Origin: Asterochloris sp. CNOR1
Lineage: Eukaryota; Chlorophyta; Trebouxiophyceae; Trebouxiales; Trebouxiaceae
DNA: 64,000 nucleotides
Assembly (NCBI GenBank): GCA_963969365.1
Contig: OZ017754.1
Span: 2,542,001 to 2,606,000 of the forward strand
Direction: 5' to 3'
Below the pieces are notes generated by a model. That model was not told the origin of the DNA and did not search any database. It saw only the letters and a program-made list of their open reading frames with translations. This document shows positions 1 to 64,000 of this stretch, one piece after another (position 1 is the first letter of the stretch; every line of letters starts with the position of its first letter). A program made the translations under genes and the position numbers.

Positions 1-531
1 AGGGATTGCTTTGGCCTGCATACAAATTTATTGTCAGCTACACAACAAAGCTCATCAATTTCATGATACAAGGATGCACACATGGCCCATGGAGTCTCAG
101 CCAGTGAGGGGTGGTGCATTGCACATGCTGGCTTGGCTGGTATCAGGCTGTGTGTCATGTAACACATGTGAGATTGGCTGCACCTGGACTTCTGTGGGCT
201 CCTCCAAGTTCTGCTCTGACAAAGCATGCAGCAGCTGCTCTGTGAGGCCTAGAGACGCAAAGGCTGCTGAGCGAATGGCTGCTTGCTCAGATGGCGCATC
301 TTGCAGCGCCATGGCAGCAGCGGCAGGCACCTGCAATGCTCTCCTGCAGCTGATGTGCGTCCTGTTGCACGTCTTGAGGTCGCCAGAGACATGCTGCAGG
401 AGACGGCATGAGCCATATGAGTGGGTATGCAGCCAGTATCTCAGTCTCGGCAGGATCAACAGGACCGGAGTGGATGATGAAAGCCGGAGCTGCATCATGT
501 TTTGAGGGCGCCAGATCACCAACTCATGCAA
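1..531 (-). CDS. DEAD-box RNA helicase, N-terminal part (runs off left edge)
   Basis: Two exons are visible. The first (531-184) ends with FASLGLTEQLLHAL...EPTEVQ, the Q-motif region that precedes the helicase core in DEAD-box ATP-dependent RNA helicases. It stops in phase 0 at CAG|GTGCAG. The intron (183-16) ends in ATGCAG, and the next exon (15-1) begins A-K-A-I-P, so the joined protein reads EPTEVQ-AKAIP, the canonical continuation. Walker A, DEAD and SAT motifs lie outside the window. The start is uncertain: ATG at 531 is the most upstream in frame, and several Met codons follow. The roughly 85 residues before the Q motif include an Arg/Leu/Ser-rich start (MMQLRLSSSTP) that could be an organelle transit peptide (inference). 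Family assignment is firm; the subfamily cannot be told. Confidence 0.85.
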
Positions 532-1485
532 CCTAAGTGGGACTGTGCGACAGCTCTGCGCCTCAAGCTTGCGAGTGACTGCTTCAAGGGGAGGCTCTCA
601 AGCCTCCATTCTTAGGTTTGCAGTGAGCACAGGAGCTCAAATAGATGTCTCCAGATGGGAGGGTTCACCCGTCAGGTCTGAACACACCTGTCAGATGACC
701 AGCACTGTGCCACAAGGCAAAGCTGGCTGGGGCCATGGAAGGCATACTGCATGCAGCAGCAGTAGCGTGCCGGGACTGTATCTTGTGCTCCGCATGCCTC
801 TGCTGCTTTTCTGAGCCGCCCCATGTCACAGCATACACCAGCTGTGCCACAGTATGTGTGAGACATCTTTTGCAGCACTCAGAAGGACCCTCGAAATTAG
901 TGGTACTGCAAGAGGAGGCCGTCGCCTATCATGATCCCCCAACAGCAGCTCAAGACCCTTTAGCTTGTGGGCTGCACAAGGTTGTTCTGCACAAGAAATC
1001 CTTCTCCATCAACTGCCCCAGCTGAGTTTCTCAGGTGTTGATCTCTGCGGACTGACATCAAATGTGAGACAACTGCCTTTTGCAAGCTTCTGTGCACAGG
1101 TGTATTGCAGTTATCATGGAGTAACACAGGCAGATGGCGTTGGGTTTTCCCAATTGCTGCACTAGAGGTGTTTATGGTGCACACAGGGAGCACATGTGCC
1201 CTGCTCAGCAGACATCCATAGCATGAGACTACTCAGCACTGGAGGCTGGGGGTGTTGCATGAAATGTTTGTGTAGCTATGGTTATTGTACATCAGCAAAT
1301 AAAGTCACTTTCCAGTCATTTGCCTTTCTTGCTATCAAGGTGGACCTCTGTGGCTTGCTGGTCCGGCGCTATACCTGTAGATGAGGCACCCCGCCTTTGT
1401 CTGCGTATCAATCATCAGGTGTTAGTCTCAATCGGCACTTGAACAAAAGCAAAATGCAACATACAAGCTCAAGCACAGCTATTAC
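532..1485. other. No confident gene
   Basis: This stretch lies between the presumed helicase start and the nearest exon of the next minus-strand gene. On the minus strand near 1020-965 a short open stretch follows a CAG acceptor-like site and could be a last exon of the acidic protein gene, but two frames are equally open there and I cannot choose. Nothing else is supported. Confidence 0.4.
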
Positions 1486-1971
1486 CTCAAAGCTTCCTCC
1501 TCTTCTGCCTCTGCCTTGTCCAGGAGCACAAATTTGTCCTCCTCTGCATCTCGATCCTCTGCTGCAAACAGGAGATGGTGTTTGCAATTGGTGTGAGCTC
1601 TGAAAAGGTGCAGATCCTGTCCCTCAATCTGAAGGAGCAATGCCAGGCAGCGCAGCATGCTGCATACATGCATCATCACACGAGAGGATGTTGTCCATTT
1701 GTGGCCGTAGCCACACATGTCGCTTGACCATATGTGGCAGCCAAAGAGAGCTGCCCACCTCAAATGGCAGGAGCAAGGAGCGGATTCAGCTGCTCTGGCA
1801 TGTCTGCGCCAGACCCACGCATATGCAGAGCCCCCAAGCAGAGGACATGATCAGCGCAACAATGTGGTGCCAAACAACGGCAGACACTCACCTGGTGTTG
1901 CCGTGCCAGGCAGTGGCACAGCCTCAGGTGCAACCTCATCGTCATCTTCAGGTGAGGGCTCCTCAGCGTAC
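1486..1971 (-). CDS. Unidentified acidic protein, two internal exons
   Basis: I do not recognise this gene. Two exons with good borders are seen. Exon 1971-1892 sits between CCTGCAG| and |GTGAGT and encodes an acidic, proline-containing stretch (YAEEPSPEDDDEVAPEAVPL). Exon 1628-1486 sits between CTTCAG| and |GTAATA and encodes a charged segment that begins IEGQDLHLFRAHTNC and ends in a run of Glu (EAEEEEALR). The phases (out 1, in 0) mean at least one small exon between them is missing from this model. Start and stop were not located; a possible last exon is near 1020-965. The gene is separate from CLPTM1, whose stop is at 2392, and probably from the helicase gene, although being upstream exons of the latter is not excluded. 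Confidence 0.45.
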
Positions 1972-2391
1972 CTGCAGGGACATGATCATGTCAGCACTGC
2001 TGCCCTTGACAGGACCAGCCTAAGAGTGCCGTGCAGCAGAGCTGCAGTAGGTAGTAGGGCGTCAGTAAGGTCTTGTTGCTTGATTGACAGCAGTACCTAC
2101 TCAGCTGAAGTTTGTGCAGTCTGAAGTGTACGAGTCACACTGCGTGCATGCTGCTACTTGCCGATGTAGATGACTGATGACTGGGGCGCTGCTGATGAAC
2201 ATGAGATATGGTGCTGCCCAGCGGCAGCTGCTGACCAGAATTTAGACAGCTATTTGGAGCCCAGCCCTCAACTGAATGGGCGCCTTGCTTATGCACGATG
2301 CAAAAACAGCAAGCCACATCAGCTAGCCCACCTACCTTTCCCCCCAAAAACGCTCAGCAAGAACTGGGCTGAGTCAATCGTTCAATAAGAC
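1972..2391. other. Spacer downstream of CLPTM1
   Basis: About 420 nt after the CLPTM1 stop, presumably holding its 3' UTR and the unseen upstream exons of the acidic protein gene. I see no clear exon or repeat. Confidence 0.4.
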
Positions 2392-5300
2392 TCACCCAAA
2401 CTCATTGGCACGCCGCTTGTCCACACGGTAGATCCAGCGCTGGTACAGGTAGATCAGGAAGATGACGTCGTCCCTGAACACGCTGAGCCGGTGCAGGAGG
2501 GGCATCTTGATGACAAAGGCAAACAAATCGTCAATGATGGTGTTGAGGAACTTGAAGGTCATCTGACGCCAGGGGAGGGCGGCCACGGACTTGAGCTTGT
2601 AGTTGATGTACAGCTGCAGCAGTAAAGTGTGCACTGATAAGCAAAACCAAAAGTGGGTGAGTTGCCACATGTGGCGGAATGAGACTTGCAGCTATTCCAG
2701 CAGAATTGATCTGCCAATGACAAGCAATATCTGAATGGGAGAGGTGCATGGAACAGAAGCAGCTTGCCTGCAAGTGCACTTTTGCTGTTGGCAGGCAGTC
2801 ACAGTACCTGCTTGAATGTGTGCCTCCTGTCTGTCCCAAAGGGCAGTGCCAGCGAGGCAGAATAGCCTTCAGGGACAGGCTCTTGCAGGCTGCATTGTGT
2901 TGGATTCTGTCGGCACAGCTTTGCTTGCCTGGGGGACCATCATGATGAAACCAAAACTGTAGACCGCCCCCACGAGGGAGCTCAGCAGCCAGCTGTACCA
3001 GCTCTTGTGGGTTTTGTAGATGAGGGCGTACACTGCATAACAGGCCACCAGGGGGTACACCAGGTAGCTGGTGTACTGGATGGCCTCAGCGTCATACTGC
3101 TTAGTCTTGCTGGCGTTGTCGTAGCCTGCAGAGGTGAGCGAGATGTAAGTGTGTGCTTGATGATGCTGGTGCTGGCAGTGCATGTACGCAGGTGGGCACA
3201 GCTTGAAGCACGCAACCCACGTGTCAGCTGCAAAAGGCTTTCGGGGTGGCAAAACTTGCCAACGCAGTCTTGGTCTGCTCAAATGTAACTGGCTGCAACG
3301 GTAGCCAGCATGTCCTTCAGCAAGACTGCACATGCAGTGCCCATCTGTCAGCTTTTGGCTGCACTTGCATGCCTGCAATTACGGTGGGCTGCAGCGCCAA
3401 CACATCAGGGGAAGCAAACACAGACCTGCAGACTCACCATCTCCCTTCATTGGACATGCGGACTGAAAACAATTGAAATGCTTGAGGGGCCTGCCCCATG
3501 TGTTGGGTAAGCACTTCTAGGCATTGTTAGGCAGCATCACTGGCATGTCCCATGCTCTGGAACCCCAAGATAGGCCACATGTGTGTCATGCATCTATGAT
3601 GCTCTGGAACCACTCACCCTGCTTGTCCTTGAAGGCCAGCATGGGGAACCTCCCTGAGCGGTTAATCGTGACGTCCATGGCCTTCGTGACCTTCCAAAAC
3701 TCAATGGCCGTCCCGATGCCGCTGCTGGCAATGATCACCATGCTGGTCTCAGAGTCCAACAGGTACAGGAAGATGATCAGCTGCAGCGCAGCGTCATTGG
3801 ATGTTGGAAGCATGTGTTGTACAAGTGGTGCAGCAGGGGAGCAGGAGGACTCGTGTCTGGGATCATCCCAGGAATGATTGTAATTGCTGTGACATCTGCG
3901 CAGTATATTTGAGCCCTACAGGTGCAGCGTTTCTATCAGTGCCTTGGCATCAAGTCATTTTGCAGTGGAGGTAGTGGTGCAGGTGGTGACAGGGCAGTTC
4001 ATCCTTTGCAGGCATGCTGGCGGCAGCCTGCCTAGACTTCGCCAAGAAGCAGGCATGCGTGGCCAGCAGCAGCACAGGCAGTCAGTGCCCTGGGTGCACA
4101 AAACGCTCTGCTTATCTTTATCTTGCAGTCCCACAGTATTCACAGCTCTGCAACAGAAGCAGACAAGCACTTCTTGCTCACCCAGCAGGTACATCATTCC
4201 CACACGATGCCCACATGTCTGCCTGCAGGGCGCAACAAGCATGCGCGCCTCTGATAGCGCCAGCCCACCTGACAGAAGCAGTTGATGCCCACGGTCCTGA
4301 CAGACAGCCCCTCGACGCTCTTCTTGTTGCGCCAGAACCCAATGTCGTTCTTGAATGCGAAGAAGTCAAACACTGAGTGCAACAGGGACACCACGAAGGT
4401 AATGGCCAGGTAGATGGGGTTGCCCTCCAACAGGACTCGCTTGAGCTCGTCGGACTCTCCCTCTCCCATGGCACCCCAGGATTGCTGCACAGCAAAAGGG
4501 TACATGCTCAGCAGGCGTGCGTCCGGATTGGGTGACAGCAGGCGAAAGGGTTTCATGTTGCTCGCGCTCCTGATTTGCAAGAAAGCCAGGTGATATCTCA
4601 CTTCTGGCTGCAGTGCAGATGGGTGAGGTTCTGCTTTGACGCTCAAGCTTGTGGAGTGCCTTTGGACTCACTGGGCTGTTGGGACACGGCTCCAAGACCG
4701 CTGCATGGCAAGAAGCCAGACACTGGCTTGCTTGCCTGCAGATGTGGCACTCTGCCTGGGAACACCGGTCTGCATTTTTTGCAGCAGCCTCAAGCATGTG
4801 GAACGCGCCTCGCCACTAGCCCTGTCCACATGGCAGAGTGCTGACAGGCGGAACACAGGTCTGCTGATGCTGCACAGCTCACCCTGTGCTTGGAGGTGTT
4901 ACCCTCTGCCATGGGCCAATATTTTCACATCTGTCAGGGAAACAAGCTTTGCACCAGAAGAGAGTTTGCACTGCCTGGCAACCCCAGCTCTACTGTAGGG
5001 CGTGCAAAGCAGATCTGTCACACCGGCGTGCAGCTCCCCACCTGCATGTTGAAGCTCTGCTCCATCTGGGTGAAGATGGTCCACTTCCACATGCTCATCC
5101 CGCTGAGCGAGAAGTGCAGGGTGACCTCGTCCACGGTCTCATTCAGGGGGATCAGGTGATCTCGCAGCAGCCAGAACTCGTTGAAGAACAGGGTGGGCGC
5201 GTACTCCATGCGCACTGGGTCCAGGCTCATGTGAGGGGCTATCTGCAGCAATGAACCATACATCACAAACGAGCCAGAAGACTACGGGAAAAGGCCATAC

Positions 5301-8064
5301 TCCATGGGCACAGGGTCCCGGTTCGTGTGGGATGCCAGGTGCAGAAGGAAGGGAAGGAGCATGGTTGAAAGCTGGCGGTCCTGAAGGAAGGGATTGTCAC
5401 AACACCAGGGTGCAGACATGCGTGCGCTTCAACCTGCGCCTGCAGCAGGGAGACGCAAGCGTCTGCGCAAAGCTGCAAGGCATGCTGCCTGCACGACTGG
5501 CAGTTCTGCATGACCAGCTGGTTGCCACAAAAGACGCACAGTGTGAAGGTGGTGGGCCATCATCTCTTTTTGCAGCCTCTGCTGCAGTGTTGAGTGGACA
5601 TCAACGCCATAAGCTCTGCTGGGCATCAAGCTCATGAGGCTGACCATGAGACAGACTTCTGCCCAGCGGAAGTGTTGACAATGTGCGCCTGCTGCAGGGA
5701 TGACTTAGTTTCCACAGATGAAGTTGCTGTCAGCCCCAGCGCATGACTCAACCGGCAAGGTCGGCCCCTGGTCATGCTCACAGATTCTCACCCCGGCTCA
5801 AGCCTTAAAAGGCAGGTGCAGCCCAGCCCTGTTCTGACCTGGGCAGGGATGGCCTTGGCCCCATAGACCTGAAAGTCGTCCACCACTGCCACAGTCATGT
5901 TGGGCTTCAGATAAGAGATAATTTTGCGAGGGGCTGCTGCCAGCTCCTTCTGCTTTTCCTGCAGGTTTGAGAGCACAAAAGATGTTCCCAACTTGTTGTT
6001 TAGGAGGCAGGGCGCTGCCAGGTATTCTGTGCAGGCTGCAAGACAGGTGCAAAGCAAATGCACTGCAGGGACCAGGAGACGGCACCTCATGGAAGTTAAA
6101 TGCAGTTTGAAAGCACCTTTCATGCATTGATTAGTAACCAGTCTCACGCTGGGATTGTGTAGGGCCCGTGCGTGCAGCTGCTGGATGCATGTGTGCCTAC
6201 ATGATGCTCCTGGGCATTAGTGATGCAGTGATGAGTGCGTTGCGGAGGCTTTCTACAGAAGAGGGGTTGCGTGTCTGGTGATCGATGCTGGTACAGGCAG
6301 TGCCCATTGTACAACTGCTGTCTGCAGGGTGCTGGCGAGGTTGACAACATACCCCTTTGCACAAGCTGCGAAAAGGTCTAGTGTGCAGGGGCCAACCTGA
6401 CGGCCAAGTGTGCCCATAATTGCTTGCTCGCCAGCAAGCTGCACCTCTTCAGTCCTTGGGCAGCCCCAGGGGTGTGCACATGGCTCACTTGAGTGCTGAC
6501 TGAGCCTGAGTCGTCTTTGCTGGACAGCAGGTTGACCCCCGTCTTGTTGCGCATCTCTGGCAGGTAGGCCGTCAAGGCTGCAGCATGGGCACAAGTTTGC
6601 TCATCGACATCCGTGGCCAGCTGGCAACGTCAATGCACAGCGTGCAGGAGACAGCCCTGTCTGGCAGCAAGCCACTGCTGCTGTCATGTGTCTCTGATTG
6701 GCCGGCGTATCTGTCCGTCAGGTGTGACAGGACATCTTAAAGCTATAACTTGCAGGCCATGCGTGGCAGAGCTAAAACCATCCTGCTTAAGTTCTAAGCC
6801 CCACAGCAACCTTCTGTTGCAAGGCAGCAGGAGGGGCTGCACCCCTGCTTCAACATACGAGATGTCCATGACATGGGGGGCTCAGGCCGTGTCTGGAGCA
6901 CTGGCATCCTTGCAGAGCAGCCTCTGAGTGCCCACCATGAGTTTTCCAGAATATGGTGTCGGGGTCGAAGTCCTGCTCGCGTGGACTGGTGGGGCTCCCA
7001 GGGCGTGCAAACACAGCGTGCAAGTACACAGTGGCATTGTTGTGGGCTGCCTGCAGCATCATGGTGCGACATCGGTGTCAGATCTCGCAAATGCAATGTA
7101 GCTGTTTCGTGCTGCTGCTGAGGTCCTGCAGCAGCAGTATCTGGTAGTCATGTCATTGCGCTCATGCTCAGCAATAGACTGCCTGGCCATATCTGCTAAG
7201 CAGAGCAGCAGCAGAGAGCAACACTGCCATCTCCTCCATGCCCACCAGTGCAGGCTGATGCACCAGCGCATCCACCAAGCAGAGAAGCAGAAGAGCAAGA
7301 CCTGCTTGTGTTGCATGCCACCGATGAGCGTGTCAGACACAATGCTGCCAGGGCGAGGCCAGCTCAGCGTAGGTGCTGCCAGGCAGGCACCTCGCAGAGC
7401 TTGTACAGATAGGGGGTGGTCAGCTCAAGCCCCATGGCCAGGCTTGCACAAGCCAGGATGGCGACCAATGCCTCTCAGCAGCCTGTCGCATCTGCTGCGT
7501 GTGCACGGCCAGTGAAGAAGCACCCCTGTGCAACCTCTTGGCTTCTTTCCTGCTGCAACTTTGCCTGGCCCAAGATCAGGTCATAGTGAGCTCGCAGCAG
7601 GGTTGACCACCTTGGAGGGCTTGTACAAGTAGCTGGTGGTCAGTTCTGGTCCTGTGGCCAGTGGCACAGCCTGCTTGCTCCAGATGAGCTCCCCATCTGC
7701 CCAGGAGCTGCTCTCTGACAGGTAGAGTGCAAAGTCCTGCAGAGTCAGAACACTTGGGCTTGACAGCAGCAAGCACTGCTGGGAGCACTGCAAAGCTGAT
7801 TTGTAGAGTGACTGCTGACCAACACATCAGGCTCACCATGGGCTGGCTGCGATTGAATTTGGGGAGGTACATATCATGCCTATTCTGAACATTTGGCTGA
7901 GGCTTCTTGGCTCCTCCACCAAAAAACTGCTTTAGGAAGAAGAACATCATGACACACTTGACAATCGTGCCTGTCCAGCTCTCATTCCTCTGCTGCTGCT
8001 GACCATTGCCTGTGGCAGCGGCAGGCTGACCTGCAGCTTGCACTTGCTGGGATTGGGGCGGCAT
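2392..8064 (-). CDS. CLPTM1: CLPTM1 family transmembrane protein, complete
   Basis: Ten exons join in consistent phase: 8064-7837, 7736-7611, 7050-6936, 6577-6489, 5958-5839, 5242-5042, 4484-4269, 3780-3618, 3125-2929, 2613-2392. Total 1677 nt, 558 aa plus stop, typical of the CLPTM1 (cleft lip and palate transmembrane protein 1) family. After a Gln-rich start comes a hydrophobic anchor (VKCVMMFFFLKQFF). The luminal half has NNATVYLHAVFA, a Pro-rich loop and MSMWKWTIFTQMEQSFNMQ. The membrane half has HSVFDFFAFKNDIGFW, KTHKSWYSWLLSSLVG, LYINYKLKSVAALPW, IDDLFAFVIKMP and the C-terminus YLYQRWIYRVDKRRANEFG, all near-identical to the animal and plant family. Known members are ER/Golgi multipass proteins; animal CLPTM1 acts in receptor retention and the related CLPTM1L is a lipid scramblase, so the algal role is unknown. 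The start is the first ATG before the Gln-rich segment. The intron after 2929 begins GC (CAG|GCAAGC). Two introns carry degenerate copies of neighbouring exon ends. Confidence 0.95.
5200..5345. repeat. Partial exon duplication in CLPTM1 intron
   Basis: The 5' end of CLPTM1 exon 6 with its acceptor (5200-5248, plus-strand text ...tactccatgcgcactgggtcc...) recurs in the preceding intron at about 5293-5345 (...tactccatgggcacagggtcc...). On the minus strand the copy reads HTNRDPVPMEYG beside the real MSLDPVRMEYA. Confidence 0.75.
7385..7672. repeat. Partial exon duplication beside CLPTM1 exon 2
   Basis: The 3' part of exon 2 (7672-7611 on the minus strand) encodes ATGPELTTSYLYKPSK before |GTGGTC. 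A diverged copy downstream in the same intron (about 7445-7390) reads AMGLELTTPYLYKLCE and ends at GAG|GTGCCT, so both the frame and a GT dinucleotide are kept. Confidence 0.8.
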
Positions 8065-8339
8065 GGTGGCCGGGATCGTTGAGCCAGGGCAAGAAAGCTC
8101 TTCAAATTTCCACACTGCCATCCATTCAGCAAAGAAATCAAGTGAACATGCACCCATGGTGATTATCTGACAGGAGGACTTCATTCAGGCCTCAATAGAT
8201 AGGTACAGAGGCAGCAAGTGCACTATCTGGCAGGGCTACAAAAGCCACAAAGGGTGCCAGAGAAACAATAGCAGGAAACAAGCTGGCTTAAAGCCATGCA
8301 GCAAGACTGTACTGTCTATGGCAGGACCAAGGGTGTGCT

Positions 8340-11300
8340 CTAGCACTGCACAAGTGCTGCTTTCAGGCCTGACCAAAATCGAGGGTCTACCAATGGCCCG
8401 CCATAGGTCTTCTTTAAATGGCACTTGTCAGCCCAGAAGGTCCAGGATATGCAGGCTGGCAATTGGTCACAGGCACCTTTACACTGCAAGTGGTCGTTCA
8501 CTGTTGTGACTGAGAGGTCCTCCCCAGTCATGACGATGCCCTGGCTTAGTTCGAAGGCCGATACATCTGTTTCGGCGGCTTTGCTGAGAGCCCGCCACAG
8601 GGATGCATAGGTTGGTCGCAGGTTGGGAGCTTGCTGCTCGACATGGAAGGCCACCTGCATGCAGCAGTGAGTTGCAAGGAAGGCCATCTGCAAGGGGGGG
8701 AGGGGCGTGCGCATGTTGCTGCAGGCCATCAGCAGGCCCAAGACCTGCAGTGTAGAGTGCACATGGCAGCGGAGCATCCTGGCAGGTATGGCCAGGAAAG
8801 CAGAGCATCAAGTCTCACATAATGGGGCCACAGGAACACCAGGTAAAAGCAGTTTCATTCAGAACACTCAGGTAGGACTCAGGAGGCAGCACCTGCACCA
8901 CGCAAGACAGCAGGCAAGGAGTCTCCCCTAGTGCGCAGGTCACGTGCAAGGGAAACAGTACTAACACCCCAGAGTATCAGCTCAGATGTTATGCTCTGCC
9001 TGCAGAGACTGCTGCCAGATGGCTGGGAAGCTGCTGCTTGCACACTCCCTGTGTAAGCATTCAGGGCAAGCAGATCCCACACTGAAGACTGCACTCTGTA
9101 AGAAGCTTACCTGAATGTGCTCAGGCTTGAGGTGGTGGATGCAGGCAGTCTTGGTGCAGGGGTCACACGAGGGCCAGTAGGTGGTGTTGCTCTCAGAAGG
9201 GACGTGGATGCCTGGTGGCCAATCCAGCAGCTGGGTGTCTGCAGTGCCAGCCAGGGACGAACTCAGTCCAGGGCACCGAGCCCAGGTTGCTGGGGTAGGG
9301 CTCTCACAGCAACCGCTGGTCTGGCTTCCAGAGGGTGTCGAAGCCAATGTGGATCATGCGTGCACAGGATGCAGCCAGCCATGCCCAAGCAGGTGCATAC
9401 CTGCATGACATGTTTCCAGACAAGCAGCGCACCCCCTGCAGGGAGAGGCCACTTGCATGTGCTCCAGCCTGCTTGGAAGCACCCCGCCCAGGCAGGTGCA
9501 AAGGGCTGTCTGCACATTCATGTAGATCCACTTGCTTGCAGGTCCTTGCCTCGATTGACATTCCATACGGAGGGCAAAAGCTCAGGATACCATGCAGCGC
9601 AGAGCAGCCCTTGCATGGACTCAGCGACTGGATGCTGCTTACCATAAGGCCAGCATGGTGGCTGGTATGGCAAGGCATGGCATGACATGGCATGGCATGA
9701 CATGGCATGGGCTGGCAAGGCATGGCATGGTATGGCATGGTATGGCATGGCTGGTATGGCATGGCATGATATGGTATGGCATGGCATGGCATGGCTGGCT
9801 ATGGCAAGGTGTGGTATGGCATGGCATGGCATGACTGGTATGGCATGGTATGGTATGGTATGGCGTGCCTGACATAAAGAGGGCCCGCCAACAAGGCTGG
9901 GTGCACATGCGTGTAGACCCGTGTGCCTTAGGGCCATGCAGTCAGGCATGGCATGGCATGGCATGGCATGGCATGGTATGGTATGGTATGGTATGGTATG
10001 GCGTGCCTGACATAAAGAGGGCCCGCCAATGAGGCTGGGTGCACATGCGTGTAGACCCGTGTGCCTTAGGGCCATGCAGTCAGGCATGGCATGGCATGGC
10101 TGGTATAGCATGGTATGGTATGGTATGGCGTGCCTGACATCAAGAGGGCCCGCCAACAAGGCTGATTGCACATGCGTGTGGACCCTGTTTTTGTGCAGAG
10201 CAGACGTTCTGAGCAGCTTTGTGCCTCAGGGCGCAGTAGTGTTGCCAGCAGAGATGCTGAGCAGCCCTGTGCCTCAGGCCAAAGCACAATCTGGCCCAGC
10301 TAGAAGGGGTCCTGTGTTGGTGTAGGTGCGCTGCAGCAGGGAAGCGCCGCTGGCTGTCTGTCCATCCCCACAACATGTCACCCCTGGGTGTCTTCTGAAT
10401 AGAACAGGGCTCTATGTGCATTGCAGCACAGTGCAGCCCTCAACCCTACCTGCTTGGAGAATGCAATGAAGGGCGCGCATCTCTCTCTCTACATGCCATG
10501 TCTCAAGGCACCTGTTTGACTTGAGGCAGAGCCAACATCTTCTGCAGGGACTCACTGGGAGGGATGCCTGTCTCATTGAAGGGCACGCCTGCCAGGCGGG
10601 CACAGATTGCTGTCTGCACGTCTCCGTAGGAGTAAACTGCCTCCACCACTTCTTCGATGCACCAGTCAATGATGGACATCATTTGGCGCAAGCCAGCCCG
10701 CGAAAAGATCATGCCCTCCCCACCATGGGGCATCATGCCTCCTTCAAACTGCTGGCCTACAGCGCAGACAGCAATGCTGAGTGGGCAGGTAATGCTGCGC
10801 CTTGATGTGCTGATGGATCTCCTTCTGTTTCTGCCTTCCTTTGCATAAGCCTGCCAAACTGATGACCTACAGAATGCAGGCACGACACAATGAGCGCATA
10901 CACTGTTGAACCAAAAAGTGAGTCACCACTTTCAGTAACAGGTAACCACTGACTTTGACCAGGATGGCTGAACAAAGGTGTGGGGTGTTACTCCTGGGGG
11001 TCAAGCCCTGGACTTTCGTGTAGCTTCTGTTCCTGAGGCCAAGGAGCAGGTTGCAAGGCATGGGCCACCTAGCCGTCTGACCTGAATGTGGGTTGCTGCT
11101 GGGGCCAAAGCCGTAGAGGCCATTGCCCAGCAGCTGGGGTACCTCAGGGTCAAATGTGTCCAGCAGGTCCATCAGGTTGTTGACAAAGACGTATGCATCA
11201 TCGTCCAGGCCTGCAAAGGTTGTGGGAAGTTGCAGGGACAGCAATGGGCTACCAGCAGGCGAGCATGTGCTGGCAGTCCTGCCCCTTGTGCATGCTCTCA

Positions 11301-14300
11301 TGGGCAGGAGCGGCCGCACCCTGTGGGTTGCAGGAGCTCACACAATTGGCACGCCTATATTGGCCCCATCATATGCTGTGACTGGCAGGAGTGCAGCAGA
11401 AGGGCAGGCCTGTGCGGGCCCAGTCGCATGCTGTGACTGGCAGGAGTGCAGCAGAAGGGCAGACCTGTGCGGGCCCAGTTGCATGCTGTGACTGGCAGGA
11501 GTGCATTGCATCGGCAAGCCTGTGCTGTCTCATCCACACACTGTGACTGGCAGGAGTGCAGCAGAAGGGCAGGCCTGCACTGTCTCTCTCAGATGCTGTG
11601 ACTGGCAGGAGTGCTCCTACACAAATGTTTTCTCAGTCCCTGCCGCAGTCCCTGTGGTGGCACGAGGGCAGCCGGGCTGCGCCTGTTGGCAGGCCCGGCA
11701 AGTACCAGGGTGTCTAGAATCACGCACTTCACCCACACACTAGGGTTGTAAGTGCGCCCCCCCACTGGGCACCTCTGCAGAGCCAGGCACCTGAAGCAGA
11801 GGGCAGCAGCACCAGCGCCTCTGGGCAAGGCAGAGCACAGAGAGCTATGCAGCCAGCCTGCTTGCACTGGGATCCACCACAAGACAGCGACTCACTGATG
11901 TACCACTCTGCATCTGGAAATCGGTGCCACAGAAGAGCCCACCCAGGGATGTTTTTGTACCTACAGGAACAGGGTGCAGTTGGAAGCCAGCAGCAGGCAG
12001 GGTGGTGTTTCATGACCTGCAGCCCCAGTCCACAGCAGCAGTAGTCAGACGCTGTCTGCCTTGTAACGTTTGCATGGCGCACTCTGCAGGCACAGTAGAG
12101 GACGGCCGGGGGACATATAATAAGAGTGCAGACTGTCACCAGCAGCCTGCATTAGCTTGAGATGGAAGCTGCCTTGAGGTGATAGAAGCCCCCGGCAGCA
12201 CTTTGGCCCCAGCAAGACGCACAGACTGCCAGGAGATCTGCATTCCAATCTGATGACGATCGCTGCACTATCATTCGAATTGGCAGCCAGCTCTCATCTG
12301 CCAGCAAGGATGTGATTGTAGGGGCGTCTTTGGATGGAATCAGCCAGACTCCCAGCAGTCGGCACAGAGCCAGGCTTTCCACAGCCCAGTCTTCCTGTCC
12401 AGAAGGTGGCCCTGTGTTGCTCTGCCCCTCACACTAGCTGCCACACAGCAGGAGCATGGACAATCCAATTTGGCTCAGCCCACCTGGCCAAAGCGTAGCC
12501 CTGTATGGCACTGTTGCTGACGCAATTGCCATCCAGCAAAGTCATAGCTAGACAAAGATTGCCACGCCCACCTGTCCAGTATGTAGCCTTGCGTAGCCCT
12601 GTCACTCACACTGGCTGCTAGCCGCCGCCTCCTCAAACTGGGCTGCCGCGCCTTCACCTCCTGCTGGAGCTCCTTCCAGGATGTCAGGTACTCCACCGTG
12701 GCTGTGACCACATCCACAACTGCAAAGGGGCCCACAAAGTCTGCAGGCAGAGCATAGAGGGCGTAGAGGTAGAGGCCTTGGTGTGGAGGGCTGGACACCT
12801 TCCACCACTTTGAAAGGCTCCAGCGAATCTGCAGCAGGTGTGCTGAGGTGTGCCGTTGACATTGTCAAGAAGCACATCCAGCCTGCAGACACAGCATGCC
12901 TCTGTCCTCAACTGAGACAGCTCGATTGCTTCGGTTGCACATATTGGAGACGCTCTCAAACAGGTTGTACAAACTGCAGCCTGTACACTGGGGTGTGGAG
13001 CTAGGCCTGGGGACCCCCATCCGCGCTGCACTTGAATGGGTCAGGCTGACAGACTCATCTGGGGCCTGGCGCGGCAGTCTGTGAATCAGGCTTCACATGT
13101 TGCTGGCAGCAACAAAGCAAGCAGCAGTGCCCACAGTGCAGCTGCGCCAGCGGCAGACGCACTGCACCACAGAACCAAACACAGAAGCGTTTGAAGGCAG
13201 AGCAGATGTGTGCCTGCAATCCATTGCAGCAGCATAGCGCTTTACCCTGTGCGCAATGTCCAGGCTGCTCAGCTGCCGAAAGTCCTCTCACCCCTCAGAA
13301 CAGACTGGCATACCTAGAGCACCAATACTTTGAATGCAGCTCACCATGAATCTTGCTATGAGTTCTGAGCCATGTCAGCCAGGGCAGCAGCTGTCAGGCT
13401 TCCACCAGCAAGGCTCGGTGAACAACGGCAAGCACAGTCAGAACGTTCTCGCCCATCAACAGCCATTGCAGCAGTTGCAGCGCTTGCACAGTCTCAGTGT
13501 CTCCCAGCCTGCCCAGCCTGAGCTTACCCGCCGGCTTGTCCCCCACCAACACGAAATTCTTGACCCCTGACAGCCATGTCAGCAGCTGGATGGCACCCCG
13601 CTGCTGGGAGGCGCGGCTGCCGGTCTTGATCAGGAACGCCACCCTGTCCTGCCAGGGCTCGGCCAGCCTACTGCTGCCAGGCCGGGCGGTGGCCGCTGTG
13701 CTGGTCCAGTTGCTGATACTCTGTAGGAACATCTCCTCAAAAATGGTGTGTTCCCGCTCCAGGATTGCTGACTGCTGCTGCCCTGCAGGGGGCACCTGAG
13801 CCCCCAGCTGGGCTGCCTGCTGCTCCAAGAACACCTCATGCTTCACCTGAGCTGCCTGCTGCTCGTAGAGTGTCTGCACGTCCAGCAGCCCGGAGTGTAC
13901 TGCGGCGTCCCCATGTAGCTGTCGGGGCAGCTGTGTAGGCAGCTCTGCAGGCCATGTAGAGGGTGCTCAGACCAGACAGTCTGCAGCCTCACAGAGTGTT
14001 CTATGCCCGACAGGCCGCAGGAACAGCTCAGCCTGCTGCCTTGCAGAGCACTTGTGGGACTGGGTGTGCGGGCCACAGGCGCACTGCAAAGGACAGCTGC
14101 TTGTAGAGGGTGTCCAGCTCTGCCTTGAAGCATCGCTGCTCACAAGCAGATGGGCTTGTTGTTGTGAGCTTGGACACAAGTTCGTGAAGGTACTGCTGGC
14201 AAGGTATGCGTGAGCGCATGCAAGTGCAGGTACGTTGAGAGGGAGCTCGCAGGATGGTGCCACATGGTCCAGCCTGCAGTTTCCCACCTAGACTGTCCCC

Positions 14301-14438
14301 ATCAGGATGCCTGTTGTGGCGCCCCAGGCCATGTGCTCGTGACCTGAGTCTGGCTGTGTGGCCGCTGCCCGCAGATTTGGTGCTGCAAGTGGACAACCAC
14401 AGAAACAGCAGGCCCAGGCGGGCTGCAGGTGCCATCAT
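8340..14438 (-). CDS. GT31 (Fringe/C1GALT-like) glycosyltransferase with C-terminal PAN-like domain
   Basis: A type II membrane glycosyltransferase, expected in the Golgi and transferring a sugar (probably galactose or a similar hexose, by family) to glycans. Exons seen: 14438-14085 ([18 protein letters not shown], a signal anchor); 13873-13528 ([15 protein letters not shown]...VLVGDKPAG, start of the catalytic fold); 12719-12610 ([12 protein letters not shown]); 11960-11896 ([20 protein letters not shown]); 11210-11082 ([17 protein letters not shown], the metal-binding DDD); 10756-10512 ([19 protein letters not shown] and [19 protein letters not shown]); 9238-9111 ([20 protein letters not shown]); 8654-8340, holding a Cys-patterned PAN/apple-like module ([38 protein letters not shown]). 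Phases agree between most neighbours, but a small exon is missing between 12610 and 11960 (a candidate with DWNAD lies near 12290-12240) and another between 10512 and 9238. Start: two adjacent ATGs at 14438 and 14435. The exact sugar specificity cannot be read from sequence. Confidence 0.85.
9655..10160. repeat. TGGCA/TGGTA pentamer satellite with higher-order unit
   Basis: About 500 bp of TGGCATGG/TGGTATGG pentamers lie in a GT31 intron. They are interrupted three times by a longer element that begins CGTGCCTGACATAAAGAGGG or CGTGCCTGACATCAAGAGGG (at 9864, 10002 and 10129), so the array has a higher-order period of about 127-138 bp. Long open frames here on both strands (MAWHGM..., MPCHAIPYH...) are artefacts of the repeat. 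Confidence 0.95.
11374..11620. repeat. Tandem repeat of about 55 bp, five units
   Basis: TGTGACTGGCAGGAGTGCAG-like cores recur at about 11374, 11429, 11484, 11541 and 11594 in the GT31 intron between exons 11960-11896 and 11210-11082. The first three units are nearly identical; the last two diverge. Confidence 0.9.
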
Positions 14439-14982
14439 CGGTTGGTGTACAGTGAGGAGAGGGCTGCCTCAGGAGGAAGCATCTGCAGCACTATCATGAT
14501 AGGGTCATGGGCAAGGAGTCCAGGCCATCAGCAGCGAGCAGCCACTGGTCATCGTAACGGAGCTTACCCAGGCAGCCAAGTGAATCAGATGGGTTGCTGC
14601 GCCTGCCCTAAGCCTCCGCTTGAACCAGTAGATTGTTGCTGGCCAACAGATCAAGCTCGTCAATCAGAACTGAGAATGGAGGGCTTATCACTGCAACACC
14701 AATGATAAAAGGGGGAAGACGGTCAGCAACTTTGACGGGTAGATAAATAATAAAAACAAGATGCGAGCCTGCCTCAGCCAAGGTGAGACCTTGATGGTCA
14801 AGGCTTGTCATGACAACCTTGCGATCTGCCAGTCAACCTGTGTTTGGGCGGGAGAGCTGGTGAACCTCCTGTTCGAGCATCAGACATGTCAGCAATCCTT
14901 GTGAAAGGTGCACTTGGCTCTTCTCGAAATCTCTGACACATCCCTTTTTGTGCTGCAGCTCTCAGGAACCCACTTGTAGAGC
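14439..14982. promoter_or_regulatory. Divergent intergenic region, GT31 / F-box
   Basis: About 540 bp separate the GT31 start codon (minus) from the F-box start codon (plus). It should hold both promoters by position only; I see no confident TATA box or named element. A short minus-strand open frame near 14608-14811 is rich in hydrophobic residues but has no supporting context. Confidence 0.4.
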
Positions 14983-16158
14983 ATGGCCGACGCACCCTCT
15001 GCTGGGCGTGCAACCATCGCACACCAGGGAGGAGAGGGAGAAAGACCTCCAGGTAGGGGAGCTTGCTGGTCAGCCAATCAGGAGTCTCAGGCAGCAGTTG
15101 TCTGACAATCCACTGGTGCTGCTGAGGCCAAACGGTTCAAAAATGATCAGAAGGATCTGCCTCCAGGTAGACTTTGGTCTCTTTCCGATGCCGCCTGCGA
15201 TCCACGATCTCAGTCCGCCAGCTTACAGTGTTGTGGGCGTGCCACTGCAGGTCTTCAGGTGCTGACAAGCCCCGACATTGTCCCCAAAATCCTAGACTGC
15301 CTCGATTGGCCCTCCAAGGGGCGGGCAGCCTGTGTATGCCGCCAGTGGCGGCTCCTAGCTGGCTCGGCAGAGACCAGCCTCTCAGCGGGTAAGTGCTGGT
15401 TCATATGGCAGCAGCTCTGGCCACCAGAGGGACCGGTGCTGAGGCATGTGCAGAGATGCAAGCTGGCGCTCTGCACAGACAGGCTACATCTTATTGACTT
15501 CAGTTGGCCACAGCTGCCAGCACTGACAGCTGTGCACGTCGATGCGAGGCTGACTACTACACTGGGTCTAGATTACCCTGTCTTCTGGAACAACAAGACT
15601 GTAAGAGATTTGTCTGTCACTGTGCTGCGCTCCTTGGGGCACTGCCTGGCGCAAGGAGACCAACCAAGTCATCATCACTTAGCGCTGGATGTGGCGTCCA
15701 GCTGCTTGAAGACATTGTGCGTGAGGGCAGTCGTGGCTGAGACCGGCCTCCTGGCTTATATAGGACATGATCTCACCGGATTTCCTACCCTCCCTGTGGG
15801 GGTATTTATCGACCTGCACCTGGCCTCAGTGCCAAAACTGCATCAGCTGCTGATGTGCTCCCACCAGGCCAGAGTGACTGGTGTCCAGGATGCCGCCTCT
15901 CGACCTGGTGACTACCCTACAGTGAGTTTCAGTGGCCTCAAAGCAGCCTGCTTGACTGATTGTATTGGTCTGCAAATGATGTCAGGAGCTTTTGCTTGGG
16001 GATTTGGTTCTAAGTACGCAAAGCTGCAAGATGTCTTTCAGCTTTGCGAAGCCATTGACGTCAATGCACTTAAGGGCAGCCTTCGGCTTGCCTCTGACGA
16101 ACATACCATGCAGCTGCTGCAGACGTACTTTGAACATGGCTGCAGCCTCTGCATGTGA
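14983..16158 (+). CDS. F-box protein
   Basis: Two exons. Exon 1 is 14983-15052 (MADAPSAGRATIAHQGG...) ending CCAG|GTAGGG in phase 1; exon 2 is 15251-16158 after CACTGCAG. They join as G|GT and read ...LQVLTSPDIVPKILDCLDW, an F-box start. Total 978 nt, 325 aa. The motif continues GRAACVCRQWRLLAG, which fits the F-box consensus (P..I...L..L......VC+.W). F-box proteins bind SKP1 and recruit substrates to SCF ubiquitin ligases. The rest of the protein has leucine-rich, LRR-like stretches (LPALTAVHVDARLTT, LHLASVPKLHQLL), presumably the substrate side. Without exon 1, exon 2 has no ATG near the F-box, which is why I chose the upstream start. It converges with the CW-domain gene, only 75 bp between stops. 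Confidence 0.75.
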
Positions 16159-16233
16159 AGCTGTGATGACTGGGATTTCAAGGAGACCTCTGACAGATTG
16201 GGATCCACATATGAATGCTTTGACAGCTTGCAT

Positions 16234-19200
16234 CTAGTGAGTCTGATGGGCACTTGATGTGGCAGGTTGGGCTTCTGGAAGCTGTTGTACAGGGGCAGAG
16301 GGTCCAGGTGGGGCAGCTGCAGGCAGTTCCGGCCTCCCAGAAGCCGGCTGCTGCATGGGCACAGGCGCGTGCTGGGACCAGCCGCTGCCGACGGCTGGCA
16401 GTGGCGCCAGGTGGACATTCTGTGTGAGTGGCACTTGATGCATGTAACTGCCACCCGGCTGCGATGCTGCATCCATGTAGCCACCCTGGGATGCCGGCGC
16501 CTGCTGCTGCTGAGGCGCGGAGCCCTGCCCAGACATTGGCCCTGCAGGGCCACTGAGTGGCACAGAGGCCTGCTGCTGTGCCTGGTAGCCCCCATCCGCG
16601 CCAGGCGTGCTGTGTGGGGCTGCCCCGCCAGCTGTCTCAGCCACACTCTGCGGCACGACACTGCCAGCAGCGCTCGCCATGCTTTGAGGCCCCCCACTGC
16701 CACCCAGCGTTGGCATGCCGCCACTGGCAGCCTGGGTGGGTGCCGGCCCTTTCCCTGCAGCAGCCTGGGCGGCTGCCCGCGTGCTGATGACTGACGCCAC
16801 GGGGGTAGTCTCTGCCTTGACTGGTCTGGGCAAGCTGTCTACCACTCCCTGGGAGGCAGCGATGCCCAGCACGGCGGCCGCAGTCATGGTCTGGCGCTTG
16901 ACGTGGTTTGCATGCTGTAGCGCCTCCATGCCCGAGGGGTACTGGTGGCCCTGCAGCACAAGGGAATGGGGTGTGGCTGTTGGGATTGATTGCTTTCTGC
17001 AAACAATTCCTGCAGCATCAAGTATGCCGGGGGTGTCGCGTGGCTGCGGCACACAGAAGTGCTGGTGGCCCTGCGGCACAGGAGTCAGCAAGGGGTGGCA
17101 GGGCTAGGGTGACTAGCAGAGGATGGGAACTGTACCGACTATGCCTGAAGGGTCTGGAGGGTGCTGTTGCCCCTTCAGCTCAGGAGATGGCAGCACAGTA
17201 AATCGGCACTGGTGCCCAACAACGTTGGGATCTCCTGGTTGCACTTACAGTGGCAGCACGATTGATGCATGCCCCCATGTGCCTCCTTCTCGGGTTGCAA
17301 GCAGCCATCCACACCTCAAAGTACTTTGCGGCGCTGGCCACGTCGGTTGCCCGGCAGGCCAGCTCAGCCGCGTTTGGTGCGTGCACTGCCAGTCCGTCCC
17401 ACACCCAGCTGGGCGGCTGCGTGATGGCCCGCCCTTTGCCCTTGGTGATCTCCCACAGGCCCTGCATGCAAAGCCACGACTGAACAGGAATGTACTTGTG
17501 GTCCGCTGGTTTTTCCTGCAGGGGGCTGTGCTCTGCAGGAGAGCTCAGGGAAGGTGGCTGCACAGTGCAGGTACCTGACAGGTCTGGCGTGAGCAGGCTG
17601 GCTCAGAGACGCCGACTGTGCTGTGCCAATGTGCAGGCAGCAGCCCAGGGATCATCTCCCACAGGCAGTGCAGGGTTCTGAGCACCATGGCTGGCTCCTG
17701 ACGGCTACATGAAAAGCACGCTGCTTCCCCTTGATGGCCAGCTTTTTCTATGGTATCACACAGACCCCCCCTTTTCATCGCCCCGTGATTTAGGTCGACA
17801 CCAGAAAAGCATCCTTGCCAGTGCAGGGTGTAATTGCACGTAGTACATGCAGGAGTGTTGGCCTGCTTGAGGCAAAGTGTGTGCAGCGCAGGTCAGCACA
17901 TCTGCATTTGCCAAGACTCAAGAGCCTCCTGCTGCAGGCGCAGTCAGACAGGCAGCCCGCAGTCAAGCTCTTCCTGCTGCAGGCAGCACATATCAGGCAG
18001 CCCACAGTGAGGGCCACCCTGTTGCAGGCGCACCTGCATGCTGTGCAACCACACGCGCTGAAGGGCCATCTCCGATGGCACTCTTCATGCTCCTGCCAGC
18101 GCATGAGTATTGGCTTCCCACATGCATGCCCTGCACCTGGTTTGTTGCGCGACACCCCAGCAACACACTCAAACCTCCCCATCACCAGCTTCTCATGTGC
18201 ATCCCAGCCTCACCCCCCAGGCCACCAGCTTCTCGTACGCCTTGTACTGCTTCCGCGTCTTGGCGGTGCCCCGACCACCACTCGAGGCAGCCTGCAGTGC
18301 CTGGCCCCGCCCGCCGCCGCTGCTGTAGCCCCGGCCTGCAGCCAGCAGACCACGAAGTCACGTTTCTGTCCGACGAGGTGACCTGCAGCGCTGGCCACGC
18401 CTGTTGCTGCTCTGGTAGCTGCGGCCTGGAGGCAAAGAGCAGCGTGACGGTCCTTCCGAGCAGGCTGTGTGGTTGAGTTGTGCCCTGCCTACATGACACC
18501 GACTGCAGCGTCTGCCCCAGCCCGCAGCTACTGTTGAAGCCTCAGCCTGCAGGTGGCAGAGCCGCAGATTGGGACCTTAAGTGTTGGGCTTTGTGCACCT
18601 GCTATCGCTCGAGGCAGTCTGCGGCGCCTGGACACGCCCCTGCCGCCCCTGCTGCGGCATGCAGGCAGGCAGGCAGCAGAGTCAGCCATGCTGTCTTCAG
18701 AAGATGCAAGGTGCCACTATGTGTGCCCTGCGTCATGCACATCATAGCGCTGCTCAGGTACGGTTGCCAGTCAGTCCTGTTGCACCACACAGGGATGCAG
18801 GCTGCCAGAGCAAAGCGCCGTCACAAGGGCGGGCAGCTGCAGAAGGGCCCTGTGAATGTGCCTCCTGGTGCTACTGAAGTGGGTTTTCATGGCTCCAGCA
18901 CCCGCTGCAGCTACATTGAAGGAGCAATCAAGAGGCATCAAGCTCACCGTCAGTGTCCCAGCTGTTGTTGGCGCCCAGCCTGCTCGTGGTGTACATTTTG
19001 ACCTTGGGTCGCTTGGCTGCAGGCAGACGCCAGCACATGCTGACTTGACTTTCTCATTGCTGCACTTTCAAAACATGAGGCTTGCATTTACTGGCAGGCA
19101 CCTCCCCCATCCGTGGGGATGTAAGGCTTCAAGCTGTCACACAGCGAGATCTGAAAGTGCTGCCAAGTCACGGTTGTCTGCAGATTGCAAACATTGCCAG

Positions 19201-21253
19201 GGCATTGCACCACTAGCATGATGCACCATCTGTCTGCGCTCTGCAGGACTCAAGCAGGCGTCCATTCAGAAGGCTGATGATGCTCTCCACATGTGGCCGT
19301 GCCATGCATTGCCAGGCAGCCTTGCAGCAGAACACAGCTGCCAGCCTGTTGTGCAGCCGCCACCTCTGTTTGCCATGCAGAGCAGTTGTTTCTGCGCCAC
19401 CAAAGTGTAGGAAAAGCCCTGTGCCCACTGCCCATGACTAGGCAGCACAGTCAAGTGCGTCTGGGCAACAGGGCAGCTGGTGCCTGCTCCTGACAGATGT
19501 TAATGGCAGCACTGCCATACAGTACGCCTGTGTGAGCCCGGCAAAAAGGGCAGCAAGTACCTGCGCTCCAATCTTCATCTGCCTCTCCGCTCCAGGCACG
19601 CTTTTTGGGTTCTGGGGTCAAAAAGCTCTGCCTGCACGAATGGAATGGCAGGGCCGCATGTTTCCATGCTATCCTGCCTGCGCAATGCAGGTGGCAAGCT
19701 TGAAAGGTGCCCGCAAGCTCACTTCGCACACAGCGCATCCTGCAGGTTCTACTGTCACAGGGCTGGTGCTGCACAGGCACAGGCGTGCTGACGCTGCTGA
19801 ATTTGATTGAGCCAAGAAGCTGCTGGAGCAGCATGCTAGTGTTTGTCCTATGTCATCGGAACAACGAAGGAGCAGGTCTGCAGAGCCTTATCTCATGCAA
19901 CTGGAGGAAGCAAGCAGCCAAGGCTGTTGCTGAGCGCATCGCGCTCCCAAGGCTAAGCAGTTGAGGGCACAGGCTGCATCACACCCCACTGCACAGAACT
20001 GGAGGATGTGAAGCCTTAATGCAGGCAGGACTCCACCGACAGCCCATTTGGCACCAAACGGGTGCCACTGGGCATGCCCGGGCTGCTGGATTAGCTGCTG
20101 GGATGGCAGCAGACACTGCAGCCGTGATGCAGATGCAACATGTCCCCTTCGCTCTTCAGGATCCCCTTCGACAGCACCTGTCACCCTTCTTGCCATATGC
20201 AGAGGCTGGACATCAAATCCTTTTTGACACACACTCTTGGCTCTGGAAGGCAGGTTGGGCCCCTCTGCCTGCCTGGGCGTGACTTTGCCCACTCATACCT
20301 CACACCTCCTGATGGCTGCTGGACAGACTGCTGCTGAGCAAGCACAGTGCATGCCCGTCCATTGCAGCCTGCGGTGCCCTGTATAAAGGCTGCATGCGCT
20401 TGCCGCTAACCTGGGTTGGGCCAGGTCGCCACTGGCAGCCCAGTTCACCGACTTCTGCCGCGCCACTGGCTGCTGCTGAAACCGGCGGATGTACTCCTGC
20501 TTGACAGCCGGCAGCGGCGGCGGAGGGGCTGCAGGCTGCGAGTCCGTCAGAGTGACTTCGACATCCTTGTCATAGTTCTGCACAAAGTTTGGCAGGCTTG
20601 GGTCTGGCATTGTGTCCAACCTGGAATTGCAGGGTATGATGGGTCACAGAGGCGGGCTGATGCCTTTTGCAAAACAGCTCAGCAAGTATGACCGCAGCAG
20701 GCTGTGCAGCTAGTGGACCAGTCTCCTGCTCAGTGATAGTGTGCAGGCAAGCACAGAGCATTGATAGCTTGCAGACAAGTCACGAGATGCACAGCTTGCT
20801 CTGTGAGCTGCTCATTCAGGTGGTGCTGCAACACTGGCGGAGGCCAGCAGGGCCCAGCACACCTCCTCAGGGATGCTGCAGTCTGCCTTTGACATATCAG
20901 GGTTCATATAGCAGAACCTGTAGCACCAGCAAGGTGAGTGGGAATTGCTGTATGATCCAAGCCAGCTCGACATGTCAGCAGAGAGCTCTTAAACAGCATG
21001 CCGCAGCTGAAGCTAGATCTCACCATGGCTGGGAGTCGTCTACCACAGTGCCTGGTGGAAGCCTGCGCCACTTCTGGCACTTCTCATTCTCACATTGAGC
21101 CCAGCTGTCCTCCACAACTATGGGGGCCAAGAATTTGAAACCCCTATTCATCTTGCAGCAGGCTGGCTGAAAGCACAGGACCCGAAAATCTACCAGCAGC
21201 GGTGGGATTCTGGCAAACATTGGTCCTCTCTCCCGAGACCTTGTCTCTGGCAT
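16234..21253 (-). CDS. CW-type zinc-finger protein with long disordered C-terminus
   Basis: A complete CW domain is split over two exons. The first (21253 or later to 21024) gives DSWAQCENEKCQKWRRLPPG and DDSQPW; the second (20917-20861) gives FCYMNPDMSKADCSIPEE. Together they have the Trp and four Cys of the fold, which in known proteins reads histone H3K4 methylation in the nucleus. Exon 20620-20411 follows in phase (LDTMPDPSLPNFVQNYDKD). Further likely exons: about 19622-19562 (LTPEPKKRAWSGEADEDW), 19019-18951 (AKRPKVKMYTTSRLG, basic and possibly nuclear-targeting), near 18300-18214 (TAKTRKQYKAYEKLVAWG), 17461-17315 (PPSWVWDGLAVHAPNAAEL) and the last exon 16950-16234. The last exon encodes about 238 residues rich in Gln, Pro, Ala, Gly and Ser, with no domain. 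Connections between 20411 and 17461 are not all phase-proven, and the start at 21253 is a guess. No other domain is recognised, so the subfamily is open. Confidence 0.78.
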
Positions 21254-22958
21254 TGCCCTTGCTTTTTATAACCATGTTGCAGCATCATATATTTGCCTGC
21301 AAGCCATCGGCTGACATCGGGCTGCCTGACCAGCCACCAGCACCTGGATCAGATCACAGCACCTGCAATCTGCCAGTTGCAGCTCACCTTTCAGCTGGCT
21401 ACCTTGAAAGTTTGCTACAGCTGACTAATGCAGTGCTCAGCTGCATGAGGAGGTCAGCTTTGCAGGCAGTGCAGCTCCAAGAGCAAGATTTTCTAAATTA
21501 TATATCTACCGACGAGTCTGGGTGGCGCATGGCAGCAGGCAGACTGGCAAGGGTCACCTGCCGTATGTGGGTTGCATTCATTTACCCCAGTGACTGGTCA
21601 TAGCAGCGAGAGACAGCGGCACCTGCTGGGCGAGGAGGTGGGCCAGGAGCTCTAAGGCTGGGCAGGCACAAGGTATTGCAACCCCACCTGCAGATCAGGT
21701 ATCGCGATTCCACCTGCTGAGCCTCCAGCCAAGGCAGTTGCACTTGGGGAGACATTCGCAGAGGTAGGGTTGGGGGTCAGCGCAGATTGTTAAAAGGGCT
21801 GCAGATGTTTGTGTTGCAAATGTGACTGCAACACGGGTACAAGCTTGGCTCAAACACAGCAACATATGCATCTCAGCCAGGAGTCTGTGGCCAACATGGC
21901 CTCATGGGGCACCTGCTGCTGGCACTTGAAACCGCAGAGGTGCACTCTGATCATAGATGTTTGCCAGTACAGCAGGCAGAGTTGCAAGAGCTCAATCTGG
22001 CCGTGACAGATCATACGGCCAGATTGCTTGCTGGCGGCTGTGGTTGGTGCCAGGGCCAGGGCTGAGTGCCCTCCCAGTCGACGCGTGTTTGTGGTGCCTG
22101 CAGGCCAGCACGTCAGCCGGAGGCGCCTGAATTGTTGTCTTGCAATGTCACCATCACTTCAAGCTGCATGTCAATTCTCAGCTGCCTTGAACCAGACAGC
22201 ATGTTTTCAGCTAGTTTATCACGCTCTGCTACGCATTGGGACACCTCTGCTGCTGCTTTCTCCACAGGGTAGATATATGCTTGATGCTGTGCAACATATG
22301 CTTGAAATGCTTGCAGCTGCAGCCTAGCAGAGTTGCAGCACGTCTTGCTCCCTTGCAGACTTGATCATACATTGACAGGAGAGCCACCTTCTTCAGCCGC
22401 CACATGTGCGGCTGAGCAGGCCCACTCATATATTCCTGTGCCTGTTGCAGGTGGATGCAGGGCAGATATGGAAGAATGTACAGCTTGATTGTTCCTGCTG
22501 GACCTTTTGGCGTGGGGAACACCTGGAATGTGTGGGGCAGCATGTGAATGCAAGGTTTGGGGGAAGGGTTGATGCTGCCTGGCAATGCGTTGACTCCATA
22601 CTGCACTTGAGCAAGCATCAGGGTGCGCAGCTGCATTGCGATGCCCTGTGTTGTGCATATCCCAGCAGTGGTGGCGTGCAATGCTTTCTCTACAGCTGCC
22701 TTGACAAGAGGATGTGTTCACACCATGGTAGCTGGCAGATAGACGTGTGGGTGGGTCTGCTGCATGCTGCCACTGCTCATGTTACAATGCAGTGACCGAG
22801 TGCCAGGAGGAACACCGTCTTTTCAGAGGAGCACCACAGTGATGCTCAGAGCATGACTCAGCATTCTTGGACAGGAAGTTCAACCTTGTCCCCAGCTGGC
22901 ATTGACCATTCAGTCGCAGCTGCTGCCTCACAGACCTCTCAGCGCTCAGAGAGAGGCC
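21254..22958. other. Intergenic, divergent between CW gene and secreted-protein gene
   Basis: About 1.7 kb with no exon I can support. An AT-rich patch (about 21490-21505, containing TATATAATTT read on the minus strand) lies roughly 240 bp upstream of the CW gene's proposed start and could be a core-promoter element. The open frames here on both strands show no family resemblance or splice support. Confidence 0.4.
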
Positions 22959-25900
22959 ATGGCTTCCAAGTGGGCAGCATGGGGTGCTCTACTGGCCATG
23001 CTGAGCTACGATTTGCCAGGTTAGCATGACTTTGGCACAAGTGTGTGCCCTCTGTGTGTCTCTGCCCTTTTTGAGTCCTTCAGGGCTGCACATTGCAGCC
23101 TCCACTGCACGACAATGATCACAGCCCCCAATGCATGATATTGCCATCCTCCCTGCTTTGACTCAGGCAGCGCCATCAGCACCACTTCCGCTTGCAGCAG
23201 CCGCATCTGCAAGCAGGCGTGCACTGCAGCAGCAGTCAGGTGAGAGCTGCAATGGCAAGTGCTATGCATACTCTAAACGTCAGTGACACCTGTCACTTGT
23301 TGCCCCAGCCCATTTCCTGAATGTATTTGCATGCGCCATTGGGGTAGGCTGGCCCTGGGCTGTACCTCATGCTTGCCCCCTCTTCACAAAAATGTGCCAG
23401 CTGTAAGCTTGGTGCAAGATTGGAAGATCTCTGCAGCCTGGGCACTTTGCCGCACCACAAAAGCTGCTTTGCATCTGCCTGGCTTATCCTGAAGGCAGCT
23501 GCCTGCACCCCTGTTGCATTCCAGCCTGGCCTTGAACAATCGCATATGTGCTTCACATTGCCTGGATCATCCACGCATGTCAGACAGCGGAGCCAGCAAT
23601 CGTTAAGGTCACATTCAGCAGCGCCTAAGTCTCACTCTTGCTCTGCAGGAGCTTCATGCTTCTGGCCTCGCGTCACTAACAGCAGCCTTCAAGTTTGCAC
23701 TCAGCGCTGCTCCTACCCTGCAGGACAATGGAGCATGAATAGCCCAGCCTCCTCACCACTGCAGTAGCCCTGCAGTCTGCTGTGCGTGACATCTCTGGCT
23801 CTTGGCGTACCAGCAGCGCTCACGGCAGCACAAATGCCTGACCTGGCGCGCCAGCCCTGAAGCCTGATCACGGCTTCACGCTGCTCTGCCGTAAGGCTGC
23901 CACAGCTCGCACTGGCAAGCTCTGCCACAAGGCCTGCCTACTGCTCTGCAGGGTCGCTCATACATGGGGGCTCACTTGACTTGGAGCAGAACCCGCCGCC
24001 TGGACCTGTACAGCCGGCTCCCACCGGTCCCACGAATGTTGTCCAGCTGCCGCCTGGACCTGTGCAGCCGGCTCCCACAGGCCCCACAAAACCTGTCCCC
24101 ACAGGCCTGACAAATCCGCCTCCTGGGCCTGTGTCGCCGCCGCCCACGGGTCCCACAAATCCAGTCCAACCGCCGCCTGGACCTGTCAAGCCTCCTCCCA
24201 CACAGCCTCCTCCCAGACAGCCTCCTCCTACACAGCCACCACCGGTCACGCCTCAACCCACTCAGCCACCACCGGTCACGCCTCAGCCCACTCAGCCACC
24301 ACTGGTCACGCCTCCAGCCACTCCAGCGCCCACTACACCGCCACCGGAGACCCCAGTCACAACTCAGCCTCCAGCAACACGACTGCCGTGCCCACGACAA
24401 CAGCTGCAGCATCATCGACTCCAGTGCCCACCTCGACTCCTGCCAGCACCACAACGGCTCCCAGCAGCACTACGGCTGCGCCAGCATCCACAAGTGCTGC
24501 ACGTGAGCCTGCACTGCTTTCGCTGTGCTGCAAGTGCATTAGCCATGCATCTCTTTTTGCCTTGTGAATGCAAAAGACACCTGCAAATCTGCTTCACTGG
24601 GCACAATGCAATCATCAGCTTGCTCCTGGAGGCTCCATGCAGTGGCTTGCCGTGTGAGCATCGCGCCTAGCTTTGCCACAGAGGCACAGCAGGCTTGCAT
24701 CCATAGTACTGCATAAGGTGACATCCCATTGTGCTGACATTGCCAACACACCCTGCAGCTGTTCCCACACCCACGCCAGCGCCGACCGTGCTGCTACCCC
24801 CAGCCCAGTGCACAGCTTCAGCCAGTGCAGAGGTGAGCAATGTTGCACTCAGCACGGTGCAGACTCCTGCTGAACCGGCAGCACATGTTACCTGCTGAAT
24901 TGTCCTGATGCCTACACGACTCTGACTGTGAGGCGTATGGGCCCATCAAACAGCAACCCTGCCTCGTCATGCCTGGGAAGCTGTACTGCTTGGCCCCTCA
25001 AGTTCATCAGCTGGGAACCCCAGACTAACAACAAGTTTTTTTGGCAAGATGATGTCCAGCATTTCGACTTTGTGCTGCTGCTGCAGGCCACTGCAGTTGC
25101 CTCAGGGGCAGGGACGTGTACCGCCAGCGCCACAGCATCAGCATTTGCTGAGGCCATTGGTAACCAGTGCACTGCAAGCGCTGTGGCCAGTGCAGCAGCC
25201 TCCTGTCTGGTGTCAACGAGCTTCAGCATTGCCACCGCCAGTGCTTTTGCCAAGGTGAGTCAAGTGCCTTGGACGGTGTCTGACACACCTGGCCCCTTGT
25301 GGTGGCTACCACATACATCTCTGTTGGGCTAAATGTTCAGCTGCCTGCTGTGATGCAAAGTGGTGTCTGTGCAATTGTTCACGTATGCACCCGCCTGAAA
25401 GGCTGCAGACACAACGTGAAGTAGCACTGGCATGTGCTTTGGATCTGCTGCCTGGTTTGCCCTGGTGATTGTCCTCGTTATTGTGCAGGCATGCAGAGCC
25501 ACCTCTTGAAACTGCCCTTAATTCTGTGCAGGCCTTTGCGGAGGCCTCCTCACAGACAACCTTCTGCAACGTGGCACCGGTGTTTGCGCAGACAACAGCA
25601 ACAGCCATTGCTGCGGTGAGCATCTTTTTGCTCGCCTGGAATCCTGTCACCCAACAGCCTGCTTTGTGCCAACGGCTCTGCCTGTACAAGCATGAAGCCT
25701 GCTATTTCGTTCGCGGCCCAGGTGTTGGTCTGCTGCCGGAGCACATATCTCAACTGTGGCACTTGGCCTGCGTGCCTGCAGCTCAGCGCCTTGGCTCCCA
25801 TTGCTGCCGGTGCCATGACCTGTCGCATGCTTGTGTAATGCCCTGTCAGTGCCGGCTGGCTGACAGCACGCCTCCCGTTCCCTTGCTGGCCATGTGTGCC

Positions 25901-27353
25901 CTGCAAGCCAGCATCTTGTTGAGTTCAGACGTGCTTGCATGTAGAGTAGGGCCAGGTTTGCCCAGGTTTGATCTTGGACTGGCCATGCACATGCTGGAGA
26001 GTCACGAATCAGACTGATAAACTCACCTTGCATCTGGCAGTGGCATGTAGCACCTGACTGCAGCAGTGTCTCAAACCGGGTGCAGACAGGAAGCCTGCCC
26101 CCTGTCACCTGTTCTGCCCTTTATGCCAGCGTCTCAGCCGGCGACAGCAGCATTGAAGTCAGGGCAAGCGCTCTCATCAGGGGCTCTTAGTCGACGCCTG
26201 CTATTTGTGCCTGCAGGCCAGCGCCTCAGCTGGCGGCAGCAGCGCCAGCGCCAGCGCGCAGGCAGCGGCCACTGTGAGCGCCAACGCTTTTGGAATCCTG
26301 CAGCAGGTCGCGGTGCTGCCCGGCGCCGACCTCTGCTGCCTGGGGCAGGCCTTAGCCAACGAGCTGCTGGCGCTGTCTGCAGCCAACTCTCCACAAGTGG
26401 GTGCACTGCAGCTCATGAGCATTCTGCTGGAAGGGCACTGTTGCCTCAAGCAGCGCCTCAAGAGTGTGGACGCTAAAGCTGACTTTCTTGCAGTGAAGGC
26501 CTCTTGCAGGCCTGGATGCACTTACAGTGAGGCCTGTTTTTGTGTGCATTCACGCGTGTGCTTGACTTAGGTTCCACCCTGTGTGGGCCATGCCTCTCAG
26601 GGTGCTCAAGCTGATTTCTGTTGGGTAAATACAATATACAATACAATAAATACAACCACCCTGGATCTGGTGGCGTCCGGCAAGGCAGCATCTGCTGAGC
26701 ACTAACGCCTATTGTGCCGTTGCTGTGCAGTTCCTGCCCACGGCAGCAGCAATCACCAGCATCATCTTCGGCTTGGATCCCTCCTTGAATGAATTGGCTA
26801 TTTGCTTCGTCACCACCTTTGCCAGCGGCTTTGGGAACAGCTGCTCCCCGCTGGTCGCCGTGTTTGCTTGTGAGTACTGCACTGATCTTCCCAGCATCAG
26901 GCGACAGGGCATCACTCCTGGCGCCGCTTCATGTTGCTCTCGGCTGTCTTTGTATGCTGCAACAACTGCACACACCAGGTGGTGCATCATTAAGGAGTCG
27001 TTACATCATGACCACTCTTTAATGCCACCCGGCCTGTGCTGCCATGGCAACTGCAACTCCACTGCATTGCCCTAGCCTTAAGGGACTCAAGCATTCAGCT
27101 GCTGAGTGTGCACCCCAAACCCTAACAATGTACCCGCTCTACAGTGGCCTTTGCAGAGGCAAGCAGCCTGGGCACCACAGCCAACTTCGCCTCTGTCTTT
27201 TCGCAAGCCACAGCAGCGGCCACAGCATCTAGCTTCACCACCCTGGCAACATGCCTGAGCATCCCAGTCACTCCAGGGCAGGCCCTCGCCCCAAGCGTTG
27301 TCAGCAGCGCCCTTGCACAGGCCTCAGCCACTGCAACAGCCAGCAGCGGATAA
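22959..27353 (+). CDS. Secreted Pro/Thr- and Ala-rich protein, copy 1
   Basis: I do not recognise a named family. Exon 1 (22959-23019) encodes a signal peptide (MASKWAAWGALLAML). Exon 23167-23239 joins in phase and is Cys-containing (STTSACSSRICKQACT). A linker exon from 23952 encodes PPPGPVQPAPTGPTN-like and PPPVTPQPTQ-like repeats, then Thr/Ser-rich sequence, up to CTGCAC|GTGAGC near 24500. A short exon (about 24751-24834) ends CTASASAE. Then five clean exons follow: 25087-25254 (168 nt), 25532-25615 (84), 26217-26396 (180), 26731-26869 (139), 27145-27353 (209, to TAA). They encode Ala-rich repeats such as ATASAFAEA with scattered Cys (GADLCCLGQALANELL). An extracellular or cell-wall protein is the natural inference. 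Exons between 23239 and 23952 are not resolved. The proline-rich and Thr-rich parts of the linker are in different frames (see findings). A paralog lies at 30155-37262 in inverted orientation. Confidence 0.75.
24178..24310 (+). repeat. Coding repeat PPPTQ / PPPVTPQPTQ
   Basis: Near-perfect short tandem units inside the proline-rich linker exon, for example two copies of a 30-nt unit coding PPPVTPQPTQ at about 24237-24296. The minus-strand Gly-rich frame over the same bases is a shadow. Confidence 0.8.
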
Positions 27354-27869
27354 ACACCTACATGTGTATGCCACAGCGTGTCACACACTGCCAGCAGGCT
27401 AGTGGCTCTCATATCCTGACACCACTGGCGGGCCACCATCGTCCTGCCAACCCTAAGCTTGAGACAAAGATTGCCTGTTGCCTCACTTGCCTATCTGCAC
27501 CTTGCATGCCCTCCCTTTCACCTCTTGTGTCCTGACTCTTGCTTGAGTGTGCAAGGAGCTGTCTTTGTTGTTGCGGCGTGCACGCGTCCTTGCAATGTTT
27601 TGCCGTAGTAACTCTCTACTTTTGCTCTCTGGCAACAGAAGTCTGCGTGTGTCCTCCATGTAAATAACAGCTCTGTGCTTGTTTGGGCACCATCAAGGCC
27701 TCACCAGGAGCAGAGAGCTGACTTTCACACCATCATTGCACACTTTTAGAGTCAGTTGAGTTGTCATTGGCAAGAATCATTGCTGTAGCATATATTCTTC
27801 AGGCCGGCAAGCACCATCAGGCTTGAGTATGCAAAGATGATGAGCAAGACGTGTGTGCTGTACAGCGTT

Positions 27870-28779
27870 TCAGTGACTCCCGCTGATTTTCAGATCCAAT
27901 GTAGATTGCAATTGATTGCAATTGAAGCAGCATGCATGCCGGGGGCGCTGAACTTGTTGCATTTGCCAGTAGATGCGAAATGCTTCAGAGCAGGGAAGCC
28001 CTTGCTCAGGTCGATGGCTCTCTTTGCCATTCATCGTGATGTAGAACTCCTCCAGGTCAGGCATGCAAGACAACCTCATGACCATGTGTTCTGGGAATGC
28101 AGCAAAAACAGATAGTTTACGCAGATGGGGAACCTTTGTGGGCAGGTGCGCAATGGCCTCCTTGGTAATGCGGTGACACACTATAAACGCAGCATTTGAC
28201 AAATGGTCTAGCGCCGCAAAAGTAAGTTTGTTTGTCAAAACTGTGACCAGCTGAACCCCTTGTGGCATCATTGCCCACTCTGCATCTGACAATTCATGCC
28301 ATATCAACACCTTCAGAGTTGGCGGCACATTGGCCAGTACGTCCAGATCACCCTCTGGGAGCTCCTACAATCATATGCATCGGCATTGTGACGGTCGCAG
28401 GTACGCACTTTGCTCTGAATGTGAGCTGTCTCTTACCTGGATGTCCAGTCGTAAATTAGTCAGAACCGCGAGCATACTTGAAGGCAAGGTGCAGAAGGGT
28501 GGAAATTTCCAGGCCTTCTACAATGTCATCCCTGATGATGAATGTCTCGACATTGCGCATGAGCTTGCAGTGTGCTGCCAGCCATGTCAGCTGGTGAAGG
28601 GGCTGTCCCCTGGAGGCTATCATGGTGTCAGGTTGGCAGTCTGGAAGAAGGCGCCGCCAGGCTCTGCAGACGCTCTCACAGGCTGTAAAATCCTGAACTT
28701 TGCACAGGGCTGCAAAGATCAGCAGCATGATATCTTCCTGATCTGCAGACGGCGGGGCACATCTGAAGTCAAGTCCCAT
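27870..28779 (-). CDS. F-box/LRR-like gene, possibly disrupted
   Basis: ATG at 28779 opens a frame with an F-box-like motif (DIMLLIFAALCKVQDFTACE, then SVCRAWRRLL). The last exon, 28364-27870 (165 codons, stop at 27870), follows TTGTAG and is LRR-like (PPTLKVLIWHELSDAEW, HLPTKVPHLRKLSVF, CMPDLEEFYITM). It joins in phase 0 to a short stretch reading MLAVLTNLRLDIQ that ends CAG|GTAAGA at 28437, over a 72-nt intron. That stretch is in a different frame from the F-box part, whose own frame stops at about 28456. Either a very small intron lies near 28470-28520 or the gene has a frameshift. The role would be substrate recognition for an SCF ubiquitin ligase if the gene is intact. It sits between the two inverted secreted-protein paralogs. 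Confidence 0.6.
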
Positions 28780-30154
28780 GGTAACCCCCAGGCACTGCGA
28801 TGATTAAGGGGGCTTTCAGGCTATACGCTCACCCCATATTCGGAGGGAGTTCGGTGCCCGCCGAGGCATGTAAGCACAGCGCTCAATCCGGTGTTTGCAA
28901 AGTCAGTTTGACTTCTAACAGATTTGAAATCCGTTTGACCCTGTGTGATGCTACCCTCAACAGTCACAAGCAGTGAGCCCCACCAAACTGCAAACGCAGT
29001 TGCACAACCTGCTGCTGAGCATCGTGCAACATATATGTGTGGAGCAGATCAGGGTAATGCAATGAGCTGTGGGTCTCTCCCTACCAGGTGGGTGCATGCT
29101 GGCGGTGTGCAATCAGCAGCATCTGAATAACTGATACACACCGTCTCTTGTGCATTACCACAAATGACAATCTCACAACAGCACTTCAAATAGGATGCAA
29201 GGACGGTTGCATACTTTTCGGCAGCAGCATATGACAGTAACTTTCTGGGCACACTCACCATACAAAGAGTCTTTGTCAAAGACAAATACTGCGCACTGAT
29301 TACATGAGGGAGAGTCACAGGACTGGCCTTTGAATGTTGGCAGGAGGGACAGGCGCTAGCCTCTGAGCAGAGGCCATGACACCCTGTGCCATATGACTGG
29401 CAATGAAGGACATTGCATGCTCAAGGGAGTTTTCTGTTTTAATAATGCATCAACATCCATTGCTGGTATGCATCTCTGCGGGTGATGGACATTTTGTGTG
29501 CTTTACACAAATCAAATGACCACCTAACTGCTGCTTTTGCCTCATGAAAATGGGGATCACTTGCGCTCCTCCGTGTTTGGGGTCAAGCCGACGCCTACTC
29601 AGCCGGATGACCAGGCAGAACAGGGGTAGGAACATGCACCCCAGTCTGGCTGCAAAACCTTGCTTGGTGTCACAGCAATTGCAGAGGCAATCTGGCGGCT
29701 GCAAAGCCACATTTTTTAAATGCTTGTGAAATAAAGCTGTAGAGAGTTTGGTTGCAAGCCACGCAGGAGGTTTCAGGTAAGCTGGGGCGCCGCCTTTGGG
29801 GTTCTGTCCGGTACGAAATCTGCGACTACCTCAAGACTGGCAGCCTGCTGCTGCTCTGTGCTAGGTGCAGCAGAAAGCCTGGCATGCTCAGAGGAGGCTG
29901 CAGCATGGGGTTCTGGAATTGTTGCCTCAGCAGCATGTGCACATAGCCAATCCTGACAGTAACCGATTGCATACAGCTTAATCGTTGCACACAGCAAGGT
30001 GGGCCGCAGGCAGGTTTGAAAAGAAAGGAAAACATTTTATGTACCCAGCACATAAGGACGTCAAGAAAAGAGAGCACTTTGCGGAAGTGGCCAAAGCAAT
30101 GTTGTGTGGAGACAGGGGATTGGTATGATAGTGGTGGTGGCACTGTTCTGGCAG
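28780..30154. other. Intergenic, no confident gene
   Basis: About 1.4 kb. A minus-strand open frame near 29950-29773 codes an Ala/Glu/Pro-rich stretch (EPHAAASSEHARLSAAPS) but lacks a start and clear neighbours. Nothing else is supported. Confidence 0.4.
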
Positions 30155-33100
30155 TCAGCCAGCAGCTGAGGTTGTCACGGAGCCAGCTGTAGTAGCAGCA
30201 ACGGCCAGCGCAGAAGCAACTGTGGTTATGGTCGCGGTGCCTTTGATGCCAAGGCAAGACAGCACAGTACTGACTGCTGTAGAGGAAACACTGGTGATCA
30301 CGCTAGTCAAGACGCTGTCAAAATTGGTTGTGGTGGCCAGCGACTGGGCAATGCTGAAAGCCACTGCATGGCAGCAGAGACAAAGTGGTTGGTGCCTTGA
30401 GTGATGATGCAGGCCACACAGTAGGGCAGCAGACACAAAGTGTGGACTGGGATGCCACCATACAGATGAGCGTCAGAGGGCAAGTCTGCATGCTGTGTGC
30501 TCAAAGTTGGTGGTGGCTCTGGTGCAGCAGACCAAATCAGCATGTGGCTGTTCAGTGGAATGCAACATAGAGCTCCAACCATACTCTTACATCCAAAGGT
30601 CTGGGTGATGTCACTGCACACGGTGCTGAAGGTGGCAACGTTACCCAAGAAGCAGCCTGCAGCAGGAGAAGGGAAGATGACCCATCATCGGACAGACAGC
30701 AGTCAACACCTGCTTCCAGCAGATAGCAAGCCACATGGATGCAGGCAGCAGCCATAGGGACCACGCCTCCAGCAGTAGCCAAAAGGAAGGCCGCAGCAGC
30801 TTGCATCAAGCAATACAGCGTGAGGCACTCAGCTTGCCTGCAATCTGGTTGGCTGCAGAGCTGGGTGGCAGGCTGAAAACGTTGGCAATGATGGCAGCTG
30901 CTGCAGCCTGGCCCTGCAGCACAAAGGCCCAAAAGTAAGCCAGTCAACATGACACGGGTCTCTGAGATCTCAACGTGGTTATGTGCACATCTTGCGGGAG
31001 GGAGGGGGATGGGGGTTTGCGGCTTGCAAGTCAGAGTCTTTGCTCAAGCGTCACCCCTGAGGCCAACTGCTGGTTCGCATTGCCCAGAGACTGTCTGCTA
31101 AGGCAGCACAGCAGTGCCAGGGGCCACATGCAGCCGCGCCTAACATGTACCTGCAGCTTGCACATGGGCTGCCACTCACCATTCACATGGCTTGCTGAAA
31201 TAATGTATCATGAGACGCTCACCAAATACAGGCATGCACACACCAGCCGGCGCCTCACTGCACACCTTCCAGCTGCCATCTGCTGCACGGTAATGCCAAC
31301 CACTTCCAATACCCAGGGACTCGCTGGCCATGCCACTGAGACCCACCACGCACAGGCAGCACGCACACGCGCAGGCCACCCTCTGCCAGGGTGCCAGTTG
31401 CCACCTGCTCTTTTCAGATAACATGCTCAGCATGCAGTTTGGCCCTGCATGCGGTGCCCACCCTACACAGGCAACATGCATTTGGGCAGGTCACTCACTG
31501 CATGCATGCCAGCCCTACACAGGCAGCATGCCCGCAAGCCACTCACAGGAAGATTGCCATCCAACAGCTGCTCCAGGGTCACTTCTGTTGACAAGGCAGG
31601 CACTGCATGCTATCTGGCAGGCCGCGCACTGCACGAGGTGCTGAATGCACACACTTAGCAAGCCCCCAATAAAGGCCACTCACTGCAAGGGTGCCACCGG
31701 CCAGCTGCTCCAGGGCCACTTCCGCCAGTTCGTTGCCCAGGCAGCACAAATCAATGTCTTTCACGCTGGCCACTTGTGTCAGCACTGCCAGGGAGTTGGA
31801 GGTGACCACAATGGAGGCGCTGGCAGCTGCTGTCGCGGTTGCTGGGGAGACGCTGGCTGAGGCCTGCAGGGGATGGGCATCAGAGTGAGCACTCTGCAGT
31901 GCCAGGCAGGAGCGCAAAATGCATCAGCTAGAGGGCAGCAGTGGCGATTCTGGCCGCGCTTGCCGAGGACTCTTGTGTCCATGCTGTGCACAGTCCATAG
32001 CGAGCGGCACAAGGGTGGGGGGGCCAAGTGGAAACATGCAGTGAGGGGCTGTTGCTCAGATGGCACCATGTTGCGCAGTCTGCTTGTATCACGGGCAGAG
32101 CACGATGTGCATGTGCAGCTTTGTGCAGTGCCAATGCAAGCAGGGTGCATGACAAGGCTGCTGTGTGCATGCTTTGCTGCAGCTGCTTCTGCCATGCAGC
32201 GATGCGTCCACTGAGAGGACAATTCACCGTGACAAGAGCCTGCGCCACGGTCTCAGTGAACGACTTGGTCACGGCGCAGATGTCCTGCTTTGCAGCCACA
32301 ACAGTGGCAAAGGCGCCTGCAGGGGTGGGAGGCATGCCATTTAGATACGACGCGCCCTCAACTCCAGATGAGTGATCGCGGCATAGGTCTGGCAGGTTGA
32401 AGGCTGTGAACAGTGAACACTATGATGGATGTGAAGTGCCACATTTCAGAAGCAGTGCTGCAGGGCCACCGGCCCTGTTCCAGCGCTGCACGACAGTGTG
32501 CCCTCTTTCAGGTATGACAGGCAGTGCCTTACGGTTTTCGCATTGGGTGCTGCAACATCTGGCTGACCATGTTGTAAACGAAGTGCAGATCGGAGTGCAG
32601 GTCAGACTGTCTGCTGACCAGGCAACAAGACAGCCACAGGCCCACAGAAAAGCATGCAAATTCCCCCTGGCGCTCACTGGCAAAAGCAGTGGCAGTGGCT
32701 TGGGTGAAGACAGTGGGCGCCAGGCAGACAGCCTGGGCCTCAGCTGCAGCTGAGGCTGTGCAGGTGCCGCTGCCGCTGGCTGCAGCAAAGGCTGAAGCCT
32801 GGGCCAGGGCCCCCTTGTCAGTGCAGATGGCCGAGGCATCGGCCTGCAGCAGCAAGGTGCCGGATCTGTCATGTGGTACCATTTTGTCGTGCAGCCTGAG
32901 GCAAGTGAGCAGTAGTGGGTGCTCGCATAGGCAACAAATTGCGGGCATGTGCGGCAGGACAGCAAGGTCCCAGGCAAGAGGCGTGACTGCCCAGGTATAC
33001 ACAGATGTATACACAGATGTATACATGTGCAGTAAAGCCTCTTACCGGGGCCATGCTGTCCTGCCGCAAATGCATGTTCACTCACCCTACGCACAGCTGG

Positions 33101-36100
33101 AAGTGTGAGCTGTGAGCTGAGACTGCCCATGTCAGCCTGGCTGAGTAGCCTTACAAGGTACCCAGCATCTCTGAAACTCACCTGAGCCACAGCTGAGCAG
33201 CTCTGTATGGCCTGGACAACTGCAGTGGCCGCGCTTGAGGCTGTGGCCTGGGCTGAGGCAAAAGCCTCTAGGTTGACTGCACCAAGCGTTGTAGGGGGAG
33301 CTGGTGTGGGGCTTGTAGGGGGCTGGGTATTGGTGGGGGCTGCTGTGGTGGGTGCAGTCTTTGTGGTGGGTGCTGGCATGGTGGGGTTGCCCTGGGTTGT
33401 TGGAGGTGCAGTGGAGCTGCCAGGGCTCGCAGTGGTGCTTGGCATGGCTGTGGTGGGTGCTGGCGTAGTGGGACTGCTCTGGGTTGTTGGCGGTGCAGTG
33501 GAGCTGCTGGGGCTCGCTGTGGTGCTTGGCGCGGCTGTGGTGGGGTTGTTGGGCGCTGCAGGCACAAGAGGGGGAGTGCTGTGACTGTCAGGCAAGAACA
33601 TGGAAGCAGCAGTTGCACACCCAAATAGGGGTGTGACTGCTTAAATCTGGGGTGCGCAGCGCTGGCTGGCAGGCATTCGCCTGCTGAGCAGAGCACTGGG
33701 TACTACCGACTGCCTGTAATGGCAGCCTGCAGCGCGTGTGTGTTGCTGGAGCTGGAGAATAGTGCAAATAGGCTTGAGAATGTACAGCACTGGACCTGAA
33801 AAGAGCTGAAGGCTGCTCCTGAAAGCTCACCTGTTGGTGGCGGGGTTGGCCGGGGGGGACCGGTTTCTGCAGCGGGGAGAGGCTTGATCAGACTTGTGCA
33901 CAAGCCAGATGCACAGCAGCAGCTTCACTGCTCGCAGCCATACATAGCAGCGCAACGCGATGGGACAGCACAGCCCAGAGCTCAGCTTGCGCCTCCAGGC
34001 AGGATTGGGCATGCAGCCGCGCAATGCAATGAGACTGCTCAGCCCATCGCCCAGCTTCCCTTTGCCAGGCAGAGGGGGAGGACCCAGACTAGTCCCTGTG
34101 CCTTGTGCAGCAAAGGCAGACAAGTGACCAAGCTCAGCACTGCTGTCTGCTCACTTGGGGGAGGCGTCCAGGTGGAAGGGCTGGGTGTCGGGTCTGCGGC
34201 ACAGACATTGCACTGCTCAGTCACCTGGCTGGCTGCCAAGCCAGCATCCAGCTGGACCAGGTCCTCATGTCCCCAGGCCCTTTATCTACAGAGACCTGAT
34301 GGCAGCACTCTGCACTAAGGCATACTCATGGCCCACAGCAGAGGTGTGCAGGGCAGGCCCAGAGCTTCTCCAAGCTGTGCAGCAGCACAAGACAAGGAGG
34401 AGGAACAGGGGGCATACTGTCACCAGAGGAAGTCGGATACCAATAAAGATGTTACAGGGCAGCAGGTCATGCAGTGAGAAGTTTCGATATCTCCAACCGT
34501 CCCTAGTGGCCTTTGTGGCTGATTGGTGAATGGAGCCATACGGCCTACTCACAACATGCCTGCTGACCTTGCTCCTACTGCTGCACACCAGGATATGGTC
34601 TGGACATGCACAGGTGCCACCCTGCATGAGGCCCAGCTAGTGCTTACTTGGTGAGGGCGTCCACTCTTGGGAACGGGAAGGAGTCCATGAAGGGGAAGGA
34701 GTCCATGAAGGAGAGGGGCTCCAGGAAGGTGAGGGGCTCCATGAAGGTGAGGGACTCCAGGAAGGCGACGGACTCCATGAAGGTGAGGGGCTCCACACTG
34801 CAGCATGGACATGGAGACGTTCTGCCTGGCAGCATGCAAGTAGGTCAAGCTGCAAACAACCAACGGCAGCACCTCATCGGTGGGCAGCAGCGGTTGAAAA
34901 TGAGGCTCTGACAAGTTTGAAAGCTTTGGCTGTGCAGCAATGGTACCTGAGAGCAAGCGCACAGCAGGTGCAACAGACTGGCAGCCCTGAAGCTTCCCTT
35001 AAGCTCCCCACACCCTAGACCCTAAGCCCAGAGGAGATGTTGCATCCCTGCCATTAAAATTCAGGGTGGCCTGGTACATGGTGCATGCATCTGGCTGTGC
35101 AGCAAGCCTAGGGCTGCTCTTGAGGGTGTGGCCCTTTGCACGGGCAACCCCTGCCGTGCATGCAAACAGATGCAGCAGCATCCTCTGCACACATGCTGAT
35201 GCAGCAGCAAATGAATGTGTGGGCACACATGCAACAGCCTGCCAGCCTTCACACAGGCAGAAGCAGCACAAAGGCATTGACCATAAGTGCGCTGGGGCGC
35301 ACACGCTCATCAGCTCAAGGTGCTGAGTTGCACCTTACTACAGGCTCCTTTCATCGCCTGCACATATGTTGATGCAGCAGCCGCCCTGAGTTTGCACAGA
35401 TGCAGCAGCCTGTCAGCTTGCACATGCGCTGGTGAAGATGATGCGTACCAGGCAAGGAGGGGGGGCTGGGGGATGGAGACCACTGTGGGGATGGAGGAGA
35501 CTGCTGGGGCGGGCTCCAGCCGCCTGCATTGCTGGGGCCTGCAGCAGAGCATGCACAAGGGTCACTCCAACTTGGAAATCAATCCATTCAGAGGCCCCAG
35601 CCGCTTGAGAAGCGCACTCAGGTCCTGCAGTGAGGCGCCTGAGAGTCAGGCGAGCAAGTCTTGCAGCAGGTGAAAGGATCTTGGAGGCCTCCCGACAGCC
35701 TCCATGGGTTTGTCCTGCAATGGTCCTGCAATGGGGCATAGGGACTCAGGCAGGTGCATGCAGGGCAAGCACTGCGTAGACAGAGGGCTTTGCTTGGAGA
35801 TCTGTGGCCAGCTGGCTGAGCCCTTTTGTGGAGTGCCTGCAAGGGGGCGTGCATCAGAGTCAGGCCAACAAAACAGCATTCTGCGATGGGCTGCTATGAG
35901 GTTGTCTGGGCAGGACACCAGCCGCCTCAAATTGCCATTACTTGAGCCTGCACTGGATCCATCTGGCAGCCAGTCAACTTTTGCTGAAGCCTTCCCAAGC
36001 CAAGGCAAATCAGCAGGTGACTGAGGACATGCAAATTGCAGCGGCATCACTTCAGGAGACGTCCGGCCTGAGGGCTCGTGCCGATCCAGCAGTTACTCCG

Positions 36101-37262
36101 TGCTTCAAGGTCCTGGTGTCAAGCACAGGGAGCACAGGCCTGCTCACAAGCTCACCTGTGATGGTCACGGGGCCCCCATCGGCTGATTGCTGCACAGTTG
36201 ATCCAGAGACAGTGCCAGCTGCAGGGCGGGGCAGGGCATAGTCTGAGAAGCAGCAGGGACACTGGCAAGGGGGCATGCCAAGAGGAGCTGTGGAGCATGC
36301 CGGACTGGTTACACACCCCAAGCTGGCAGAATCAGCTCGACTCAGACGTAGAGGCCATGCAGCACGGTGCTGCCTGGAGGAGACCACCAAGAGGGGCATG
36401 ACCTTTCAGGTGCCAGCTGCTCGCAAAGACCAGGGGATCATTGCTTCTCACCTCCCCCATTGCCTCCTTCACCGTCCCCACCCACGCCAGCTAGGTTGAC
36501 ACCCCCGTTGGCTGAGTTGCTGACTATGGTGCTGCTGGGAGGGGGTGACGACTCAGAGCCGCCTGCGTCAGCATTAAAGTGGAGCAGTCAGGCCAGCAGA
36601 GACGCGCTGAAGGGGGGCTGCGTGAGCTCAAGGCAAGCACAGCCTTGCTACTGGAGGAGCTGGAGAACCAGATGCCTGCACCAGCAGCTGGGGTGAGGTA
36701 GCAGGCCTTGCCAGAGGGCAGCAGGACTGCACGCTTCCTGGGTTGCATGCCACTGCGCAAGTGTGTCAGCACACCACAAAGATGCAGCAGTCGCATGTGT
36801 ACTGCTCGCGCGCAGGCGTTCAGTGCCACAGCCTGCACATCATCATGCAGAGCACTAAGAAGGTTACACAGCTCAACCTGACGGCCAGCCAGACTGGCAA
36901 GCTTTGGGGATAAGCCACCCTTGCCCATGCAGCCATCTAGAATGTAGTGTGGGTGTGACTTCTGATAAGGGGCTGCGAGGCGGACAGGCAGGCTGAGCAA
37001 GGTTTGCCACCCCCACCTGTTGGCGTTGCGCTCTGCAGCAGGCCGCGCCTGTCAACCACAGTGGCGCTGGCACCTGCAAAGAAGAGGGGCAGCGTGTTGC
37101 TGTCAGCCTGTTGCTAGGAGAGGCCCTCACACCAGCCAAGACCTGGCCAAGCAAGCTGGCAGCATGGCTGTGCTACAGCTGTACCCCCTGCAGGGGTGGC
37201 TTCCTACCTGCATGACATGCCACCAGCTGCAGAACCAGGGCAGTCGTCAGCCTCCAGAACAT
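30155..37262 (-). CDS. Secreted Pro/Thr- and Ala-rich protein, copy 2
   Basis: Paralog of the gene at 22959-27353. Exon 1 (37262-37208) encodes a signal peptide (MFWRLTTALVLQLVACHA) and ends in phase 1, like copy 1. The next exon (about 37078-37016) reads ASATVVDRRGLLQSATPTG. Likely further exons: about 36570-36450 (GGSESSPPPSSTIVSNSANG then Gly-rich), 36220-36160 (AGTVSGSTVQQSADGGPVTI), 35500 region (WSPPQQSPPSPQWSPSPSPP), 34799-34650 (WSPSPS repeats), 33870 region (GPPRPTPPP). The linker exon (about 33590-33182) is Pro/Thr-rich with STAPPTTQ-type repeats in one open frame. Then 32843-32678, 32316-32228, 31863-31684 (180 nt), 30913-30838, 30656-30591 and 30363-30155 (209 nt, stop) encode Ala/Thr-rich repeats with Cys (DIDLCCLGNELAEVALEQL). 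Phases agree throughout the last six exons. The intron after 30838 begins GC. Extracellular location is inferred from the signal peptide and composition. Confidence 0.75.
31255..31735. repeat. Repeated exon-end copies next to the 180-nt exon of secreted copy 2
   Basis: The 3' end of exon 31863-31684 with its donor (plus-strand text from about 31675: gccactcactgcaagggtgcc, then cagctgctccagggccactt) recurs at about 31540-31592 (...cagctgctccagggtcactt) and, more weakly, near 31375-31415 and 31255-31280. Confidence 0.65.
32994..33030. repeat. Short tandem repeat GTATACACAGAT
   Basis: Two to three units of a 12-bp AT-richer motif (gtatacacagat) in an intron of secreted copy 2. Too small to infer function. 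Confidence 0.8.
34670..34799 (-). repeat. Coding minisatellite, hexapeptide WSPSPS
   Basis: An 18-bp unit is repeated about seven times. On the minus strand it codes SPSPSW repeats drifting to TPSPSW, preceded by CTGCAG and followed by AAG|TAAGCA or a nearby donor. The Ser-Pro pattern is like extensin or other hydroxyproline-rich glycoproteins and fits the proline-rich N-terminal part of the secreted protein. Confidence 0.75.
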
Positions 37263-38173
37263 GGTGAGATTGGATGCTGACAACAGCTGTCACAGGCACA
37301 AAGAAGCTGCGGGTTCCCTGTAACACCTCAGCCACAGACCCGCCCAAATGCTTCCAACCTTTCAGGGTAACCTTCTTGGCCCGACCAAGACAGGTGGCCA
37401 AGCTCCTGTCAGACTGGAACACAGAATCCTTAAAGAAGATCTTCGAGCAAGGCAGCGCCCAGGACAGCAGTCTACTGCGATGCGCAGGGACAGGTCTTGC
37501 ATTGTATGTATGCTGGAAGCGCAGGCGCCCAGCTGTGCTGCCGTGACAGCGGCAACAGCTTCTGCAGGGTAGGCAGTTGCACACACCCTCAGGGCGCCGC
37601 CAATACTGAGCTGCACATAGTCGGCGGAGATTCGTATCAAGGGCAAACAAAGTTTGAGCAGGCCTGCCCTTGGTGGCTGGCAAGCTTCAGGATCTTGGCA
37701 CACCAACTAGACTCTTGGCGACAGACTTAAAGAGTGTGGGGCTCATCATATGCAGAGGTTTATTGCAGGAGTACTCTTGAAAGAGGGAGGATGAGGTGCA
37801 AGGTACAGAGGCCAGCTGGCGCATGATTGCTGGCTGATCAGTTGTCTGGGAAAGGCTGTGCCTGACATGGGGTCAACTGGAAGGAGAGCATCGGCACCCA
37901 GGCTGCTGCCCAGAAGCATGCGTATGGAGAATGTTTGCAGAAAGCATTGGTGTAAGCAGGCAGGCAAGCAGTAGATGAGATAAGGGGTGACAGCTGATGT
38001 ACTAGTTACCATTACTCATCTGTAGCATTGCCAGCGCTAGCATAAAGAAGCCAGCCATTTGCCAGCCAGGAAAGAAAGGGAGTGTGCAATGAGCTGGCAT
38101 GGAGTACACCTGCCAGCCTCACCCAGAGCAGTGCATGATCAGTGTTCGCACTTTGAACACAAGGAACTCAGCA
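37263..38173. promoter_or_regulatory. Divergent intergenic region, secreted copy 2 / PITHD1
   Basis: About 910 bp between the two start codons. It should contain both promoters by position. The minus strand has an open frame (about 37470-37270, VTLKGWKHLGGSVAEVLQG) that reads rather like protein, so an untranslated or alternative upstream exon is possible, but no start or splice evidence supports it. Confidence 0.4.
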
Positions 38174-40512
38174 ATGCCACCGTTCCAGGGGTGCTGCGCA
38201 CATGATCACGATTGCGAGGAGGCAGACTGTGGCCCAGCCTGGTCTTTGCACGATCATGTGGACACCCCCAGGGTGTGTACCATGCACCAGGAATGGTTGC
38301 TCATGTTTGTAGATGGATGGAAAGAAGATTTAAGCGGTGATCTGTCCCAGCATCTTCCACCTCCCTTGCATGCCACGCAGGTGACCTGCCTTAATGAGGC
38401 GGAGGCAGGCAGCGTGCGCAGCATGTTCAGGCCGTGGGCGCACCGCACGCAGGATCCAGAGCGCCCCCTGCAGAGCAACGAGGACGATCCTGAGCTGCTG
38501 ATCACCATTCCATTCAATGGCACAGTCAAGATCAAGGCCATCTGCCTCATAGGTCGGCCTTCACAATGCAGTCTGTGCAGGGCCACAGGCTGCATGGCCT
38601 GCCGCAAATGCATGTGTCCAGCAGACGGCATGGCCTGCCGCAAATGCATGTGTCCAGCAGACGGCATGGCACCATGGTGCCTGCGGCTATCAGGCTGCTG
38701 ATTCCTCCCACCCTTGGCCAGCGCTTGGGCCTGTCTGGCTAAGCATCCTGCCTCTCCTCAAGCATCTCCACTGCCTGCCACAGCTGGCGCTAGTGATGGC
38801 AGTGCCCTGGTCCACCCATAGCCCAAATACTGGAAGTCCCTTCCCTGCCTGCCACAGGTGGCAGCAATGATGGTAGCGCCCCCGCAAAGGTCAGGGCCTT
38901 TGTGAATCGGGATGCCCTGGACTTTGGCTCAGTGGCGGACATGCCGCCCACGCAGCAGTGGGACCTTCAGGAGTCTGGACAGGCCGACATGGAGTACCCC
39001 ACCCAGTAAGGATTCGGGCTGGTAGTGCAAGGCGCTGTTGGGGGGCGAGCAGTTTGGCTCTGCAATTTGTGTACAAAACACATCACCTACCCAGGGATCT
39101 GCCTGCACGGTGGACAGTCACACAGGGACTGGGTACAGCAGCTGTAACCTGTAGCCCCCAGCAGCAAGGGCTGTTTGTTTTGTTTGCGCTGCTGCTTGTG
39201 GGACCTGCGGGAGACGGGCCAGGCCAACATGAAACACCTCACCCAGTGAGGTGTTCAGCTGGCAACATGGGAGGCTCTACAACTAGCTCTGCTGGTGTCA
39301 GGGCAGCAGTAGGGGCCCCCCAGTGACTCTGATGGCACCGACTTGCAGTGATGACAGGGACTCAAGCTGCGTTTACAGGGTGGCCTGCTGGTGTCCCTTC
39401 AGACACCCACCCCAGCCAGCCTGCTGAGCTGCACACGCAGTCAAGGTGGCAACCCAGAATTCCTTACGACTGCCCAGCACCACCTCGTAGATTGCTGAGC
39501 TGCACCTGGCCCTGCGGTGCAGGGTGGCACTGCATGTCGCTTGGGGTTCCAGAAAGCCCTTCCCTGCCACTCCACTGCCGTTGATACTCAAACGTCGTTG
39601 CTGGCGCAGTGCTGAGCTGCGCCTGCCCCTGCAGTGCAGGGTGGCCAAGTTCAACGGCGTGCACACCTTGACGCTGCACATCCCCGAGAATTTTGGGGCT
39701 GACCACACCACCCTCACCTTCATTGGCATCAAAGGGGACTTAACAGAGGTGAGCCTGCCCCTACGCCCTTTGCCGAGTTCCAGGGAACCAGGTGCACCAT
39801 GGGAATCTGCCTGCCTTCTCCTCTTGGCAGGCAGAGGGTTCTTGCCTGGAATCAGCCACCTTGGCAGTCACAGCTGCCTGCTGTGGGCCGCCAGCAGCTC
39901 TGGTGTGGGCCTGCCCACTTGGCCTCTGCTGCCAAGGCTGCCTGCCCTGGAGTGGAAACAGCAAGATTGGAGCCTCATGGGCGTGCCTCGTGGTCAGTTG
40001 CAAGTGCTTGCGGAGGCTGCCTCAGTGCTGCAGCTGGGGAAAAGGCTTGAAACAGCCGCCAGGCCCTGCCAATGTAAGTGATGTGCCATGAGTGCTGTGC
40101 TGCAGGTGGGAGGCCAGCATGTTGGGGCGGCTGGTTGATACACCTCATGTCTGCTGTCGATTACAGGGAATCCTGAGGTCAGGCAGTGAGAGGGTGCAGG
40201 CTACCCATTTGCTGTCCATGCCACCTTGCTGGAGGTTCTGTGGCCGGTTCTTACTGGCTCATACCTTTTGTGGCCAGGATGGGCTGGGGAAAAGGGGGGT
40301 TCAAGTATGTGTCTGTGGGAGCCTCAGTAATGACTGTTGCTCTTTAGAAGGCAGGGCATGTTGTGACATGCATGAAGGCCAATCTCACGCAAAGCTGTGC
40401 TGCCCTGTAGAATCGGAGGGGAGCTGTGACAGCCGTCTATGAAGCAAGGGCACTCCCATCAGATCACAAAACAGAGTCAGATCCACATGGTATGAGCAAA
40501 GAGCTGATGTGA
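38174..40512 (+). CDS. PITHD1: PITH domain-containing protein (PITHD1 homolog), complete
   Basis: Five exons in perfect phase: 38174-38272, 38381-38552, 38858-39005, 39640-39748, 40411-40512. Total 630 nt, 209 aa, close to the usual length of PITHD1. The N-terminus is His/Asp/Cys-rich (GCCAHDHDCEEADCG), as in the family. The PITH core follows: CLNEAEAGSVRSMFRPW, DDPELLITIPFNGTVKIKAI, FVNRDALDFGSVADM, VAKFNGVHTLTLHIPENFGA, LTFIGIKGDLTE, ending GAVTAVYEARALPSDHK. The PITH domain is also the proteasome-interacting C-terminal domain of TXNL1; animal PITHD1 has been linked to proteasome interaction, so a proteasome-linked role is possible here. The start is the ATG just before the His/Cys-rich segment; an upstream in-frame ATG at 38099 adds an unfamiliar stretch. 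Introns hold degenerate copies of several exon ends. It converges on the PDR gene. Confidence 0.95.
38592..38667. repeat. Tandem duplication of about 36 bp in PITHD1 intron 2
   Basis: The unit begins GGCATGGCCTGCCGCAAATG (or with GCTGCATGG at the left end) and ends TGTGTCCAGCAGAC; two adjacent copies are nearly identical. Confidence 0.9.
38771..39660 (+). repeat. Multiple partial exon duplications in PITHD1 introns
   Basis: Three exon ends are copied. The acceptor and start of exon 3 (38848-38890) recurs at about 38771-38820 (ggcgctagtgatggcagtgc beside ggcagcaatgatggtagcgc). The end of exon 3 with its donor (38958-39012) recurs at about 39198-39260, where the copy reads WDLRETGQANMKHLTQ beside the real WDLQESGQADMEYPTQ. 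The acceptor and start of exon 4 (39611-39650) recurs at about 39496-39535 and more weakly at about 39422. Confidence 0.8.
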
Positions 40513-40815
40513 AGCAGGGCAAGGCTGTATACAGGCGTGCCACAAAGACAACGCTAAAACAAATAAAGAGGGTTGAGTAGCACCTGTTGCCTCTTTTTAA
40601 CAGCATAGTCAACAGCATCTTTGAAAGTCAGCAGAAAATAGTTGATGTGTTTGCCAGAACGTGAAATGAAGTAGCAATCACAGTCCCAAATGTCATCAGA
40701 AACAGGATTAGCTGTGGAAGGGAGGACTTGGCATAAAAGATTAACTGGTGCACCGTTAAAGCCGGAACAGTGTCCTGGGTCCCTGAGCTGGCCAGTGATA
40801 GCAAATAGCGAGGTC
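40513..40815. other. Convergent 3' spacer, PITHD1 / PDR
   Basis: About 300 bp between the two stop codons, shared by both 3' UTRs. AATAAA occurs on the plus strand at about 40560, but whether this alga uses that signal is unknown. Confidence 0.5.
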
Positions 40816-43800
40816 TCATCTACTTTCTGCAGCAGTGAGAGAGTGCACAGCTGTCCAGCATGCATACACAACAGTGAGCAAGCCATCAGGCACAATCAAC
40901 TCAGAGCAGCAGGAAGCACTCACGGAAGTTCAGGAACTTGAGAGCTAGGGCATTAAAGACCCTGAATGCTAGAGCGTAAAGAACAACAACACCGATACAC
41001 CTGCATCATGGGGCACTTGGTGATGCAGAAGCAACCGCTGGCAGCTAACTGTGCAACGCTTGTGGCTCACATGCAGCGGCAGCCACCCAGAAGGCAGTTG
41101 GCCATCATGCCAAACCCAGACATGGCAGCTGGCACTTGCTTGCAGTGCCGCAGCTGCAATTCACATGCACAGGCGGTGCAGCAAGCCTTCACTCACCAGC
41201 CCCAGAAGTCGTGTCTAAAGCCTAGTGACGTCTGGATGTAGTCAGCCAAGTTGGTGGGGGTGCCATCCGTCTGGACGAACACCACATCTGATCGGTCGCC
41301 CAGCTGGTTGGCCACCAGGCCCCAGGTGACAAAAGTCAGGGGGTTGGCGTACCTACAATAAGGGAGAGGTGCAGGAGGTTGGCAGGCAGCTTAATGGGTC
41401 TTGGAGCACAGTGGACTGCCACTGACAAGGCATGTCTCAACAAGAGACCCAGAGGTATGAGTAGGTGGCAGACAGGGGTGGTGGTCAGGCACAGTGTCGG
41501 TGGGCGGGTGGCAGGGGGGTGAGGGTGTGTATCTGCACAGCAATAGAGGGAGTGGGAGAGGGTGGAAGGCAGCTTTGTGGACAAGGGTTGATGCAGCAGG
41601 GTGGGGCTGTTTGACAAAGTCCCTCCAGCATGGCATGGGCAGGGGCCGCCCACATTGAAGATATGCAATCAGGGCCAAATGCACTGGCTGTGCATGCAGC
41701 AGAGCAAGCTTTGTGTCTCAGAGCCTGGTGGCAGGACTCACAGTGCCCAGTACCACCAGCCCTCGTGCGCCAGGTATGGCTTGGGGATGTAGAACCCGGA
41801 AAGCACATTCTGCATGGCAGAGCGTCTTGAGGTTTGGCGCTCCATGTCAGCGCAGCAGCAATGCTGTGAAACACACTCCAGCCACACAATTGTGAAGACT
41901 CACTGCCAGCATGAGGTGGATATACACAGCAGCACAGTTGTGAGGAATGCACTAACTCACCCAAGTGGCTATAATGGTAGTCAGCATGGTTGTGGCAATT
42001 TGAAGGCTGCAGGACAAGAGGCAACTTTTGCACTGCAGACCTGCTCAGCCAGAGCAGACTCACATCAACAGCCCTCGCAGTCCCAAGTATGTGGAAGCAA
42101 TGACTGCAGAAGAGAGGCAGTCATGCGCCGCAGGGCTTCTGTGACATGTTGCCATACTGTGCGGAGTGCAAAGCATGAGCTGCCTGAGGGACTTGGGGCA
42201 AATGAGGGGCAGCATGCAGCCTTGAGCACCATCGAGACAGCTGACATGAAATCAGACCTGGGAGTCAGGTTGGTGACACATATGCCCAAGTTGGTAAAGA
42301 TGTCCAAGTTCAGAATCAGGAACAGGCAGAAGGCAAAGAATTTGGCTGCAGCAGCAAGAGCAGGTGGTCAGCTTGTGAGGTGGCGATGCAGAGCCAAGTG
42401 GCCAAGATGTTGCTTTCATGCTCCAGGAGCACTAGAAGATGTTGCTGAGGGAGGGCAGAGAGCAAGGGCAGGTGTGGGTCAGCTCAGCACATGAAGCAAC
42501 TCGTGCCAAAGCTGATGCAGGCAGCTGAGCTGCACAGGGTGCAGATGGTGCTGGGCACACAAAGCGCTGAAGGAGCCGTTTGAGCAAGCTAAGAAAGCGG
42601 CTGCCACGCATGCTACCATGCTCTGCTTGAGATGAGACCTTGCGAGGCCTTGCATGACAGACCGTTTGTGTATGACTGATGGCCATGAGCACCAGGATGC
42701 TGAGGGCACCACGCTCAGGCAAACATCCATCCACCAGGCTGCAGTGCAGTAGACCTCGGCTGCCCAGACAGCAGGCGCTTACCCGCATTTGCAGACTGCC
42801 CTGTGCACCAGTACACGATCATTGTGTACAGGATGCCTTGCACTATGAGGAAGGGGATCTCCACTGTGACCTGGGCCAGCGACCACGGCCCCGCAGCATA
42901 CAGGTAGGCTGCACGCTCCCTGCAGGCACACACTGCCCCGCTCAGGGCTTGGAGGCCCTCAAGGGGCGCGCTGGACAATGCTGGACAATTCAGCGGCATG
43001 CAGGTGGACTGCACGCTCCCTGCAGGCACACGCTGCCCTGCTCAGGGCTTGCAGGCGCATGAGGGGCTCACATACACAGGCTGCGTAAGCTGGCTGCATG
43101 CATGTGGACCACGTGCTCCCTGCAGGGGCATCCTGTTGCTAGAGGACCAGGTGCCTCACATGTCGCAGGACACCGAAGCAGCTGGCATTGTGAGCAGAGA
43201 TCAGCCGACAGAGGTGTTCAATTTGGATTGATGCCCATGGAGTACAGCAAGCATGTGTTCAAGAAGCATGTGCAGGAGCTTGCTGCCTTGCCTCACCGGT
43301 AGAACACTGCACGCTCCACAGACGCGACAGGCAGCACCTGCAAACATGAGTAATACATCATAGGCAGCGATTGTGGGCTTGGGGTCGACAGTGCAGCTAC
43401 ACAGCTCCCTGCACACACACTGCAGTCATTCAAGCGTAAGGGCTTGAGGTGTTGGGTGCAGCGGAGACCTCGCAGCAGGCACAGTGCAGAACGCCAGGCT
43501 CATGGACTTGAGGTCTAGGTGCAGCCAAAGTGCTGCCTGTAGGCGCATTTTGAGTGGTACAAGCCTACACTTGAGCTCCATGCAGGATTCAATAGGCTTC
43601 CCACCATGTGCCTTGCATGTGCCAGATGGCAAGACCCAGGTGGACTGTCCAGCGCTGACAGCCAGCATGCATGACATTGCATGCAACCATAACACCAAGT
43701 ACTGAGAGCTACAGAGCACATACTTGGGCAGGCCTCGGCACCGGCAGCGCATTGCATGCCCGGCAGCATCACTTTGCAGGGCAGGGCAGCCAAGGGCCCC

Positions 43801-46800
43801 ACTTGCTGCAAACAGGCACAGCCCGAGGGCCCTGGGCACAGCGTGCAAGATGCTGGTGAGCGCTGACAGCCGCCGGTCATGACCCTGCCAAAGATGGCGG
43901 GCTGCATGAGTGCTGATCAGGCAGCCTCACACAGCATGCTATGCCTGCTCACATTGAGGGAGTACAGGGCTCCCAGGAAGATGGTCACAGCGTTGATAGC
44001 TCCAATGGTGTTTTGGACACCAATCTGGTCATTGCTGCAGGACAAGGCACAGGCAAGGTGAAGCGTGCTTGCTTGAACTCGCAAGAGGCTCTTGAGAAGA
44101 AATGGCCTTGCCAGCCCCAGCAACAGAGGCTGGAGAAGGGCAGGGCCAGGAAGAGTCAGCGAAGGCATTGCAGTCTCACAGCCACTGACAGGTGCCCCAG
44201 GATGATGACTGCAGAGCTGGCATGCCTGCCTCTGCTTATGGGTACCCTGTGAGCCTGGCCAGCCTTTTGGTCAGGCAACCGTAAGCAGGAGACTCACGTG
44301 TGGTGCCCCAGCTTCCAGTAGAGGGTGCCTAGCACAAATCCTAGAATCATGGTGATGAGGAAGCGCACCCAAGTATCTGCAAAGCACACTCAGGGTTGGT
44401 GTCAGTGTCAGACAAGCAGAGGGCCATTTGAGCTATGTTGCACACCCAGCATGTCTTCAAAGACAGAGACTGAGGGTGGAGTGAGGCATGCGCAGGTGGA
44501 GTGAGGCATGCCCAGTGCAATGGCAGCTGCCACTGAGCCCTGGACTCTGACGAGCTGCATGCTTGAGGGGTGCTGCTCAATGCTGTCAAACAAAGTGCCC
44601 AGCATGCATGCAACAGCGGCAGAATACTGGCTGCCAAGACCCGAGCTCACAGTTGGGGGTTCGCCAGTAGGTAATGGAGAACTTCTTCAGCAGGACCTGC
44701 AGCGGGCACTGCAATCATTTCATGGTGTGGCGTGAAGTCCAGACCGTTGTGCCCAACTGCGAGAGCAACAGCCACTGGCAGGTTTATTGAGGCCGTTGTG
44801 CTGCACAAAGCCATGCACTGAAAGCAGTGTCATGCAGGCGTAGGACTCTTGGACAACAATCCACCAGGGACAGGGACGTCCTAGCCAGCCCCAGAGAGCT
44901 CAACTTCACCAACCTAGAGCAGCAGACAGCTCAAAGCCCCCACACCCTTGTCAACGATCCTCAGACTCTCCAAGTCAACACCACAGGCACACTGCACCCA
45001 CCGTGTACTGGTAGTACCGCCGCCGCGCGTAGACTGTCTTGAAGACAATCCTTGGGAACTTCTCAGAGGGCAGGGCCAGCTCCTGCACCTGCTGGTCCAG
45101 CTGCCTGCAAGGCAGAAAGCAGAAGGAGACTCAAACTGCAAGGAGCAAACTGAACATAACATGAGGAGCCTTGACAGTGAATCATGGCAGATGGAGTGTG
45201 TCGCAGGCCTCTTTGGCACAAATTGCGCACTCAGGGTGACAGAGGGACCTCCTTTGCCCATCTGAGGCCTGCAGTACAAAGGGCACACAGAAGCTGGTCT
45301 GACTGCAAGACAACCGCTCCAGAGTGGTGACTTCATCTTTTTTGGGCCTGCAGCACACAGGCGAACCCATGGCTGGGCTGGCCGCAGGATAGGAGACGTG
45401 CTGTCAGTTCAGCGGACATGCAGCGCAGTGACAGCAAGATTGCTGCATGGCCCTGACCTAATTTTGAGACATGCAGCTGTCCAGGACACCACCATGCCAA
45501 GCGAGAATTGCATGCTACCATTTTGCTGCAGCCATTGACAAGGCATTTGAAAGATCACCGCATCGTTATTGCTTCTAGGGTTTCAGCATGTAGACCTTTT
45601 AGGCAGACTGCGTGTCACGAACTCACCTCCTCAAACCGCTCTCATTGTACACCTTCGTGAAGCTCACGTCGGTACGCTCCTCGGCAGCTGGCGTGCTGAT
45701 CTCCAGCATCCTGCAGGCAGGCAGCCACCAGCTCAGCCATCAGTTGTCTGATGCGAGACAGCCCCGCCTGCAAAGGGCTTCAAGGCTGGCCCTTCAGTGC
45801 TGTCCCAAACGCACCAGGTGGCCGGATTGAGCCCCTCGGGCTTTGGCTCCACACCCAGGGCTTCAAAGTAGTCAATGAGGGTGTTCGAGTCCCTGCCCAG
45901 CGGCCCTGCATAGATGGTGGTGCCCCCACGCTGGAGGAGCAGCAGCTCGTCAAAGGCCTGCATGTGAAAAGGGAGGGTTGCAATTTAACATGCAGTAAGC
46001 AGCTGCATCTTGTTTTGACATGAAGACAGATGTCCTGCAGAGGGATCACTTCAGTCAGAGTCCCAGGCTCAGACAAGACAGTCAAGTGGGCTGACACCAG
46101 TATGAAGGAGTGCAAACATGTAGGCATGCTGCATGGAGCAGCATGCAACACTCACGCTGAAGATCTGCCAGTTGGGCTGGTGAATGGTACAGACCTGAAG
46201 GCACAGGCTCATCATTCAGCATGGAAAGTCATGCTTTGCACAGGTTGGCCCTGCTGTAGGTGATACGCACTTGGGGAGGCAGAGCGAGCCTGGGACACCA
46301 TGACCATGGCTATCATGCATGTCAACCACCAGCAATTGCTGAGCAATCACAAGCACCAGCTGCCATAAAAACGGCTGGAGCACTCACCACGGTGCGGCCT
46401 GTCCGTACAGTGTTCTTCACAGCCCGCATGACTGTGCCAGCAGACCTGGCGTCCAGCCCTGCAGGCACAGGGCGCCCTCATCAGCAAGAGAAAGGTAGGA
46501 AGAGCTTGCTGTGGTAAGGCAGCTCGCTCCGCAGACAGCAGCAAGGCAGTTGCTTGCACAGCTTCCCCACTTCACAGTGTAACGCAGTGCTCTGAGATGA
46601 GGCATGACCCCTTACCTGAGGTGGGCTCATCCATAAACACAATGGAAGGGTTTGCGACCTGCAGGCAGTAGGCACAGTCTCAACCGCTAGATACATCAGC
46701 CTCTGCCATGTGCCTTCCAACTTGCCTCCCGCTATCTCTCCCCTTCAGAGCCCACATTGACCCACCATGTTAGCCACACACAGCAATGGCACCGCAGAAG

Positions 46801-49800
46801 GAGCCTCTGAGTGCTCTGACATACGAACCAGACAGGCGCTATGCAACAGCCATGATGTCTTTGAAGCCGAAGACTGCAGCTGCACTGGCAGATTGCTCAC
46901 CAGCTGTGGCAAGGCGCACATTGCGTTCTGCCTTCAGTGGTGTTGCCAAACTGCACACAGCCCACCAGCTCCGCAGCAATGGTGAAGCATTCAAGATGCC
47001 CCACAACCCAGCTTGTCCAGCAATGCTAGTGCTGCAGATGCAGGCGCCCACCAGCTCCACTGCGATGGTCAGCCTCTTGCGCTGCTCGACAGACAGCCCG
47101 CTGATGCCTGGCAGGCCCACCAGGCTGTCCCGCAGTGGGGTCAGGTCCACCAGCGCTAGCACCTACATACGTGAAGCACTGGCCAGTCTCAACAACTGCG
47201 ATCACAGCAGCAGCGCCTGCACAAGCTGGCCGCCGGTGTGAGATGGAGGGGTGCCCAAGGCATGCCTGGCACCACAAAGCACATACAAGGTGAGCTGCAC
47301 CACGGCGCAATACTTGCAGCACGGGTGGCCAGCAGAGGGTGGCCTGCTGCAGTGTTGTGCAGACTCGGGCGCCCTTGGGCAGCTCCAGCACACATGCCAG
47401 ATGACAGGCATCTCCCATCAGCAATGCAGCAGGGCTTTTGTATTGAGAGATCCCATACAGGGGCCTGCTCACATTCTCAGCAAAGGCCCGCTTTGTCCTC
47501 TCGTTAACGTTGCGCTCCAAGCGGAGCGTGGCTGAGAACAGCAGTGCCTCAAACACTGTTGCCGAGGGCGAGTGGATGTCAGTCTGCAGCAAACACACAA
47601 TGAGATGGCTTGAGCGCGTTAAGGGGTTGTGCATGAGGTTGCCAGCGCAGCCACAGGGTTGGTGGCTGGCCTCTAAAGCTCTTGTGATGCATGCTGTGCG
47701 CATGTAGGGGGCTGTGTCAGCAGCGCGCTGCACGAAGAGCTGGCGCGTTCCTGCCGACTGAAGAGATGCTCAGCGCTCATCAAGGTATTGGCCAGCCCAC
47801 ATGAACAGCCCCGCTAGTGCACACACACAGCTCTAGTTGTACAGCCATGAATGAACAGCCTCACCTGCTCTACATAGCCCATGACTCGTGCCAGGCTGGC
47901 CCGCCGCTTGGGGTCGCCATTCATCCTCTGCTCCCCAGTTGTCCTGCCTCCTGTCTTGCGGTCAGCCAGGACGTCCTGCAGAGGTGGGGTGTGTCACTGC
48001 TGGCTGCCCCTGTGCCATAAAACCACCAGCATGTCACAGAGAAAGCATGATTGCAGCCACTGAGATGCACGAGTTCTGGGGCTGTGCTGGCTGCATGCAA
48101 CGAGGCTCTCAGCACGATGCAGCAGCCTCTGGTGGCTAGCAAACAGGCATGCAACTCAGTATACCTTTTCACCCTGGCACACTGCTAGCACGCAAGCCCC
48201 AGCATGAACACAGGTGCAGCTGGACTCGCATCTCTGCCACACTCAGGGATCAACGCCGCAGTCCAATGCCGTTTGCTCACCATCCTGCAGCAGGACAGGG
48301 TGTACTCAGGCGGCTCTGAGCGTGGCATCGAGGCATCCCCAGCTAGGCATAAGCTGCGCAATGATAGCAACTTGAACAAAGCCATGGAAACAGGGCCGGG
48401 CAGACATTGGCTCGGTACTCACAGAGTGGTCTTCCCGGCTCCTGAGGCCCCCTGCAACAGTGCAACCAGGAACTCGTGCCGAGTGTAATTTGCGCTGATT
48501 CAGAATGCGCAACAGATACACAGCAACACTGCCAGAGCCATAGTGCTGGTGCAGAGCCCACCATCAGGGCTGTGAGGACCTTGGGACGGAAGACCCCCGA
48601 GATATTCTGCAGCAGAGGGCAAGGTTCCAGTTGAGTTGGCGACTCGACAGCTTGCAGAAGCACTGAATGGGTCAACACCTCCCTTGAAGGGGCAAAAAGC
48701 AGCAGTGCATTAGGGGCACATCAGTTTGCCCAGTTTTACATAGCGTTTGGGCCAGAAGTCTTCTCAGAGAACGGTGCTTCCCAGGGAACCAACCTTGAGC
48801 AGCTGAAGCTCCTGCTTCTTTCCCAGCAGGCCCTTGCTCTTGGCTCCAGGCATGGGCACAAAGTAGTTGACGTCCTGCACAAAGCAGAACGGAATACAGA
48901 GGCCTGCAGACCAGCTTTATGCTCCTGCATGCAGCCCCAGCAGTGCGCCCCAGCAAGCTCTCAGCCAGCCTCCCTATGAAACAATCAGGCACCTCCCAAG
49001 CCTGGGGAGCACCCCTGTCCTCTCGCTGCCCCTGCTTGACCAACTTGAGAGGTGAGAAAGTCCAGCCACCACTGGGCTGTACAGACAAGCACCACCTCAA
49101 CTCCTATTTCCAGCACGAGCAGGTTCCCCCTGTTGCATGGATATCCCTGCCTGCTTGCTCAGCTGAAAGCTGTGAGCCCCCCACCTTGAAAGTCAGGACC
49201 ACCGCCTGGAAGGGAAGCAGCAGGCCGCCTTCCTTGACCACCTTCTGGCTGTTGGTCATGTTCCTCGACGAGATGTTGCGCTGGCTGGGGCGCACTGCCT
49301 GACCGGGAACCCCTACGTCAAAGTCTGAGTCAGCGCTGCCCTCCACTGGGTGGGCGCGCACTGACCTACTGCGGCCGGCGGGGACCATGCCCCCCGCCTC
49401 GTCAAATTTATTGTCCTCAGAGGTGCTGATGGAGCCCTGCAGGGTGCAGGCACAGCTGTGTTCAGTCAATCGCATGGGCGCGCACTGCCTTGCCGCAGCC
49501 GGCAGGACCATGCCTACAGCTGGGTGTGACATCTGTCAAGGCGCTCATGAAGCCCTGCAGATTGCAGTCAGGGCTGTGCGAGCCAGGGCTGTGGCCCATT
49601 GGGCTGATCCACCACAGCAAGAGAATCCAGATGTGTCGCACTTCCTGATTCAGGTCTGCAGGGTAAAGGTCACATTTGATGACAGTCTTGAGGTGCCTTG
49701 CACAGGGCAGACCACAAAACGTCCTGCAGCGTGTTGGGGTCCTGCCCTTACCTGGTCAAGTATGTCATCCCTCAGAGGTGCTGGTCAAGACCCATGGAGA

Positions 49801-52800
49801 GGCACACTGACTAGCGTGCTGGCTGGCAGCAGACAGCTTTGTGGCCGTTGCTGACAATGGTGAGACCCTTTTTCCCCAGGGGAGCAGCAGAGCTGTGTTA
49901 CGCCAGCTGCGCACATGAGCGCTGAGCTGCAGCACGACACCCAGTGACAAGCTGCGACCCACTGCAGGCAGAGGATCTCTGCACACGCACACCTCCATGT
50001 CCACCTTCTTTGCCAGCTCCACCTCCCCTTGGTGCTTGCTGCCACCATAGGAGGCCCGTCCTGTGGCATCGTCAATCCCGCCATTTTGCTGCTGGTGGCC
50101 CATAGCTGGGTCAGCCCCTTCAGCCGCCATGCCTGCAGCGTGCAGGGCAACTCTGAAGAACAAGAACGAGAGAAAGAGGACGAAGACCAGTGCTGAGCGA
50201 GCGTTTTGTGACACTAAGCGCACCAGTGCAAGTGTCACAGCTGTCATGACCTTGCACGCTGCCAGCGCATTGGCACAGTGCAAGGTGCAGTCGTTGCAGC
50301 GCTTTCAACCAAGCTAGAATCTGCATCCAACGCAGGCACACCTGTGGCGCCATCAGAAGTCGGCGGCGGTGCAGTGTTCTGCTCTGAGGGGGCACCTGTC
50401 TCCTCATCTGCTTCTTGTAGGCTGGCTAGCTTAGCCTCTGGCAGAATGGGCGGGCTCTGCGGGTCTGCAACGGCAACAGCAAAAATTGATGACGAGCTCA
50501 GACGCGGACAATAATTGGGCCTGATGATATGCAAGATAGGAAAGGAGCGCTTGCACCTTTACGGGAGGTGGAGACCCTAGGGTGGGTGGGGGGGAAAGGG
50601 GGGGGGGGGGGGTGTGCGTGGGATGCTGTGTGGTACGTGCATTATTGCTGAGTAAGGGATTCAAGCTCTTTGAGTTTGCACACGCGGCAGCAGGGGTTGA
50701 CTTCCCGACAAGATAAGCCTCTGCACAAGTCTCAGCTGCTTGGTTCTTTAGAGAGCAGCGCGAGCTGGCTGTACAGGTGACAGTGTCAGCTGCGGGCAAG
50801 GTGGTCTAGGTGCATGGTGGTAGGGGTGCTGTGACCAGGCATGGGGAATTCAAGGCAGACAACATCTGGGCAGACACAGAAGTCAGGCTGCTCACGTCAT
50901 GGGCCAAATCAGTGCGAGCAATGGTGCAAAGGCTGTGCACAGTTGGGCAATGAAGCTGTGTGCAGGGCATTACTTACAGCTGAGGAAGGTGTAGGCCCAA
51001 ACAGTGATGCCTGCATGGTAGCACAGGCATTTTAGCCATGGCAGTGACATTCTGGAGGTACCTGCAGTGTTCTCACAGCAAGCTATCTACTGGCAGCTGC
51101 GTCAACAGTGCTGATCCGTTGAGTGACTTTGCTAAGACGATTGGAGACAAAAGCATTTAGACATAGCCACTATGATGCGCTACCATGCTGTAGTGTGGCT
51201 TCTTTGTTCAACAGGCTGTTTTGGTCAGCTGTGTCAGCTATGCTAGCCCATTGCATGGGCAAGCATGCAGGTGCATTCTGCCGCTCACCATTGAAGACAA
51301 TGGTGTACCCGAAGAGCACCAGGATGCCCAGCCACATCCAGAAGTAGTCAGTCTGCAGACCATGAGCGCTTGACTGACACGTGCAGAAGCAACAAGCTCA
51401 GCAGACAGCCGCCCAGCTGCATCAAGGGTTCGGTGGGCTGCTGACTTACGGGCAAATTGGGCAACAGCTCAACACTGCAGCCATGTCATGTGGTCGATGC
51501 ATTCCTTTGTCTCATTGAAAAGGCCAGAGACATGCATACATGATGCAGGCCTGACAGAGCATGCAGCTGGCATGCAGCTCAATTTGGCAATCAGCCAGCC
51601 TTGGCAGCTGCCTGATAGCACAGCCCATTCAGTTCGTGTTCATCAGGCAAAGCAGTCGCACCTGGATGCCAAAGTAGACCAGGGAAGCGTCCTCCAAGGT
51701 GATGCTGGGGTCAGACTGCATCAAAGCAGCATTTCAGACTGTCAGCACACTGCACCTGTGCAGCAGTGAGCTGCAACCCACAAAATCCCAGCTGGCACAT
51801 CAGACATAGGAAAGAAAGCAAGGCAGTGTCACAGGAAGACTTCAGCTGCAGCCAGTAGCTTTCTAAGCAGGCTATTTGAGCAAGCAGGGTACGTGGCCAA
51901 GCAAGAACTAAGCTTTTTCAACCCTTTCTGGTCCTAGAAGCTTTATTCAGACTGCACCAAACCCAATCAGAGGGTACCTGGAAGGGGATCTGCCACTCCG
52001 GTGCGCTGAACTCATTGACCGCCAAGCTGCGCACTGAGAAGGCCACAGGAGAGATGTAGTACAGCCACCGCCACCACCACCGGATAGTCTGCCTGTGACG
52101 AAGTATGGGAAGGACTTGAGTGATAGTTTGTGTGCAAGCATCAGCTTGCCTTTCAGAGCTTGTGGTCTACCATCAAGCTACAGACATGCTGCTCTGCTGG
52201 AGCGCTGCCTGCAAATAACCTGTAGGGGTCATAACATAGCAGGATGGAGACGACAGGCTTGCCCATTTCTGCTCATGGTCTAAGTGCAGCCATTGAAAGA
52301 CAGAGCAAGGCCCAGATGTGTCAAGCATGCAAAACAAACATCATGCAAAACAATGGAATGCAAAACTTCAGGGGTGCTTTTGAGAACAAGAAACCAATCA
52401 GATGTCATCAGATGCAGCCATACAACCTCACCTGGCAATCATGATACCGCCGCTAAAGACAACAGTGAAAATGGCGAGCACGCCGGCGGTGCTGGCGATG
52501 ATGGGGTCACGGCCCAGGGCTGCGCAGCCCCGAAAGAGGGCACAGGAGGCTGTGTTGGTCAAGAACAGGATGAGCCAGTGGAGCCAGAACCTGCAGGAAG
52601 AAGGGCATGACCTTGGGTCAACGCAGAATGGGATACCAGTGTTGTCCTGGTTGCTCATGCCTTCTGGCTGCCGTGTATGGCGTCAGGCATGGCAAACCTG
52701 CAGGGGGACAGCTTTCATCAGCATGAGCTGTGAGCCACTGTCAAGGCAAACAGCAGGAAGGAACTAACGCAGCCATAATCTGCAGGCGCACACAGAGTGG

Positions 52801-55800
52801 GGCCCAGCATGCGAGCAATGGTGCCTTCAGATGAAACGGACCACCCGAGCAGAAGTGGCCCACACTTGACTTGAGTCAAGCCTGCACGGTAAGCGGTTGC
52901 AGTGCACACATTACAAGTCTTGCTGCGGCCACACTGCAGCGTCCACTGGAAGGCTGTAGTGGTAGCACACAAATGCTTTGCACTTATCTTGTTCTTGTTC
53001 TACCATAGACAAGCATTGCTCCATTTGCCTTGTGTGACCGTGCTCTGCATCAACTTGTTGCTAGTAGGATGGGCGCAATAAGCGTACCACAGGGTACAAG
53101 TACTTTGCACAAGCAGAGCATGCATGAACCCTACACAGAGTCCAGATGACAAGGTACATGACTAGCAACCCTGCAACACACTTGCCTGCCAGCATTCTTG
53201 GAGAAGCCCACAGCAAAGTAGTGGATGCACACCCACAGCGTCGTCTGCCAGATGGCAAAGGGGATATCAAAGAGCGCCTTGGGCAGCACAAAGCACCAGG
53301 CTGGGAAGAACCTGCAGTAGAATGCCCCACACTTGGTCAGGCAGCTGGACAGGGTAGCACAGATGGGACTGCAGCACTTTGGAGCTCTGAGGGTTGAGAG
53401 AGGTGGCCCAACTGCAGACATTTTGACTTGTGTGCTCAGCAGGTTAGAAGAGCTGCTAGTGCTTCCGGTTCAAGTGTGCTGAGCAGGTCAACAGAACTGC
53501 TGTGGCCGGAAGTATGACACTCCGCCGAAGGTGCTCTGTGCCGCAGAAAGCAGAGTGGTGCCGCACCACTGGAAGTCATTCGGCACGAAAGCAAGCATGA
53601 GCAAGTGGCCATGTGTCCACTGCCCTTGTGAGCCCTTAAGTGCCCAAGGTTGCTGGACCTACCTGTTGCTGCGCTGCTTGTAGAAGTTTGACAGGCCCAG
53701 CACTGTCTCAGGGATCTGAAGGTATGATAAACCGCCTCAGTGAGTGCCACAGGCCTAAAATCTGAAGACGTCGGTGTAGTGCTATCTCAGGCAGCCCCTT
53801 ATAGTCAACAGAAGCATCCCTGCCAAAGCATTGCAGCTGCACTGCTGATGTGCAAACAATCATGAGAAATGGCATGACTAAGCAGCAAGGAGGAGTGCTT
53901 GACTTGCCGAAGCTGACGTAAGATGGTCAGGTGCCAGCTGGTCGCTACAGGAGACACTAGACATGGCTGCATCCTCCCAGCTCCAGCCTCACCTGCCAAC
54001 ACAGTACGCAGAGTGCAAACAGCCTCAACGGGACTCCCACCTTGCCAAAGCCAGCAAATATGGCGATGAGGGCAGTGAAAAAGATCTCCAGCAGGAAGAG
54101 GTTGGCGCCCTCTTGGGACGACTTGCTGGGGTGGAGAAAGGCAGTTGCAGACAGGAAGGAGAGGTAGCAGATCTGCAGGCACCAGTTGAGGGCCATGAGA
54201 CAAGAGCTGCAGCAGCACATCTACTTGCAGACAGGAAAGGGGGCCAGGCATGCGGCAGGCACAACATGGGGTGCATGCTTCAAGCAGAGCGCTTTGGCCT
54301 GCAGGAGGAAGCGATGAGCACAAACAGGCTTGAAATGGGGTGCGGAGATGTAGCTGCAGAACACTTCAAGATTTGCAGTAGCAGACAGTAATTGCCAACA
54401 AACAGGATGACCAATTTGCAGGCGCAGCCTGGGTAATGTGATGCAGCCTGTGGGCTAGCAGGAGACATTACACGAGGCAGGCAGATCGCCGGCGCACAAC
54501 AAAATGTGCACAAGTCTGTGGTGCATGCAATTATTTTGAACCTGTGGCTGCAGACTCATGGCTTAGCACAGGTGCTGGCAGGAAGAAGATCTTTGCATAC
54601 TGCAGACAAGATAGCAGTGCAAGTAGACGAAAGCAGCACCGACAGCGGTGCCAAGGAAGCAGCAGGTCTCTGCTGGTCTTCAGAGCAAAGTGCAGAACAG
54701 TGGGCCCATCCAAAAAGGGGGGGCGGCACACATAGCTGTGTGCACAGTGTCAGCCCAAGGGCCCAAATAGTGCAAACAGAGGCCTACGTCACCATGAGCA
54801 AAGTACAGGAGGCCCACCTGGAAAGTGCTGCTGTAGAAGGCAAAGGAATTTCTGTAGAATAGCCTCCACTCGCGTCCCATGCAGGCTTTGAAGGCCTGGT
54901 GCCAGGGCAGCCCATACTTGGTGGTCACAAGTGACCGCATCTGGCGCTCACTGCCCTGGAAGGGCTGGGCCAGCTCAGACTCAAGTGCTTGGCCCCACTT
55001 GCTCTTCATGAAGGCCCTCTCAATAACCTGCAGGCAGCAATGGGCCATGGAAATGTGAGGGTGGGTTCAGTCACTAGTCAGTGCCTGACCCCACATGCTT
55101 AGAAACCCCTCATCCAATGCAGGAGGGGCCAGGGCAACCATGTGAGGGCTGAGCCAGCTCAGGCCGCAAAGCCCGGCCCCACTTGTTCCTGCCAAAGACC
55201 CTCAAGGTAGCATACAGCAGCCAGGCTCAGATACGACTGCCTGCCCCTGATTGCGTGGCTGCCCTCACCAGGGGCGTCAGGAACAAGGAACTCTTGTCTG
55301 CCCGGTAGGCTGCCTGGTCGGCCGGCAGGGTCACGTCCTGCAGGAAGTCAGCCACCCCCTTGTCCTCCGGGCATTGCAGACCGAGGCCGTTGAAGAAGTT
55401 CATGACCTGCAGGGCAGCAGTGGGCATGCTCACTCTGCCGGTGATAATTGATGGGACCCCACCCTGCTGGGCACCTATCCCATGCCCTCCACCACCCCAG
55501 TGCAGGTCTTTTCATCACTCTGCATGCACTGTCCCACGCAGCAGCAGCAGAGGCTGCGATAGCTTGGAGACATGGCCATCAGGATAGCTGGAGGGCAAAG
55601 CATGAGGCTGGTCGTGCACATAAAGTCTCATGTGTACACCGTGCAGTGGCAGACAAGCTGCTACCCTGTGCCAACCAGCCAGCTGCCAGCTGGTCTTGCT
55701 GCTTGCAAGACTGCCTCAAGCAGGGCACATCATCTAGTACATCTGTGCCAACCAGCAGGTTGCCATTTGGCATCACTGCAAGCTCGCAGGCACTGCAAGC

Positions 55801-58800
55801 TGCCGCTGGAGGGATATGACACGAAGAACATGCTGGAAATGCACCTTGCTGTCCAGAACAGGTGGCAGCATGTGGTGTGTGCTATAGCCAGGTCCCCTGA
55901 ACCCGGCAATGAAAAAGGGCAGCAGGGGCATTGTCTGACCAGATGCATGGGTTGGCCCTTCTTTAGAAAACTCACCTTGCAGCAGGGCCTCAGCTGCATA
56001 TAAGTCTGTCACCAGAGAGCAGCACAATGGTGACAATGTCAGCCAGGTCTAACCACATGCAACCCTGAGAAGCCACTCTGCTATTTTTTGTCTACAAGCA
56101 GACCTCGCTGCGCGGCCCTGAGTACATCAGCCGCCCGCTGGAGAGCAGCATGACATCGTCAAAGAGGTGGTAGGTCTCGGGCGGCGGCTGCAAGAGCGCC
56201 ACCAGCAGGGTGCCCTCCAGAAAGTGGCAGAAGTTGCTCAGGCACTTGATGATGAGGAAGGTGGTGGCTGAGTCCAGGCCTGAAAGCAAAGGAACAAAGT
56301 TCGCTGAGCACCCTGTACTTGCTGACTTGGGGTGGCTGTCAAAACGAGGGGCAAGTTGGGCAAGCATGCTGAGCATGCCCAGCAAGCGGCAGTGGCCAAG
56401 GCAGCTGGTGGTTTGGTCAGCTTGCAGTGCCCATCAGATTGCGTATGGGGGCTACTCGAGCATGAAGATTGTGTCCCAGAGGACAAGGAAAAGAAACAGG
56501 AGGAAATGGAAGAGGTGGCATGCTGATGATGCTCTGCAGGAGAGCTCTGCTCTTACCTGTGGAGATCTCATCCAAGAACATGGCCTTCTTGCCTCCCACC
56601 AGCATCTCCCCTGCAGACAACAGACCCCCTTGTTCAGAGACGCCGGCAGCATGTTGGGAGGTTGCAATGCCACATTTCACAAGCTGGAAGGCAAGCCGTA
56701 TGTTGCCGGCTGCGCCAGGGCTGTTCCCAGCCTAAAGGAGGCCAGCACCTTGTATATGAATGACCCTTGATGCAGCTACCGTCGGTCTCCAGTTCCGAGC
56801 TGTCAAAATCAGCAATGGGCCCAGGCTGGGCTGCCCCACAGCATTGTCAAGCTGAGATGTTGCACAGCTGCTCACATTAGGCCCCACACAACATCACAGT
56901 CCACACGCTGTCCCCTGCTGCCCACCTGACGTCACACGCTTCTTCTGGCCCCCACTGATGCCACGCAGCAGCTGGTCCCCCACAATTGTGTCCATGCACA
57001 CATCCAGCCCCAGTAGCTTCACCACCAGGTCCACGATGATCTTATTCTTCTGGTCACTTTGAGCATTGGCCTGCAGGTGCCAGATTCCTTGTCACTTTTC
57101 TGAGCTATGCATGTGGCAGACTGCTCTTGAGCACTGCCGAGTGTGTGAGCTTTGCATGTCACAGGTCTTGGTCTGAGCTCTGCATATGAGAAAGTTGCGC
57201 TAGCAGGTGAATCTCTGCCACTGAATCGCCTGCACACCCTACAAGTGAGAGGTTGTACATTGCACGCGGAGGCATGTCAGAGCCGCTGCCCTAGCAGATG
57301 TAGTGCTCGCACTGAGGGAGCTACACATCCTGAATGAAAGGTCCAACAAGAGTGGCACAGCCTTGGTAGCCCTTGTACAAGCAGGCAGAGGCAACTCATT
57401 TGCAGTGCTACCCACCTCTGGCCACAGCATGAGCAAGTGTGAGTGGCAAAGAGCATGTGGCAGGCTCTCATTCATGTCAAACAGGAGGCTGGCGACAGCC
57501 TGCTACCATCAGAGCAGCCTGGCTGCTGGCCAGTGCACAATTGAGCAAAGCCAGCAGCCACTGCTGACTGCCGCCACAAAGGTGGCTGCACTGCACCAAA
57601 ATGTGCGCAGACTGATTCTGTTACCTTCAACAGACAACATCAGCAGGCACGACGCTCCCAATCACCCCTGTCACCGTCATGCAGGGGCTGATGAGTTCTG
57701 CCAGCCATGGTGTGAGCCAGGATCTGCCAGGACTGCAGTCCACTACACATAAAGACCTAACTACAGCTGTGCAGCGTCTTTGCCCACCTTCATGTAGGCA
57801 TCCACTGCAGGGTCCGGAGCAATGCCCAGCTCCTGCTCCCTCTGCCTCAGCTCCGTCAGCTCATCCACACGGTACCCTGCAGGGTTTGCACCACCGTTGC
57901 ATGCATGAATCTGCTGTCAGCGCATGCGGCAGGACTGCTGAAGACGCAGTTGAAGTGCTGTGAATGGGGCCGCCCTCAACAGTTGGTTGGCAGTGCTTTA
58001 AATGAAACCTCGCTTGAGCAAGGCGCATAATGTACATACCAAGCTGTTTGGTGACACTGCAGCTCACCTCCTCCCTGGCACCATGCTGCAAACGCTAGCG
58101 TCTCCTTCACCGTGCTGCACGGCAGGCCGAGAAGTCAGAATAGCAGATGAAGGGAGGCAGTTTGTATGTGCGTGTATATGTATATGTATAAAAGGTGCCA
58201 GTTGAGTGGGGTTGCAGTCGCAGCGCCAGGAAAGAAATTGGCTGAATGCAGCAACAACTTGGCCAACATCTCCTGCTTCCATGTGGAAGGGCACACTCAG
58301 GCCTACATGTGCAGCGTGCGCCAGAGGTGGTTCAGAACATGCACGTCCGTCTGCCATGTGGCACTTATGGTGCATGAGCCAGCTGGTGGGCTGAGCTTGT
58401 CCTTGCAACTTATACACAGACAGGCTCTGGGCGTGATAAGCAAGGTGCCAGTGTTCTGCTGCAGCAGTCTCAGTGCATGCCCAGCTTGGTGGTCAGGGCA
58501 GCACCTCCCACAGTGGTCTCACCTGCCTGACATCAAGGTAAGGTTACAACAATCTTTTCAGTCTTGCAGAGGAGCCTGGTACTGGTTGTGCTGCTGCAGC
58601 AGGCTCCTAACAGGCGCATGCAACGGGTGGGACATTGACTCCCTGGTACCTCACAATGCTGGACAGCAAGGTGGGTCTGCAACACACAGGACTGCACTCA
58701 CAGCGGGGCATAGTGCTGATCGTTCTGCTGGACATAGCCTGAGGTCCTCTCAATGACGAAGTCCTTGAATGTCCTCCCATTGTAGGTGATGTTGCCGCCA

Positions 58801-60883
58801 ATCTGTAGGCAGGTAGAGGCACTGTTGAGCTTGCCATACCAGTCCACCAAGAGGCATTTTTCACATACGCAGAGCACTGCTGCCCTGTGACTTACACCAG
58901 CAGCCTGTGCTGACCCTAGGAGGGCTGGCGCAGGCATTCACTCGCCTGCCAAGGACATCAAGACAGTTTGCAGGGCAAGGGCAGCATCCCTGGCAGGTCC
59001 TGTCCTGAGTATGCATGGCCCTCTGGAGTACGGATGGCCAGAAAGCAAAGCAAAGGGTGAAGAAGCACTCGCCTTGAGCAGCCCGCCATTTTGTATCTTT
59101 CCTGACAGCACCTTCAGCAGCGTGGACTTGCCAGACCCAGGCGGTGCCAGAAGCAGGCACATGCGGCCCTGCAGGGAGGCACACAGCTCAGCGCACAGCT
59201 TCTATCACCCCTGCACTGGGGTTCAACCCTAACCCTAATGTCAGCCAGATATGTGTGACTCAAAGACTCTCACAGCACAGAGAGCTGCTTAGCGGGCAAG
59301 CTCGCAAGTTGTAATCCCAAGACGACAGCATGCAGCATCTGCAATAAGGACTGCATTCGATCCCACGATCTCCCTCAATTCAGCATTCGTATGCAATTTG
59401 CAGCACTCACTGGTCTCAGGACGCCGCTGACTCCCTTCAGTATCTTGATCTGGCTGCTCTTGGTGGTGCGAATGCCCAAAAACTTTGTGAAGTACTGCAG
59501 GGCGGGCAATCAGGCAGTGAGAGCAGGGAAATCTGACCAGAAGGCAGCAGAAGCAGATCTGCAGCCTTCCAGCGGGGCAGCGCTGTGCAATGCGAAGTTG
59601 TGGACTGCCGAACCCATCACCAACATCTGTCTGGGGTGCATGCTGGCATATAGGCTGCCTGGGCAGCAACATGCCCCAAGCAGCGCGGTCTAGAGTCAGG
59701 GCCCTTGGCCACATGGCAACAGCAGAGGGGACAAGGGGTTCAACAGCTGAAGTCCTGCTGTTGCAGCCCCACCTCAAGGAAGCCAATGGCTGCGTTCTTG
59801 AAGTTGGGGAGTCCGGCGCTGCCCACGCGGACCTTGGCGTCCACTGTCACGTTCTGGAAACGCACCTCAATTTTGCTGCGCTCGATGCCAGCCCTGCACA
59901 TGCGACAAGAGACGTCCTTTGCATTCTGCTGTGAAGGTCACTGCAGGTAGGCATGCGGCTGAGGCAACGCAGCCAACAACTTGCTGGGCAGCGCGTCAAC
60001 ATCGTTGTGGTGTCCTCTGAGCACCTCTGGTGGCATGCATGCCCTGTCCGCTGTGGCACAACAAGCTTGTACTGCCAGCCCACCCCTTGGCTGTTCCCAC
60101 CTGCCCTGATGCTGCTTAGACTGCTGAGCACTTTCTGTTGAACCTGATTGTCCACTTCACTGCCCTCCCTGGCAGGACCTTCCATTGCGCCCGTGTGTTC
60201 AGCTTATGCCATCCAGCCCCGCCCCTGGCCCGTTTCCTATGCTTTTGGCAGTGTTCCTTGCCACAAATACCTCAGCTCATCACAAGCACCCCCAACTCAT
60301 GCTGTGATGAAAACGACCAGCTATTTTCGATGTGGAAAGCCAGTGCCTCGCTAGACAATGCGACATGATTGCACCCAGAGTTGAGCCCCTGTGTTACACA
60401 AGATGCAAATATGCGCCTTTTGGGACCACCCCTTTTTGGGTAATGAACTATTGCAAATCACCCTGGGAGTACCAGCCAATGTCAGCTTCAGCCTGTGTCT
60501 TACCTGTCCTGACGCTGCTTGATCTTGCTGAGCAGCTTCTCATTGTCCTGATCATCCACCTCCATGGCCCGCCTGAGCACGTTTTGGCGCGCCTGCTTGT
60601 TCAGCCGCCTCACGTCGATCAGCTCCATGTCTATTTTCTTGCTGCCCAGGGGTAGGACAGCCATCCGGCTGCCGTGAGGGTGCGCCTTCAGCTTCTCCAG
60701 GGCAGCTTTCTGCAGCTCCTCTGTGTCATCCGCCTCTTGCCTGTAGCAGAGTAGGGCAGAGGTGTCGATACTCTGGAAGACCTCAAGTTGTTCACCAAAA
60801 GAGCCCTCTGAGGAGCGTCTGCCATGTGTCTGCAGCAGAGCAGGGCGGCAAGCCAAGTGTATGTACGGCAGTGATGTGCCCAT
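40816..60883 (-). CDS. PDR-type (full-size ABCG) ABC transporter
   Basis: A plasma-membrane-type exporter by family, with the (NBD-TMD)x2 order of pleiotropic drug resistance transporters. NBD1: [20 protein letters not shown] (Walker A, exon 59168-59073), GGNITYNG and YVQQNDQHY (58802-58702), [16 protein letters not shown] (58114-58068), [12 protein letters not shown] (signature, 57070-56926), [10 protein letters not shown] (Walker B, 56610-56557), [13 protein letters not shown] (56279-56104). TMD1 includes [20 protein letters not shown] (55027-54818), 54172-54041, 53715-53663, 53311-53186, 52590-52432, 52092-51978, 51715-51662, 51352-51289. A linker (from 50464) precedes NBD2: [10 protein letters not shown] (48451-48423), [20 protein letters not shown] (about 47150), [13 protein letters not shown] (about 46650), [32 protein letters not shown]2 includes [35 protein letters not shown] (41809-41742), [18 protein letters not shown] (41352-41197), and the last exons 41000-40924 and 40826-40816 ending FLNFQSR-stop. 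The N-terminal exon ends at 60504; the start at 60883 is tentative. One exon between 54818 and 54172 was not found. Substrate unknown. Confidence 0.93.
42884..43140. repeat. Triplicated exon start in PDR gene
   Basis: The acceptor and first codons of the exon coding [12 protein letters not shown] (minus strand, from about 42925 downward) recur twice in the upstream intron, near 43020 and near 43125. The copies read [12 protein letters not shown] and [10 protein letters not shown], each after CTGCAG. Confidence 0.8.
49349..49560. repeat. Partial exon duplication in PDR linker region
   Basis: The 5' end of the exon that starts [16 protein letters not shown] (49349-49445 on the plus strand) recurs upstream at about 49450-49560. 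Shared plus-strand blocks are gggcgcgcactg, ggaccatgcc and gagccctgcag or aagccctgcag. Confidence 0.7.
50581..50612. repeat. Poly-G tract in PDR intron
   Basis: A G-rich run (GGGTGGGGGGGAAA followed by about 17 G) in the intron before exon 50464. On the minus strand it is a poly-C pyrimidine tract about 115 nt upstream of the acceptor. The length may be a sequencing estimate. Confidence 0.85.
54960..55215. repeat. Partial exon duplication in PDR gene
   Basis: The start of exon 55027-54818 (plus-strand text ggctgggccagctcagactc, then ggccccacttgctcttcatg) recurs in the preceding intron at about 55140-55215 (ggctgagccagctcaggccg, then ggccccacttgttcctgcca). Confidence 0.75.
60095..60565. repeat. 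Partial exon duplication at end of PDR N-terminal exon
   Basis: The donor end of the N-terminal exon (60497-60565; cttacctgtcctgacgctgc ...) recurs in the following intron at about 60098-60160 (cccacctgccctgatgctgc ...). Both include a plus-strand ACCTG, that is CAG|GT on the coding strand. Confidence 0.7.
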
Positions 60884-62726
60884 GCAGTGGCAGCAAAGAA
60901 GCTCAGCTGCTTAGGCCCCCTGGAATTTGCCAAGCTCGCACGGCTTGGCCCAGCTACCTTGACTAAACATCAAGCTCTAAGCTCTTTTGGTAGCTGTGCC
61001 TCCTGTCTGTGCAAGGTTCTGCCAGCCAGCTAACAGGCCTGCAGATGTAGATGCGGCAGATGGGTGCACACTGCTGGCAGGGTGCAGCAGAAGGTTGCCA
61101 GGCGACGACAGACTCAAAGGCAGTGCCACTGTGCTCTATGTGGAAGTGGTTGTCAGAGATCTTTTGCACAGCATGACCTGAGTCAACATAACTGAGTCAC
61201 CGGCACAAAGTGGCGGGGAACCTCTGCCCCTGCTGCATGCACTTTTTTGGGTCCATCGATGCTTGGCCTGGCCGTGGGACGTTTCTGGCGGCAGTGCAAC
61301 CTGCTGGCACTCAATAAATTCGCTCCTGGAACACTGGCTTGCCTGGCAAAGCAATTGCTGCTCCTGAACATGCCGCCCTCTGCCTCCCCGTGAGTGACAT
61401 CCTCTGTGCTGCCTGCTCCGCCACCCCACATTTTCGTGCTCTTACAGCTAGGTGTGCTCTCCGCTGCGGCCGTGGTCAGAGGCTTGCCATGGTTGCAGCG
61501 CCTGCACAGCAGCCCCGAGAGATTCAGCAGGAATAACATCCGATTTGCAACATATGTGGCATGGGCAAGCGGCAGCACCATGCATGCCACCAGTCATTGG
61601 TGGCAGAAGGTCTGTGTCAGGGCAGCTGTTCCTCATATTGTATCTTTGCCTTAATGCTGCCCCAGGACGGCACAGTCAATAAGTCCATAGGCAGATGGGT
61701 GCATTCTTGCCTAATTCGCGTTGTGGGTTCTCTGAGACAGCACCACCCCTCTGGATCAGCAGAAGGCCACTGTCATGACAATGCCTGGCCCGGCTGACAT
61801 TGTTTCATGATGGTTAGTCAGAAAGTAAGAAAGTCAGATGGGTCTGCCTAGCGCCAGCTCGAGCAGATGGTGGCGCCACCATCAGGCTAGATCGAGAAGA
61901 CCAGGCCTGCTTCAGTAACACTCTGCCAGGTCTACATCACTGAGCAGCAAAAGCTCAGCGAAACCTCAGGCATCCTGGTGCTGCATCTCAATGGCAGGGC
62001 TAAGTAGACCCTCGACTGTCTCTTTTTGGGTGATCAGGTTTGGCAGAAGTCGGCCGTAGGAAGCTTGATTTACCATTTCAAAACAAATTCAGAAAAGTAC
62101 AGTGCTGGGCGCAGCAAAGCAGCGAAAGTGCTGGAAGCGGGAAGCAATGAAGCAGCTGGGACCTGGAAGGGGACTGCCTATATGCAAGTCAGGTCGTTCA
62201 GACTACTGTGCTTCGCAGCACCATTCATTGTGTGGCAATGCCAGCGCTCTGGTCAAGGCATACTTCTGTCAGACTGGCTTGCCGTTGCACCTCAGTGCTC
62301 GTCAGGACTATGGCGGGAAGAATCAAACAGCAATGAAAAGCGAGGGTCCCCACCAGAGTGGAATGGTTGGCAATGCCACCTGTGCCACTAAGCCTAGCGG
62401 TTACTTGCCGTCATGCAGCCGCAGGGGAGACACAGTACTGCCCACTGCATACCATGGCTTCAGCGCTGAAAGAGGGTGGGAGTAGGACGCCGAGATGTCA
62501 AAACGGGCATTGGGCCATGCTCAAAACGAAAGGCGGTGGGGCTGGGTGGGCTTGCGTGGCAGCTGATGTGAGCCTTTCTGCTGGCTGTGCGCCTGCACAC
62601 GCTGCTGCGCGTCCAGTCCACTTCTGCTGGTGATGTGCGTGCTGACGCCGGAGAGCGCTGTGGTGACACCAGCTGCTAGTGTCTAGTGACACTTGATGCA
62701 GCACCTTCTGAAGGTTGCTTCCACAG
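60884..62726. other. Intergenic between kinase and PDR genes
   Basis: About 1.8 kb downstream of the kinase stop and upstream of the proposed PDR start. It may hold the PDR promoter and an undetected first exon. I see no exon with family support; the open frames near 61183-61590 (both strands) look like chance. Confidence 0.4.
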
Positions 62727-64000
62727 TCATGTGGCCTCCTGAGAAGCTCCATCCTGCTGCTCCCGCTGGTCCAGCAGACGCTTGATGATGTCATGGACTG
62801 CTCTCGCTGAAGGCCGCTGGGAAATTGGGCGCTCCAAACCTGCAGACGTGGGCCTCAGTGTGGTGTCCTGCCTGCATCACTGCCCTGTGTGCTAGTCCAG
62901 GGCAGCAATCTCACTTTGGACAGCGTGATTCAGTGTCATGCCGCGCAGTCAAGTTCCTCTAGACACCAGTAATACAGCACAGAATTGCTGTCTTGATGCC
63001 ATTCAGCACATCAATGAGGTCTGCTGCTGCTGAGAGTTGGGGCACTGGCCAATCACACACAATAAGGGCAGCAAGTGCAGGCTAGCGCCATCGCCTGCAC
63101 TTGCAGACCGCTCAGAGTCAAGATTCAAGGGAGCGTGAAGAGAGGCTGCCTGCATGTCCACAGCTGCCTAGCGCACGTGATAATATGCCGCACGCATCCC
63201 TGCTGAGGTGCTTTCAAGAGCTGAATATCTGGCGAGATGGTGTTGCAAAGCACCAGCTGCATAACCTAAGTCAGGTGCCTGAGCTCCGCTAGACTACAAA
63301 GCTGGGCAGCAGTGGAGCGCAAATTAGTCAGCAAAGCCTGTCGCCCTGCTTACATGCGTCGATGAGGTCGGCAATCTCTGCCGGGCACTCCTGCGGCGTG
63401 TCAGGGCGACGTAGCTGGCCCCTCAGCGGCACCTCCTTGGTCACCACCTCCCTGCAGGGCAGTGTGGTGCAGTCTTGTGGAACTGCCACCGCCACCAGCA
63501 GTTTGCTGGCTTTGATGCCCTGCTCCCAGTCGAAGGCCTACCTGTTGATGCTGCAGCAGTAGCTACTCGCTGCTCATGATACAGCAGTTCCCACACTCTC
63601 TTTCTGTCCTGAGTTGCACAATCTGCTTCTGCTAGGAGACCAGAACAATTCGCCCGCTCAACAGGTTGCCAGCCAGACAGGTGTGCCTGCTGTAGAAGAG
63701 GGCGCAGTGCAGGGGACTGCATGCACAGCCAGGCTCCAGCTGGCCTCCATCGGGCCACTTGCTCCATAGGCAAGTGGAGACTGCCTCATGCAGCCAGGCC
63801 AAGTCTGCCTGCTCACCAGAGCACCACGCCAAAGCTCCACAGGTCTGCCGCAGGCGTGCAGCGCTCTCCCAGCAACACCTCTGGGGCTGCAGCATGGAGC
63901 AGGCAACATGTCACAAGGGCCATGTCATGCACATCAACAGGCAGACTGTTGCTGGCAGCAGGCATGTTGCCTCTCCCAAAAGAACCTCTGGAGCTGCAGC
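62727..64000 (-). CDS. Serine/threonine (TKL-like) protein kinase, C-terminal part
   Basis: Three exons of the C-lobe join in phase. 63886-63817 gives APEVLLGERCTPAADLWSFG, the APE motif and the invariant Asp of subdomain IX. 63451-63354 gives EVVTKEVPLRGQLRRP and ECPAEIADLIDAC. 62839-62727 gives SQRPSARAVHDIIKRLL, the subdomain XI Arg, then a short tail to TGA. The phrase T.EVP.RGQLR..  ..PEECP.E...LI..C is typical of algal and plant tyrosine-kinase-like (Raf-like) kinases. The N-lobe, catalytic loop and any receptor part lie beyond the window edge. The substrate is unknown. Confidence 0.85.
63855..64000. repeat. Partial exon duplication in kinase gene
   Basis: The start of exon 63886-63817 (minus strand CTGCAG then codons for APEVLLGERC) recurs at the right edge of the window (about 64000-63965) as APEVLLGEATC after CTGCAG. 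The outer copy soon diverges and reaches a stop codon, so the inner one is the likely functional exon. Confidence 0.75.

Follow-up and report, generated by a model that had tools for sequence, protein, structure and literature searches.

Exon ends repeated in neighbouring introns of Asterochloris sp. CNOR1: a pattern probably left by ordinary short tandem duplications

Duplicate pairs in the window

The window, which is the whole 64-kb stretch of DNA that was analysed, carries a CLPTM1 gene, a GT31/Fringe-like gene, a CW-domain gene, the secreted copies 1 and 2, PITHD1, a PDR gene, and a kinase-like gene at its end (Table 1). Exons were taken from a self-trained HMM gene finder that was built for the analysis and started from a heuristic codon model followed by self-training. 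Seeding from long open reading frames by third-position GC was dropped, as it gave no usable bias. A Pfam check covered six of the 12 gene models touching the window, and outside these six proteins the exon calls rest on the gene finder. The kinase label comes from the translated letters read by eye.

The preliminary description had reported that exon ends of named genes are duplicated in the adjoining introns. This observation is confirmed, as pairs are found in seven of seven genes. Non-overlapping direct pairs scoring at least 28 bits number 28 in the window, and 15 of these match an exon with an intron. At E ≤ 0.1, 30 local matches are obtained (26 direct and four inverted), and every one of the inverted matches is a self-palindrome. 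Some of the 26 direct matches overlap or are part of arrays. The pair at 33946..34072 represents the same process away from predicted junctions. In PITHD1, the pair 39610/39493 is classed as nonexonic, with only six exonic bases.

Table 1. Exon segments and their local copies in the window. Features were located by comparing the sequence with itself.
Gene	Feature	Positions	Strand	Remarks
CLPTM1	exon segment near acceptor	5202..5233	-	copy 96 bp away, 84% identity; CLPTM1 Pfam match
CLPTM1	decayed copy of 5202-5233, upstream intron	5298..5329	-	self-comparison
CLPTM1	exon end and donor site (exon copy)	7608..7661	-	76% identity to 7388-7441
CLPTM1	decayed copy of 7608-7661, downstream intron	7388..7441	-	220 bp away
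GT31/Fringe-like	exon end up to donor	12571..12618	-	Fringe match in same merged gene model
GT31/Fringe-like	decayed copy of 12571-12618, downstream intron	12394..12441	-	177 bp away, 79% identity
CW-domain	acceptor and exon start	18281..18349	-	self-comparison
CW-domain	two decayed copies (18503-18560, 18608-18680), upstream intron	18503..18680	-	self-comparison
Secreted copy 1	intronic copy 26125-26151 upstream of exon start 26217-26243	26125..26243	+	36.5 bits
Secreted copy 2	exon end and donor	31649..31722	-	self-comparison
Secreted copy 2	decayed copy of 31649-31722, downstream intron	31517..31585	-	132 bp away; similarity extends into intron
	intron-only duplicate pair	33946..34072	-	58 aligned columns, 69 bp spacing
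	intron-only duplicate pair	35179..35424	-	copies 173 bp apart
PITHD1	acceptor and exon start 38845-38881, upstream-intron copy 38771-38807	38771..38881	+	PITH Pfam match
PITHD1	exon end and donor GTAAGG	38958..39011	+	self-comparison
PITHD1	decayed copy of 38958-39011 with donor GTGAGG, downstream intron	39198..39251	+	240 bp away
PITHD1	copy 39493-39528 upstream of acceptor region 39610-39645	39493..39645	+	92% identity
PDR	acceptor and exon 49351-49460, near-adjacent upstream copy 49475-49578	49351..49578	-	110 aligned columns, 124 bp spacing, 70%; ABC/PDR Pfam matches
PDR	intronic copy 55145-55188 upstream of exon segment 54961-55004	54961..55188	-	35.6 bits, weak
PDR	N-terminal exon end and donor	60502..60605	-	self-comparison
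PDR	decayed copy of 60502-60605, downstream intron	60099..60203	-	403 bp away, 69% identity, donor kept
Kinase-like	acceptor and exon 63847-63893, upstream copy 63955-64000	63847..64000	-	self-comparison

Orientation, spacing, and polarity of the copies

The main count covers 264 kb, which comprise the 64-kb window and 200 kb upstream of it. A local repeat is defined here as a self-comparison match of at least 30 bits whose copies lie 45-1000 bp apart. By this measure, 223 direct repeats are found versus eight inverted ones (120 versus seven after removal of overlaps), which bears out the earlier statement that the copies are local and share one orientation. The spacing is below 400 bp in 185 of the 223 direct repeats. 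The copies are thus direct and close together, as a junction-spanning tandem duplication would leave them. Chance or composition as the source of the repeats is ruled out by the inverted matches and by two further controls, in which tiles offset by 3 and 6 kb gave 11 and 15 direct matches and dinucleotide shuffling within blocks of 60-300 bp gave 2-8.

The pattern was seen again in all four of the further 10-kb sites, with three to eight pairs apiece. A 50-kb stretch of contig C1 holds just three pairs, and its direct excess is small (seven direct versus two inverted matches at ≥30 bits). The density of copies varies strongly by region. Within the 264 kb, the spacings of 85 detectable pairs (at most one exonic copy, both copies in one gene, no more than 450 bp apart) total 12.4 kb, or 7.9% of the predicted intron sequence. 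These figures uphold the earlier proposal that local duplication recurs across unrelated genes and lengthens introns, and such duplications are suggested to form a measurable part of intron length (about 8% from the detectable pairs here).

The copies take a defined side of the splice site. Donor-side copies lie in the downstream intron and acceptor-side copies in the upstream intron in 41 of 43 single-junction pairs (binomial P = 9e-6), namely 31/33 in the 264 kb, 8/8 in four new loci, and 2/2 on C1 (all at ≥28 bits). Of the two exceptions, one lies in an internally repetitive stretch and the other in a gene model of score 0. Under random placement, the polarity amounts to 67% ± 11%, and the level of 31/33 was reached in 0.75% of 400 simulations. 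In exon-intron pairs without a junction in the alignment, the copy lies toward the nearer exon end in 26 of the 28 that could be assigned (of 29; 264 kb) and in five of five assigned pairs (of six) in the new loci. In the window, the polarity rule is kept by all 15 exon-intron pairs. In any genome rich in introns, polarity can serve as a test to tell tandem duplication apart from local duplication on a random side.

This test bears on a repair-mediated local capture, in which synthesis-dependent strand annealing at a break would copy in a segment from a few hundred bases away. The copy could land on one side of its source or the other, perhaps also inverted, and intronic copies would survive. 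The lengths and distances found here resemble the short local duplications ("doublets") and repair-mediated duplications described in vertebrates (PMC2671141), which are likewise short and local, include exons and splice sites, and fall in rate over time. Additionally, the alignments usually span only part of the spacing, as a capture would allow. A random side, however, predicts a polarity of about 67% and not that of the single-junction pairs. The vertebrate set, as described in that paper, excludes copies within 50 bp as tandem and contains one exon copied in opposite orientation, whereas the copies here are nearly all direct and strictly polar. Repair-mediated capture is accordingly an unlikely source.

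Splice junctions and constraint on the copies

The copies were also said to be centred on the junction. When exon-versus-nonexon pairs in the 264 kb are compared with random placement, this stands at the lower thresholds, with 32/120 pairs spanning a junction at ≥30 bits (null 0.172, z = 2.8) and 35/140 at ≥28 bits (null 0.159, z = 3.0). It does not stand at ≥34 bits (21/91, null 0.198, z = 0.8). An earlier enrichment test at 33-45 bits gave no excess of exon-intron junction pairs (z -0.4 to 1.1); it did show an excess of pairs in which each copy contains a junction. Among the 140 pairs at ≥28 bits, 24 carry a junction in both copies versus an expected share of 0.077, 33 are nonexonic, and 43 are exon-exon. 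In the both-junction pairs listed without margin (n = 28), 18 align a splice site with one of its own kind within 3 bases (11 acceptor-acceptor, seven donor-donor).

A mechanism that targets junctions, e.g. RNA-templated repair from pre-mRNA or spliceosome-linked breaks, would place exon ends into neighbouring introns and would account for the excess at 28-30 bits as well as for the in-register both-junction pairs. On inspection, some of these both-junction pairs are decayed copies that had been called as exons and others belong to repeat-protein arrays. Pairs of the nonexonic and exon-exon kinds are frequent, and the excess is missing at the higher scores. The share of junction-spanning pairs was additionally compared with a simulation of tandem duplication and selection, which yields 16-37% and, in eight of 12 summaries, 30-37%. 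The strict share, 35/97 = 36% of pairs in which no more than one copy is exonic, fits these eight summaries. A generous share of 53/114 = 46%, which adds 18 pairs (17 exon-exon and one nonexonic) in whose alignments the predicted splice sites coincide, lies above the simulated 30-37% (P 0.0002-0.024) and speaks for targeting. As splice signals are unconstrained in the simulation, its junction share should be too low. At ages ≥0.2, the simulated shares are 0.32 nonexonic, 0.31 junction, and 0.37 exon-only, and the observed counts are 33, 35, and 29 of 97. Empirical spacings with a lower exon rate change little. A high indel rate worsens the fit, and combined with older ages it gives 16-27% junction-spanning pairs, with 35/97 at P 0.025 or less. 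The nonexonic detection ratio exceeds 1 in one run because its numerator includes junction-type proposals with an unaligned exonic part.

A process aimed at junctions is not needed for the pattern, and targeting is very improbable, although there may be a modest junction excess beyond tandem duplication plus selection. The earlier wording that duplication is "biased to, or retained at" junctions is thus right as to retention and goes further than required as to bias. The preliminary interpretation as a whole is partly supported.

Copies that serve as alternative or mutually exclusive exons would be kept by selection. Splice dinucleotides are indeed kept in many copies (GT in nine and GC in two of 15 donors, AG in 16 of 18 acceptors), as had been described, and in-frame stops are slightly short (five versus 8-10 expected, P 0.05-0.15). 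Against this stand a pN/pS of 0.72, substitution levels of 0.169/0.197/0.249 by codon position, in which second positions are not the most conserved, and gap totals that break the frame in 15 of 56 exon-intron pairs. No clear coding constraint is evident in the copies, and the suggestion that they feed alternative exons, which is highly unlikely, is not borne out. Intron birth from a duplicated AGGT-bearing exon piece (the Rogers model as described in PMC4974935) shares tandem duplication near splice signals with the present case and is hardly credible here, as the donor-on-acceptor alignment that it predicts occurs within 3 bases in two of the 28 both-junction pairs, whereas like sites mostly meet like and six donor/acceptor and two acceptor pairs are out of register.

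Short tandem duplications as the probable source

The pattern is real and a new mechanism is unneeded. It most likely consists of fossils of ordinary short tandem duplications, with units of roughly 50-400 bp, at many genome positions. The process would start with such duplications striking the genome at many positions. A unit that spans exactly one splice site would spare the protein, because the first donor (or the last acceptor) would still be used and the extra exon piece would sit in the intron and be spliced out. Units within an exon or across more exon edges would be purged. Subsequently, the intronic copy would drift, whereas selection would slow change in the exon copy, and exon-intron pairs should therefore remain recognisable for longer than intron-intron pairs. 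The alignable remainder would chiefly be the exonic part with its splice signals, and the result would resemble exon ends copied into adjacent introns. This striking look can hence arise from tandem duplication, protein selection, and an exon copy that decays more slowly.

Near-complete tandems are present among the pairs, as judged by aligned columns over spacing, at 49351 (110/124), 33946 (58/69), and 33362 (96/87). The median aligned share of the spacing is 0.33, about one third, and full-unit head-to-tail tandemness is inferred via the old-age model. At the tandem register, the flanks of exon-intron alignments show a weak additional similarity (Wilcoxon P = 0.008), which is not significant in nonexonic (P = 0.25) and exon-exon pairs (P = 0.7).

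The duplications may stem from staggered-break fill-in with end joining, or from slippage. In mouse and human cells, small tandem duplications are described that arise from breaks whose complementary overhangs are filled in and joined (PMC8355091). They resemble the present copies in being direct, head-to-tail, and short in unit, and overhang fill-in and joining is a plausible source. The events in that paper are short insertions (<100 bp) in mouse and human cells, whereas the breakpoints here are heavily decayed. In potato, a tandem genomic duplication across an intron-exon boundary is described in the RdRp gene (PMC4974935). As in the copies here, the duplicated unit contains one splice junction and the splice signals are carried along; the potato case is a recent new intron, whereas here many old, decayed copies lie within existing introns. 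As these papers describe boundary-crossing tandem duplications, doublets that are short and local, and small tandem duplications that arise from breaks, the earlier view of the phenomenon as undescribed is not supported. A genome-wide account of exon-end copies was not recognised from the titles and abstract starts of openly licensed papers among the matches listed.

Long-unit local duplication might have stopped long ago here, or copies might diverge very fast at first. Either is doubtful; if true, it would be something new, whether a past burst that touched only some genomic regions or a mutational process at work on recent duplicates. The basis for this reading is the nearly copy-free 50-kb region of C1 together with the near-absence of young copies. 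Identity reaches at least 90% in two of 108 alignments of ≥40 bp, whereas a constant duplication rate, which is rejected on this identity distribution, would predict about 22%. Without the exon-exon pairs of the 264 kb, it does so in one of 60.

Local direct duplication in the sampled sequence

The window (C9:2542001-2606000) was joined to the 200 kb upstream, giving a main data set of 264 kb (no N) from a genome of 56.4 Mb in 21 contigs. Replication samples were 50 kb of contig C1 and one 10-kb site each at C9:0.6 Mb, C9:1.5 Mb, C5, and C14, C9 being the contig of the window. Exons were predicted by a two-strand HMM gene finder of our own, initialised with a generic codon model and then self-trained. 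In the 264 kb it returned 59 genes and 620 exons, with a median intron near 250 bp and the predicted splice consensus TGCAG|G (acceptor) and CAG|GTGAGC (donor). The acceptor is very sharp (T 0.94, G 0.93, C 0.97), which may partly be a product of self-training. The Pfam check covers six of the 12 gene models touching the window, and exon calls elsewhere are predictions only. The CLPTM1 matches (4e-73 and 3e-47) are divided between two models, the zf-CW and Fringe matches fall, together with part of CLPTM1, in a single merged model, the PITH domain is covered over nearly its entire length (2.5e-43), and an ABC transporter/PDR match was also found. The set includes some merged and some split genes.

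Self-comparison of the window yields 26 direct and four inverted local matches, and all four inverted ones are self-palindromes. Each gene in which the preliminary description had reported repeated exon ends (CLPTM1, GT31-like, CW, secreted copy 2, PITHD1, PDR, and kinase-like) indeed has duplicate pairs among these matches. A cut-off of ≥28 bits leaves 28 direct pairs in the window that do not overlap, and in 15 of these an exon copy is matched to an intron copy. When the 264 kb were searched in 2.4-kb tiles (≥30 bits, spacing 45-1000 bp), 223 direct and eight inverted matches were obtained, or 120 and seven after removal of overlaps. Displacing the tiles by 3 and 6 kb left 11 and 15 matches, and dinucleotide shuffling in 60-, 120-, or 300-bp blocks left two to eight. 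Local direct duplication is therefore real, as the inverted, displaced, and shuffled controls are all far lower; together they rule out chance or composition as its source.

Position, polarity, and coding state of the copies

Compared with random placement of the observed pairs, exon-versus-nonexon pairs with an internal junction are in excess at 28 bits (35/140, null 0.159, z=3.0) and 30 bits (32/120, null 0.172, z=2.8). No clear excess of these pairs is seen at 34 bits (21/91, null 0.198, z=0.8), and exon-intron junction pairs showed no significant excess in an earlier run at 33-45 bits (z -0.4 to 1.1). The 28-bit set contains fewer nonexonic pairs than the null (33/140, null 0.421, z=-4.5) and more exon-exon pairs (43/140, null 0.207, z=3.2). 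An excess is also seen for pairs in which each copy contains a predicted junction (24/140, null 0.077). Listed without an edge margin, these number 28: like sites align within three bases in 18, a donor aligns with an acceptor in two, and eight are out of register. By our exon labels, 17 of the 18 are exon-exon and one is nonexonic. Inspection reveals frame-shifting gaps in several of the 18, and hence one member of such a pair is probably a degenerate copy predicted as exon; others lie within repeat arrays.

A tandem unit across a donor would put the extra exon piece into the downstream intron, and one across an acceptor would put it into the upstream intron. This polarity is found in 31 of 33 single-junction exon-intron pairs in the 264 kb (≥28 bits; acceptors 16/17, donors 15/16; two two-junction pairs omitted). 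The exceptions lie in an internally repetitive stretch and in a score-0 gene model. Random placement gives 67% (SD 11%) and reached the observed share in 0.75% of 400 simulations. The replication samples add 8/8 at the four 10-kb sites and 2/2 on C1. A copying process with a random side relative to its source does not predict the pooled 41/43 (binomial P=9e-6 versus 67%). In junction-free alignments, the copy lies on that side of the exon whose end is nearer in 26/28 cases in the 264 kb (one of 29 unassigned) and in 5/5 at the four new loci (one of six unassigned).

In 56 exon-intron pairs (≥30 bits), substitutions occur at rates of 0.169, 0.197, and 0.249 at first, second, and third codon positions, and gap totals break the frame in 15 pairs. 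The copies contain five stops in 635 codons versus 8.3-10.1 expected (P 0.05-0.15). Over the same 635 codons, pN/pS is 0.72, as expected if constraint acts on one copy and not on the other. A donor GT/GC survives in 11/15 cases and an acceptor AG in 16/18, although the alignments had to reach past the junction, a condition that favours retention.

Tandem duplication followed by selection as the probable explanation

The copies are best explained as leftovers of ordinary tandem duplications across splice sites, a reading held with good though not full confidence. In simulation, tandem duplications were placed at random; units within an exon, over a whole exon, or in contact with more than one exon were purged. 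Noncoding sequence then drifted, with exons at 0.15-0.3 of its rate, and pairs were scored by the aligner and bit threshold used for the real data. In the simulation, nonexonic pairs begin to drop out at about 0.2-0.3 substitutions per site in each copy, earlier than exon-intron pairs; this accounts for the depletion of nonexonic pairs. The simulated junction-spanning share across age cut-offs was 25-37% in one set of runs and 30-36% (setting A) or 16-33% (setting B, high indel rate) in another, values that are probably low because splice signals were left unconstrained. The observed share is 35/97 (36%) on a strict count. Including the both-junction pairs that align like with like raises it to 53/114 (46%), which is above the simulated value in all summaries (P 0.0002-0.024 versus 30-37%). 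From this modelling we conclude that the junction pattern needs no targeting mechanism, and a modest extra excess at junctions may exist beyond tandem duplication plus selection.

The kind of duplication is known; what this sequence offers is a rich set of old examples. A potato gene provides a documented case of tandem duplication across an intron-exon boundary (PMC4974935). A vertebrate study describes short local duplications that take in exons and splice sites and whose rate declines, and it cites "doublets" (PMC2671141); breaks in mouse and human cells have been shown to yield small tandem duplications (PMC8355091).

Age and regional distribution

Among alignments of ≥40 bp, identity of ≥90% is reached by 1/89 in the 264 kb (1/60 without exon-exon pairs), 1/17 at the four loci, and 0/2 on C1. 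Simulated duplication at a constant rate predicts about 22% and is rejected (2/108, P=1.4e-9; 1/60, P=7e-6). The shortfall would follow if long-unit duplication has slowed, if assembly has dropped young copies, or if new copies diverge at an unusual speed. Exact 40-mers recur 45-1000 bp apart at four places in the 264 kb, each within a multi-copy array, one of these arrays being in the window. Tandem Repeats Finder gives a concordant result: rows with a period of ≥45 include 0/18 at ≥95% and 1/18 at 90-95%, and those with a period of 10-19 include 16/52 at ≥95%.

The four 10-kb sites hold seven, five, three, and eight pairs (≥30 bits). The C1 stretch (G000:C1:1000001-1050000, L022-L026), by eye ordinary gene-rich DNA, holds three in 50 kb versus 22.7 expected from C9 (P=3e-7), about eightfold fewer local duplicates per kb. 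Its raw matches are seven direct versus two inverted, and its median predicted intron is 185 versus 254 in the C9 stretch.

Other local features (window coordinates unless stated)
Feature	Position	Description
TGGCA-type array	9659-10185	Within predicted intron; 138-bp higher-order unit, ~2.8 copies at 9812-10185
Two predicted alanine/serine/threonine-rich proteins	22998-27353 (+), 30155-37262 (-)	Related-looking by eye
Imperfect palindrome, ~130 bp	32945-33073	80% self-complementary; 12-bp GTATACACAGAT repeat near centre
Exact 36-bp repeat	38592-38670	PITHD1 region; 2.2 copies; short-unit duplication looks recent here, in contrast to long-unit copies, of which nearly all are old
Two loci 8 kb apart	C9, ~59.8-58.4 and 51.6-50.0 kb before window start	Each a >1 kb exon-bearing direct repeat; 332-bp spacing in both
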